Source of the DNA: Astrocystis sublimbata
Lineage: Eukaryota; Ascomycota; Sordariomycetes; Xylariales; Xylariaceae
Assembly (NCBI GenBank): GCA_022453515.1
Contig: JAJNNY010000024.1
Location: forward strand, 372,001 to 436,000
Reading direction: 5' to 3'
Length of the DNA: 64,000 nt
Shown: positions 1-64,000 of the stretch, piece by piece
Layout: every line of letters starts with the position of its first letter
Numbering within the stretch: the stretch's first letter is position 1
The notes under the pieces: model-generated
What the model was told of the DNA's origin: nothing
The model's database searches: none
What the model saw: the letters and a program-made list of their open reading frames with translations, nothing else
Position numbers and translations under genes: made by a program

Positions 1-2428
1 GACTCATCACCATCGACGACAGTGTCCTGAATACTGCCCCCTTCAAAGCCGCTGGCTGGCGCTTCGACCCCGCGCATATAAAACGAACACATTCCCCTCC
101 CATACCCACTGCTGTTGCGTCAGAGTACTTCCAGGCCGCCCCGCGATTGACTGGCCTGGCCCTCGAAGATGAGGTTGACGAGGGCGGCATGCTGACCAAC
201 GGTGGCGGCGATACCTTGGGACCCGGCAGCGCCGTCAAGCGCCGCAGGGAGCGACGGCGTGAGCAGATGGAGGATGACGACAGCAGCGACCTCAGCGACG
301 AGAGCGACGATGACACCGACCAGCGAGCCGCCCAGCAGATCAGATTTGCCAAGATGCCCGTCCGCAGCCGTGCCGGCTCGTCCCCCATCCAGTCCTCCAA
401 CTTACGGCAGATGACGACCGTATCCTCGCCACGGCAGGCCCCTAGCGCAAGACGCGGATCGCAGTCTGCCCTGGAAGTCGTCAAAGAACGCGCGCGTCGA
501 GATACCGTCACCAGCAGTGAATTCTCCTCCGAGAACGAGTTTGACGCATCCGGCTACCATAGACAAAAGGCGCTCAAATCGGCCACTCGAACGACGAGGT
601 CACACACCCAGTCCAGCGACGAGCCCACTCAAGCCGTTGCACGAAAGGACAGCGAGCCCCTGGTTGAGGAGGAGGACTCCGACTTGTCCGACACGTCCTC
701 TGCCTTTGTCGGAAGCGCCGATTCCACCTCGATCCTCGATACTGTCGAAGCCCCTGTTGTTGGTGCCTCCCCTGGCGAGCAGGTTGTTGGTACTGTGCCA
801 AAACAATTACTACGACAATCGACCGTCAGAAGGGTCCCAGTGCCACAAGAGCCGCAGCTGCTGCGTGCGCTGCCCCCACCTCGCCCGATGAGCACCATCC
901 GGCCCCTGAGTGTTGTCCAGCCTCGAAGTCTGCTGTCGGAGGCCCTCAAAGTGAAGGAAACCAAGAGATCTGCGCCATTCGACCAATTTGCGTCGTTATC
1001 GGGGCAGGGTGACCCGAACCCCTTCCGATTGCGAATTTATGCACCGTTCTCTGACGATCCAGAGGAACCTTTTGAGGTTTTGATCAGGCGTAATATCCAA
1101 GAGGCAGACGGGTCCTTTAGACCAGTTACTGTAGCCGAGTCCATCGGATTGAGCTTGTGGAGGTATCATGCCGAGAAGCTTGAGCCTTCCATCGCCACAG
1201 AGGCGTTGAATGTGAATTGGTGGACGTTGAGGATGGTCGAGGAAGGTGGCGAGGTCGACGAGGATTTTGAGCCTCTAGATCGAAAGAAGCCGCTGAACTC
1301 GTTCACAACGGCGAACAATCGGGCGGCCAGATCAAGGTCGGCATCAAATATATACGACGAGTTTGCGCTGGTACAAGCGTCCGAAGCTGGCTTTGCCGAG
1401 AACCGACTCCAAACACCACAATTCGAACAGCAGGAAGTAGAGACGGAAGAACACGAAGACGAGGATACACCGAAGAACACACCTCAGCCACCCTCTACAC
1501 TCCCTGTAGATGCACTACCTCGTCCAAATCCCATCATCACCACCACTTACCGGGTAGATACAATCTTTGCGGATAAGCCAGCTGCACCAGCGAACACTCC
1601 TGCGGCTGCTGCCAGAGGACAGAAGAAGCTATTGAGAATCCATATTCTTTCGGCCGACGTGGCACCGGGACAGATGATAACGATAGACGTGACAACTGAC
1701 ATGTACTTCGCCGAAGTCCTCGATATGGTCTGTCGTAAGAGGCAACTAGATAAGAACAGCCATGTCCTGAAGCTACCTGGTTCTGGTGCGGTGGTCTACG
1801 TTGACCGGGCGGTGTCATCCATAGGCAACGCCATGGATCTTGAACTTCACCGTCGTCGATTCGCAACAGATGGTCCGCTCACCATCACGGGTTCGCCTGG
1901 AAGCACCTCCCCTAAGTTACATATGTGGGACAGTCAAATACCGCAGAAAGTGAAGAAAAAGATGATGACAGTACATCCTCTCGCTCAGCAAGCAATGATG
2001 GCAGATGAGGCTGGTAGTAACAGCGCAACATACAAGAAGTACGTTGTCTGGCGGAGACAGCCCATGCGGTTCGTAGGCTTGAACGAAAGAGTTCTCGCTA
2101 TTGACGGCGAGTACGTTTACATAATGCCCTCTTCTGGAGGCAAAGTAACTCGCGAAGGTGGCAAGAGAACGACTGTTCACTTCAGCAATGTCATCGGTTG
2201 TAACATGTCTCGCCGTCACCCAAGCAACTTTAAAGTAAGTGACATCATATTATTTTCTTATTTTCACCAATTCGTATTCTTTCTTCGCTTACACTAGATG
2301 GGTAGCTACTGGTTTTCCGGGACTCTGAAACCAAGCGATATGATTTTGAGGCGAAGACCAGTGTTGAGGCGGTGGAGATCGTCCGTGAGATGAAGAAGGG
2401 TGTTGCACCCTACAATAAAGAAGGATGA
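1..2428 (+). CDS. AVO1: SIN1/AVO1, TORC2 subunit (5' end outside window)
   Basis: Sin1-family subunit of TOR complex 2, which recruits AGC-kinase substrates at the plasma membrane. The frame is open from base 3 with no initiator before a TTG at 147, so the N-terminus lies upstream of the window. Exons are <1-2234 and 2306-2428; the intron 2235-2305 ends at the second available AG, because only this one restores the PH-domain frame (LLVFRDSETKRYDF). Visible protein is 784 residues: an acidic Ser-rich region, the conserved CRIM domain (about 325-450, with FRLRIYAPFSDDP), a Ras-binding-like ubiquitin fold (about 540-620) and a C-terminal PH domain (about 680-775, with YVVWRRQPMRF). Domain order matches the family. 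Identity is confident; only the missing start is unknown. Confidence 0.93.
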
Positions 2429-3189
2429 GGGCGAGGCAAACACAGGTTTGCTACGTCTATCGCCACTGATGTTGTATGGAAATTGAGAGTCTAAGACTCT
2501 TGCAAGACCCGAGCTGAACTGTTCCACTCATATTAACCGAATTAACCTCACAACACAGGACGATCCAAAACATGCAGTAGGGGTCAATATATTAGCCATA
2601 TAGCCAGGTACAGCGAGGACCAGGTATGATCACCTTAGCTAGGTAACTTAGCCAAGGCCCACCATGGAATGAAATTACAGTTTAAAATCGTTTGCGAAAA
2701 CTCACTACTTTTGCTTTTTCAGGCGACGATTTTAGATTGTTTCTCTAACAAGAGTATGATTTTGTCAAATACTCGCACGTGCACAGGGGAAACTTACTCT
2801 TCGATAAAAGAATATTTCAACACTCCATGCCGAACTTGGTCCTTTCAAAGGGCTATCTATATATCATGACAGTTTATGCACTATGACTTGCATTTTTAGG
2901 AATCCGCGCGGTTGATGCAAGGATGCGGCTCAAGATCAATTGTTTTTCGATTAGGATGGCAAAAAGCAGCTGAACTAGCTACTATGTACACCGCATTGTC
3001 TTTGGAATTTGCCCAAGTTACCTCTCTCTTCTGCTAACCATCGATCGACAAGCCCAAAGCGAGTGGTCCGAGCTTCAGCCAAGTTGATATCGGTCCCCTC
3101 CTCCGCTAAAAATACGCAACCCTTATGCTTCGGTATTCTCATATCCTGAGACAGAAATTCTGGAAAACGCTGGATACATCGTATAGTGC
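2429..3189. other. intergenic, convergent 3' ends
   Basis: Space between the end of SIN1 and the end of the minus-strand P450. It should hold both terminators. Rather AT-rich; I see no conserved reading frame or repeat. Confidence 0.6.
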
Positions 3190-5164
3190 TTACGTATCGC
3201 GGCGAGTGACGTGGACGCGTATGTCTTTGAGAAATACAAGGGCTCTGACGTTACAAATTGATTAGCAATGTAACTTGTACACTTTTCGAAAATATACAAG
3301 GTTGCCGGCCACTTACCCGCAGGACTCGGAGATGGACACATCATCCGCAAGCTTGAAGTCGTATCGCATCACCAACGTGGAGACCAACTTCTCGATCTCA
3401 AACCAGCTAATATCTTGGGTCGCATCGGCGTTAGCTTGATTTTATTCTATTTCCGAGTTCAAGGCGGCACAGAAGGGTTGTCACTCACTGCGTCCAATGC
3501 ATGTTCGGGTACCTCCGCCGAAAGCAAAGAAAAAGCGCTCTGGTCGGGAGTAAAATAGTCAACATATCAATTCGCAGAGTGGCCACGTAGAGAACTCACT
3601 TAAAACGCCAACGTTCTCGGACTCAGTCCACCGCTCGGGACGAAACTCATCGGCATCCTCGCCCCAGATGTCCACGTTGCGGTGAATTACCCACGCACTT
3701 GTTCCAACTACAGTCTATTTGCATCGCAGCTCATCAGCATTTTCCTTCTGAAATGTGATATCAAGCCAGGAAATGGTGCAGATGAGACTTACACCTCCAG
3801 GCACGCGACGTTCGCCGATCATCATACCCTCCGGCGGAACATCCCTATCGAGCAAAAGAGCGGCTGGGCTGAACAATCTAAGTCCCTCGTAGATCACTGC
3901 CTGTAGATACGGACAGGACTCGGCCTCTGCGGCAGTGACGATCTTCGTCGAGGTGCAGCCGAGAGTATTCCCCAGTTCTAGGCGGAGCTTTTCCGTGACA
4001 CGCGGGTGCCGAATCAAATTGAGGAATATCGCGCGCATAGCAATCGACGTTGTATCAGAACCTGCGAAAACGTTTGAGGTCATCATGTACGTGATGGCCA
4101 GGTCGTTCCTACATATTGAGAAGCCTTCAGTTTCGTCCAATAAGCGAATAGGGAAAATTCAAATTCGAGTGCATACTTCGAAATCGCTACTTACAATTCA
4201 GCTTTGGTGCGTTGTGCTTGGAACATTTGGGCGACAATGTCGAGATCGCTCCCCCCTTGGTCCTTTCGAGCTTGTACTTCGCGCTGTGCAAATTGGAAGA
4301 AATAGCCGTTTCTATCGTTCACGGCCAGCCAATTACCAAGCCATGGCATAGCCTTCTGATGAAGCCAAAAGAACCATGCGGCGTGCATAAGCCATGAACT
4401 ACTGGACAAAGCTTGCTCTAGGCGAGCAAATAAGCCGTTGTCCGAGCCGGATGAAAGAAATCCGTACGGCTTCGTGAAGGACACAACGCCAACAGCGTCA
4501 AACGCGAACAGCTGAAGCCAGTATCCGAGATCGATGACATTTGATGTGGATGTTGCGGCTACCGCATCAAGCTTATCCAGTAGACTACGTACCAGTTCGT
4601 CAATCTGTGGCTCCAGACGCAAGATAGATTCCATTGAGTAGGGTCTCGCAACGAGCCTACGTTGTGCCGCATGCACTTTCTCGTTGCGCTCGCCAGCTAG
4701 GTCGAATGAACGCGACCCTTGGAGTACAGCGTAGCAAGCTGACTTTGGGAAAGTCCCACTGATACCTAGAGGATGAGTGATTCATGTCAGATCACGCTCA
4801 GACCCCATGATAGGCTCAACGATACGGTGAGCTTACGGTATATTCTGAGAAAGACCTCGGGATCCCCTATACTTCTTTACAGCAGTCACAACAGTTAGCT
4901 CTTTCAATGGACACCATTCATATCACATTCCTCAACTTACAGCTCATTAGGGCCTATCCTTACCACAGGGCCGTAGCGCCGGTGTAACTCCACGATGCGA
5001 GAATGCCATTGACCTCCGTAGGCCACATTCGCACGCCAAAGCTTAGATAGTTTGGCAGCAAACGGGCCGGGAAACTCTGCAAGAGGTGAGAGGAGACATT
5101 GATACACAGCGTACGAGACGAATGCTGCCAAAAGGGACGATATGACGGCTACCGGAAACATCAT
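3190..5164 (-). CDS. cytochrome P450 monooxygenase
   Basis: Membrane-anchored heme monooxygenase, 485 residues from eight exons: 5164-4941, 4874-4837, 4765-4195, 4108-3795, 3707-3600, 3539-3489, 3413-3317, 3244-3190; every junction has GT-AG ends and consistent phase. An N-terminal hydrophobic anchor (about 3-25) precedes the proline-rich hinge FPGPFA. The I-helix oxygen-binding motif AGSDTT is near 293-298, the ExxR motif EGLR near 352-355, the FRPERW motif follows, and the heme loop FGGGTRTCIGR places the cysteine ligand near 432. All catalytic motifs are intact. The sequence resembles the large fungal group that includes pisatin demethylase, but the substrate cannot be read from sequence. 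No secondary-metabolite backbone gene lies beside it. Confidence 0.9.
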
Positions 5165-5521
5165 TGAGTACGGCTGCCGCTACGTTGGCGACGACTTGAA
5201 TTGAGTTCACTTAGGATTGCACATGGAACGGTAGTTGAAAGTCATTCAGAAGTCGCCCTGGAAACTTTCCGATAAGGAAAAGCGGATCAGATTTAGACCC
5301 GACTTTAAGACGGCGAAGCCAAGTGTAGATTACCCCATCCATCATCGCCGTTTCCTGGCCCATATTTGTCACGAAACACAGCGGTATAACTTGTGGGCGA
5401 CAGGGATGATGGGCACGGGCCTAATTACCTGTCAATACGTGACTGCTCAAACTAATAGCAGATGGATAATCTCATGCCTAAGCAGTAGTAATGATCATGG
5501 AAGGCGGCAACACGTGCTTAT

Positions 5522-5654
5522 TGTCAGGTGTTACGGTAGCAAGGGCTTCACTACGACCTAGGGGCTGTTTGGGCTACTAAATCTGTGTATATAAGGACTG
5601 GGCGACTCCCATTGTATGGGAGAGTCCAGGAATTAATAGAATTAACACCTGACC
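5522..5654. mobile_element. probable degenerate solo LTR
   Basis: A 133-bp element bounded by inverted ends: TGTCAGGTGTTA at 5522-5533 and its near-perfect complement TAACACCTGAC at 5643-5653. Between them lies a TATA-type sequence (tatataagg) and an AT-rich 3' part, as expected for the promoter and end of a small fungal LTR. No internal retrotransposon genes and no clear target-site duplication were found, so it would be a solo LTR with one worn end. It could instead be a short inverted-repeat element. Confidence 0.45.
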
Positions 5655-5817
5655 CCTACATTTCTACTTCATTACTAGGTCACTGCTATATTCCTTCACT
5701 CTGGTGCAAAAGCACTTGACACTTATATACAGGTTCCCTTTTAACACATGAATTGGATCTCTCTCTCAAGAACAAAGGGGGCAGGGAACAAAAACGTAAG
5801 AAGTAAGACGTAAAACA

Positions 5818-6012
5818 CTAGGGATTCATTGGCTTATCCCAAAACACATCGGCAACAATCTTGCCCGTAGCCTGACGTTTTGCGATGCCATCTACCCATT
5901 CGACACAGAGTACAAAATAACAAGGCGTCTGTTCTCGGTCTTCTGGTTCCAGATCTTCATTTTCCTCTTCCTCTTCGCTCGGCTCTTTCAGAATGTGGTA
6001 GAAACTCGTCGT
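5818..6012 (-). pseudogene. decayed fragment of an uncharacterised fungal gene
   Basis: A minus-strand frame open from 6012 to a TAG at 5818-5820 encodes an acidic stretch followed by FVLCVEWVDGIAKRQATGK. It resembles the C-terminal signature of a common fungal unknown family (pattern ...VEW.DGIA.R...G). The frame is closed upstream by a stop, and no matching upstream exon with good splice sites was found. It is therefore listed as a remnant. The family match is from memory of the motif only. Confidence 0.3.
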
Positions 6013-9000
6013 TCACCCTTTTCTACTGCTACGACTTCGGGCAGTCCTATTCATTACAACCCCATTTTTACCCGCCTTTTGGTGCACCCTGATATATCCG
6101 GTGAGCTCCCCTTCAACAGAGCATTGCTCGACGTAGTACTCAGGTAAGCGGATGAAGCAGCGACTGCTCCTGGGCAAATTGGTTTCGTCAAGAAGAATGC
6201 GTGCATCGTCTCTGTGAAAATAAAAGGCAGCTGTTTCATTGGCTCGTTCACCTTAGTGAATGCAGGAGTCGGACTCGCGTAGTATAAATTTACTCGCCTA
6301 TTGCAAATATGTCGAGCCTTTGCCCACAACCTTCTTCAGGTGACTCGAGACCTTGTCATGTTCACTCTCAGCAAGCCTTGCAATTTATAGGTCGTCTTTC
6401 GAATGGTAACGTGGAGGGCCGACTCATGTCGAACCATTCTGCAACTGGCTCTAGTATCCCGTCGCTGGGCGCTCATCTCTCATAACTAGTGTTGGTCAAC
6501 AAAATAGGAGTCTCCGTGCCTGGACTGAATGGGATAACAAACTGTTTTGTGAAACCATATACAGGCTGATCTTCCCCTGGTAGGCCACATCCAGACACGC
6601 CAGAGATGTATGTGGCCTCGCTTTTCCGGCTTTCCAGTTGCCCAGAAGTATCGTATCATGTTGGAGTGAGGGCAGTCCATCGTTAGTAGCCCGTAGAGAC
6701 TCCATAGACATAAGGGCGTAGACAATACTTCGCTGGAACATCGTTTCCGACCGAAAAACCGCTAGAGCCATTTCATGGGGTGCAAAGACGGCACTGTGAG
6801 TGATGGTAGGGAGGGACTGTGATCTAATTATTGTACTCTATAGGTGCGATGAGTCCGAGTAAACAGACCAAAGCGCAATCACTTCATCTTGTGCGACCTT
6901 GACTAGCTTGATTACTCCCATCGCAGTGGAGTGAGTCTATTCCCCCAAGGAAGCATACACGAGGTTAGTATTCGTTGACTATTGCAGGCGTGGCGAAGTA
7001 CGTCGCAGAAGAAACGCAACGAGAAGTAAAACAAGTCACCTGATTTTACAACATTTTATACGATGCATTCAATTAGTCATCACACTTGCCAGCGAACTGC
7101 AAACCTCAAGTCCTTGGGATTTTTCAGCGGCATTTGCACAACCTTTGTGGCCAAAATCTTGGCATTAAGACAGGGACGACCAGGAAGCTGTTGGCTATAA
7201 GCCAAGACCCTTGCTGGCACTCGCTTTCGGACTCGCTCGTCTGTGGAAGTCAGGCTGCTCTTTGACCACAGTTGGTATCCTCTAAAATAGGTACAGGTAG
7301 CAGCTGGTCCGCCTCGAATGCCCTGTTTTGCAGCGCGACGCCAAGGTCTGTGTCGACAACCCGATTTGCTCAAATGCTCCCAAGCTCAGGAGCCCTCATG
7401 AATTAGGATAATTATGTGTGACACACTTAACCTCAAGCTAGACCTTGATGAGAATATTGCAGTACTGCCCATCAAACTTGGCTCACTAGCGGCTCAAAAG
7501 GCGTCATTTCTGGAAGGTCCTTAGCTCTGTAAACATGTCTCGGGAGTCTGTCTCGGGGGGTATATGTATATTTAAGTCATTATATACGAAGCTGTGCGGC
7601 ACTTTATCTAAGCGTAAATGTCTGTCTATTATAAGAATGGCAATCTTAGACAAGGTGAGTTGCCGGGTAGTAGGGGGCTCGCGTCTACAGCATGGCATGC
7701 AAACACATAGTATATAGCCAAATGAAGGGCTAAAACAACACAGACAATAGGATAAGACTTGTGCCTGTTTACTTGCAGGTCGCCTCTCTGCTCTCAGTGC
7801 AGCTCATCCTTACTTGCTAAGCATAGCATAGTTAGCTTAAAGACATTGGCTAATTCATGATTTTGGACATTGCAGTTATTCTGATCTAGCTTCGGAAATC
7901 GTTAGGATGCTTGAGGTCAATAGAGGTTTAACAAGTGATAATTACATAACCAATGCACATGAAAGTAGAGGTGCTGTATCAACTCCATTGCCCCTCGACC
8001 CCAGAAACATGATGCCTCATAACAACAATAACTTAGCGAATTCATTACTGGTGCCCGCGTAACCAGTGATCTCAAGGATTTAACCATAGGCTCTTGTTGA
8101 AGCAGAACAAGTTCCTTATTCCCAGAGTGCTTTTCTATTAAATTTCCTTCGCCGGAATTTCAAGTCGATTGGTTGACATGGTGTTGTTATCCAAGTACAC
8201 GATAGAAGAGCGATAGATTGCAATGACGAGCTGGATTCATCAGTTTATTCTTGATTGCATATAATATTGGATATGTTTCACATGAACGCGTCATGTAGAT
8301 CACCTCAAGGGCCGAGTAGTCTAGGGCCGAGGGTTTGTAGCATGTTGCTGTTGTCTCATGCAATCTCCCGTTCCCGTCAGAGTAACAGGTTAATTAGTCG
8401 AGTTAGGTCGAAAGACAGTGTAAGTGTAACATGATTCTCAGTGCCGTGGCGGCATGTCTGCTGTATATGAATGCCTTTTTCCTGGTGAGGTGTGGATGGA
8501 AGGAACGAACAAGAAAGTATCGGTCTATGATATGAGTCTTTGCAAAGCAAGCAACAGATTCAACACCGAACTCTTGAGTACCTAGGTAGATATAGACTTG
8601 GCAGAAGCATACTTATCTTATCAACGAACGGGGTGAGGTCAGTTGCGAGTATGCGGGCCGCCGGTAGAGAACTAATACGAGACATATTTGGACCTCGCAG
8701 TTCGGGCGTTTGTGCAATGACTGTTAAACAAATAACATTAGATGCAAGGACAACCGTAGTCTGTGTTACGACCGACCATAAGCCGCCAGTGTAATTACCT
8801 AATTACCTGTCTATCAAGAATAGCTGATCAATATACCAAGGTAGCAATCAGATCCAGGGCCTCAGCCGCAGGTCCCCAACCGACGAATGGCATCGATGGG
8901 AAGATGTTCATGCTACATAGCGGCGTATAGCTTGTTTTCGAGGACAGCGGTGGATCGATTTTCCAAAAGGGCTCATTGCTTGTTGCCAACACCTCCACAC

Positions 9001-9059
9001 CCGGTGTGAGATGATTACATGTATAGAGGAGGCAGACCCTCTGCTAATCCCACACATCC

Positions 9060-9103
9060 TTATAAGTCTCTTATAAGTCTCTTATAAGTCTCTCATAAGT
9101 GGC
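9060..9103. repeat. 11-bp tandem repeat, about 4 copies
   Basis: Three perfect copies of TTATAAGTCTC followed by a degenerate fourth. It lies 590 bp upstream of the GPI-protein start. No function is evident. Confidence 0.8.
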
Positions 9104-9692
9104 TTTGATGCTCGAGGTTAGGTACAGAGGAAAACAAGTACCTACATGTAACTAGATGTAGGTACGTGTGCGACTACCTGGTACCTCCTTCCCGTACAGG
9201 TACGTACCTAGGTATTGTGTTACCCTTTCCTGGATAATCAGAAGCTTGAGAGTTATCCGGCCAACGGTGAATGTGACAGCTGAGGTCGTTGCTACCTGCT
9301 ACCTGCTGCCTGCCCTGCCTGCCTACCAAGTAAGTTAACCTTAGGAAGGTACTTAGGGAAGTACCTACCTACCGTTCTGTACCGCGTCTGCGTGCATGTG
9401 CTCAAGCCCCCAAGGCAAACTTGCGAGTAGGTAGTACCTAGTAGCAAACACCAGACCTTCCTTTCTTCCTTCCTTCCTTTTCCTGTCCCTCTTTCCATTC
9501 TCTGCTCCTCAACATTCCACTCCCCCACAAGGTTCGCAGACCTCGCCTCTCACCCACACATCACCAACCTTCCTCTCCCACCATCGTCAAGACATCTTGC
9601 ATTACAAGCATCGATCTACTCTTGGACTCGCATTCATACAACTTACAAGCAGCCTTCGTCGACTTCTCCAGTAACAGTAACAGACCGTCAAG

Positions 9693-10422
9693 ATGCAGTT
9701 TGCCCAGGCTCTTGCAGTTCTCATCTTCGCCAGCTTCGGCATGGTAGGTTGCTGCTCTCCCACACTTACACCCTGCCTTCACCACCCTCGCCGATGCTAA
9801 TCTTGAGAGAATCCAGGCCTCCGTTGTCAACGACGTTGCTGAGCGTGCAGAGGACTGCAGCTGCAGCTCCACCGTCACCGTGACTGCTTCTGAGTCTGTG
9901 CCCACGCCATCTGCTTCCGGCACCGCCACCGTCACAGTCACCGTTGGCACTCCCTCTGGAGGCGTTACCAGCGAGACTCCCCCCGGTTACGGCGGCGGCG
10001 ATGCCAGCTCGTCCTCCACCACTGTCACTGCTTCCACCGAATCTGAGTCTTCCACTGTCAGCTCCCTTCTCACTGAGACCTCGTCAACTCCCACTGTTCC
10101 CGGTGGCAACACTGAGACCACCAGTGTCATGACCCCTCCCACTCCTGGCGGCGGCGAAACCACTACGCCCATCTCCTACAGTGGTTCCGAGTCTGTTCCT
10201 GGTACTGAGACTGGTACTGATACTACTACCACTGCTCAGACGGAGTCGACCACTCATACTGGCAGCACTTCAATGCCCTCTCATACCGGCACGGCTACCG
10301 AGTCGGTCCCTGAGCCGTCTAGCACACCCCAGTCTGCCAATGTAGCAGCTGCTACGGGCGTTATGAGAATGGGAGCGCTCCTCGGCGGTGCAGCTGTTGT
10401 GGTTGTTGCTCAGCATATCTAA
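9693..10422 (+). CDS. Ser/Thr-rich GPI-anchored surface protein
   Basis: Small secreted wall or membrane protein of 218 residues. Exon 1 (9693-9743) encodes most of a signal peptide (MQFAQALAVLIFASFGM); intron 9744-9816 carries a GCTAAT branch site; exon 2 (9817-10422) continues in frame. After a short mature N-terminus with a CSCS cysteine pair, the rest is Ser/Thr/Pro/Gly-rich with repeated TVTVT-like segments, a likely heavily O-glycosylated stalk. The C-terminus has a small-residue site followed by a hydrophobic tail (ALLGGAAVVVVAQHI), as in a GPI-attachment signal. No enzymatic domain is visible. The likely role is structural or adhesive at the cell surface. Confidence 0.82.
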
Positions 10423-11884
10423 GCTTGTCTCGTCTGAGTGGGAAACTTACACAAGGCAATACTTTTCGGGTGTTACAGTTTCGCATTTGTGGACACTACG
10501 TGGACAAAATCAATCAATCGAGGAACGGCTGCGTAAACCTTTACTCACTGGAAGAAGCAACACATGACAACGCATATCCGGAAGGCCACATGATCTTGCA
10601 CTGCCACTCCCCACGGCATCCCGGTACCGGTTGCAAAAATCCCCATAGGGCTTTCTCGTATCAATCGTCCTGTTGCGCTTCTCGTCGTTCGTCGATCACT
10701 GGTTTCTGCCCCAAGGTCTCACAAGCATGACTCTGCCCCCCCCCAAGTTCTTGCGTATTCCACTCTGGACACGAACGGCATACGGTATCAGCACTTTTAC
10801 ACAAACACCAACTAATGGATATAAGTATGAATCGGGAAAGGATTAATACGGAATTGTGTGGTTTTCCATTTCCTGCATCTCTTTTCACACACGCACACGG
10901 AGTTGGTAATCACTTTGTATTTGCGTTTTGCTCAGGAATATCTCGGGAGCGGAACGCATGAATGTATTGAAGAAAATGGAGTGCATCGATGAACGGATCG
11001 CTACCACGTAATACTATCAGCCCCCAGGACGTAACGTCACGGGCCGACTACTCTCTGGTTGGTCTAGACTTGCTTGCGTTTTCTGCGGTGTGTGTGTACC
11101 TACAGTACCTCGTATAGTCACGGTAGAATTGATCCATTGATTGCATGATTTTATAATGAACAGTCCTGATGCCCTTCGCGAGTGAAAAGCTCGCATTTCA
11201 AATGCTGCAACGGGCTTTACTCGCTTGTCTCTCCCAAGGTCCGCAGCTGAGTTGATAAACGAATGTATGTGCGCGCGTGCGGACGACTCTGTCTCGGCCA
11301 ACAGGTAAAGCGAGAGACAACTGTGCGATAGCAACACGGGACATCTGTTCGACAGTATGGGGTTGCCTCCGTCGGAGAACCGAACTTCGAGGCATCCAAC
11401 CAACTGGCTGGATGTGGCCACTTACTTGATGCTTCGCATGCAGGCAGGGTATTGATCTGCTTCTAGTGACTGAAGTAAGATTGCTATTTGCGCAACAGTT
11501 TCAGCATTTTGTACCACGTTGGTCAATTAGCCCGCTGCTTGTTTGACAAAAACGTCTTCTCTGACGGCTCTACGATCCCGCCATCCATTCGACATCGGTG
11601 TTGCGATGGCAACAGCAGTATTCAATGTGCGCATCCCTTCCCCCCATTCAACAGAATATGCGCAAAATCGGCTAACAGATCCGAGTTGAATGTACAGGTC
11701 ATTACTATTAAGGGTACATATGTACAGTGAGTGTACCGAGGTAACTAGGTGAGGTTGGTGGGCAGGTAGGTGATTTCCCTACAGTCAGTGCCACCCACCA
11801 GATCTAAAAGCTACATAGCCAGCTTGTTCCAAATCTAAAACACGTAGAAAGTATCTGCCCAATCCAGTGGTATTGGTATCAGTG
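10423..11884. other. intergenic, 1.46 kb
   Basis: Convergent region between the GPI protein and the LMBR1-like gene. Only short overlapping frames without recognisable protein. No repeat structure stands out. Confidence 0.55.
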
Positions 11885-14076
11885 TCACAACCTGATCCGC
11901 CCGTCGCCGCCAAACCACCGTCTAATATCCGAGTCGCCCGCGCCGCCGGCGTCGCGGTTCCCGCTCCCACTAGCAGCAGAGCTCATTACTTCATTATCAT
12001 CGCCGCCCATCCATTTCGGCTTCTTGAAGCCGTCGCCGATCTCCTGTATCCATTTTGGCGTGTCCATCGTGTCTATCGTGTTCTTGAAGCGATGGCCTAG
12101 GTTGCCGAAGAAGCTGTCGTCCTCGGGCTCTAGCTGGCGGGCGGCTGCTGACGGCCGTCCCCGAGCTGCTGCTGCGTTTCGCGTAGAGTAGTCGTGCTGG
12201 GAGGGTGATGTGGCGAAAGGTGTCCTGGCCCCCTCGGCCCTGGCTGACGGCACTGTTAAGATAGGTTGCGATCGGCCTCCTGAGGCGGTTCGCGATGCGG
12301 CGTCTTCCAGGCGTCGGGAGATCGAGGTCCCGTTCAGCTCGCGCTCGATGAGTACACGACCTTCGCGCCAGGAACCTGTGCCATACCCAGCTGAGCTCTC
12401 ATCCTCTTCGTCATCGACAAAGTCCACGCCGAGACCTAACAGCCGTTGCACCTTGCCGTACAGCCCAAACAGTGTCGCTAAGATAGGCAGCAAGATGAGG
12501 ATAGGAAATAGCTTGCTGAACCAGTCCCCGAGTGGCGTGAGGTCAACGTATTGCCCCAGAAGCTTGTAGAACATGGTCTTCGTGAATATTTGAGGAGATA
12601 GCAAGGTGATGAAGTTGTAGGATAGCGGCACGCTGAGTCTGGCGACCTGACCGGCGTACCAGAATGCAGACTCATGCGCCGTGTTGCGTCTGACTAGGGC
12701 TCGGCCGCGCCAGACTTTCACCCCGGTTACGGTGTGTAGCGCTGCGGTACACATATATAGTATCCAGAAGGCAGCACTCAGTTGACCGGCGAAGCCAACC
12801 CGGCCGTAGTCTCCGGTCCAGTGGTGGACCACTGTAAACCGAATCACCGACAGAGAAGGGAAGGCTCCTTTCACCAACTCGGACCAAGCAATGCATACCG
12901 AAGCTAATGCCAGAAAGCCGCCGAGGAGGATGCGAAGATATGGGATGATTTGGCGATGTAGCAGGTATCGAGTGTACGGTGTGAGAATGGTGAGCCTCTC
13001 CAGTGGCGACGACGAGGGCGGGGCTCCACCAAACTCAAGTTTCTTAGATGCGGATGAGTCGAGAACCGCCTGTGTTCGCGAGGCATGCTGAAGCAGCCGA
13101 TCCCATTCGTCGACATATCGAGACTTCGCATGCTTTGCACGGTCGAGTTGGCGGGTCAAGTCGGCCAGGTATTTCTCCGTTATGACTGTGGGGACAATGC
13201 GGCCGTCATTCTCCCGGGGAATAGCACTCCGTGGTCGTGTTTCGGGGATGCTGCATACATCTGAAAGCTCTTCGATCCAATCTCGGTGGTCCCTGGCGCT
13301 ACCGGTCTTGCGCTTACTGAGCTCGGCCACCTGAAACTCCAGATCCTCTAGATTGAGAATGGCATCCTCCATGTTTTCGTATAGCTTGGGAGCTCTCGAC
13401 TGTAGTCGTCTAAGGCGCCAGCTCGCACTCGCATTTCGGATCAGGTTTCTCGGAATCGCGACCAAGCCGTGTCCCATCAGATAGATAGCCAATATCAAAC
13501 CCCAACAATAGGCAAATGCCATGATCAAACCCTTCAGTGCCGTGAAAGAGAATCCGTAGGAGACGAAGAAGTAAACTAGTCCTAGGATACCTGATCCCAG
13601 GACGATGGCGTAGTACTGGGCATTTTGATGCAACGAATAGATCAGTCGGTCCTTGGGTTCTCTGTATCCGGCGTCGGAGTATTCGGCGAAGATGGGGAAT
13701 ATGAACCTGGGAGCAAATCGAGTCAGCATGTGTAAGGCAAACGAAGACAAACGCTCTCAACACACCATGTAAGGGTGAATGTAAGCCAGTACGATATCCT
13801 CCACGCGACCAACAGGGCGCGGTCGGGGAGCCATATACCCCTGATCCTCTCATCATCGGGGCTCGCATTCGAGGCAAGATCGATCGGAACTAGCAGAACA
13901 ATGCTAGCAGGGAGCCAAAGCCCGAAAAATACCGGCACGATTAGGTAGGCGGGTGTTGTGCGGAGAATAAGATATCGTCGGAGGATGAGGAGGACGACGA
14001 TGGAAAGGACGGCGAGAGCAAGGGCGGCAAATACAATGGAGCCAGTAGGGGACTGACTGCTGGCTATGTTCAGCAT
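11885..14076 (-). CDS. LMBR1-like multi-pass membrane protein
   Basis: Polytopic membrane protein of 710 residues in the LMBR1 domain-containing protein 2 group. Exons are 14076-13766 and 13706-11885; the intron 13765-13707 splits the Trp codon of the segment FTLTW/FIFPIF. Clusters of hydrophobic helices occupy the N-terminal third and the middle, separated by a charged cytosolic loop with coiled-coil character (around the segment NLEDLEFQVAELSKRK). The C-terminal 170 residues are hydrophilic and probably disordered. Length and helix arrangement fit fungal LMBR1-like proteins. The biochemical role in fungi is not established, and the sequence adds nothing beyond integral membrane location. 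Confidence 0.87.
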
Positions 14077-14911
14077 CTTGTCGGGTATGGAATCACTCCA
14101 TGGGGCATTTCACGAGATCATACAGATAAGGTGAATTATAATAAAAGGGAGGGGAGCTTGCTCGGAGAAGAGGGACGAGTGGGATGGGATGGAATGCGAT
14201 GGGATGAGAAGTTCAACGTGGTACACTAGGTACATGTAGGTACCTACGGTAGTTAACCTATGCCAGTCGACGCGGCGGCTGCTGGTAGTGAAACCCGCCT
14301 TGCCTGGACCCTTCCTCTCTGACGTAACATCGTAAGGTAAGCCTGCCAACTCAATAACTTAGGGTCTCCGGTAGGTAGATACCTGCAGCGACCCTCTGCA
14401 TTACAGTGTGCAGGCTCGCAAGCCACAACTCTTGTACCTAAGGTAGTACTAAGGGTCATCGTCCACGGATGCTGTCTCGCTGGCAAGGAAGAGTGGCGTA
14501 CCATACATCTGTGGCTTACGCATCTGGCCAAATCCAACATCATACCTGAGTAGGTACCTCATCTAAGTACCTAGACAGGGGTAGCTCGTCGTTAGCCGGG
14601 GCTACCATATCTCGAGGCAAGGCAGGAAAGGCCAGCTATCAATCAATCTACCCATCAGCCATCCTTACAGCGACCCATCTGTGAACTTCCTCACTGGACT
14701 GGCCCGGCGGGCTTCATTGTTTCTGCTCCCACTAGCCTCTAGCCTTGTGACTCTGTTCAGTCATATTTCCTTGCGCCTTACACTCGTCTTGTCTTTTATG
14801 TTTTTTTTCTCGATTGGTCACTGTAGCCCTCATTTGGCCGCGGCCCTCTACCTTCTCCCATTCTCTCTCCACCTCCACTTCCACTTGTAATCCAGAGTTA
14901 CCCAAGGCAAG
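14077..14911. other. divergent promoter region
   Basis: Shared 5' region of the LMBR1-like gene (-) and the lectin gene (+). Contains several TAGGTACC/GGTACCTA motifs at about 14,225-14,260 and 14,545-14,575 and a pyrimidine-rich stretch just before the lectin start. Confidence 0.6.
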
Positions 14912-16036
14912 ATGCGATTCGCGGCCTTGTCAGCGCTGTGGCTGGCAGCAACAGCATGGGCCGCCGTGGAACGCAGCGATGACGGAAATGTCCGAAGCAT
15001 CCAGGTTCGTAATTGTGCGCGCACTTGCGAACGCAACTCGTCTTGCCTACGCCAGGCACTCTGCTAACAGTTTGTGTGGACGGACAGCTTCGAACCCACA
15101 GCTTAAAACAACCTTACCTCGACTCTGATATGGCAAGTCGCTGGTACGACTTTGGCGGCGATACCATTGTTCGCACAGATTCGTATGTCATTGCTACCAT
15201 CACGCTAGCCGCATCAGTGGGATGGCCATGATGCGACGCGCCCGTCAAGTGTTAACCGGCAGCTCAGATATATTCGCCTATCATCCGAGCGCCCCTCGCA
15301 AAACGGCTGGTTGTTTTCTCGCGTCCCCCTGACCGCAACGAACTGGGAAATCGAGGTCGAGTTCAAGATCCATGGCAAGAACTCCTTGTTCGGTGATGGT
15401 TTTGCCATGTGGCTGACCAAGGACCGCGGTGAGGGTGGGGCCGTATTCGGACACAAGAACAATTTCGAGGGTCTCGGTATCTTCTTCGATACGTATAAGA
15501 ACAATCGGCCGGGGACCGTCTTCCCATACGTCATGGCCATGGTCGGCGACGGTAAAACAACCTACAACAAGGACAACGATGGAAAGGAACAAGAACTTGC
15601 CGGTTGTTCAGCCCGAGGCATCCGCAACTCAAAGACACCGACCAAATTCCGTCTTACCTACTTTCAAGATAAATCTCTGAAGTTGGAGCTTATGTATAAG
15701 TCGGAAGACGAATGGCAGCTATGCTTCGAGACCCAGGACCCACCCGCCATCCCCTCCGTCACTTATCTCGGGTTCAGTGCCGAGACGGGTGAGTTGAGCG
15801 ACAACCACGATATCATTGCCATCGATGCCAAAAATCTCTACACCACAGGTGGCTCGTCCAACAAGCCTTCTGCATCTGGCCGAGGCAACAGCTTTAAAGC
15901 AGCCCAAGGGAAGAGTAGTGGCAGTAGCTGGTCTTGGTTCTTCTTTAAGATTATCCTCTTCGCCCTGGTCCTGGGCGGGGCATATGTCGGATTTACTGCC
16001 TATCGGGCCAACCAGAAGAGGAGCCACCGGTTCTAG
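14912..16036 (+). CDS. L-type lectin, Emp46/47-VIP36 family cargo receptor
   Basis: Type I membrane lectin of the early secretory pathway that binds high-mannose glycans on cargo moving between ER and Golgi. 318 residues from exons 14912-15004, 15088-15182 and 15268-16036. A signal peptide (about 1-18) is followed by the lectin domain, whose start is diagnostic: SRWYDFGGDTIVRTDSYIRL, then GWLFSRVPLTATNWEIEVEF and the metal/sugar loop region FGDGFAMWLTKD. A Ser-rich linker, one transmembrane helix (about 285-307) and a short basic cytosolic tail ending SHRF follow. The tail lacks the C-terminal KKxx retrieval signal, closer to VIP36-like forms. Strong assignment. Confidence 0.93.
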
Positions 16037-18527
16037 GCGCAGCGCAAGGCTTCGGATACCGATACCCAAGAATGCCACAATGCGAGAGGGGCGACGCGGA
16101 AGATGAGGACGACATGTGTATATACCAGCAACACGAACAGGCGAATTAAGATGCGGGGCGTATTGTGCACGTCTCGCGACAACACGGGACTCCGGGTCGG
16201 AAGTAGCACCCGGCGATGTAAAACAAGTACGGAACACAAAAATTCAGTGATGTATGATGAAGCCAATGGCTAGAGTCGGTTCTAGCATGGGTAACATGTG
16301 TGTTGGGAGTCTGAAAGGGGTATCTTCCTGCCATGCATCGCCTTATCACGCCAACCTTATCAATCGACATCATCGCTCACTTACCCAGGTAGGTAGACTC
16401 TTGACTCGATCGGGCTTATGCTGCTTGAGCACTATCTTTTTTATTTTCGATACACGAGTTAGTCACGTTGGAAAGAGGGGTCTACGAGGCTGATTGACTG
16501 GAAGTAACCGGATGTTGCATGCAGGCTGAGAGTACCCTGTGTGGCGATTGTGCTTGTCAATCAACCTCCCTGCGTGCCGACTGTCAATGCGACCCCATGA
16601 ACCATGAATGCACATGAGGCGTGGTTGTGATCTACCTTGGGTCGGTAGATAGCCGGGAGAGCTGACTGTCATATGGCGATGATTCGCATGAATGGTACCC
16701 TCCTTATCTTGTATGCCAAGCTTCATACTGGTCATCAGTGAGCTCGAATTCGAGGAAGGGGCAAATTTGTCCCCTTCGACGCCGCATTCCGTAGGCAATT
16801 CTCGATTGTATGTTTCGCCCAATGTTGTCTTCTTTTGTGAAACAACGGCTGTGTTGGCCGGCGACGGTAGCATGCACGCTGCCGTATGTGGTCTTTCGAG
16901 TACCATAGCGAGGGTTGACCAAAAAATATTGACCTAGAGGAACACCTGCGTTGGTGTCAGACTGTGAATATGTATGTGTGCTGATGGATCATTAAAACAG
17001 GCGACAGGGTACAAGCACCGTGAAAGAATATGGTCGAGTACGATGTTGTCCATAGGTAATAGGTACCTCCTAGGCCAAAAGCTCTTTGCAGCGCGTTGTT
17101 CTCTGTTAGATCTGTTTTGACCCGGCTTTCATGCCGTCCCCATTCTACTATAGATACTGTAATGTGAGGTTACATATATCTACTAGGAGGTACGATCTGT
17201 AACAACCACAGCACTGTACCTCGATACGACCACAGCTTCAAACCTGAGTGCCGGAATGTTGCGACGGGCAGCTAATTGCATGTACATAGGTACTTAGGTA
17301 TACCTTTAGCCTCCTACCCCACCAACATAAAAGCCACTTCTGGGTCACTTCCTGGCCACTTACATGCCTACCCCTTCCGCGATACTCTAACTTGGTTTGG
17401 TAAGAGCTAGGTCTATCTTTGGTACGATTTCACACCTAACCACGCATACCCGCTCTCGCCGCTGAAGCTTGCCCCGGTGCTTCCCCCCCCCGCCCGCCCT
17501 CTCATCCGTGTCCTATCCCACGAGAGCCAAACAAGTGCGCCGGCAGCCGTCGACTTACCTGAGGTACCCCCCGAACCTACCTAACTCTGGGGGATCCTCA
17601 GTACCTACCTAAGGTACCTACCTACCTCACTAGAGCCGCCCACTATTCTAGTCGTCGTCCATCTGTCGTCATCCCTCCTCCTCCTCATAGACCCTCTATT
17701 GTAGAGCCTTCCTGTTTGGACTGGATCAGCTCTGGCCTCCGAGCGTAACATGCATTGGCAAACCACTTGCTTCTTGCTACCACCGCCTGCCTGACCATCC
17801 GCCCTTGCTGCGCCGCATACCCGTTTTGCCCACCCCCGCAACTTCGAAATCCGTTGTCTCGGACCCAATTGCAAAGCTTTGCATGCGATTCTGGTCCATG
17901 TTCTGCCTCCTCGCCTCCTTCCCTCGCGGACTCGTTACCAAGGTCGCATCTCGCTGTGTATCGCCATCGCTGCGAAGAAAACATCCCGTGGGAGGTCACG
18001 CCAACTCTAAGCCAGCCAATTGATCTGGTGACCTGGTGTACCATTGGGCCCTTTGTACCGCACATTCCTGTACGATACCCTAGAGCGCTTGGTAATTTGT
18101 CTCTGCTCTCCGCACAGCTTTGCTCTCCTCCAAAGACTTTGGCTGTAAATCTCGCCTTGACAAGTCGATCTGACTGACTGACTGCTTGCTTCCCTGTGCC
18201 CGGAGAGGCCCACGGCGGATCGACGACCTACTCGCCGTGTGTTTTGGCGTCTCTTACCCCAGAAGAGCATTGCGCCTATCCTCTATGGTGCATTGACCCT
18301 GAGCCGTCTACCCGCGATTGATTGCGACTTCCAGCTTTATATTCCGTCGGACGGAGTTTCCTAGATAATTTTGACGCTTCCGAGGTTGGATACCATCACA
18401 TAAATGCCAGTTCCCCGCTGCGGAACGAGGCCGTGAAATTCTACCTAGCTTCTTTATAAAACAACGAGCCCTGGATCCTGTGACCTGTTCAAAGGTCCGG
18501 ACCCTCCTTCCACCTACATCATAACAT
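16037..18527. other. intergenic and long PKA leader, 2.5 kb
   Basis: No supported gene. TAGGTACC-type motifs cluster at 17,040-17,060, 17,280-17,310 and 17,560-17,630. From about 17.6 kb the sequence is pyrimidine-rich, as in long fungal 5' leaders. If transcribed, it contains upstream ATGs, among them one at 17883 opening a 46-codon frame that ends at 18023. Confidence 0.55.
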
Positions 18528-20157
18528 ATGCCGACTTTAGGATTTCTCAAGAAGAAGCGGACGAGGGAGGACAAAGCCGACCCGTCCTCCAGCCAGCCAA
18601 ACAGCCCGGTCACGCCAGTCACCCCTACGAGAGCTTTCGAGAGCTTCAATACCGTCCCTTCGAAGACCATTCCCAACACGAGCGCCACCGCTCACCCAAA
18701 GCCAACAACTCAGAGCAACGATCCGTCCGTCTCAGCTGGTGGAGGTACCCAAATGAATCCACCGGCTGTCCACCAGAGCGTCCCGTACGGGCTGCAGCAA
18801 TCGCCAAGCCCGGGCCATATGGCAACACCTCACAATTTACCCAGTATTAATAACCTGATCAATCCACCCCAGACAGACGGTATGGGTTGAGTTCCCTGAG
18901 CTGCTCCGTGGGCATTCATCTAACTGATACGACAGGCCATCATGGCACACCTTCACCACAGCTACAAACGCAGACCCAGGCGCCAGCCCAACCTGCAGCG
19001 TACCAATCCACGGAGCAACGAGTGACAAAGGGTAAATACACACTCAACGACTTTGATCTGTTACGAACCCTGGGAACGGGGAGCTTTGGGCGTGTTCATC
19101 TCGTCCAATCGAAACATAACCAGCGGTTTTATGCCGTCAAAGTGTTGAAAAAGGCGCAGGTAGTCAAAATGAAGCAGGTCGAGCATACAAACGACGAGAG
19201 ACGCATGTTGGGGGAGGTGAAACACCCATTTCTCATCACATTATGGGGCACCTTCCAGGATCCCAGGAACCTCTACATGGTCATGGACTTTGTGGAAGGT
19301 GGCGAGCTGTTCTCCCTATTGAGGAAGTCGGGCGTGAGTATCCAGGGAGCCCGTTACTGTCCCCGCTACAGCGGTTTGCTGACTATCGTTAGCGATTTCC
19401 CAACCCGGTTGCCAAATTCTATGCCGCAGAAGTCACGCTCGCGCTTGAATACCTTCACTCCAGGAACATCATCTATCGAGACCTCAAGCCCGAGAATTTG
19501 CTCCTGGACCGCCACGGACATCTCAAGATAACAGATTTTGGATTCGCAAAGCGAGTTCCGGACAAGACGTGGACATTGTGCGGAACGCCCGACTACTTGG
19601 CCCCGGAGGTTGTTTCTAACAAAGGCTATAACAAATCGGTTGACTGGTAGGTAACTTTGGTATCCCAAGAAAGGGTCAGCTCGCTTACGTGCGCCACCAG
19701 GTGGTCTCTTGGTATTTTAATCTATGAAATGCTTTGTGGCTATACCCCTTTTTGGGATAGTGGCTCGCCGATGAAGATATACGAAAACATTCTACGAGGC
19801 AAGGTAAAATATCCAGCATACGTACACCCGGACGCTCAAGACCTTCTCGAGCGGCTCATCACCCCCGATCTTACGAAGAGGTTGGGCAATCTGTACGGTG
19901 GATCCGAAGATGTGAAGGGCCACCCATGGTTTGCGGAAGTCACATGGGATCGGCTTTCGAGGAAAGACATTGATGCGCCGTATACACCACCGGTCAAGGC
20001 GGGTTCAGGTGATGCGAGTCAATTCGATCGCTACCCCGAAGAAACAGAGAAATATGGCCAGCCAGGGAATGATGAGTGAGTTCAAAGACGCTGTGACCTG
20101 CTAATTTGACACACAGTTAACAAATTCAGGTACGGTAACTTGTTCACGGAATTTTGA
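18528..20157 (+). CDS. pkaC1: cAMP-dependent protein kinase catalytic subunit
   Basis: AGC Ser/Thr kinase that carries out cAMP signalling in growth and development. 468 residues from exons 18528-18879, 18936-19333, 19393-19646, 19701-20075 and 20130-20157. A Pro/Ser/Gln-rich extension (1-150), typical of filamentous fungi, precedes the kinase domain. Visible motifs are the glycine loop GTGSFGRV (164-171), ATP lysine in AVK (Lys186), catalytic loop YRDLKPEN (278-285), DFG (298-300), activation segment [14 protein letters not shown] with the phosphorylatable Thr311, and the terminal hydrophobic motif FTEF. The last exon supplies only nine codons but completes FxxF, which supports the model. 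Upstream ATGs in the leader could temper translation. Confidence 0.96.
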
Positions 20158-21561
20158 TTCCATCAAACTCAGTGGTTATAAAAACATGAGAGAGGAGCTT
20201 GAGTTGCACCTGGACCCTCGGGCCCCTCGCTATCTGCGCTGGAGCGCATGTTGCGTTGGGCCCTGTCGCCGGTTGCTGTTGCTTCATGAATACGATGCTG
20301 CGCGTTGACCATCATACAACAACCATCAGGTTGTAAATTAGCGGAGGGAAGGGGCGGACAGCTGCCCGAAGCAATCCCTAATTCAGCTCCTCAGTCGCCC
20401 GCATTCCCACAACCTTGGAAGCCACCTGGGCTAGCGGGACGCATTGGATATGTCGAATGACGCGGGCCACCTTACCTTAGTAGTAAATACTCTGTATCAA
20501 CTACTACCTGATCGTTAGGCGCCTTGACAGTATGACATGAGTGTTCTCGTTACGCGCAACATGCCTCCTCATGGCGAGGTGATTCTGCAATACCTAAACT
20601 TGGAGAGGGTGGATAGAAGTACCTACCTACATGTAGATATAGATAGGACACCTGCACTGTACCTAGCTAATATGCCTTGTCTCCTACTGGCGTGGCAGGC
20701 ACCGACTCAAATTGGTCTCACAACGAAGTCTTACGCAACCTCCCGTGGGCAGCTACGCACGCTAGATGGCGCAACGGATCTGCTCTAACGGATAGGGACA
20801 TGGAGTACTCCGGGGGCTGTCTTTCAACTTCTGGTATCCTATTTTTCCGGATGAGGGCTTGGCATGCTCAAGGGCTTCTCTACGCCTTCTGCACACCGAA
20901 TCAAGTGCTTCTTCGGTTTATCAACAATTCGTGTGCCTGCTAGTAGGAGGTAAGTACCTAGCTCCACCTATTCCTGCGGCTTATTCTGGGCATATGTAAG
21001 TACCTACATACAGTACTAGGTAACGCTACCTACTGCTACAGTAGTAGCAGTACCTCCTAGCACCCTAGCATCCCGGCGGGTACTTAATAGTACGCCAGGT
21101 GTAATTGTATGTGCGGTGTGGATCGTTGTCTCCGGTCCCTCTCGAGCCTCTCGAGCGTTGCAGGCTCGGCAGGCTTCGTTGGCCCCGGTCTAGACAGGCC
21201 GACAGGCCCCCTTGCCTTTCAACCCGCCTCTTGCATTTCTTTGCCAGACCTGCCGGTTACTAAGCTACTTCAAGTACTCGTATGCTGGGCATGGCTGGGA
21301 CTCTCCCTCCATGTGCTGCGTCTACACATCCATTGCCTTTGGATTACATGCAAGCCATACGAATACCTCCCACGACATATCGAAGTCAGCCAACCAGATA
21401 TCGACACCTTAGCCTACAGCGCTGAGTTGTCGGCTGTCGTCCCTCGGCACAGGCACAGGCACAGGCACAGGTACGCCGCGACGAGCGTGGGCTCGACTAC
21501 TGCATTCTAGCTCTTCGTCTGCTTTCCGAGCTAGAGTACATACAGTACACTGCCCGAAACA
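20158..21561. other. intergenic, 1.4 kb, motif-rich
   Basis: No supported gene. Dense TACCTA/TAGGTA motifs at 20,620-20,660 and 20,945-21,070, and a short CACAGG tandem at about 21,446-21,470, just upstream of the CorA-like gene. Confidence 0.55.
20941..21070. repeat. cluster of TAGGTACC-like palindromic motifs
   Basis: Within 130 bp the words GGTAAGTACCTAG, AAGTACCTAC, ACTAGGTAACGC, GCTACCTACTG and CAGTACCTCCTAG occur close together. It is one of the denser patches of a motif seen in most intergenic regions here and rarely in exons. Confidence 0.6.
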
Positions 21562-23932
21562 ATGGACGACTACTTATTCGACTCCAACGTTAGAGACTGT
21601 AGGGTCGTTCTGGAGAAAACCCACTACATAGAAATATTCAACTACTCGGTACGTACATTAACAGGCGAGGCGAGACAGGCCGGGTGCCCTCTGCCGCGAG
21701 CCAAGCAGATTTGCATTGGCGACGACGCCTCCTCGGCCTCTTGGGTTCTGACTGCCGGTCGCCAAGGCCCGTTGCGAACGATGCTGACGATGCTGCTCAG
21801 GACCCGGAGCTCAACACCAGCGAGGACCACTTGTTGACATCTGATGAGTTCGAAAATTTCCTGGAACGTCGCGTAAGCATCCTTCCTGATGTTCCTGCTA
21901 TGTCGAGCCTCCACCATGTACCTAGGTAATCTCTGCATTGCGAGACTGCCACTTAGTCGGAGACCGTCGCATGCCGGAGCTTTCATGACTCCAACCCAGG
22001 ACGCTCTGCCCCGAACGAGGCTCTGATGGATGCCACTGACAGTGCAATCACACAGGGAGCATTTGCGCCGCCAACACTCAAGAATGGTGTTCGATTGCTG
22101 GATGGGATGCGCCTCGTGTAAAGGAACCCCCCTAATACACCACCTAACTTCTATCACTAACACACGGCAAGGGTGCAACGGGACGCCGATCACAAGGATA
22201 CCTTTACTACAAACTTCATCTCCTTAACCCATCAACAATACACGTCCATGGTCAGAACATTCCATTTGCCTTTCCGCGCAATTGAGGGCAGTAGCCTTGT
22301 GGGGCCTGCATTCTGGTGCGAATATGACCAGGACGAGGACGACCGCCATCTGCGTACGTGAACCAAAGTCCATTTCAGGAAATGTGTCTAATTGTTACAC
22401 AGAGTTCATTTTTCGGAAATCCGACGTGCGAAAAAAGGGCAAGACCCGCGGCTGGGAAATCATGTTGTCGTACTCGTTCAACACGGGTATCACGACCGGC
22501 TTTGTGAAAGGCACCCAGTCTTCCGATATCAATGAAGCACTCAAACACTTGATGACATGCTCCGGTGAAGTCGGACACCCAATGCTTCTTCCAAGTATGC
22601 AACTCTTGGAGTCGTTTATTCCCCCTTCTGGCAGGTCTCGGGAGCATAAATTGCCCTAACTGGCATCTTTACTCCCGAGACACCTGCGAACACACTGCTT
22701 CATGAGCAATTCTTTTACTGTGAAAGGCAATTACTGACTCCAGCGGTTGCAGTGATCATCCTCTCGCACGACCTCTCGGCGAAGGTCGACATTAGACAAC
22801 GAGAGGCACGAGATTGGTTGAGACGCCTCGAGAATGCCATCACCCTACGCAAAGAGATAGACGAGAAGGAGGAGTATACGGACTTCGACGTCGACGGAAT
22901 CAACCGAGACCTTGTCGAGTGTCATTCGCAAGTTTTGTGGAAACGCCCGCAAGCCTATCAAGAGATCATCAAGGAGATGAAGGAAGGCATGATCAAGTTC
23001 AAGGCGTGTGTGCACGAAGAGAAGAACACCAAGAAAATGAAAGCTTCACATAGTAGTATGGGGTCCAGGTTGGAATTCTACCGCGTGAAATTGACGGGTC
23101 AAGAACATTACATCCACACAACGCTGGAAAGGTTACACATTCAGCGCCAAGCCGTATGTCAACACATGTTTGCTCGTCGCAAGCTGGATGCTGACGTTTG
23201 ATAATCCAGTTGTACAACATTATAACACAGAAGGAGTCGAAGCTCAATCTCGAAATGGCAGCGCAACAGCGACGGTTAGCGCACGCAAGCAAGCGCGACA
23301 GTACGGCCATGAAGACGTTGTCCCTCCTCGGAGCGATCTTCCTTCCAGGCACTTTCCTGTCCTCAGTCTTTAGCATGACGTTCTTTAACTTCAGAGTTCG
23401 TAAGTCGGTTTCCTTGCTCAACCGTTGTCCCCTTTCTTGAGAGCTTCAAGTCAATTGAAATGTACTCACGTGCTCACCACAAACTATCCTCACATTAGCC
23501 GACAACAGCGAGGTTTCTCAGGAGCTGTGGATCTATTTCGCCATTACGATCCCCCTAACCGTAGCGATCGTGGGGGCATGGTGGGCATTGGACCGTATCC
23601 GCGAGAAAAGCTATGCGGTTGAGGACTTCGACATCGAGCAGGGTATTGAGCGCATGGAAAATGAGATTCTCGCGATCATGCGCAAGAAAACAATGAACAA
23701 GGCGAGGTATGTATCAAAGCCTGTGGTGCCGGATACTTCAGTCCCATTGCCATTGTGTCGCTTGATCTAGCACTTTCAACCATATCCAGGTTGGGACTCT
23801 CGACTGACATGTTTTTATGCACGCAGCACTTGGGGCTCCGGTAACAAGAGCCCTACGCTGACCCTGTCGACAAAAACACATCATCATCATCATCATAACC
23901 CGTTCCACACCCACGAGAAGAAGTACAGCTAG
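21562..23932 (+). CDS. CorA-like two-TM membrane protein
   Basis: Fungal CorA-superfamily (Mg2+ transporter-like) protein. Supported exons: 21957-22117, 22172-22353, 22403-22594, 22753-23153, 23210-23399, 23499-23706, 23827-23932, all in phase. Conserved stretches include FHLPFRAIEG, FIFRKSDVRKKGKTRGWEIM and VECHSQVLWKRPQAYQEI. Two C-terminal helices follow: one ending SVFSMTFFNF, the other around IYFAITIPLTVAIVGAWWAL. The GMN signature of true CorA channels is absent, so transport is unproven. The 5' end is uncertain: exons 21562-21648 and 21801-21872 give a 532-residue protein, but a 56-nt intron (21745-21800) would instead keep 32 more codons. The intron 22595-22752 is an introner-like element. 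The tail has a five-His run. Confidence 0.8.
22595..22752 (+). mobile_element. introner-like element, copy A
   Basis: A 158-nt spliced intron of the CorA-like gene, starting gtatgcaactc and ending cggttgcag. It splits the codon before IILSHDLSAK. Its arms at 22631-22644 (gcaggtctcgggag) and 22672-22687 (ctcccgagacacctgc) can pair into a stem. It can be aligned by eye over nearly its full length with copy B at 46815-46973. Confidence 0.8.
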
Positions 23933-24889
23933 GCCGAGGCTAGTATCATTGAGAGGAGGAAGTTATAATACCGGTTGATGCCACCTAAAAAGATTGTGAG
24001 CAGCTTTGCGATGGCTGTTGTGGTATGAATGTTCGCATGGCTTATGACTTACGCACGTATACCTTGGAAGTTAGTTACACCCAAGGATGAAGAACGAACG
24101 AACGAACGAACGAACGACATGACGATGAACTATACGACTTTATGACCTTTGTATGACGTTTCATAGATTGCAAAATATCGAAAGGAAATGATTCAGGCGT
24201 GTGCATCGTACTGTTAACAACGATGCATTTGTCTTACATAAGTACACCTCATAACAAGACGCTACGTGTTGCCCGATTTGCCTTCGATAGACAGGCGTAG
24301 CCCAGTTATATTACCAAGTACGATGTCTGGCGCGATTGGGACATGAAACATCGCCAAATCAAGACAGTGGACATGAAATTTGTTTGTGCCAAAGTCTTAT
24401 GCCGATTCTGGTGTCGCGCAGAGCCCCAAGAAATCCCCGGAAACCGCTGGGTGCCCTTAGGTTCGTATCGAAGATTGGCTTGTTCACGACTTTCGCCATG
24501 ACTTGAATCAACATGCGCATGTCCACCTTGAAATGCAAGACTTGAGAAATAAGCATTTCAATTCGACACCAAACATCGTTTCTTACTGTTCCGTGTTTCC
24601 AGGTAGCATCGTGGTATCAGCGCTCTACGGTTCGAAATCGATCCACCTTCAAACCTGGCTTTAACTAGTCGAGCAAAACAAACAGATCTCTCTCCCGTCC
24701 ACTATTAATGTTATCAGTCAAACATGGCGGAAGCTGGGTGCGCTATAACGATGCTATTGGTTCAATATGATTGAGAACGATAAGTGATTCTCAGATTCAT
24801 AGTAGCCGCCCTGTCTAGCAGCGGTCTCTCTAAGGCAATCCGGAGCATTTGAGACGGGTTGCGTCTATCGGGTATCAACATTAAACCTC
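23933..24889. other. intergenic, 0.96 kb
   Basis: Convergent region between the CorA-like gene and the PLP lyase. It holds a GAAC tetranucleotide repeat (24092-24115) and nothing else recognisable. Confidence 0.6.
24092..24115. repeat. (GAAC)6 microsatellite
   Basis: Six perfect GAAC units in the 3' flank of the CorA-like gene. Confidence 0.9.
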
Positions 24890-26743
<1,854 letters not shown>

Positions 26744-27783
26744 CGTGAGGTGGCTTGGGCTTGGTCTGAGCGGGATCTTCTACAATTGTTGGAGCACTGC
26801 AAGCCTGATTTGATTTGATTGATGAAGAAGAACTGGTGCTCTAGAGATTATCACACACAGAGAGGTAATTATTGAATTTCTCGACGTAGAGAGCACCCAG
26901 TCCGAGGTTAAATAGCTACTCCAGAGCATCTGCTTGCTGTACACATGTCCAGCTCGTCAGCCAATCCCGGCAGATGGCTGCTGTGATTCGATAACGAGAT
27001 ATCCTATCCTCCCCGCAACCCCGTTGCAATTGTTTGGTGTTGCCTCGCCGAATGATCTTGGATCGCTTGCGGTCTTACTGCGTTCAACCCCGTTGATGCT
27101 GCAATGCAACACCCACCAGCAAATCCCGAGAAGAAAGGCTCGGCATTGTCCCATCGTACCATTCCGGGGGGCCCACAAGAGGCAATGCGGCCATGCCAGA
27201 TGCGCCCAACTTTGCAGGGTCCCGCTCCCGTTTTGTCCATCACACAGTCCGTTGTTAGATGTAAAGGGAAATGATGCGCCCGCATATCGACTGGTCAGTG
27301 GTCAGTGGTCAGTGGTCAGTGGCCAGTGGCCAGTGGTCAGGACGGGTTGCGGTGAACACCGACCGTACCCTGGGTTCTGGGTTCGTCGGGAAAGAATGGC
27401 ACGTACGGGTATCGCCATGGAAGAGGGGTGGGTGGCTTTGGGGGCGTTTGAGGAGGTGGTTGTCGCCCGTGTCGCGTGACAAGGAACACTCCCATTCGAT
27501 ATCGCCGAACTCTGACGTGTTTCACAACATTTCCTGGGACGGCAAACAATATCTAAGGGAACCAATTGGACACTGAGTTCAGTCCAGGTGCTTTTCCCAC
27601 TGGATTAGGCAATGGGGCAAGACGTTTTCTCGACGCTTCTACTTCTTTGGCGAAAATAACTACCTATATCATCTATGCTGTTTACGTATTCCAGATATGC
27701 TCACTTAAGAATGGAGGATTACATGTCCGCTGTTCTTGCCCGTGTTTGATCCTGTTATCATGACCAGAACGGTAGCCGAGTTC
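26744..27783. other. intergenic, 1.04 kb
   Basis: Between the PLP lyase start and the nitrilase stop, both on the minus strand. Contains a 7-bp minisatellite at 27294-27340. No coding signal recognised. Confidence 0.55.
27294..27340. repeat. 7-bp minisatellite GTCAGTG, 6.7 copies
   Basis: Four perfect GTCAGTG units, two GCCAGTG variants and a partial unit in direct tandem. Confidence 0.9.
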
Positions 27784-29481
27784 CTAGTTCGTGAAGTCCA
27801 CACTTGTACCCGGCTTCGTGTTCACCGTCAAGGTGCTGCGTTGGCAGATTCATTAGTAACTGTTGGTGAAGCGTTGCGCGTGGTGTCGATGCTCAACTTA
27901 CAAGATATCTGGTCTAGAGTAACTTCCCACGGCATCAAAATCCAGCTGCTCCAATTGGGTCAACAGTAGTCAGTGAGTCTGCACAACCTTTTCGGGCCCT
28001 TTCGGGCCTACTAGTCGCGGCGCACGATTGGTCATCATCAGATAGCTTTCACTCACCCGGGATTCCGTAATTTCGGACATGGGTAGATCAGCATACACGA
28101 TGCTTTCTTCGTCCCACAATGGCTCGGTGATCCTTTCACCCAAGGGTCCAGCAACAAAAGAGCCGCCGTGGTTGACGACGTCGTCGGCCGTCCACTGCTC
28201 ACCGTCGGGTCTGCGATCGTGATGCTCGGGCGTGAAGGGAGGGTAGTCAGCCGGAAAGTCTGAAACTCGAGTATACGAGTTGACTGTGACCACGAAGCAG
28301 CGCCCTTCTTTAGCGATGTGCTGCATCGACGCCGTCCACGTTGCCAAGTCATCAGCAGTAGGGGCTACATAGATTCTGTGTATAGGTAACCATTAGCCGA
28401 TTATGATTCGTCCCATGTAGAGAAGGAATAATAAGCGAGCGAGGGGCGCATGGAATACTGACTCTACTCCTTGTTGGTATAACGCCATGCGCGCCGCAGG
28501 CATGTAGTTCTCCCAGCTGTTGGAGTGACGGCATCGTCAGCAAGGAATCCGGTGTCTCTTGTCGATATTGATCTGATCGTCAAGCGCTGTGCGTTCTGTC
28601 CTACACGCTCATTTTAAGAGTGTTTGCCATTACTCACCAGATCAGAGTCCCAATCTTGCCGATATCCGTCTGCACAACCTCAAGCCCGTCGCCGGCTCCT
28701 CTGCCCCATACGAGTCGCTCAGCTGCCGTGGGGATCAACTGTTACTAGTGTGTGAGCTCCTTGCTTCTTAAGCTCACCATCAAATCTGTCCTCTATCCTA
28801 GCTGTTGTTGTTGTTGTTGTTGTTGCGAACGAAGAGAGCAATGCGTACCTTCCTATGCTTCAGCAGGATTGCGCCATCCCTGCCGAATAGCAACGCAGTG
28901 CAATACAGCGTGCCGCCCTCCTTTTCGATGATACCGACTTCAATGTATGCTTTGTGTGTACGCGCTGTTTCAGCGATGAGATCTATTTCAGGGGACGGTA
29001 TGGCTACGGATGAGTCGTAGTACTTGCGATACCACTCCCGGCCTGCTCGCCCATCCAAGCGCACCAATTGTCAGTCGTCTCTGGTGCCTCTCGTTGTTAT
29101 GCATGGACTGGGTATGAAGATGGAGGGGCCGCACCACGTGGTTCTCGTGCTCCTACGGTGGCATCGAAAGCATAGCGCCAGGGGTATGCCGATAGAAATG
29201 CTTCACTATGTGAGTGTAAGTTAGTTAGCCCTTCCGTGCATATCTTTTCCACTTATTCTTTCCCTCTGTATCTCTCTGTCCTCTCCGATGGTAATTCCAT
29301 ATTCTCACTCTATACGGGTCATGATCTTCGATATTACTGACGGGAAAACGATCAGCTCGGCGCCGTGTTTTGCTGCTTCTGCAGCCAGTCTGGTCAGTTT
29401 TGTCAAGCTCTTCTCAAGATCGAAAGACACAGGAGCGGCCTGCACCGCAGCGATTTTGACGGTTTTTCCCGAAGACGTCAT
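27784..29481 (-). CDS. nitrilase
   Basis: Carbon-nitrogen hydrolase that converts a nitrile to acid and ammonia (or to amide). 323 residues from eight exons: 29481-29342, 29205-29138, 29042-28849, 28738-28638, 28516-28463, 28375-28057, 27945-27902, 27835-27784. The Glu-Lys-Cys triad is complete: Glu48 in [11 protein letters not shown], Lys134 in HRKLIPT, Cys168 in [18 protein letters not shown]; the last is the true nitrilase signature. IYVAPTAD and [12 protein letters not shown] follow as in the family. The acceptor of exon 3 has two in-phase options three bases apart (29042 or 29045). Intron 3 holds a (GTT)7 microsatellite. The substrate is unknown; length is shorter than usual cyanide hydratases. 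It lies head to tail with the upstream-lying PLP lyase. Confidence 0.88.
28804..28824. repeat. (GTT)7 microsatellite in nitrilase intron
   Basis: Seven perfect GTT units (CAA in the transcript) inside intron 3 of the nitrilase gene, near its 5' end. Confidence 0.9.
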
Positions 29482-32400
29482 GACCGTATGAGATCAAGTA
29501 CGACACCTAGATTGCCATATGATGAGTGGACGAGGCGTTTGTGTTTTCCTTCGTCCTTGTCGACTACAGAAAGTTAAATACCAGCAGAGCTAGGGTCGCA
29601 ACTACGCACCTCTCCGTGTTGGGAATAAATCCTCTAGACTTCTGCATGTACACTGACCGAGCTCCAAGTTCCTGCATATTGGACATCGAGCGTGGTTGCC
29701 ACCTACCGCATTGTGTCTCATCAAGTGGAATCGTTGAAGTCAACGTCTGCATCGAGCGATGGCATAGCATCAAACGAAAGCTGCATGCCTGACGAAAGAG
29801 AAGCAGCATCCTGGGGAGGTTCCGGTTTCCTGGGGAGCCAAGACGGCCTCGACGCAGCAGCCATCTTTCTCATTCGTTCCTTGGTGATGCTAGCGCCCGG
29901 CATGGCATCGAATATGGGACACATCGTATGGTATGATAGCCTAGCATAGTACGACCCAGATCCCGAGCACAGCAAGGGTTCATCAACAACAAATCCCGGC
30001 CCCACGGTCACACGCAGCATTACACGGGAGGTATGCATGAAGACGAGGAATTCAGATAACGCAGCGGTGCGGAAAAGAGCCACCCGAAGGCATGTCATTG
30101 GGCCACTTCAATGACTTCTTCCTGTATACCACACGCGCACACACGCACACGCGCACACACGCACACACGCACACACACACATACACACAACCGTCCCTTG
30201 GGGTATGTGGTATGCGCCATGACAGGCAGCACAGCAGCAGTTCGTATGGAATGGACGTCTGGCATGTCAGCTTTCCCGCTGTATGGACGATCTTTGGGCT
30301 CTGACCTGCCTATCGGTAAGTCCCGGTTATCTTGCTTGCTGACGCTTGTTGCTGTAGTATGCTGCGTGTTTCTCTGCACCCCAGCCTACGTGTTGGAACA
30401 GCCTGCAGTGATCGAACGGCCGTGCATAGAGATGTGATCATGGGATATGTGGTCCGGGTCTTTTAGTACGGATCTGAAACAGACACTATTAGCATGACGT
30501 TGTATTTCTACAACGCGTATATTACTGGGGTTGGAGGAAAGAGCTATTAGACGCAACGGGAGCACCTCGAGGAGAACGCCGCTCTCTCTAGCTGTATGGT
30601 CCATACGAGTCGGTGATCGGATTGAGTGAGGACACCGTACACGGAACCCTCGTACGTTGCGAGTCTTCCGGAGAAATCCATAGTCACTGTGGTGGCAGGG
30701 GTTCCGGTGTTTGTGTGCTGGTGGCGGCGCCCACCGCGATGAGTCGGGATTGAGCCGCAAGGCAGGCGTTCGGTCGTACGAAATGTTGTGAAGGGCAGAA
30801 CATGCACGGACTTTTGAATTGGGAACAGCCTCATCTGAGTCCACACCCGTGCTACATGGTGGGATCTCGGCGTATCCACCCACCCGGGTTTGCCAATGGC
30901 CAAGTCGAAAAATTCGTCGTTTGCTTGCTATGAAGCTCGAAATAAAATACAACTGTCGTTGCCAGACCAAGCTACTCCTCCATGGCATATGCTCTGCTCA
31001 CACCCGAGACACGATCTTCCGGTCTGAACACAGGAGACTACGAATTGATGCGATTGAAGGCCGTATTATGCTTGAAGCTGCTAGTGGAACATGTTGAGCG
31101 AGGAACAGTTCGGCGATTCCACGGAACGACCCCTTTTCACTCTTCAACCCGTGTTGCCTATGACTTCAGGGAGGTGATGATCTGCCGGTGGTCTGACTGC
31201 AGCAGACATTCTACGGCCTTTTCGTACAATGGTCATAGTCATAACTAATGCTGGGTGAATGAGACACCGGAGTGTCGGCATACGTGTTAGGGATACAGCA
31301 GGAACGGGAGTCATTAGCCAAACAACTCGGTGTATGTATTACGGCCTAGGCCACAGCGTTCCACCAACCCTACATTGGTGCGAGTGCAGGGCAGATGCCC
31401 AGGACAAGCGAACCACGCCGCATCACATTGGCGAGTTGGGATATCAGAGTGTCAGAGTCTAGAGACGCTTCCTTGCACATGCTACATTCTATCATGGACG
31501 TGTCGACCGGCCGAAACCTTGTGAATCTTACGATGTTTCTACATCGCTTGCCCTTCTCAGCCATAGGTTCATCAGCTTTGACGTATGTGCTCCACATGAT
31601 TTACCTAGGTCCTAGGCGTGCGGCTTGCCCAAGCATGGGCCAAGACAGGGAACGCTGTTCCAGAAATTATATAATTCTGTCTGCAAAGGCCGACGCCAGC
31701 GCATCATTTGCCGGGCACTCAGGGTGTCAAGCCTCGACGGCGGCCTCGACGATATTGATCGTGTCTCGGGATGTTCTCGGTGACGATGTCGCGGCGTTAC
31801 TGATGTTAGGCCAGTTTCTGTCCCTGGTGCATCCATGATGTCTCTCTGGTGCGCCTGGCTCGAGCGTAGTGTGTCGGGTATAAATTAATGTATTTGAGCA
31901 TTGGGTATACAGCCTGGAGAGGACCTAGTGGCACGGGGAGCGAGCCGAGGGGGGAGGGCCATGCCGGCTGACTCAGTCAGCAGTAGCAACAAAGTGAAAT
32001 TGTGCCGTTCCGGAGGGACTCGGCCAGAAGGAGGAAGGTCGGTAGGAGGGGCTGTAAGTGATAGCAGTAGCATTGTACACGATAGTGGATTTGGATTTAG
32101 ACTTGGATTTGGATTTGAGCGATTAAGTTTTCAAAGGCCAGTTGCAGAAATGGGCGGCTGGTTTCATCGGGCTCCGTCGCATTGCAGACGCCGCCGCTGT
32201 GCTAGATTATTCCGAAATGCAATATATAGTAAATCTATCGTGAGCGAGAGCGAGAGCGGCTTGCGGCTTGCGGCTTGCGGACGCAGCGCAGACGGTAGGT
32301 GAGTAAGGCAAGTAAAAGAGCAGGGCCGAGGCTACCTAGTAGTTGCACAGCACAATCCCAAGTCCCAATCGAATCGGACTGCATGATGCTTCAAGTTTCA

Positions 32401-32990
32401 AGTTGCTGCATGTGGTTGGTTGGTGCACTGCGTGTACCTACAGTAGTAGGGGCCTAGGGGCCTATGGGGCCAACTAGGTACATATGTAGGCCGATGGGCG
32501 GGATCTGGTTTCTTGTACTCGTATCATGTAAGGTAGGTAGGTACATGTAGGAAGTAGGTAGCCTGGAGGTGGGCACCATTCAAGATAATTTCCAGGCTCG
32601 TGGATGTGGATTGGGAATTAAGTGCAGGTGCGCTTGAGGTTGCTTAGCATTGATCCGCAGGAGCGGCCCCAGATCCGACGCCAGACTCCAGCCTGCCATT
32701 GCGTAATGCTACCCTGCCGCGCCGTGCCTCCCCCCCTCCCCCCCCCTACGCCTGCTTGCGGGCCTTGCCGCGAGACATCCCGAGCTCCGGTCGTGAACAA
32801 GAGGGGTCTCGCTCTCGTTCACCGGCGACTCCTTTATTATACATACTGTACATCTGTAATACTTCTAGACCCTTTTTATTTTTTTATTTTTTTATCCTTT
32901 TTGTTGAGAATAAATAACTCTTATTTTATTTACTTTTCCACTGTACAGGCATTATCCGTTGCCTACCTTATTTTCGTCATCTCAAGCAAC
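29482..32990. other. intergenic, 3.5 kb, between divergent nitrilase and aspartate kinase
   Basis: No recognisable gene. It contains a CA/CG microsatellite (30130-30189), a TAGGTAC motif patch (32,435-32,560), and some orphan frames. One is minus-strand 29721-30098, which ends in an acidic stretch (FDAMPSLDADVDFNDST); its upstream part has no ATG or splice support that I trust. The last 300 bp are C- and T-rich, like a promoter or leader. Confidence 0.5.
30130..30189. repeat. (CA)n microsatellite with CG interruptions
   Basis: About 60 bp of alternating purine-pyrimidine sequence (CACACG units). It could adopt Z-DNA in vitro; no function inferred. Confidence 0.9.
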
Positions 32991-34993
32991 ATGGTCGCCG
33001 CCACTTACAAGCCCTGGCTCGTGCAGAAGTACGGGGGTACCAGCCTGGGCAAGTTGACAGACACCATCTGCAGCAGCATCATTCCGAGCTACGCTGTAGA
33101 TCACAGGCTTGTTATCGTCTGCTCCGCCTTGTCAGGCACCCTCAAAGCCAAGGGAACAACCAGCCTGCTGCTGGAATGTATTGCATTGTCCGAGCGCGGA
33201 GTCGACGCCCAAGAACAATTGGTCAATTTGGTCCATCTCATCCGGGACAACCACATGGCCGTGCTGGACTCCATCTTCACCACGCAAAAAGAGTCCACCT
33301 TCGAAGGTTACGATATACCGAAGAGGGAGATTGCGAGCGAGTGTGAAACTCTGAAGAAGTTTTTGATGGCAGCTCAGGTGAGAGCCCAGGGTCCCCTCAG
33401 GCATGGTGGTGATGGTGGCAGAAGCGCTAAACCTACGGCAGATAGTGGGCGAACTGTCTCCGCGTTCCAAAGACCGCGTCATCTCCGTCGGAGAGAAACT
33501 GGCTTGTATAATCATCGCAGCCTGTTTGACTAACAAGGTGGGCCCTTGCCGAACATCGTGACATGACTGGCCGCAATTCTAATAAACAAGAACGTAGGGC
33601 ACGCCAGCAAAACCCGTCATTCTTGACGATGTAGTGTCCACTGTCTTCGGTGCTTCGACCGAAGGCCAAGTCGCTGCCATGGACAGACTAGGTTCCAAGT
33701 TCTATCACTACATCGCCGAAGAGATAGCCACTCGGATTCAAGAATGCGAGCCAGCCATCCCTATTGTGACAGGCGAGTGCAGCCGCTTGAGTTTCCGACC
33801 CTGCAGTATGCTAACAACGAATAGGCTTCTTTGGCATAATGCCAAGGTCGCTCATTGACACCGTCGGTCGAGGCTACTCGGACCTCTGTGCCGCCATGAG
33901 TGCTGTGGCGGTTGGGGCCAAGGAACTGCAAATTTGGAAGGAGGTTGACGGTATCTTCACAGCTGATCCGAGAAAGATACCTTCGGCCCAGCTTCTGTCC
34001 TCCGTTACTGCCGACGAAGCCACAGAATTAACATACTATGGAAGTGAGGTACGTCGTCTAGTCTGGGGACCAGAGGCTTGCTGTCATATGTTTGCATTTT
34101 CTCACCAGAAAGCAGGTCATCCACCCATTGACCATGGATCAGATCCGTGAAGCCAACATATCTCTGCGTCTGAAAAATGTTTTCAAGCCGCACGCGCAAG
34201 GCACCTTGATCGACCCGAGATCTACCTCCTCTGATCTAGAGCTCGACCAAGCCACCAAGGTCAACTCGCCACCTGGTGTACTCCTCCAGGACGACTTCGC
34301 AGTTGGTCGGCATGAGCGCAGAAGGCCCACCGCTGTAACAGTCAAAGATGATATACTCGTGATCAATGTGATCTGCAATAGGAACACGAAATCCGGGGGC
34401 CTTTTAATTCAAGTTTTCGACCGGTTAGAAAGGAACAACATCCCCGTCGACTTGATAGCGACAAGTGAAAGAAACGTGAGCTTGGCTGTACATTCGCCCG
34501 GCAACTCGAGCGCGGTACTCCGTCTCCAGGAAGAGCTCGAGAGCTTCGGCCAAGTCACCATTGCGAGAAATATGTCGATTGTGACCATAGTCGGCCACAA
34601 GATGAGGAGTCAGATTGGCGTGGCTAGTACGGGTCCGTCTGCGCCCACCGAAGCGGCTTTCTTGCTAACACCCATGATTTGCAGACGAAACGCTTGCGGC
34701 ACTCGCGACTGCAAGCGTGAATATTCATCTCATCAGTCAAGGAGCAAGCGAAATCAGCATATCGTAAGTGGCCTAGGCGAGCAACTCAAAGATACCTCTG
34801 CTAACTTCGCGTGCGCCATAGACTTGTTGTAAACGCTCACGACGCGACAGCAGCACTAAACGCGATCCACCGAGATGTTCTCAAGATCCCCACAATCGAG
34901 GAGAGCCGATTAGGCCGACGTGAGTTACTCTATCTCTCGCCAACTTATAGAAACAAGACTGACAATGCATCTGCAGGCGCTTGGCTTTACTAG
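32991..34993 (+). CDS. HOM3: aspartate kinase
   Basis: Aspartokinase, first step from aspartate to homoserine, threonine and methionine. 528 residues, close to yeast Hom3 (527). Exons: 32991-33377, 33442-33537, 33598-33772, 33825-34048, 34116-34626, 34685-34763, 34822-34919, 34977-34993. The N-terminus has the nucleotide-binding motif QKYGGTSLGK; then ISVGEKLA, a GRGYSD substrate motif, DGIFTADPR, and two ACT-type regulatory segments (VINVICNRNTKSGG and IVTIVGHKMRSQIG). Intron 3 (33773-33824) starts GC, not GT, with consensus AG|GCGAGT, and is needed for phase. Whether this is the sole housekeeping enzyme or a second copy tied to the neighbouring PLP lyase cannot be told from one window. Confidence 0.93.
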
Positions 34994-35500
34994 GATTTGA
35001 AGTTGTTTTAATATCTTGACTACTTGAGTACCTTAAGTACCTAGGTACCTAGGTAGACATTTGCATTAGAAGCGCCACTAGAACGGAAGAGGGGCAGGGA
35101 AAGCGAAGTGATTATGATTATAGGCGTTAATTGTTCTTAAAGGAGCATCATATCCAGGTTTGTTTAAGTGCCTAGTACCTACCTACCTAGGCAAAGGGTA
35201 CCTATGGACTCATCAGAGATAGCGTGGAGCACGCGGTTTGAAATTCCACGACCCCTACATCTTCCTCTACTCCTCCAAATTAGTGTCTAAATATGCGCTT
35301 GAATGCCCCAATCAGATTATTGGACATCGAGCGTAGAGAGATACAGTAGATAGCAAGGTCACGCTCAGCAGTCGAGTAATTTACATTCCATCCACTATCT
35401 GACTACAAGTACTTTCAACCTCGGCGATGCACGTATTTTGCACCATAAACCTTTGAAACATAAATCTTCGGATACGGCCATCAATCCGAGTCATGCCAGG
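34994..35500. other. intergenic, 0.5 kb
   Basis: Between aspartate kinase and the co-directional dehydrogenase. Contains two TACCTAGG patches (about 35,030-35,060 and 35,170-35,205). Confidence 0.6.
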
Positions 35501-36764
35501 ATGAATACTGCAAAAGAAGTGGCTCTGGTTGTCGGCGCATCTAGGGGTATCGGCAGACAAATTGCCATCGATCTAGCACTGGCCAAGGGTAGCTATCGAG
35601 GTAGAGGCGCACCCTATTAGATTTCGTGCCTTAGCTGACCAAAAGTCTACATACGTAGTTATCGTTGCAGCTAAGTCGATTAGCGACGCGTACGGGTGTT
35701 CAACCTTCCCGCCAGATCCTAACTCTCCGCAATCAACGATCAGCACCGTCGAGCGTGAAATCCGAGAGGCTGGCGGTGAGGCAGCTGCAATAGCTGTCGA
35801 CGTGCGTGACTTCGATGCTGTACAGCGTTGCGTGCAAGAGACTGTAGAGGTATCTCGAGATGTCCTCCATGCACAATCGCCACTAGACTGACTGCAGTCC
35901 CGGATGGGTAATTAGCTATACGGCCGCCTCGATGTGTTGATATATAACTCGGGGGCCATTTGGTGGGCGTCTGTTGAGGACACGCCAAGTAAGCAATTAC
36001 TTAACTTATCTGTCTCTTGTGGCTACAATCGGCCGGTGATGTATTGCGGGTGCCCAGATCATTTGAAACAGGGCGTTAGCTACCCAGATGTTCTTCGCTG
36101 ACACCAAATATTACACTGCAGTGAAGCGTTTCCAGCTGATGCAAAGGGTTAACCCGGAAGGGCTGTACGGTTTCGTACAGGCGTCTTTGCCGCATCTCAA
36201 GAAGCGAGGCAGTGGCCGGATCATAGTCGTCAGTCCTCCGATTTATAGCCGCTTCTTTAGGGGTAAGGTCAGCTACGCCATGGGTAAAATAAGTATGAGC
36301 GTTTTAACAAAAGGTCTCGCGATGGACTTCCAAAGGCAAGGTCTCACCAACATGGCCATTACAAGTATTTGGCCAGCTGCTGTAAGTAGTCCCCCCTTGA
36401 AATGATATGAACACTCCAAGAATATCGTCCTTAGACAAGCTACTAGGCAATCGAGTCTGGTGCCACACAGAAGATGACGCAGGCAAACCCAAAAGAAGCA
36501 GAAGGCCTACGCAAAGCAACGATATTTTCGGACGCAGTACTTGCAATGTTAAAGGCCCCTGCTGATACAATCAATGGGCGGCTGGAGCTTGATGAGGACT
36601 ATCTTCGGAACGATGCGGGTGTTACTGACTTTTCTAAATACTCTCTCATTCCAGGGACGTCACCGCGAAGAATAATGCCAGCTCAGCTTCCGAATCTGGC
36701 TGTGAAGGAGCAAGACGACGAAGGTCAAATATTGAATAGTGCGGATAATAGAGCTAAACTATGA
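35501..36764 (+). CDS. short-chain dehydrogenase/reductase, HSDL2-like
   Basis: NAD(P)-dependent SDR of 313 residues. Exons: 35501-35600, 35659-35849, 35916-35988, 36122-36381, 36447-36764. The Rossmann glycine motif GASRGIG is at 12-18, the adenine-side motif DVRD follows EAAAIAV, the NNAG motif is changed to NSGA, and the catalytic residues are Ser159 and YAMGK (Tyr173, Lys177). The segments TPMKRFQLMQRVN and ASLPHLKK resemble hydroxysteroid dehydrogenase-like protein 2 and its fungal relatives. The exon 1 donor has two phase-equal options; the one used here keeps the canonical spacing before VIVAAKS. An in-frame ATG 63 bases upstream (35438) is also possible. The substrate is unknown. Confidence 0.87.
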
Positions 36765-37018
36765 GATCCAATATACTTGATTTAAAACAATACCTAATCC
36801 TGCCCCAGGACCGTTAACACCTATTACTAGACAAACCTACATAATGACCAGAAACCGCAGTTTTCGAAATACATTCGAAGGATTGCGGACTTTTGTACAG
36901 CTACACTCCTGCTTGCCCCTTCCATGTATCATTCCATTCGTTAAATCAAATCGTACCCTCGTATCGTAGCGCCTTGAACGAGAGCTGTTCTTATAGACAC
37001 AAAGAGCAAAATGCAGTT

Positions 37019-37576
37019 TCAAGCTTCTGTAGGGGTATCTGCCGCCACCGAGCCTCCACCAGCGGCATTCCCGTCGCCAGCAGGGTCGCCGTCGCTGCCG
37101 ACCTCCCCTCCTACGTCTGAGCCTTGTGAAATCTTCGAGGTGCCAGACGCTCGCCTTCGGCGGCGATGGCGGCGGCTTTTGTGCGCGTGTTTCCGGAAGC
37201 GGATCGATCTTCGGTAGGCGTAGAGGAAGCCACCGGCGCATATCACGAAGGCAGTGACCAAAACACCTACGAGAACGCTCGTCAAGGTGTCGGGGTTGGT
37301 GTCCGCCGATCGCTTAGTTAGTGCGCCGCAACTAAGTGACGAGAGGGACGTCGTGGGAGACGATGGGGAAGTATCGGCGGATTCAGCGATGCATGCTGCT
37401 CTCAGGACCCATGTGAAGGGGTTGTGGTGGTGAAGCTTTTGTGTTTGTACTGTTTTGTTTGATGTATAGGTTGTCATATGTGGGATTGGATCTACTCGGC
37501 GCTGCTGCTCAGGCACGGCGAGCTCGCCCCGAGTGTCTGGGAAGACACTCCGTCTCTCGATGGTGGGCAAATACAT
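37019..37576 (-). CDS. small single-TM protein with basic tail, unknown
   Basis: Uninterrupted frame of 185 residues, or 152 if the ATG at 37477 is used. One transmembrane helix (LTSVLVGVLVTAFVICAGGF) is followed by an Arg/His/Lys-rich block (KHAHKSRRHRRRRR) and a Gly/Asp/Ala-rich disordered tail. The basic block suggests the tail is cytosolic. Similar layouts occur in many small fungal membrane proteins of unknown role. The composition is partly low-complexity, so the coding call is moderate. Confidence 0.55.
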   Translation of the reverse strand: MYLPTIERRSVFPDTRGELAVPEQQRRVDPIPHMTTYTSNKTVQTQKLHHHNPFTWVLRAACIAESADTSPSSPTTSLSSLSCGALTKRSADTNPDTLTSVLVGVLVTAFVICAGGFLYAYRRSIRFRKHAHKSRRHRRRRRASGTSKISQGSDVGGEVGSDGDPAGDGNAAGGGSVAADTPTEA

Positions 37577-39391
37577 TCAGATTCAGGCCAGGTTCTTGCT
37601 ATAGCCTGTAGGTATCCGGGGTCGCAGGTGGTGATTGGTTGGCGAAGAGTGATTCGATATGCTCTGAATGTCATCTAGGTAGCATGAAAATGAGCGCACC
37701 GTAACTAAAGGCGGGGAATACATATTGGAAAAAGAAGACAGTCAAAACACACAGAACTCGTTTGGGTGCATCTGGGCTTAAGAATTGCCATATCTACGTT
37801 GCAAGAATGCGCTCGCTGATCTTCCATCATGTGCCCGTCGTCGCAAACGCATGTCTTGATCACAGCGAAGCGACTCGATTCGGGATGCCGGGGTTTTCAG
37901 TCCGGGTAGTACAACATTCTGGGTCTCAGAACGAAGCTGGCAAATCGGGGACACAAGCGCGGAGTGATTGATAATATCATTTGTCCCCGTTCGCACACTT
38001 TCCCATCTAACATGGCCAACGAGCACGCCGCCGAACTGCACTGCAGGTGGGGGGTGGCCTCTGAGATAAGGCGCATGCATATAGTGAGATCTCCCTATTC
38101 GTCTCCGAGCCGCGCAGACATGACAAGCTGCAAATCGTGCATCTTTCCGCCTCACTTATTGGCTTTGGCCTGAAATAGTGGTGTACAACGGCGAAGGTGT
38201 GGAGTACGTTTACAGGACGTTGTTCAGATGGATCCGTGCTCTTGGGTGTCAAACTTCATTCAAGTTTACGTCACAGATGGTCGCGATACCTAATGCTTCT
38301 AAGTTCTAGCCAATATCTAGAAACCCCTTGGATCTTCTCATCAAGTCTCTTGTGTTGGCATCGGGCACCTATCACTGCTGTCAGTGTCACGGCTGGCTGA
38401 GCGAGACTCTGCCGCGTCTGACCCCAATGAGTGAGGACAGGTATAGTTAGGTGACGCCCTACCTAACTTGCGTGCCACCTTGGTTTCGAGTGTTGGTGCT
38501 TTATATTCCTAACTTTACCATTCGGCCGAGATTGAGTGTCGTAATGAACATTGGCTATCACAGTATGACCCCCACCGTACCTGATGTTGCTATTAAAGGC
38601 AACGTAACCACCCGTCATCGTTGAGATCAGCAGCTGTTGGCAGACAACGCATCGTGAGAGGACGCGCAGACTCGTACCAAGTCTGGCATGTGCGTTGCTT
38701 GACGACTGCCTGGTGCGCATTCACGCCTTTCCCTCCCCTCTCTAACTTCCTTAAATCAAAATCAGGAACTAAGCAGTGTGATTCGGGCGGGCATCGACAT
38801 ATGTAGGCGAGATGAAGTCGCCCGAGTCTCTCGGTCTGGTCATGAGTTGCTACCTTCACAGTTGTCATAATACCAAGTCGGTTTGAAGAAGCGCGCGTCT
38901 ATCTGGTACTCCCAAGGTCGTCAACTATTCGACATACAATGGACCTGCTAAGAGGCCCCTTGTCATGCTGATGATTGCAGCGTAATCTGGCTTTCCTAGT
39001 TGACATCTATCTCCGTGTGATGTGAGCTGCTGGCGGTTGGTACTTCCAACTAGAGGATCGTTTGGTGACCACCAAAAGTCATCCGCCATGTCTGAACGTG
39101 GAGATCAGGTGGTATTTCAATTAAGCAGCACTACTTAGGTAGTAAACCATTCTAACAGCCAGTCAACGGCGGTGCTCACCTGTTGTTGAGATAAGGGGTA
39201 ACAAAGCATAAGACCGAAAAGAGCAGTAAGCCGGTCTCCCAGCCCGCCAACTCCGACTTTCTTTATGCCCGCGTCGTGACCGCATGTAACAAAGACACTA
39301 GCAACTGGTGACGATCTTACTCAATAAAGTCTTCCCAGGGACTTGCCAAACACCACAATTTTCCCTGGGACAAGAAACTTTTGTAGAGGTG
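37577..39391. other. intergenic, 1.8 kb
   Basis: Divergent region before the TAP-like hydrolase. Only short frames without recognisable protein; no clear repeats. Confidence 0.5.
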
Positions 39392-41554
39392 ATGATGGGT
39401 AAGTCTTCACTGCCTGTTGTTGGTCGCGAAGTATCGCCAGCCACTGAGAGACGGCGGTGGGGGTTGAAACTCGCTGGAATCTTAGCTCTGGCGCTCATTC
39501 CCATCAATCTACGCTTCAATCTCGGCATCTTGCCTCACTACGCCCGTGCAGCAACATCGACGTATGGACAATTCCCTGACCCCCGTATGTATGGTGTATA
39601 AACTACTCTGACAGGTGTCTCCCCGAGTGCCGGGACACCTGCAAACCCCTGTTTCATGAGCAACTTCTTCACTAGCTATATAAAGGCAATTATTTACTGA
39701 CTCCAGCCGGTTGAAGTCGATTCCTTGCAGTTCATTCCCTGTACCAACACCACCATAGTCCCCGCGCTCGAAGATGCCGATCCAGCGAGGTCATGGGCGC
39801 GTCTCTTTGATCCCAACCCTGACAATTGGAGCTGGGGCCATCGTCGTGGGGATGGCGCTGCGCATCCTAATGACAAGTACTCCGGACGCGGCATCTACAT
39901 GTGCGGCTTTCTCGATGTTCCGCTCGATTACACGAACCAGTCTGAAACCCGCGTTGTGCGGCTCGCCGTCACCAAGTTCCAGGTATCAGGCCTTGCACGC
40001 TCAGACTCGCACTCGCGAGCCGATGATTACACAGATTCGCGCCCGGGAAGCAAGAGTAATAGAACAATCGTCATCGAGCCGGGCGGTCCTGGTGGAAGCG
40101 GCACTGCTTATGCGTGGCGGTTTGCCGAGAATGTGACGGAACGCTTAAGTGGCGGCCAGTTCGATGTCCTTGGCTGGGACCCTCGTGGCATAAATGCTTC
40201 GCGGCCCGCCGTTGCTTGCTATCCCTCCAGTGCTCCGCGCGAGAGATGGTCGCAGCTCGCAGGCCAATACCGAGAGGTCTCCACGTCTCCGGGGAGGCAG
40301 CTGGAGATTGCCGACTCCATGAACGAGGCGCTCTTTCGGGCTTGCTGGGAACGACATGGCGATTTTGGACGGTTTGTGAGCACCGCATTTGTCTCCCGTG
40401 ATCTCGAGGAAATCCGTAAAGCCTTACGAGAGGACGAGGTTACGGGCTATTTTGTCAGCTACGGCACCGGAATCGCTCAGACTTATGCTAATATCTTCCC
40501 GAACCGTGTCGGCCGCATGATACTTGACGGCACTGAGTTCGTCAAAGACCACAGATTGCTTGGTGGCTTTGGCTGGACGGCGCTTGACAATGTTACAGAT
40601 GCTTGGCACGACGGCTTCCTCGGGGAGTGTATCAAAGCTGGTCCAGAACATTGTGCGCTGGCGCAATCGAAGACGGGAGAGGTCGTTACGCTTGAAGCAC
40701 TAGAGAGCCGAATGAATACTCTGCTAAGATCGATCATCCGACGACCGATGCCAGCCTATCGGGAGTCAAGCGGGCCTTCGCTCATAACCTACTCTACTCT
40801 CGTCAAGGTCATTTACATGGCGCTCTATAACGTCGAGCTTTGGCCAAGCGTCGCGGAGATGCTGTATGATCTCGAACGCGGCAATTCGACGCTTGCCGCC
40901 AAGATGCTCGATACATGGGGTTGGGATCCTGCGTCGATGCGACCTCCCTCTTCCAACGTGGACGGGGATGAGCTTGGTGCTTTGGTAATCTGCAGTGATG
41001 CGTATGATGCTCCTCAGCCTGCCGACGGGCTCGATTGGTGGGAAGTCTTATGGGCTAATATGACTTCAACCTCATGGATTGCAGGGAACTCCCGGTTCTT
41101 TGACGTTTTCCCCTGTCGCCATTTCGCGACTCACTGGCCTGAGCCTGCTGAGGTGTATCGAGGAGATTTAAACAAGACCCTGAAAAATCCAGTCTTGTTG
41201 ATCGCAGAAACCTATGATCCGGCTACTCCATTGCGTAACGGAAAGCGACTCCTTCATGAGATGGGTGCGAACGCCCGGCTTATTGCTCATCACGCATACG
41301 GACACAGCTCGAGTGACAAGTCAGCATGCACCGATAAGATAGCCAAAAACTATATTCTGCATGGAAACTTACCTAGGGATCAAGAAACATCGTGCTATGC
41401 TGACCAGAGGCCCTACCGAGCCAATATTGTGGCCGCTGAGGGAGGCTTGAGGTTGGAGGCGGATCCCGCAGTTCAATGGAAGAATCAAGTTCAAGTGCCA
41501 GCATTCCCATACCTGGACAGCTATAATGAAGGTACGCGTCCAGATCTTGGATAA
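39392..41554 (+). CDS. membrane-anchored alpha/beta hydrolase with TAP-like C-terminus
   Basis: Serine hydrolase or peptidase related to fungal and Streptomyces tripeptidyl aminopeptidase-like proteins; 676 residues. Exons 39392-39584 and 39717-41554, separated by an introner-like intron. An N-terminal signal anchor (around the segment LKLAGILALALIPINL) places the enzyme outside the cytosol, and many Asn-X-Ser/Thr sites agree with this. The fold marks are the oxyanion loop EPGGPGGSG, LGWDPRG, and the nucleophile Ser (about 312) in GYFVSYGTGIA. The Asp in ETYDPATPLRNG and the His in HAYGHSSSD lie in the TAP-like C-terminal domain. The triad is complete. ATG 39392 is followed directly by another ATG; either could be used. 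The substrate is unknown. Confidence 0.88.
39585..39716 (+). mobile_element. introner-like element, copy D
   Basis: 132-nt intron of the TAP-like hydrolase. It shares its 3' half with copies A-C: a ctgtttcatgagcaa block, a tttactgactccagc branch region and the end ccggttgaag, as in copy C. An 8-bp perfect inverted repeat (39612-39619 and 39634-39641) replaces the longer stem of copies A and B. The phase of both exons requires exactly these ends. Confidence 0.72.
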
Positions 41555-43784
41555 ATATTTCAAAGTGCGCGCGAACTGCTTGGGTTAGAGTTAGAGTCTA
41601 TGCCATGAGATGCGGTTTGAACGTGATCACAGAACCGCTTGTGCCTGTTATCAATATTCGTACAATGATTATCCCACATGGTATTGGCCTCTGATGACTG
41701 ACTGCTAACTACCTTGAATTGGCCGCAGAGCTTCACAACAGTAGATATTAGAACCTGATATCAAGGCAATCCAAACCGTGGAGACTGTTACATAGCGGGT
41801 CTCCGTCATGAATGCTATTCTGGGACGTCAATCTAGCAAACAACAAGTAAACGGAAAGGGCGAATTGCGAGGCAAAACTCACAACAGACATTCGTTAACA
41901 AATTTCGTAGTTTAGAGTCCTTAGGCGCGGCAATCTAGGCTTACAGAATGTGTATGCAATTCTCAATTTGCGCAAGTCTGGTTTGGCTTCATTATATACC
42001 TGTTATGCTTTCTTGATCCAGTCGTAGTATTTGTAGCATCACTGCAGTGTACTACGTAAATTGTTAGATCGTGTCTTATCTTGTTATTGTTGAGAATCTG
42101 TAGCACAATGATGACATGTTTCATCAAACACGTAATATTGTGGGACACATTCTCACTTGCAACTAGTAGTGTACTAGCTGTATAAATATGGCATAAACGT
42201 TGACTCGGCAAGAAAGAAGGACATGACCAATATATTTCGAGTCAGCTCATCGATGTTTTTATTAGAGAAGGTTAGTGAACGTTATCCGACAGTGACTTTT
42301 TACAGTTTGGTGCTGACGTTACACTTTCACAAAACACTCGTGTCGCATTTCTCTCCAATAAGCCGCAATTGTGACACTTTCAATTTGATCAAAACCTGCT
42401 TCTGAAGGAGAACCTGACAGCATTATATCTGGGTGTCAAGACGACAAGATGTCAATACATGCTAATACATGCTGACAGGCGTGCTACCGCTGGTGATGCT
42501 GTGTGGGGTAAACTTCTTCAAACAATACCATGGTATCGAGTTGAGCAAGCAAGTTAAGACTCTTGAGGCGAGTTATACCTGTGATACTACAGTTGATCAC
42601 TAGGTAGCCTTGCTAATTCAACAGAGCCTGTTGGCTACCCCTCGCGGTGCGGAGTGCAGGGTTTGACAAAACCGAGATGGGTCTAATTACGTGTATAGTG
42701 CCACTCTGTCCATGGCATATTGACTCTTGAGACATATGGGGACTGAGATAAAGCTAAGCAAAAGGTACGTCACTCCTCAAGCATAGTGCGAAATAACCTC
42801 CCTACCTCTTCACATGCACCTAAGCCCACAATAAAGAATGAGAAGGAATGGGTTGTAAGGAATGTGTATATGGATTCGGGCTAGAAACCTCAATCTCCTA
42901 GTATCAGTGTCCACCAATACGTCCGAGCTGTATGTTAGGGAGGCCTTACCTTCGGGAAGATGAGGGACATTCATGTGACAAGTTCCCACGCTGTGTTTTT
43001 GAGCATATACCACAGGGCAGAAGGCGTTCTATTCATCATAAATAGAATACCGAAAGTTTCAAAACCACGCAAAGTGAGTCAACATTGCGGCAATAGTATC
43101 TCAAGGGGCGCAAAGCAAAGGCAACGAGAGTTAACGCTTCCAGGCGCCAAGATCTCATTATCGTGGCGCCTGCAGATACCCGTTTAAAGCAACAGCTGAC
43201 ACTTCGGACTTTTGTATCACCATTCACAAATATCAAGCGAGATGACAGAAGGATGAAGACAGCAAGGATAGAGGCTGGTCGACGCAGATGGTGTGCCAAG
43301 CCAACTGGATCAAATCTCATCGAGTAGGGACCTTTATGTTCCACTCTATGCTGTAAATCACTGGTCCGATACATGTTTTGTAAAGTTGTTGGTTGTTATG
43401 CTTTTTTTTTCGAATATCACTTGAGATTAACGGATACCAACATTGTCATGGATGCGGAAACTGTGTCTCGGCTATGACAGCGGTGGTTATCAAAGTTGAT
43501 CGAACACGAAGCCACCTGCACTAATCATGCAGGCTACGCCAACGAACTCGAGGTATTCTAAATTTAAACTTGGCTCGATCTGCCTCTGTAAGGTCTGAAG
43601 CCTTTCCATATGAGGATGCGGGCCATAGCTCTTGGGCCTCAGTTGGACCAACTGGGGTTTAATCCAATGCCTTGGGAGGCAAAATATCTTTAACTCGTGA
43701 ATCCTTCTCCTCCTTCTCTTTCGACTGTCACTAGTTGTGCTCTTTTCGCTCCCCGTCTACATCAGAACCTTCGATTTCTTCAGT
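41555..43784. other. intergenic, 2.2 kb, AT-rich
   Basis: No gene or repeat recognised. Base composition is more AT-rich than the flanking exons, with many stops in all frames. Confidence 0.5.
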
Positions 43785-44861
43785 ATGAGCTACGATCCGA
43801 TTAGCTACTTGGGCTTGTCTTGTAAGTCTGGTGGAGAATTTTACATTTGTCAGGACAGCAGTCTTGAGTTCATAGGGTGCTGTGATGTCGATCCGTGTAG
43901 TCGCGGCTGTGCATCGACCGACTTGCACCCCGCTAGCTTTAACACCGAGCATTACAGTGAAATTCAGCGTCAGAGCTGTGTCGGGACCTTGAACGCACTT
44001 TGGTACACCTGTACCGATGGACCGACCTTCTTAGGGTGTTGCGCAGCGAATCCATGTAATAATGGAGGTGTATGCCCTGGCCAGAACTTGGTGGGTGCGA
44101 GATTAGGCGATGACCCGAGCAGTGCATCGATTTTCCGGACTTCTTCAATTGCAACTACCGTGATCTCGGGGACTTCCTCAACTTCACAATCAACTCAAGA
44201 GGCGACCTATACTCCGTCATTCACTTCGGCGGATGAGAGCACTCCAATCCTAAGTCCAACCCCAACTTCCAATTCAACTATACCTTCAGACACCACCCCA
44301 AGTAAGGAAAGCTCGCCCGCGACTAATGTCGCCGCGATTGTTGGGGGCATCCTTGGCGCCCTAATCGTTCTCCTGTTGATTGCTTTCGCTTTCTATCGGT
44401 ATCGAAAGCGAAGAAGAATGGAGCTCGTAAAAGCACGACCTGAAGATGATGACTTGCAGCCTCCCTGGAGCCCATATCATGGTGAGATCGCGACTCCATC
44501 ATTACCAACCACTCAATACGCATACTAATACGCGATAGACTCATTTCGCTCTGGCACTCCGGCACCACCAGCTCCGGTTTCCCCCATTTCGACTACCTCC
44601 ACCCACCAAAGAAGCCTTTCCGCGTCTCTGAGTTCCATCATTGGATTCAAGCGCTGGAACACGCCGAAAAGAGAGAGCTTCCAGGCGACAACAGAATGGA
44701 TTTCGAATAGACGCAACAATGAGCCGGCAAGCCCGGGTCTTCTCAGCCCTACGGAGCTGGAAAGCTTACCAACAGGTGCGGTAATGGTTCGAGGGCCAAC
44801 GCGGAACACTATACACTACGAAATCGAAGCATCGATGGTACGTTCGGGTTTGGAGAAATAG
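43785..44861 (+). CDS. Cys-rich, single-TM surface protein, unknown
   Basis: Type I-like membrane protein of 339 residues. Exons 43785-44481 and 44539-44861. The N-terminal part has two repeats of the pattern C...FxGCC..xPC (EFIGCCDVDPC and TFLGCCAANPC), a fungal extracellular cysteine module. A Ser/Thr-rich stalk, one transmembrane helix (about 184-206) with a basic stop-transfer (RYRKRRR) and a Pro/Ser-rich cytosolic tail follow. An in-frame ATG-less extension exists upstream, so the start at 43785 is preferred. No cleavable signal peptide is obvious. Layout resembles wall sensors such as WSC/MID proteins, but the Cys pattern is different, so the role is open. Confidence 0.72.
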
Positions 44862-46663
44862 AAGGTCGGGATGTAATCACGGTTGATGTTGACATCGAAA
44901 GACAATGGGAAACACATCCCGTGACTCATATTATGCCACCGTCTCTAATTCAACGGCGCGTGATTGTTGCACTAGCTACCATTGCTATCACTCATTGTCA
45001 CATTGGATCTCGGGACGGTCCTTCAACCTTTAGAGGAGCTATGCAAGTATATAGTTACCAGACGCATGAAATTCACACACGTTATCGGACAGTTTGGCTC
45101 TCTGACACATATTCCAAATTCATATACGCAATATCTTACACTCAAACTCTTACATGAGTTTATTGATCAAGACCCCGACCTCCTAATAGGCAGGTCGATT
45201 CATCCATTCCCTAAGCCTACTCCTCAAGGTAAGATTCCCTGCTGACCCGGTGGCGCTTGCACTACTGGGACGTCGCTCCGGGTGATCAATCCGGTTTGAC
45301 ATATCACATTGACCAGACGAAGGGTGTCGCCCGGCACCGAATCGATTAGTTCGGCCTATCGGCGATGGGATTTGTTAAAAGATCAATGTGCAACAACGTC
45401 CGTATGTGTTTATGATAGTATCCACTGGGAAGTGATAGCAGATGATGATTCGGGAGTGCACTCACAGTAGAAGTCGCCACGGCCAGCGTCGTCAAGAACG
45501 GCTTGGTACTTCTCCTTGGCCAGTAGATATGCTTTCGACATGTTGCAGGAGCTTGAATCCCTTGTCTTCGTGTTGAATAAATGTGTTACTTGGTTTGACT
45601 TGTTTCGCAGCTCGTCCGCTCTCAATAGGTAGACTTCAATATTGAGCCTGACTGAGCTTAAGAATTCGATGAGACAAAGACGAGTCTCGGTCAAGTCAAT
45701 CGGGAAAGCACCCTATCTTCATATATGCAGATTTACCCCGGATTCCCATTAGTCAGAAGCCTGGGGTCATCAACTAACCCCTCATCAGAATGATATCAGT
45801 GCTCCAACCTTCGTCGGGATGATCGACGCTTAGGACAAGCTAGCAGCCAATGGGTGTTGAGGGTGGTAACATTCGAGAAGTAATTATACTCAAAAGCATA
45901 TTTCGCTTTGTGACGCCTGTTGGAATTAACATCTATTTTGATAGTGCTGTCTACCTTATCCCCGTAAACTTCGTCTTTTACTGTCTTCAGTATACTCCTT
46001 GTAGCCCACTAAATTCCCAGTCGACTATAAAAGATGAATGGTGGACTCCAATGGTTGACCAAGAGATAATAGCAGTTACTGAACCACAATGTGCGAAGGA
46101 TTTAATCATCATGTCCTGGTGTTCAATTTTATAGTCTCTGAGGCAAGATGCGATGCGAGAGCCTAGTTGGAGATTGCATGACTCATTTGCACCACCCGAG
46201 CCACCCAAGCCGAATCACCAAAAGTTGACCATGATCGCCATCTCGAAATCGTCAGTTGACATGTGTATCTACGTCACCTGCTTGGCAAGGTAAGCTGCCG
46301 ATCGTGCCTCTATTTTCTCTTCCGTGCTTGCAGAACACTCCATGACTCTCGAGCGTCGCAATGGTTAATGAAAACAAATGACAGTAAAGACCTCATATGA
46401 TCAAGGTCTTGGATTGCTCCCAAAGCTTTGTTAAGTTTGTGACCATGAATTGTCTTGCGGGTTAGAGCTTAGTGAGTTTGCTGCTCCGTTTCCGCTAGCA
46501 GGAAGTCTCACATCTCTCCTTGATTCTTTGTGTCTTCAAATCTTTTCTTTGTTGTCACCGTACTTGAACGTTCATAGACTCGTCCAAGCTGAGCCTTGAG
46601 CGGGATCTGAACGTTCAGATATTAAAACATAACAACGCACAGGACCTGCGATTATAATCCATC
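44862..46663. other. intergenic with one gene fragment
   Basis: 1.8 kb between the Cys-rich protein and the kinase-like gene. It contains only the minus-strand fragment at 45375-45712. Confidence 0.5.
45375..45712 (-). pseudogene. 3' fragment of an uncharacterised gene
   Basis: Two in-phase pieces, 45712-45466 and 45424-45375, joined by a very short 41-nt GT-AG intron, encode 98 residues ending in a stop. The sequence looks protein-like (LNIEVYLLRADELRN, LLAKEKYQAVLDDAGRGDFY), amphipathic and helical. A stop and an acceptor AG lie at the 5' edge, but no upstream exon or start was found. It may be the end of a gene whose 5' part has decayed. Family not recognised. Confidence 0.35.
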
Positions 46664-48669
46664 ATGTTTCAACCCCGAAGGCAAATGCCTCGAAGGTATC
46701 ACCCTTTTAGGCAAGTCATCCCCCAACGGCGAGCCTCTGGACAACGGGCTAGGTATATAGATCGTTACTTTAATGAGGAGCATGACTTCATGCCCGAGAA
46801 GTGTTTCGCTGGTGGTATGCAACTCCTGGAGTCATTTATCTCCCCTTCTGGCAAGTCTCGGGAGTAAAAGCTACCCTAAATGGTATCTGTACCCCCGAGA
46901 CAACTGCAAACCACTGTTTCATGAGAATCTATTTTACTGTAAAAGACAATTATTGACTCCAGCGGGCTTGTAGTTATTGTATACAAGCGGCAGAACGCCC
47001 AGAATGCCGTGGAGAGGATAGTGGTGAAGTACGCGGTAGAGCCGGGACAAAATGTTATGAGGATGGACCGGAGTAATGAGATCATTTCGGAAGAGAGGAT
47101 CCTTCGCCGACTCTGGGGCGCCGAACACGCGATTCGCCTTTTAGCTATTGTCGATAACAGACGCCATCGAAATTTGAGGTGGAACGAGCCTCTTAACAGA
47201 CCGCTTTTGGACTCATCTCGGTTTCTGCCATGGAAGTTGACGATCGACCGCAGAGATCCTACCTACTTTGGAACCTACTTCTTCGTAATGGAACATCTTG
47301 AACGGGGCGATGGGTATGTCATGACAAGCACTATCGCATAGCACGTTGTTTCCCAGTCAGATTGAGCTTTGGGGAGAGGGGCCACACCAGAGCTATCCGA
47401 AGCTTGGCGTAATTGAGATGCAGAAAAGCGACTAATCCTTGCTATGAAGTGACGATTTAATCAGAAGATGCGAGGCAAGGGGCATCACCGAGATATCAGA
47501 GCCTCTTCTCTGGTACTTCTTCCTGTGTCGTAAGGGTTTTTGAAAACCCCAGTATCACCAGGCAAAGTGTTAACCAGAGGATTAGTTGTGCGCGGTTGTG
47601 TCGCAATGGCTGTATGCATTCACTGAAGTCATTTATTCTCCTTCTGGCAAGTCTCGGAGGCAAAAAATACCTGAGCAGGCTCCTGAAACACCCACGAGAT
47701 CCCTCATTTTATAAGCAAACTATTTACTGCATAAGAGACAATCGCTGATTGCAGCCGGTTGAAGTGGCCGCCAAACGATCGTCAACGTATGAATCCGCCC
47801 GCGGTTACAAGAGAAGTGATACCAAATCCGTTGCGACCGCCGACTACGATAGTGCACGGAGACTTGCACCTAGGAAACATAATGTTTGGCGAGTATGACG
47901 CTGAAGATGCCACTCAGCCAAGCTGCCATCGAGGAGTTCCTGTTTGTAAGTTGGGGAATTGGCGCGTTCTACAATCTCGGCCAAATGGTCGCCCATGGCA
48001 TAGCTAACTACATGGCACGGGCACGACAGTGAAGGTTGGAACTCAATATGCACCCGTGAGGGCCCAGACTGAACGGTTTCTAGATAATCGATTTCGGCAT
48101 GACCGAAGAACAGCTGTACCCGTAAGTGGACATGGAAGCGTTGGAGAGGCCTTCATCGTGAGTGAAACCACTGACTCGGGGCCGGCAGTCCTTTACGAGC
48201 ACAGCGCGAACATCTCAGATATGTCGGCGACGTGAGTAAAGTATGTGCATCCTACAAAAAGCAATGAAGCTGACATGTAGATGAGCTAATGCAACAATTG
48301 GCGAATTTGGCTCCCATTGACTTGGCATATGGCTACGATGACGACCGTCCTAGGTTCATGGTCAGGGATATACCAACTCTAGGCCATTTTGAAACCTACC
48401 TGGACGAAGCGATGTATACGAATAGGCGTCGCTTCAGCGACGAGTTTCGCGGACTTCTTGCTTGGTGTTTAGCGGCGAGACCTGGAAGTAGACCTACGGT
48501 GAATCAGGCTCTTGACTTTTGCGAGCACTTTGCAGCGCAGACAGCGAACTGGAGGCATTTGGCAGAGGAAGTCAGCGAGATTTTTGATATAGTGCCTCTC
48601 GACATAGATGGTCATGTGTCGGGAAGTGAATATGAGCCGACATCGTCTGGCAGCAACGATGATTTATAG
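46664..48669 (+). CDS. divergent fungal protein-kinase-like gene, possibly broken
   Basis: Kinase-fold protein of a fungus-specific expanded group. Well supported exons: 46664-46814, 46974-47313, 47450-47529, 47580-47611, 47765 to about 47945. They give the ATP lysine (ERIVVKYAV), an acidic C-helix partner (SEERILRRL), a hinge (FFVMEHLERGDG) and the catalytic loop H-G-D-L-H-L-G-N with Asp and Asn kept. Two introns (46815-46973 and 47612-47764) are introner-like. After 47945 the model is uncertain. Reading through loses the DFG motif; an intron 47946-48029 keeps the frame but also gives no DFG. The C-lobe is plain again at 48289-48669 (LLAWCLAARPGSRPTV). A pseudokinase or a pseudogene are both possible. 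Confidence 0.6.
46815..46973 (+). mobile_element. introner-like element, copy B
   Basis: 159-nt intron of the kinase-like gene, gtatgcaactc to gggcttgtag. Close relative of copy A. It has the same stem arms (46851-46864 and 46892-46907), the ctgtttcatgag block and the attgactccagc branch region. Confidence 0.8.
47612..47764 (+). mobile_element. introner-like element, copy C
   Basis: 153-nt intron of the same kinase-like gene, beginning gtatgcattc and ending ccggttgaag. It shares with copy B the gaagtcatttatt and ccttctggcaagtctcgg blocks and a tttactg...agacaat 3' block. The stem is weaker than in A and B, so this copy looks older. Confidence 0.75.
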
Positions 48670-50114
48670 GAAAGGAGGAGGATAGACGCGACGACAGCTC
48701 AGCCGATTCATACATGCGTTGTTGCTTAGGTATCTCGGGCTACTAGGTAGGCACTTGGTCAATTGTGCCTGGAGGTGTAGGATAGATAGATGGAGGATAC
48801 TCAATTTCTTCAAGGCGCGATGCACGAATACACGATGCCTGTTTAACTTGGCTGCAATTTCCAGCATTGTTACTGAGATCGTGAATGTCTCTCTAGCAAC
48901 CAGCATAATCGCTTACCATACCTCAAGGTAGGTATATAGATGGAGCTTCGTCTTAATTGAAGTGCAAAGACATGAGCAGCATTTTTTCTGCCAACAGTTT
49001 TCGTAATTCCTTTTCCTTGTCGGCATTTGTTGGATTATTTGCCACCATGTCCTTAAATGAATCCTCCCGAGCTCTCGCCTGTCTAGCCTGTTGCTATGGG
49101 CCTGAATCAGCTGCCCCCTCGGACGAAAACTTGTGTGTTAAGAAGCAAGATGGTCAAGATGGTCAAGAAGCCGGATGCGTACCTACCGTAGGTACCTCAC
49201 GAGGCGAGCGAGGTACATAACAGGCAGGCATGACAGGTTGCTCTGGATTCTGGCGGGTCTGGGTTGTTTTGCTACCAAATCAAGTTAGAGCTAGATATAT
49301 ATGGTGAGTACATCTTGACTAGATCACCCGAAAAGAGCATAGCGCTCAAGTGAGATGGTGTCAGCCCCGAGTTATACTGCATATCGAGGCGAGCTGGGTA
49401 CCTAGGTACGCATCTAACCACATGCAGGTCGTTGAATACGAGATGGGATGGGCACTCACTCGTCCACGGGCTTGATAGGGGCCACATTCCCCCCCCCCCC
49501 TCCTTAGACCAGAAGTTAGCGTGTTGCCCAGTGCCCACTTGAGCAGAACAGGACCCAAGCCACTCCAACTTGGGCCTACCCTGCCACTGGACGCCTGCTT
49601 CTGGCAGAGCAACGAGAACTGGAACCAACCAACTCGCCAACTCGCCAACTCGCCAACTCGCCAACCAACCCCAGCCAACTATTCTCAGTCGACAAACGTC
49701 GCAAAGTCGAGCATTCGCCCGATCCATCGTGCATGTTTCATATACATAGTCATTCGTTCCAAGACATCGTCGACACCGTCGCAAGGCTACCAGCAAACCG
49801 ACCGTCTCTCGCTCCTCGCTCCTCGCCATCTCGCCGCCCCGCCGCTTCCACTAACGCCCCAGGGTCTGAGATTGTCGTCGCTCATTTCTGCTCAAGCAGC
49901 CTTTCCAGCCGATACCACCGACCTTCAGTGCGAGAGGGAGAGAGACACGAGACACGAGTCGTGCCCCCCATCTACCCATCATTACGCTACTCTGCTTGGA
50001 CGCAGAAGGTCTCCCGGTCCACGGTCGCTACCACCGCATTTCACCGTCGCCCAGCACCGTCGAGTTCCGTGTCACCACAACAAAGCACGCTTGGTACCAA
50101 CCCGGGGCGACACG
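48670..50114. other. intergenic and CHS7 leader, 1.4 kb
   Basis: No supported gene. An 8-bp tandem repeat lies at 49631-49662. The last 400 bp are C-rich, as in fungal promoters and leaders. A TAGGTACC motif patch is at 49,185-49,215. Confidence 0.55.
49631..49662. repeat. 8-bp tandem repeat AACTCGCC, 4 copies
   Basis: Four perfect units in the upstream region of CHS7. Confidence 0.9.
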
Positions 50115-51263
50115 ATGGGAGGCTTCGGTGATTTCTCCGACATCTGTCGCACGGCGCCGCTGCCGCTATGTGCTGCCGTCGGCCCTATCACCACCATTAG
50201 CAGCGGTGTCGGCATTGATACGGATTGCTTCGCCCGCAACATCGAGCTCGCCAACACCATCATATTCCAGGGCGCGTCCAGCTTCTTCCACATCATCGCC
50301 CTCGGCATGACTGTCGTCATGATCTTGCACATCCGGAGCAAGTTCACTGCTGTCGGTGAGTTTGGCGCCCTGCCTAATGTGACTGCGCAGCCTGACGCTC
50401 GGCGCGCTGGTCTTGCCACCACTTGGGGAGCTAATACCGTCATTCGCAGGCCGCAAGGAGATCCTCACCTTCTTCTACCTCTTCCTAGTGCTCACAATCC
50501 TTTCCCTCATAATCGATGCCGGTGTCGTTCCAGTCGGCTCTGACCCCTACCCCTACTTTGTCGCCATCCAAGCGGGCTTCACGTCTGCCCTCGTCACCTG
50601 CCTGCTAATCAACGGGTTCGTCGGTTTCCAGCTCTACGAGGACGGCACGCCCTTGTCACTGTGGATGCTCCGACTGTGTTCCCTCGCCGCCTGGCTCATC
50701 TCGTTCTTTGTCGCGCTGGCCACCTTCAAGTCCTGGGCCGGGCTCGGACCAACTAACACCGTCGGACTGTTCACGGTGCTCTATCTGTTGAACGGCGTTC
50801 AACTGTTGGTATACGTCGGTCTGCAGGTTCTGCTGGTCGTCCGAACTTTGGAGGATCAGTGGCCTCTGGGTCACATCGCTTTCGGCGTCTTCTTCTTCGT
50901 CGTTGGTCAAGTCCTGCTCTATGCTGTTAGCCCGACTATCTGCAACAACACGAGCCATTACATTGATGGTCTTCTCTTCGCCTCCATCGGCAATTTGCTC
51001 GCAGTAATGATGATTTACAAGGTATGACCAACAATTTCCACAGTCGTTCGTAATCTGGCAAACTGACCTATTGCATCCAGTACTGGGATTCCATCACCAA
51101 AGAAGACCTCGAGTTCTCCGTCGGAACGCGGATGAACAACTGGGAAGTCAAGGAGCTCCTGCCAGAAGAGGACAGGCGCAACACCATCTACGCCGACGAC
51201 CCATACGCACACTCGAGTGCTTATGACCATTCATATTCCCCCAACCGAGCATCCCGCTATTAG
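50115..51263 (+). CDS. CHS7: chitin synthase export chaperone
   Basis: ER membrane chaperone needed for class IV chitin synthase (Chs3 type) to leave the ER. 331 residues from exons 50115-50355, 50450-51021 and 51081-51263. The N-terminus [19 protein letters not shown] and the segments [35 protein letters not shown] and [16 protein letters not shown] are characteristic. Seven hydrophobic helices span the middle. The tail is hydrophilic and Tyr/Ser-rich. No key feature is missing. The reading frame is open far upstream, but the conserved start is this ATG. Confidence 0.96.
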
Positions 51264-52294
51264 AAATCCGGGGACTTGAATACATTTCCTGCAGTCGGTG
51301 TGGCTGAAATGGTTTAATCAACTGATGAGGGGTGAGGTAACATGAATAAATGCATTTGGATGGCGTCTTTGGAACTGGTGGGAACAGAGAGGATGATATT
51401 ATCTTCTGGGGTAACTCTGGTTATACTTATTAATATCCCTACACTCAGCGTCTTGCATGAGCGGCAGGTGCTTTGCTCGCTAGTCGCTTGTTAAACAGTC
51501 ATTCTGCTTTCATCATGACGGTATTAGTTACTTATCAGCGGTTCATTTCGCCATTGTTGATGGAGCCATTGCACTGTACAAAGCTAGTTTATTACGATAA
51601 TGTAGATGTAGATGCAGATAGAGATGTGACGTAGGAATGAAATGAACCCTGGTTTCAATTTGTATTGAGCGAGAGTCATCACTCGGCGACTGAGGTCACG
51701 TCATATGGCTCTCGGAATGGCATTGGTGCCATCTTCTGGCCATTATACATAGCATCTGATATGCAGAGAATATGCATTATTGTTCGCCTCGCAAGCACGA
51801 GAATGCTGTCCCCTCTGTTTCTATGAAGGTTAACACTAACACGGCTTGGCGATGTAGTAAGAAAGGTTACCTTGGGGACAGCCAGGATGCTACCTGCCGA
51901 TGAGCTGCTCTTGTGACTATCATGTCTGCATCCAGAGGCATGTCTCCTATCTCTAACCTCATCCTCGATATACCATTGGGTACTCTATGGTCAGCTACAC
52001 ATTGGAAAACGAAAGCCCCTGTGCAACCGCACAGGACCATACACATATTCCTTCCCAATCTCGTTAGGAAGCGAATATGAGGTACGAATAGCTGCTGCAT
52101 AGCCAGCCAACCCACTTGCTCGAGATCGCCATGTACTAGTTGTCGCCAGAATGGTGTTCTAGCATAGCATAGACTTCTTTGCATTTCAAGACAATGTCAA
52201 AAGACCGACCTGGTTGGCACCGAGCCCAGGAGGTGACCGGTAATCTTCGGTGTGCGAGAAAATGACAAGATGCGAGGATCCTTTGTGGTAAATT
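51264..52294. other. intergenic, 1.03 kb
   Basis: Convergent 3' region between CHS7 and the DUF4604 gene. Nothing recognised. Confidence 0.55.
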
Positions 52295-52969
52295 TCATTC
52301 GCCCTCCTCATCATCGCCAAAACTGAGCTTTATCTTCTTGGTGGCCTTCTTCTTTGCACTCTTGACGGTGGGTTTTTTCTGCTGCGGCAACGTTTGTGCT
52401 GCCGCCATAGGCTTGCTGTTGTTGGTTGTGGTATTGGTGGCATCGCCGCCGCTGTTCTGGCTCATCAGTCGGCGCACGTCGGCGCTTGCCTTGGCGATTC
52501 GCGCATCATCATCAGCTTCGCTATTCCCTTTTTTCTTCCCTGCTTTTGAATTTCCCTCGATTCTCTCATCGTCAGAGCGATCCTCGCCGATAACACGCCC
52601 GGCTTTCCGTTTGCGGGCTGCGCCAATGCCGGCTACCTTCTCCCTCTCTATACTTTGTGCGGCATTGCCCTCCTCTTCGCCCTTGCCGCCCGAGGTTGTG
52701 TCTTCCCGCCCATTCAGTTCTTTTTGCGCGCTACTGCTGTCTTCTTCGCCTATCGCATCTTCCAGACACACCTCGTTCCCATCCTCGTCGACCACCACAG
52801 GCGCATCCTCGGCCTCCTCGGATGCGGAGCGCTTCTGGCCGGGTCGGCGCTGCGCCGCTAGGATTGGGTCGGGTCCGCTGTGGCCTATCTGTTGCCCGCG
52901 AAGGCGAGCAAGAAAGGGCGGGAGGGAATCGTTGTAATGTAGGTTCTTGGAGGTGATCTTTTGCGACAT
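52295..52969 (-). CDS. DUF4604 family nuclear-type protein
   Basis: Intronless 224-residue hydrophilic protein. The N-terminus (SKNLHYNDSLPPFLARLRGQ) and the C-terminus (KKIKLSFGDDEEGE) are the conserved ends of the DUF4604 family; the middle is acidic and lysine-rich, with several basic runs that could serve as nuclear localisation signals (AARKRKAGR, AGKKKG). Function unknown. The frame is open about 250 bases upstream, but the conserved motif begins directly after this ATG. The opposite strand has an equally long open frame, an artefact of the skewed composition. Confidence 0.85.
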   Translation of the reverse strand: MSQKITSKNLHYNDSLPPFLARLRGQQIGHSGPDPILAAQRRPGQKRSASEEAEDAPVVVDEDGNEVCLEDAIGEEDSSSAQKELNGREDTTSGGKGEEEGNAAQSIEREKVAGIGAARKRKAGRVIGEDRSDDERIEGNSKAGKKKGNSEADDDARIAKASADVRRLMSQNSGGDATNTTTNNSKPMAAAQTLPQQKKPTVKSAKKKATKKIKLSFGDDEEGE

Positions 52970-53558
52970 TGCGGGATTGTTGGTTGGAGGATTGTCGGAG
53001 GATTGTCGGAGGACAGTGCCGAAGAAGTGCCCTTTAGAAGAGGTGGCGCATCCGAAGGTACCTAGGCCATACGAACAATAGATGTCCGCTATATGATAGT
53101 GTATGTAGGCCTGGGAGCGAACATCTATACTCGTAAACCTGTACGAGAGGTATCCATTCTTCGTGGAGCGTGGGGCTAGGTACTGTGTACAGTAGCGGTC
53201 TTTAGTGGAGCCATGCATCAGAAAGGCTACCTATCGCCTAGGTACCTAACCTGCCTGGTCCAATCACGTGAACCTGCCGAGCTCCGAGGACCTCAGTAAG
53301 TGGGAACCTTAGCTACCTACCTGGTAGCTTCAGCTTCCCAGGCCGTGTCAGGTATTGATATTCGAGCTTCTGTCTCTAATTCTCATTCAGCCTTGAAGCG
53401 TAAGGTACAATAACAACAGAGTATATGCGGCCCTACAGTCCGAGGCCGACACATGGCATGCCATTTCAATAAGACAGTCACTGAAAACGAGCTACAACCA
53501 CAACCTTGAATCCTATAAATCTCACGCCAAACCCTATCATTGCATCTCACCGCACCCC
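52970..53558. other. 5' region of the DUF4604 gene
   Basis: Head-to-tail spacer between the sorbosone-dehydrogenase-like gene and the DUF4604 gene. Contains TACCTAGG-type motifs at about 53,055-53,070 and 53,230-53,335. Confidence 0.6.
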
Positions 53559-54999
53559 CTACTTCCTTCTCAAAACGAAGATCTCACCATCAGCTTCGTT
53601 GTCGCTGCTGACGAACAATTTCTCCCCCACCTTGTCCCAGCTAATGCCCGAGGGTCTCCAACACGAAGTCCCACTACAGGACCCAGGATTCTGCGCTCCT
53701 ATGACTGTCTTGTAGCCTTCTTGTGAATCTGGAGCGGCGACTGGCTCGTAGAGCCCCTCTTCCGTCTTCGTGAACGGGATCTCGGCCACAAAGTAGCCTT
53801 GTGCCGGTTGTCTATTCCACGATCCGTGGAAAGTCACATACAAGTTGGTCGCATTCTTGTCGAACACGCTTCCAATCGGTGCCATGTGTGCTGGAAAGCT
53901 CAGTCTCGGTGGGTTTGAGACGCCCACGCACGACGCGTCGTTGAAAGTTGTGTTGGGCGTCACAACGAACTGGGATCCTGTCTTGAGCGCCGTGGTGTCT
54001 TTGAAGAGAGATGGCTCCCAAACTGTGAAACAGGTGGGATAGCCAAACCAATTCGGCGTGCGGGGGCTCTCGGGGTCGCCGACTAGGAACACAAAGGTCA
54101 GTCGTCTGAGCTTGGTACCCGAACATATTCAAATAGGCAATTGAAGAATGTGGAGGCCCTCTTACGATAGTTCAGCTCCTCGGCCGGGTTGTCGATGTGC
54201 ACATCGGTTGCTTGCCCGTCCACAGTCCTCCTGAAGTCGTCGCCACTGTTCTCAACACCCCATGCGTGTGCATTGGGGTCCCATGCGATTGCCACCTCGT
54301 TGCGAACACCATAGGCTAGCATAGTCCCCTCGGAGTTGTAGTCATACCCATTCTCGGGAGCCTTGGTGACGTCGAAGGTCTTGACACACGCCCGGCCGGT
54401 AGAAGGGTTTCCAGACGAGTAATCCCAATTAGCATTCGAACCTGTGGAGACAAGTATGATGTTTGGATTTTTGGGAGATATGGCGACTGTGCGTGTCGAG
54501 TGGCCGCTGGTACTCATACCGGTGACGATAACTTTCTGGTTTGTCGCCGACCGTGCTGCAGCATCGTAGGTATAAGACCAAACACGGGCGACGGCGCTGA
54601 CGTACAATGTCTTGCCGTCTGGGGTGAGATCCAGACCGTGATTGAGCTGAGCGTTCTGGACGATGATCTCGGTGCTATTGATGCAGCCATCCGGGCCAAA
54701 TGTATGCACTGACACGCCCGATGAAGCTTGGAGCACTAACATATTACCCAACGGGTCAAAGATGACTGTGCGTGGCTGGCGTAGGCCGCTGGCAATTTTT
54801 GTAATCTCCCATGCTGAATCGACCGTATTAGAATACCGCGAAGCAGCAACATTGGCGCACGAGGTTGGGAATGGGAGAATATCCTGCGATAGGGCTATAT
54901 GTGATTGTCAGTTGAAGCACCACATGTCTCTCCCCGGGGCATTGCAATACCGATGCTTGTGAGAGCGGTTCCTACAAGTGTGGAAAGAAACCAATGCAT
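53559..54999 (-). CDS. secreted sorbosone/glucose dehydrogenase-like beta-propeller
   Basis: Six-bladed propeller oxidoreductase-like protein, 433 residues. Exons 54999-54951, 54894-54166, 54082-53559. A signal peptide (MHWFLSTLVGTALTSIALS) indicates secretion. Family features are LRQPRTVIFDPLGNMLVLQ, NHGLDLTPDGKTLYVS, a central GVRNEVAIAWDP with WGVENSGDDF, DNPAEELNYLGDP, and near the end FVTFHGSWN-like (YVTFHGSWNRQPAQGY) and RPSGISWD. These are the blades of L-sorbosone dehydrogenase and PQQ-type sugar dehydrogenases. Fungal relatives include PQQ-dependent AA12 enzymes. Whether this one binds a cofactor cannot be judged. The first intron acceptor was chosen by phase. Confidence 0.85.
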
Positions 55000-56772
55000 G
55001 CTGAGTTGGTGGTCCGTACGTCTTGGGTCGCTGGTGCGAAGACTGTTATCCTGTCACGGCAGTAAGAAGCATACATGCACTATTGCTTAATTTTAGAAAG
55101 GCTCCATTGTGGAACGGAAATTCTCGATGTAGGGAGCATCGAGTTGATATACACTTTGGTTTGCTACGTCGGAGAGCTCGCCTCGACTTGAACAACGCGG
55201 TCAAATGTTTATCTATGCTGGGCCAAGTAGCTGGCGGAGCATGGCTTCAGCCGAATGCTTGGCTTCATGCCGTAGATATGAAGAAAAAGCAATGAAAGAA
55301 GCCTTCTTGCGTCAGAGTCCGCCCATGACTTCTCAGAAGAGTGCGATGCTATCGCCAGCTAGGTATTTTTTCACTTGGCTCTCTGCATTGAGAGTAGATG
55401 AAATCCCAATAGGGGACAATATATGAGCATCTTATGGTCAATGGAGCCATGCTGAGACGTCATCCCCGCGTGGGAGGAGAGTTTGTTAGATTAATTTATA
55501 TTAGGCGGGAAGGGTGTGGGTTACTTTGACATTCGTCTATCACCGGCAAATATCCTGATCCATCCCAGCTGTCGGAGAAAATAAGTATCCTCCTGTCACA
55601 ATGTCTCTTGAAATACTTTGCTCCCACATTTCGACAGGAAACCAGACGATGAACAATATATAAAAAGTACCCCCCTGAACACATGATGCCGACAAGGTGT
55701 GCATCATAAACTTCTTGCGGCTTCTTGAGACTCTAGTAGGCGCTTCTGCGGGTAGATTTTTCGAAAGTTGATCACGTGCCAAGCAGAATTGATAATTTGA
55801 ATATCTACAGGCCATTGTGCATAGGTATTGTATAAACCAATCGTGTCCCTTATCTGGTAAAATATAAAAAAATATAAAAAAGGGTTTCTCCGATGTTTCG
55901 TTTAAACATAAATTCGTGTAAAGTGAGTATGTTCCAACATGGCTTGCATGGATATGGAGCCAAGGACTCCGGCATGTCTGGGCGTGGGGAATGAAACTTG
56001 GCAGAACGCAGGACCGACAGCAGCAGCAAGGTCCATGCCAAGTCTCAAACCGGCCCCCATCGTTATGTGTGCTTAGCAATCATTGAAGTACTCGTAATTG
56101 TGGGCAAATAAGCTCAAAGTTCAACAGACTGCGTATGCAATGCAATGAGCAGAAATGGCAGGCAGATTTAATTTAGACCGTGGCAGATACACATGCACCT
56201 TTGAAATTGCGAAAAACATGTGATAGCAAGCTCTCGTCTGTAGGTACCTGAGCGACATGACCTTGACGCGGTGTGATTGGCCTACTCGTAGGTACGTTAG
56301 GTAGCTTGGATGCTTGGATGCTTGGATCAGTGTACCTAGTAGGTAATCATCTGCTCTACTTTAGGTACGCCCTACAGAGGGTATATAAGTGGGGCGAATG
56401 CTTCTGGACCTTCACCCCCCTTTTTCTGTCCGATACAGCATGACAGTGCACAAACAGTGCTCACGTTCGAGCAGTAACCCCCGACCCCTGCCAAGTACCA
56501 GTTGCCAGTCCCGTCTCGCCAGTCAGTTGTGGACAATAGCTCGGAGTGTAGCTTTGCTCTCACAGCGCCGAAAATCTTATCTGCACCCGGGCCCTGACAC
56601 CCTGAATGCCTGAGTCCTGACAAACGTGCTTCGCCCTCCGTCAGAACACGTGCCAATTGCAATTGGCCTGCCCACAGTCATCCCATCCTTCGTGATCGAT
56701 CCCACCCCATAATTTATTTAGTCCCATCGCTTTCTGCCTTCTGGCTTCTGAGGTTTGTTTTGCAAACGTCCC

Positions 56773-56865
56773 CATTCACATTCACATCCACGTCCACATC
56801 CACGTTCACATCCACATCCACATCCACATCCACATTCTCCTCCTCCTCCTCCTCCTCCTCCTCCT
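56773..56865. repeat. stacked (CATCCA)n and (CTC)n microsatellites
   Basis: A CATCCA/CATTCA hexanucleotide array (56773-56836) runs directly into a nearly pure CTC array (56837-56865). Followed at 56931-56950 by (GCC)n. Confidence 0.88.
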
Positions 56866-56930
56866 GTCGACATCACGTTGCCACTGCCCCCGGGTTTGTC
56901 CATCGTCATCGACCTGGGCAGCAGTGTAAG

Positions 56931-56950
56931 CCGCCGCCGCCGCCGCCGCC
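56931..56950. repeat. (CCG)n microsatellite
   Basis: About 20 bp of CCG repeats upstream of the mannosyltransferase start. Confidence 0.85.
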
Positions 56951-57516
56951 ACGCCTCGCTGCTCTCTGCGGCCAGCTTGAGCGGAAGCTGCTCGTGGCCG
57001 GTAGTTGTTGGCGACAGGTCAGCACGTTGTCGGCCTTGGCCTCCCTCAGCAGGCCGCCGTCGCCGTCGCCGTCAGCCAGCTAGCCAACGCGCCAAACTTC
57101 CGCGAGAGCAGCTCAGCAGCACCCTTTTGGACTCGACGCCCGGTGCCCTCTTCGCCCCCCCTGTCGCGTCAGCCATTGCTGCATCCGAGCGGTCTGCTCT
57201 TGTCGCTCGTTAGTCCACCGATTGCACGATAGCTACCTTCGGCTACGCCCTCACGCTCCCGGGCTCACATATTTCGAGACCGCCGTCACGCATAGGCAAG
57301 AACAGGCACAATCGAGTGTCATGCCATTGTGTGGCTGTCCGAGTTGGAATATCACCATCCTTGCCATCCTCTTGCCCACCGCTGGCTAGACACATAGTCA
57401 CTACCAGCATTGTCAACGAGCATCGCAGTCCCCATCATTGCTCTGCGCGCATTGCATATACACACCCACCCGTGTCCCACGGTCCTTGCATCCGCTATAT
57501 AACTGCCGAGCTCGTC

Positions 57517-59279
57517 ATGGACATCATCAGACGCGCCTATCGTCGCGGGCCATCGGTCTCAAACGCCTCCTCCACCCTGCCTACCACCGACGAGAAGAGG
57601 AACGGCGGTCGTCGGAACCCGCTCCAGTCCCGCCTAGCTTTCCTGCGCAGACCGCTCCGGATAAGAGGCAACTCGAGTATCTCGGTGCCCTTGGGCGTCG
57701 TTGTGCTTTTCCCAGTTATTGTTCTCATACTCATATTGGTCTTGTTCGTCAAGCACCCGAGCTCTCCGGGAAGGATATTGATTCCCGCTGGCTCACCCCC
57801 CGCTATCAGGTATGGTCTTGTGAGGGTAGGGACCTCTGCGTGATCCAGATTACTGATACCCTTGTCTCAATAGAAAAATCAGCGAAGAGCATGACAAGGT
57901 CTTTGTGACCGGTTGCCTCGAGCCCGATACTTCGAAGCCACGAGCCAATGCTGCTTTTGTGGTGCTTGCCCGTAATAAGGAACTGGACGGTGTCATCCAG
58001 TCGATCAAGTCCATTGAACGTCACTTCAATCGGTGGTATCACTATCCTTACGTCTTCCTAAACGATGGCGATTTCAACCAGACCTTCAAGGACGTCGTCC
58101 GTAACTACACCTCCTCTTCCGTCGAGTTCGGCAAAGTTGGTCCAGAGATGTGGGGTTATCCTGAATGGATAGATCCCAAGATTGCAAAGGAAGGTATTGC
58201 CAAACAGGGAGACGCCGCTGTCATGTATGGTGGACTGGAGAGCTACCATGCCATGTGTCGATTCTACTCAGGGTACGTATCCTTCACCCGTTCACTTGAC
58301 CTAAAGCCATACATATTGACCGCACGACAGCTTCTTCTATAAGCACCCTCTTCTTGCCAAGTACGAGTGGTATTGGCGGTTGGAGCCCGAGATCAAGTAC
58401 TTCTGCGACATCACCTAGTACGTTCTACTTGACCCGTGCTCACTTGGCAAATACTAATTGCAACAAAGTGACCCTTTCCTGAAGATGATCGAAACCAACA
58501 AAACATATGGCTTCACCATCGCTGTCAAAGAACTCAGGGAAACCGTTCCCAACATTTACCGATACGCATCCGCTTACAAACGTCTCAACAACATCACCTC
58601 TCAGGGTCTATGGGAAATGTTTACCGAGCCCCAGGAGCCAGTTTCTCGTCCCGAGGACGATCCTAATTACAAGCCTCCCCTACCTGAAGAGATTCTGAGG
58701 GCTGAACCGGGCCGCGGTATGCCCGAGATCGATCCCGAAGGAATGGAGGGCGAGAACTATAACATGTGTCATTTCTGGTCCAACTTTGAAATCGCCCGCC
58801 TCAGCTGGTTCCGAAGCCAGGAATACGAGGACTTCTTTCAAATGATGGACCATAGTGGTGGGTTTTGGATGGAACGGGTAGGTCTTGACGGTTAAGTTGA
58901 CACCTTGATTCTAAGATTGTACTGACTGGTCACATAGTGGGGTGATGCTCCGATTCATTCTCTTGCTGCTGGTGTTCTTCTAGCTCCTCGTGATATCCAT
59001 TACTTCCGTGATTTTGGATATCGACACACCACCATTCAGCATTGTCCAGCCAATGCGCCCGCTCGACAACTGCCTCGGGAACCCTATCTTGAGCTGACGA
59101 CCACAGACGAGAAGTATCGTAAGGAGGAGGATGACTATTGGGAGCAATGGGACGAAGAGAAGGAAAATGGCGTCGGGTGCCGTTGTCGTTGCGACACGGA
59201 TATTGTTGATGTTGAGGGCAAGGAGGGTTCTTGCCTGGCTGAGTGGGTCGATGTAGCGGGCGGCTGGGCTAGTCCTTAG
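57517..59279 (+). CDS. KTR/KRE2-family alpha-1,2-mannosyltransferase
   Basis: Golgi type II enzyme that adds mannose to O- and N-glycans using GDP-mannose (GT15). 509 residues from exons 57517-57809, 57874-58272, 58331-58417, 58469-58877 and 58938-59279. A basic cytosolic tail is followed by a signal anchor (about 57-78). The catalytic domain shows AAFVVLARNKELDGV, the paired HYPYVFLNDGDF, MWGYPEWID, the metal-binding region RLEPEIKYFCDI with YDPF, and the nucleophile-region motif YNMCHFWSNFEIA. WGDAPIHSLAAG and the Cys-rich tail (GCRCRCD) complete it. All expected motifs are intact; the exact KTR subfamily is not resolved. Confidence 0.94.
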
Positions 59280-59962
59280 AGCAGGATGTAGTCCACCCGA
59301 TTACCTCACCACCCTCTCGCTCAACCAATGGCTACATTGACGATATTCCGCCAGTCGTATTTTAAGGGGCCTGGAGGGTAACATGGCAGGGGCATCGGAC
59401 AAAATCTGCCACTTTACGACGTCTCCTCATTGGAGAAAAAGAAGCTGTATGAAATCCAGGGTTATGAATTGGTTTACTGGGCTTGGGACTTTTGGTCTGT
59501 TCATTCTATAGGAGTCAATGAGACCTAAGGGGCTATGAATGTAGAAAAGCGAACGACGCGCCGATGTTCGTATCACATGTACTTGGTTCAATTTTACAGG
59601 CACTAATACTGATACATTTCTACTGAAGGCTCGACTGATGAGCCTTCGTTACATACACCTACGCACATGTGCTCTGGCTTGGGAACAAGACCATTGTCAA
59701 CATACCAAAACTGCAAATTATCCCCTGTATGTAGCTTTAGCGATGCCTCTCACAACTCTAATGTTTCAACCAGCCCGCAAGCCAGGAAGCATATGGTCGA
59801 ACTCCCACCCATGCACTTAGCCAACGTTGCTGGTTTGTTGTACCAAGCCCGCCGAGAGTGCCCATGTCCCTACCGCACCAGCTGTTACCTGTTACTTCGT
59901 CGGGGCTTCCTGCAGAATAAGAAACAAAAAGGTGATACAGGTGAATGACAATAGCAAAAGGT
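59280..59962. other. intergenic, 0.68 kb
   Basis: 3' flank of the mannosyltransferase gene and of the tRNA. Nothing recognised. Confidence 0.55.
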
Positions 59963-60036
59963 TGATTTCGCCCGGACTTGAACCGGAGACCTTCAGTGTG
60001 TTAGACTGACGTGATAACCAACTACACCACGAAACC
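59963..60036 (-). tRNA. tRNA-Val (AAC)
   Basis: The minus strand folds as a complete 74-nt cloverleaf without intron. The acceptor GGTTTCG pairs with CGAAATC (one G-T), with discriminator A. The anticodon stem TCAGT/ACTGA holds the loop CTAACAC, so the anticodon is AAC (valine). The T loop is GTTCAAGTC, and an A/B-box-like sequence is present (TGGTGTAGTTGG, GGTTCAAGTCC). Confidence 0.96.
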
Positions 60037-60528
60037 TTGCTAGAGAACCTGAACCAGGACCAGTTGAGAATTTCTCAGTTTCAAGCACCTCATAACGCGT
60101 TAAGGAAAAAGCTTCGAATTATATCATCATCACAATCAACCCCGTTCCGGGAGAGTTATAGTGAGTTAATTACTGTTAGTAACTTACCACGATACACCAC
60201 GTGTTGCTATAAAGGCATAAGATGGCGAAATGCATTAGTGCTCATTGTATTACTAGCTCTTAACTTCCCCTAGGTAGACAGAAGTTCGATTTGTAATACC
60301 AAAATTATAATGCGGGGAGTTTATATCAATTAGGTAATGGTCTAACTCCTGCATCATTCATCAACTTCTGAGAATGAAGTCAATGGGTAATGGATGGGTT
60401 CCAGCGTGAATAGTTGCACGTTCTTCATATAGATAGTACCTAACAACACATTTTGCTGGTCCGTGGAACTACAGTATCCGATACCATACATGCCTTCCTC
60501 GTATCAGCTGAAGGATTGGCATCAGTCG
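60037..60528. other. intergenic, 0.49 kb
   Basis: Upstream flank of the tRNA and 3' flank of the decayed gene. Nothing recognised. Confidence 0.55.
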
Positions 60529-62132
60529 TCACTGATTTTCTTCATCAATCTCGCCCTCACCCATTACGAAAGGATCGATTGGATCGATGAATGGGTCTAC
60601 CGCATCCTGTAGCCATGCTTGAGCAGATATGAATCTCTTGGGTGAGTGGCCACCTGTGCCAAAATTGTACTGTCGTTTGACGTTTCGTCTTTCGAGTTTC
60701 TGTCTGTACTTCTCCAGTACTTTCTCAACCGTCTTCTTCAGCACCCCAAGGAGCGTCGCGTCAGCGTAGTTGTTTAGTATATTGTGAATAAGTAAACAAG
60801 CTTGGTCTCTGGTGTAGCAAAACCCAGATTTGGCGTTGAGCTCGTCATAGTGAAACGATAAAACTGGCCATCCGTTCACGCATTTTTGGCAATGGCCCGA
60901 TGGCACCGAGCGACGATCTGTTGGGTGTTGATGGAGACCGAGAACAGCTGAACGTCTTTGAAAAAAGCCTCCTGCTGCCCTGCTGCCTCCATCCACTTGT
61001 AGATGTTGAAGAGCGCTTGGCTGGCGCTGTGCATATTTGCGCGCATTGCGGTCTCGATGTTGGCGAACCCTCCCTTGACCTCCACAAATAGGAACGGGAA
61101 GCATTGTTTGTGGTTGTTCTCCGGGTTAATGCAGGATGCGAGTTCAAGTGGGAATGCTTGGTCCTGCAATTCTGAGCCAACTAGAGCGTCGAATTTGAAG
61201 AAAATGGCAAGATCAGGTTTGGGACCGACAAGCAGGTCAGTTGCCCCCCCGAGCCGAGGGTATGATGTGGTTCCTCTGGAGGGACCATTGCTCTCCAAAG
61301 TTGAAGTCGTATGCAGGTCCCAAATGGGAACGATCTATAATGGACATCATGACAGTTCGTCGGAAAAGGGCTTCACTATCGACTTTCCTGCAATGTTGAA
61401 GGTCGTCCTCAAATTCCTGATTCGTGATGGCAGGTAAGTGCACAGTTGCCGTCCACTTGTCCTTCTTTTCACGCAGCTCCTCGGTTGCATTCTAGCTATT
61501 CTCCTCATTGACTGTCATCCTGGCCTTCTCCAGAAAGCACCTGAGAGTTGTATGTAAAGTTTGCGTTTGTTCAAACGGAATATGGATAGACTTCTCAATA
61601 TAATATTCCTTGAACGTAGGGGTCCAGTGGTCTGGTAAGGGAGCATCGATCATCATGTTCCGGGGTCGAAAGCTGCTATATTCTAGCTTTTTGCCCTTTC
61701 GTCTATCTCCTCTGTCCATAAATGCCCGATGGAATATTTCAGAGGACGTGGAAGAAAGTGTACTACGCCCCGTTACGCTATCATCAGCAATACTCTGGTC
61801 CGAGTTGGTCTCTTCTGCGGCTATTGCGACAGCAGCAGCAGCACTCTTTCTCCCCCCCTCGAGCCAGGAGGAGAGTTCCTCTGAGGTAGTCAATATTTCA
61901 CACCGTTTCGTAATCAATATCATATGCGCATAGGTACAGAGTACAGTTGGGGACCATAAATTTCGGTTTTCCCATCTTTCTCTCGCCTCGTACTATCCGC
62001 AGGGGAAATATCATCACCTTGCTGAGATATCTGGCCAGACATGGAATGGAACTCGACTGGCAAGTTAAATGGCTCGGCCATTTCTTGCTTCTGCATCCTT
62101 CCACTCCTTCGCACCACTACGTCGTCAGACAT
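60529..62132 (-). pseudogene. decayed DUF7924-like gene
   Basis: A minus-strand gene spread over shifted frames. Pieces in order: start MSDDVVVRRSGRMQKQEMAE (62132 to about 61924); a piece from 61923 to an in-frame TAG just upstream of NATEELREKKDK (61492-61494); the same frame continues to NFGEQWSLQRNHIIPSARGG. The frame then shifts at a seven-C run (61244-61250), and LLVGPKPDLAIFF to QQIVARCHRA follows. It shifts again at a five-T run (60883-60887), and NGWPVLSFHYDEL leads to the end at 60529. The pattern (GEQW, PKPDLAIFF, FPFLFVEVKG, SFHYDEL) is that of fungal DUF7924-type proteins, unknown function. A stop and at least two frameshifts argue for a pseudogene; sequencing errors at the homopolymers could explain the shifts but not the stop. 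Confidence 0.65.
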
Positions 62133-62801
62133 CAAGCTTGCCTAGCAATTGTTAGCCGTTCATTTGTGAAATTAGTAGTGACGAAGTTGCCAACTTACCC
62201 GTTGGAAGTGTGCTCATCTGATGAGAATACTCAAGGGATAAGAAGTTTGTGTGACTAGCTTGCGCTAGACGAGCCCTGGTTCCGAGGAGGGATGGAGGCC
62301 GACTCCCTGATTACCTAGGTACTTACTTACCTACTAGATATGGGCTGAGAAGGGCGAAGGCAATTTGATGGGATTCACATTTTGTAGTGTCTTGCTTGGT
62401 AGAGCGTCTTATCTCGAACATATATTTTTTGATCTTGCTATCATAATGACAGTTGTTGTGCATATGTTGTTGTTCAACTTCAGACTCGAGCACAACTACA
62501 AGATGGTTCGGGAGGGAAGTGAAGTTTAGGATGAAATGACAATTCTGATTGTTGGAGACTTGTTGAGCTGGCAGATGCCAGGTAGATCTCCGCACATGCG
62601 TGAAGGACGGAGAGCACAGATCTATAAAGACCTGAGAGAGTAGAGAATCAGAGGTAGCTTCAATTTGACCAACTCACTCTTCATCTCATCTGCAAAAGTC
62701 ATCAATTGGGGTATATATATCTATGTGAATACGCAATTGCTCTTGCATATATGCAATCCATCGCAAACCTCTGGGCTACCTCAGGCCATCCCGATTGGCA
62801 C
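62133..62801. other. intergenic, 0.67 kb
   Basis: Between the FAF1 3' end and the decayed gene. One TACCTAGGTACTTACTTACC patch near 62,310-62,335; otherwise AT-rich without signal. Confidence 0.55.
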
Positions 62802-63752
62802 TCACCTCCTCCTCCTCTTCCCTAACGCGCCTCCACCTCTCCCTCTCCCTCCACCTGCCTCTATACTCGCAATATCTCTCTTCCCCAACTTTAGCATGCC
62901 TCCATTCATCCTGCCCACAGCAGGGGCATCAATAGCCGACAACGCCCCCTTCCTGTTGCCCGTTCCTTTCTGCTTACCGCCTGCTAGCACACCACCAGGT
63001 CGCTCGAGAACGATGCCGTTTTCCTTGGCCTCACGCCGCCGCCTCGTCTCGCGGTCTTCGGCAGCTGCGTTGATGCCCTTCCGGTGCGACATGGGCATCT
63101 TCTCCTGCTTGTAGATGGACTTCTTCGACCCCAGCGCGGCAAGCCGCAGGTCCGTGGCCAAGTGTCTGTTGCGCCCCACGTGCTCCGTCGCATCGCCTGG
63201 GTCTTCTCCCCCCCTTCCACTGTGGCTGTTCTTGGCCGCGGCGGACGAGAAGAGGTGGCTCTCGGACAGCAGGCGCTGCAGCGCGAGATCGTTCCTCAGC
63301 AATGAAGGCGCGTCTTCGTCGGCTGTGCTGCTTGTTTTCCCCTTCTTGTTTGTAGATGATGACGACGATGCTGAGGGGTCGTTGGGAACGGGCGGCCGCG
63401 AGGAGAGCCAGGCGCGGCTCTCGCGCTTGTCGATGGTTTTGATGGTGGTGGTGTATGCGTCGGTGTGGGCTACGACTTCGACTTCGACGACGTCGTGGTC
63501 GCCGTCTTCCCCTTCATCTTCTGATAAGCCTCCCCAGGAGCCATCATCGTCCGAACCTTCGGGCTCGGACTCGGATGTGCGCGCGTCCTCGATCTCGGGT
63601 GCGGGTGTTGGTTGCGCAGTGGCAGGGACCAAGGGTTTGAACTGGGCCTCGAAGAACTTGGCTAGTTTCGCCTGAGCTTCTTCTGCGGGTATAGACGGCC
63701 CATCCGTGGCTTTCTGGGTGCGCGATTTGCGCTTCCCTAGGACCGTTGTCAT
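62802..63752 (-). CDS. FAF1: FAF1-like 40S ribosome assembly factor
   Basis: Intronless protein of 316 residues related to yeast Faf1, a nucleolar factor for pre-rRNA processing at early sites and 40S subunit assembly. The start MTTVLGKRKSRTQ is typical. An acidic middle (SDDDGSWGGLSEDEGEDGD) is followed by the conserved basic part (LRLAALGSKKSIYKQEKMPMSHRKGI, seen as SKKSIYKQEKMPMSHRKG) and a C-terminal KLGKRDI segment with an RG-rich, basic end (GGGRGRGGGALGKRRRR). Length matches the family. The divergent promoter side carries dense GGTACC motifs. Confidence 0.86.
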   Translation of the reverse strand: MTTVLGKRKSRTQKATDGPSIPAEEAQAKLAKFFEAQFKPLVPATAQPTPAPEIEDARTSESEPEGSDDDGSWGGLSEDEGEDGDHDVVEVEVVAHTDAYTTTIKTIDKRESRAWLSSRPPVPNDPSASSSSSTNKKGKTSSTADEDAPSLLRNDLALQRLLSESHLFSSAAAKNSHSGRGGEDPGDATEHVGRNRHLATDLRLAALGSKKSIYKQEKMPMSHRKGINAAAEDRETRRRREAKENGIVLERPGGVLAGGKQKGTGNRKGALSAIDAPAVGRMNGGMLKLGKRDIASIEAGGGRGRGGGALGKRRRR

Positions 63753-63794
63753 TGTGCTGATATGGTTGAACTGTGACTCTCGCTCGGCGAGCTG

Positions 63795-63905
63795 AATAGT
63801 AAGGGAGGGTACCTAAAACCTAAGGATGGAGGTACCTCTAGGTGGCTATCTAGAAAATTATGTGGAGAACCTGTAGATACCTACCTAGGTAGGTAGGTAC
63901 CTAGC
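63795..63905. repeat. cluster of TAGGTACC-like palindromic motifs upstream of FAF1
   Basis: GGGTACCTAAAACC, GGAGGTACCTCTAGG and an uninterrupted ACCTACCTAGGTAGGTAGG core, 50-150 bp upstream of the FAF1 start. Confidence 0.65.
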
Positions 63906-64000
63906 CGAGCTAGCTTGAGTACTTCCAAGCGTAGCCTTGCAGGACCCGCTCATAATGTCCAATCAAATGCTCCAATCACTCACAGCCCACGGAAGCGCCC

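Follow-up and report, generated by a model that had tools for sequence, protein, structure and literature searches.

Where spliceosomal introns come from is an old open question, and the fungal introners are the cases with the least clear route. Here, this question is raised by four introns of Astrocystis sublimbata (Xylariaceae, Xylariales): are they copies of one multiplying intron, and by which route would such an intron spread? The four lie in the window, i.e., the whole stretch of 64,000 nucleotides that was analysed, which is part of a contig of 538,138 bases (C107). The genome searched comprises 42.6 Mb in 189 contigs. The original prediction had read the introns as an introner-like family within three unrelated genes.

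All four introns (A, B, C and D) are present at the positions listed in Table 1, with lengths of 158, 132, 159 and 153 nt, respectively. Mutual alignment and covariance-model scores (Table 1) place them in one family, where the model behind these scores was built on 30 family members including A-D themselves. For copy B, the model match spans 39562-39706 and does not follow the splice-site borders, which were set by hand. In the family tree, A and C are found inside a young-type clade, B and D outside of it. Regarding the host genes, the names CorA-like and kinase-like derive from the original prediction's reading of the sequence only. The spliced frame of copy A is open for 813 nt over the junction. 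For gene B, the NCBI protein equals the translation of the two exons joined, i.e., the annotated protein removes exactly intron B.

Table 1. Family copies in the window with their structural parts and host gene; positions refer to the window, scores to the covariance model.
Feature	Position	Strand	Context and basis
Introner copy A, young type	22595..22752	+	phase 1, putative CorA-like gene; alignment; model 185 bits; fold -58.7 kcal/mol, z -6.0
Near-terminal stem of copy A, 5' arm	22598..22614	+	predicted fold
Near-terminal stem of copy A, 3' arm	22735..22751	+	contains branch-point-like CTGAC; predicted fold; motif 11-17 nt from end in 74/74 copies
Internal hairpin of copy A	22635..22681	.	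predicted fold; also antisense model match, positions 41-87
Introner copy B, older type, without part of 5' half	39585..39716	+	phase 1, alpha/beta hydrolase (TAP-like) gene; model 60 bits; protein P0001 is the spliced product
Host gene of copy B	39392..41554	+	exons 39392-39584 and 39717-41554; translation identical to NCBI protein P0001, Astrocystis sublimbata
Introner copy C, young type	46815..46973	+	phase 1, putative kinase-like gene; model 169 bits; 17 terminal pairs in predicted fold
Introner copy D, older type	47612..47764	+	putative kinase-like gene of copy C, 638 nt downstream of C; model 109 bits; phase 0 before TGG codon

A covariance-model scan of the window revealed no further convincing family copy beyond A-D. 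The next full-length model match (55832-55983, minus strand, 16.5 bits, E=0.021) was judged to be due to chance. Apart from the family, the window shows a histidine run encoded by a CAT repeat at the end of the CorA-like gene's last reading frame (23880-23932) and a tRNA gene on the minus strand (59963-60036), the only hit of the window to Rfam when gathering thresholds are applied.

The sequence blocks named in the original prediction do occur, but some had been assigned to the wrong copies. The donor gtatgca, claimed for A, B and C, is found in A, C and also D, while B reads gtatgta. The same distribution holds for ccttctggca with gtctcgg, also claimed for A, B and C, since the respective part of B is lost. 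ttcatgag had been attributed to A, B and D but is seen in A, B and C, and the gactccagc-type branch region, supposedly common to all, is absent from D. Finally, of the inverted repeats claimed for A, B and D, the one of A was confirmed (16 terminal pairs), while the terminal regions of B and D show 0 pairs; copy C, too, has a clear inverted-repeat fold. These mix-ups leave the conclusion untouched.

Genome-wide, intron-only queries locate the family at no fewer than 136 distinct places. This number is a lower bound, compiled by hand from 143 places before overlaps were removed by eye, to which later searches with the 3' end add a few; it includes a few duplicated contigs or segments. That is, L051 and L052 on contig C11 have identical flanks, and L070/L071 (C77/C80) as well as C95:6001/C107:516616 are identical to each other, the copies being on small contigs or inverted, all of which may reflect duplication or assembly redundancy. 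The query with intron A alone provides 41 places, 30 of them aligned from the first to the last base, and the query with intron D 15 places. Four family patterns with up to three mismatches match 65, 28, 77 and 18 times, while their reversed versions yield 0 matches. The genome-wide search suggested along with the original prediction supports the introner-like reading, i.e., matches fall on GT-AG introns in coding sequence.

The places are unevenly spread. Contig C107 carries 15 of them compared to 1.7 expected by its length (538 kb) and is the richest among the contigs checked. Compared to about 1.3 expected, eight neighbouring pairs are less than 3 kb apart, and each of them shares one strand. 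Within about 3 kb of contig C124 (L045:1488-2524 and L036:1501-1790, ~809.7-812.9 kb), six family matches are crowded, some of which abut and some of which have degenerate ends.

To characterize the copies as introns, we ran the covariance model (30 copies) over 77 of 86 sources (333 kb), with 9 loci omitted as they are overlapped by others. From 116 model matches, 89 sense copies were kept, and 24 antisense self-matches as well as 3 fragments were dropped. An exact GT...AG at the model borders is found for 75 of the 89 copies. All counts on flanks are based on 74 copies, i.e., after removal of the 14 without GT-AG borders and of 1 duplicate. When spliced exactly, 61/89 copies are open for 180 nt; the respective controls provide 37-40 (acceptor shifted by 1 or 2 bases), 35 (antisense) and 5 (unspliced). 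The frame over the splice is longer in sense than in antisense for 66/75 copies, with no sense excess in the remaining 9. A branch-point-like motif is located 15-16 nt from the 3' end in 67/74 copies.

Pfam searches were run on 15 host genes. One domain runs through the junction in 5 of them, i.e., a permease (L053), a cutinase (L041), a GMC oxidoreductase (L047), a glutamine amidotransferase (L043) and an exchanger (L019), with a score that does not exceed the Pfam cut-off on one side in L047, L041 and L019. Paired domains on either side of the junction are seen in 3 genes (L002, L007, L016), and the remaining 7 show a domain on one side or none. A nested pair is found in L012:1016-1318 (minus strand). 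Here, an introner of 146 nt adjoins one of 157 nt without any intervening exon, and an open frame requires the removal of both. Overall, the family shows what introner-like elements are recognized by, i.e., near-identical introns at unrelated gene positions, borders that coincide with predicted splice sites and a stable predicted fold, and the placement of the copies read is coding and mostly in sense.

How recently the family was copied can be seen from L002 and L003. Both elements are identical over 157 nt within unrelated genes, while their flanks have only 27/100 bases in common. Copying is therefore recent. The L002 copy has a predicted fold of -62.2 kcal/mol (z -7.0). In the predicted fold of young copies, a near-terminal stem of 16 bp links the donor and acceptor ends; the inverted repeat behind it starts at a distance of 3 nt (5' end) and 1 nt (3' end) from the termini. 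Within the outer helix, positions 4-20 pair with 140-156 such that GUA and G are left free at the ends. The element is nearly self-symmetric, i.e., full-length antisense model matches occur. In the middle of copy A (22653-22671, family consensus CCCTAACAGGTATCT), the sequence looks like an acceptor followed directly by a donor, as a past fusion of two introns would leave it.

Eight or more terminal pairs are predicted in 54/74 copies. The median is 16 for the 26 copies near the consensus compared to 6 for the 23 far copies, where age is approximated by the distance from the young-type consensus and older-type copies are thereby scored as old. No stem covariation beyond that of shuffles was observed (86.3% vs. 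86.1% paired). Given the loss of the stem in diverged copies and this lack of covariation, the stem seems to belong to the active element rather than being a structure that host genes maintain. The number of surviving stem pairs is slightly above the prediction from random mutation (mean 10.6 vs. 9.3, p=0.001), so some upkeep may exist.

We also studied the exon bases that border the copies, into which neither the covariance model nor the four search patterns extend. The first exon base downstream (+1) is T in 56 of the 74 distinct copies, followed by A (12), G (4) and C (2). For the 47 copies that end in pyrimidine-AG, T is found in 44 and is followed by G at +2 in 32. Among the 22 older-type copies ending in AAG, +1 is T in 11, A in 10 and C in 1, and the five copies ending in ATAG do not follow the rule (G 3, T 1, A 1). 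Within the young-type clade (support 0.71), 38/42 copies have T. Predicted ordinary introns show no such preference (n=52; G 19, T 15, C 10, A 8); these are motif predictions, the strictest 19 of which have T in 5. The difference is significant for both the pyrimidine-AG copies (44/47 vs. 15/52, Fisher p=1e-11) and all copies (56/74, p=2e-7). This is also reflected genome-wide, where the 3' end followed by T is found 73 times compared to 7 times for not-T at equal mismatch tolerance, with 2 matches for the reversed control of the latter pattern.

The signal is sharp and one-sided. The junction information is 1.70 bits at +1, 0.55 at +2, 0.16 at -1 and at most 0.26 elsewhere. T junctions are found in all three phases (A/TG, /TGG and NN/T, with the slash at the junction). 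The pyrimidine-AG copies are enriched for C at -2 (25/47) and A at -1 (21/47). A symmetric CA/TG target was rejected, as these two bases are unlinked to G at +2. Concerning target-site duplications (TSDs), identical flanks of 2 nt are present in 1/74 copies and of at least 4 nt in 0/74, and a duplication hidden inside the intron ends was dismissed given that +1 is G in 1/47 and -1 is G in 8/47 copies. The strongest locus-specific match between flanks relates left position -11 to base 8 of the right exon (z 4.3, the highest of 256 comparisons). Since it is off the borders and at a codon-multiple distance, we read it as coding composition. In the nested pair of L012, the better-preserved introner (151 vs. 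74 bits) sits between the other's AG and the following TG, as the T rule predicts.

Whether the T was already there can be assessed from homologues. The split Met codon of L002 (6PGD-like) is Met in 111/120 and Leu in 9/120 homologues, and the Met at the first junction of L063 (agmatinase) corresponds to M, V, I, F or L in 112/120. The second copy in L063, an exception to the T rule with A at +1, interrupts a Lys codon, and 115/120 homologues have Lys at this position. None of the ten closest homologues per junction of L002 and L063 shows a gap there. Judging from these codons, the T-containing codon predates the intron at both T junctions tested (L002 and the first of L063). That the element itself brings in the T is rejected at these two junctions by the orthologue codons; gene B is the exception. 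Its split codon is Leu, while homologues have mostly D or N, i.e., the T at this junction is newer than the gene.

Which process could produce such a family? Gene or segment duplication that carries introns along, or plain chance, would fit a few pairs, i.e., those with identical flanks (L051/L052) or identical matches (C77/C80, C95/C107). The host genes are unrelated, however, the likeness ends at the splice sites, as for L002 and L003 with their dissimilar flanks, and reversed patterns yield no match, such that we consider this explanation negligible. For algal introners, a non-autonomous, MITE-like DNA transposon has been proposed, i.e., an element that includes both splice sites and is mobilised as DNA by a transposase. 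The inverted repeats near the ends and the almost self-symmetric sequence are compatible with such a transposon here, and fungal introners of other designs may differ. A transposon is at odds with the missing TSD, be it at the borders or hidden in the intron ends, with splice-site co-option not being seen, with a target signal at +1 rather than -1 (1.70 vs. 0.16 bits) and with the coding, mostly sense placement. Furthermore, no long element with these ends is found among the 36 matches of the 5' end: 36/36 lie at known places, and for 34/36 a 3' end or a match to the full model is no more than 200 nt away. As neither a TSD nor a longer relative among the 5'-end matches was found and the signal is one-sided, DNA transposition is ranked second and rated as unlikely.

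The T rule on its own could also stem from a survival filter, i.e., copies insert at random, and those in front of a base other than T disappear through bad splicing. After all, only surviving copies can be observed, and with the stem ending a single base from the acceptor, splicing might depend on the base that follows. On the other hand, predicted ordinary introns do not need a T (15/52), and the older type accepts A besides T (10 and 11 of 22). Both observations favour a choice of T at insertion over later filtering, which leaves the filter as a minor but serious possibility.

In our assessment, A-D are probably introner copies, that is, copies of a multiplying spliceosomal intron (about 157 nt) that spreads into new genes, is mobile as excised RNA and relies on host enzymes. 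Coding sense placement, precise ends, the lack of duplication and the fold of active copies make us favour an RNA intermediate, which we do not take as proven. The mobile form would be the excised intron RNA, shielded and closed by its terminal stem. It may be reinserted in sense into transcribed genes, either via reverse splicing into a transcript and subsequent copying to DNA or via its use in the repair of DNA breaks. The inserted copy would then be spliced out harmlessly and drift into an ordinary intron. The enzymes for this spread would be the host's own.

Introner-like elements of Dothideomycetes were reportedly presented by van der Burgt in 2012; the host class here is Sordariomycetes. 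According to passages of PMC4457414, these elements are likewise multiplying spliceosomal introns, collinear with genes, with a stable predicted fold, decay to ordinary introns and two copies in one gene; the terms 'insertion site', 'proto-splice' and 'target' are absent from these passages. DNA-moved introners of algae and other eukaryotes, as portrayed in parts of PMC9860276, share dispersed intron families and inverted repeats with the A. sublimbata family, which differs by the lack of TSDs and of splice-site co-option. In the same parts, Gozashti and colleagues describe ascomycete introners as outliers without TIRs or TSDs; the family studied here has no TSD either but does have near-terminal repeats.

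Within the same fungal order, sister [D1,2] stwintrons and cropped sister introns form dispersed families in Hypoxylaceae and Xylariaceae (passages of PMC8469720 and PMC12403724). Following these passages, they resemble the A. sublimbata family in seamless insertion without TSD and in inverted repeats near both ends that can join the terminal Gs. For Xylariales stwintrons, Fekete and colleagues report near-terminal inverted repeats of 10 nt and no nucleotide bias in the bordering exons; they, too, suggest an RNA intermediate, with incorporation of the intron RNA at DNA breaks (passages of PMC12403724). The A. sublimbata family differs from what is given there by its stem of 16 bp, by a sequence other than their GUAUAAAAAC element and by its strong exon bias. 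A stwintron structure was rejected for the copies, since [D1,2] needs a G before the copy, which is seen in 8/47, and removal of a single GT-AG intron restores the frame. That is, the family is a canonical single intron, unlike the [D1,2] stwintrons. In the open-access literature, we found no paper recognisable as describing this Astrocystis sublimbata introner family. Introner-like elements themselves are already known; what we class as new is a canonical introner that has a stem at its ends and follows a target rule of one base.

Group II introns recognise the nucleotide that follows their point of insertion. By likeness, the intron RNA itself might pick its target by the first one or two exon bases, i.e., T (mostly TG) for the young type and T or A for the older type, which would amount to spliceosomal retrohoming with an intron-encoded rule. 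We put this forward as a long shot. If true, insertion before T would also hit existing donors between G1 and U2, and such insertion could explain the near-exclusive [D1,2] type among known stwintrons, where published stwintrons show no exon bias.

For the question of intron origin, the family offers large size, identical copies, a fold that is lost on divergence and a sharp one-base rule without target duplication. Any model of fungal intron gain must account for this one-base T rule, and the rule is testable experimentally.
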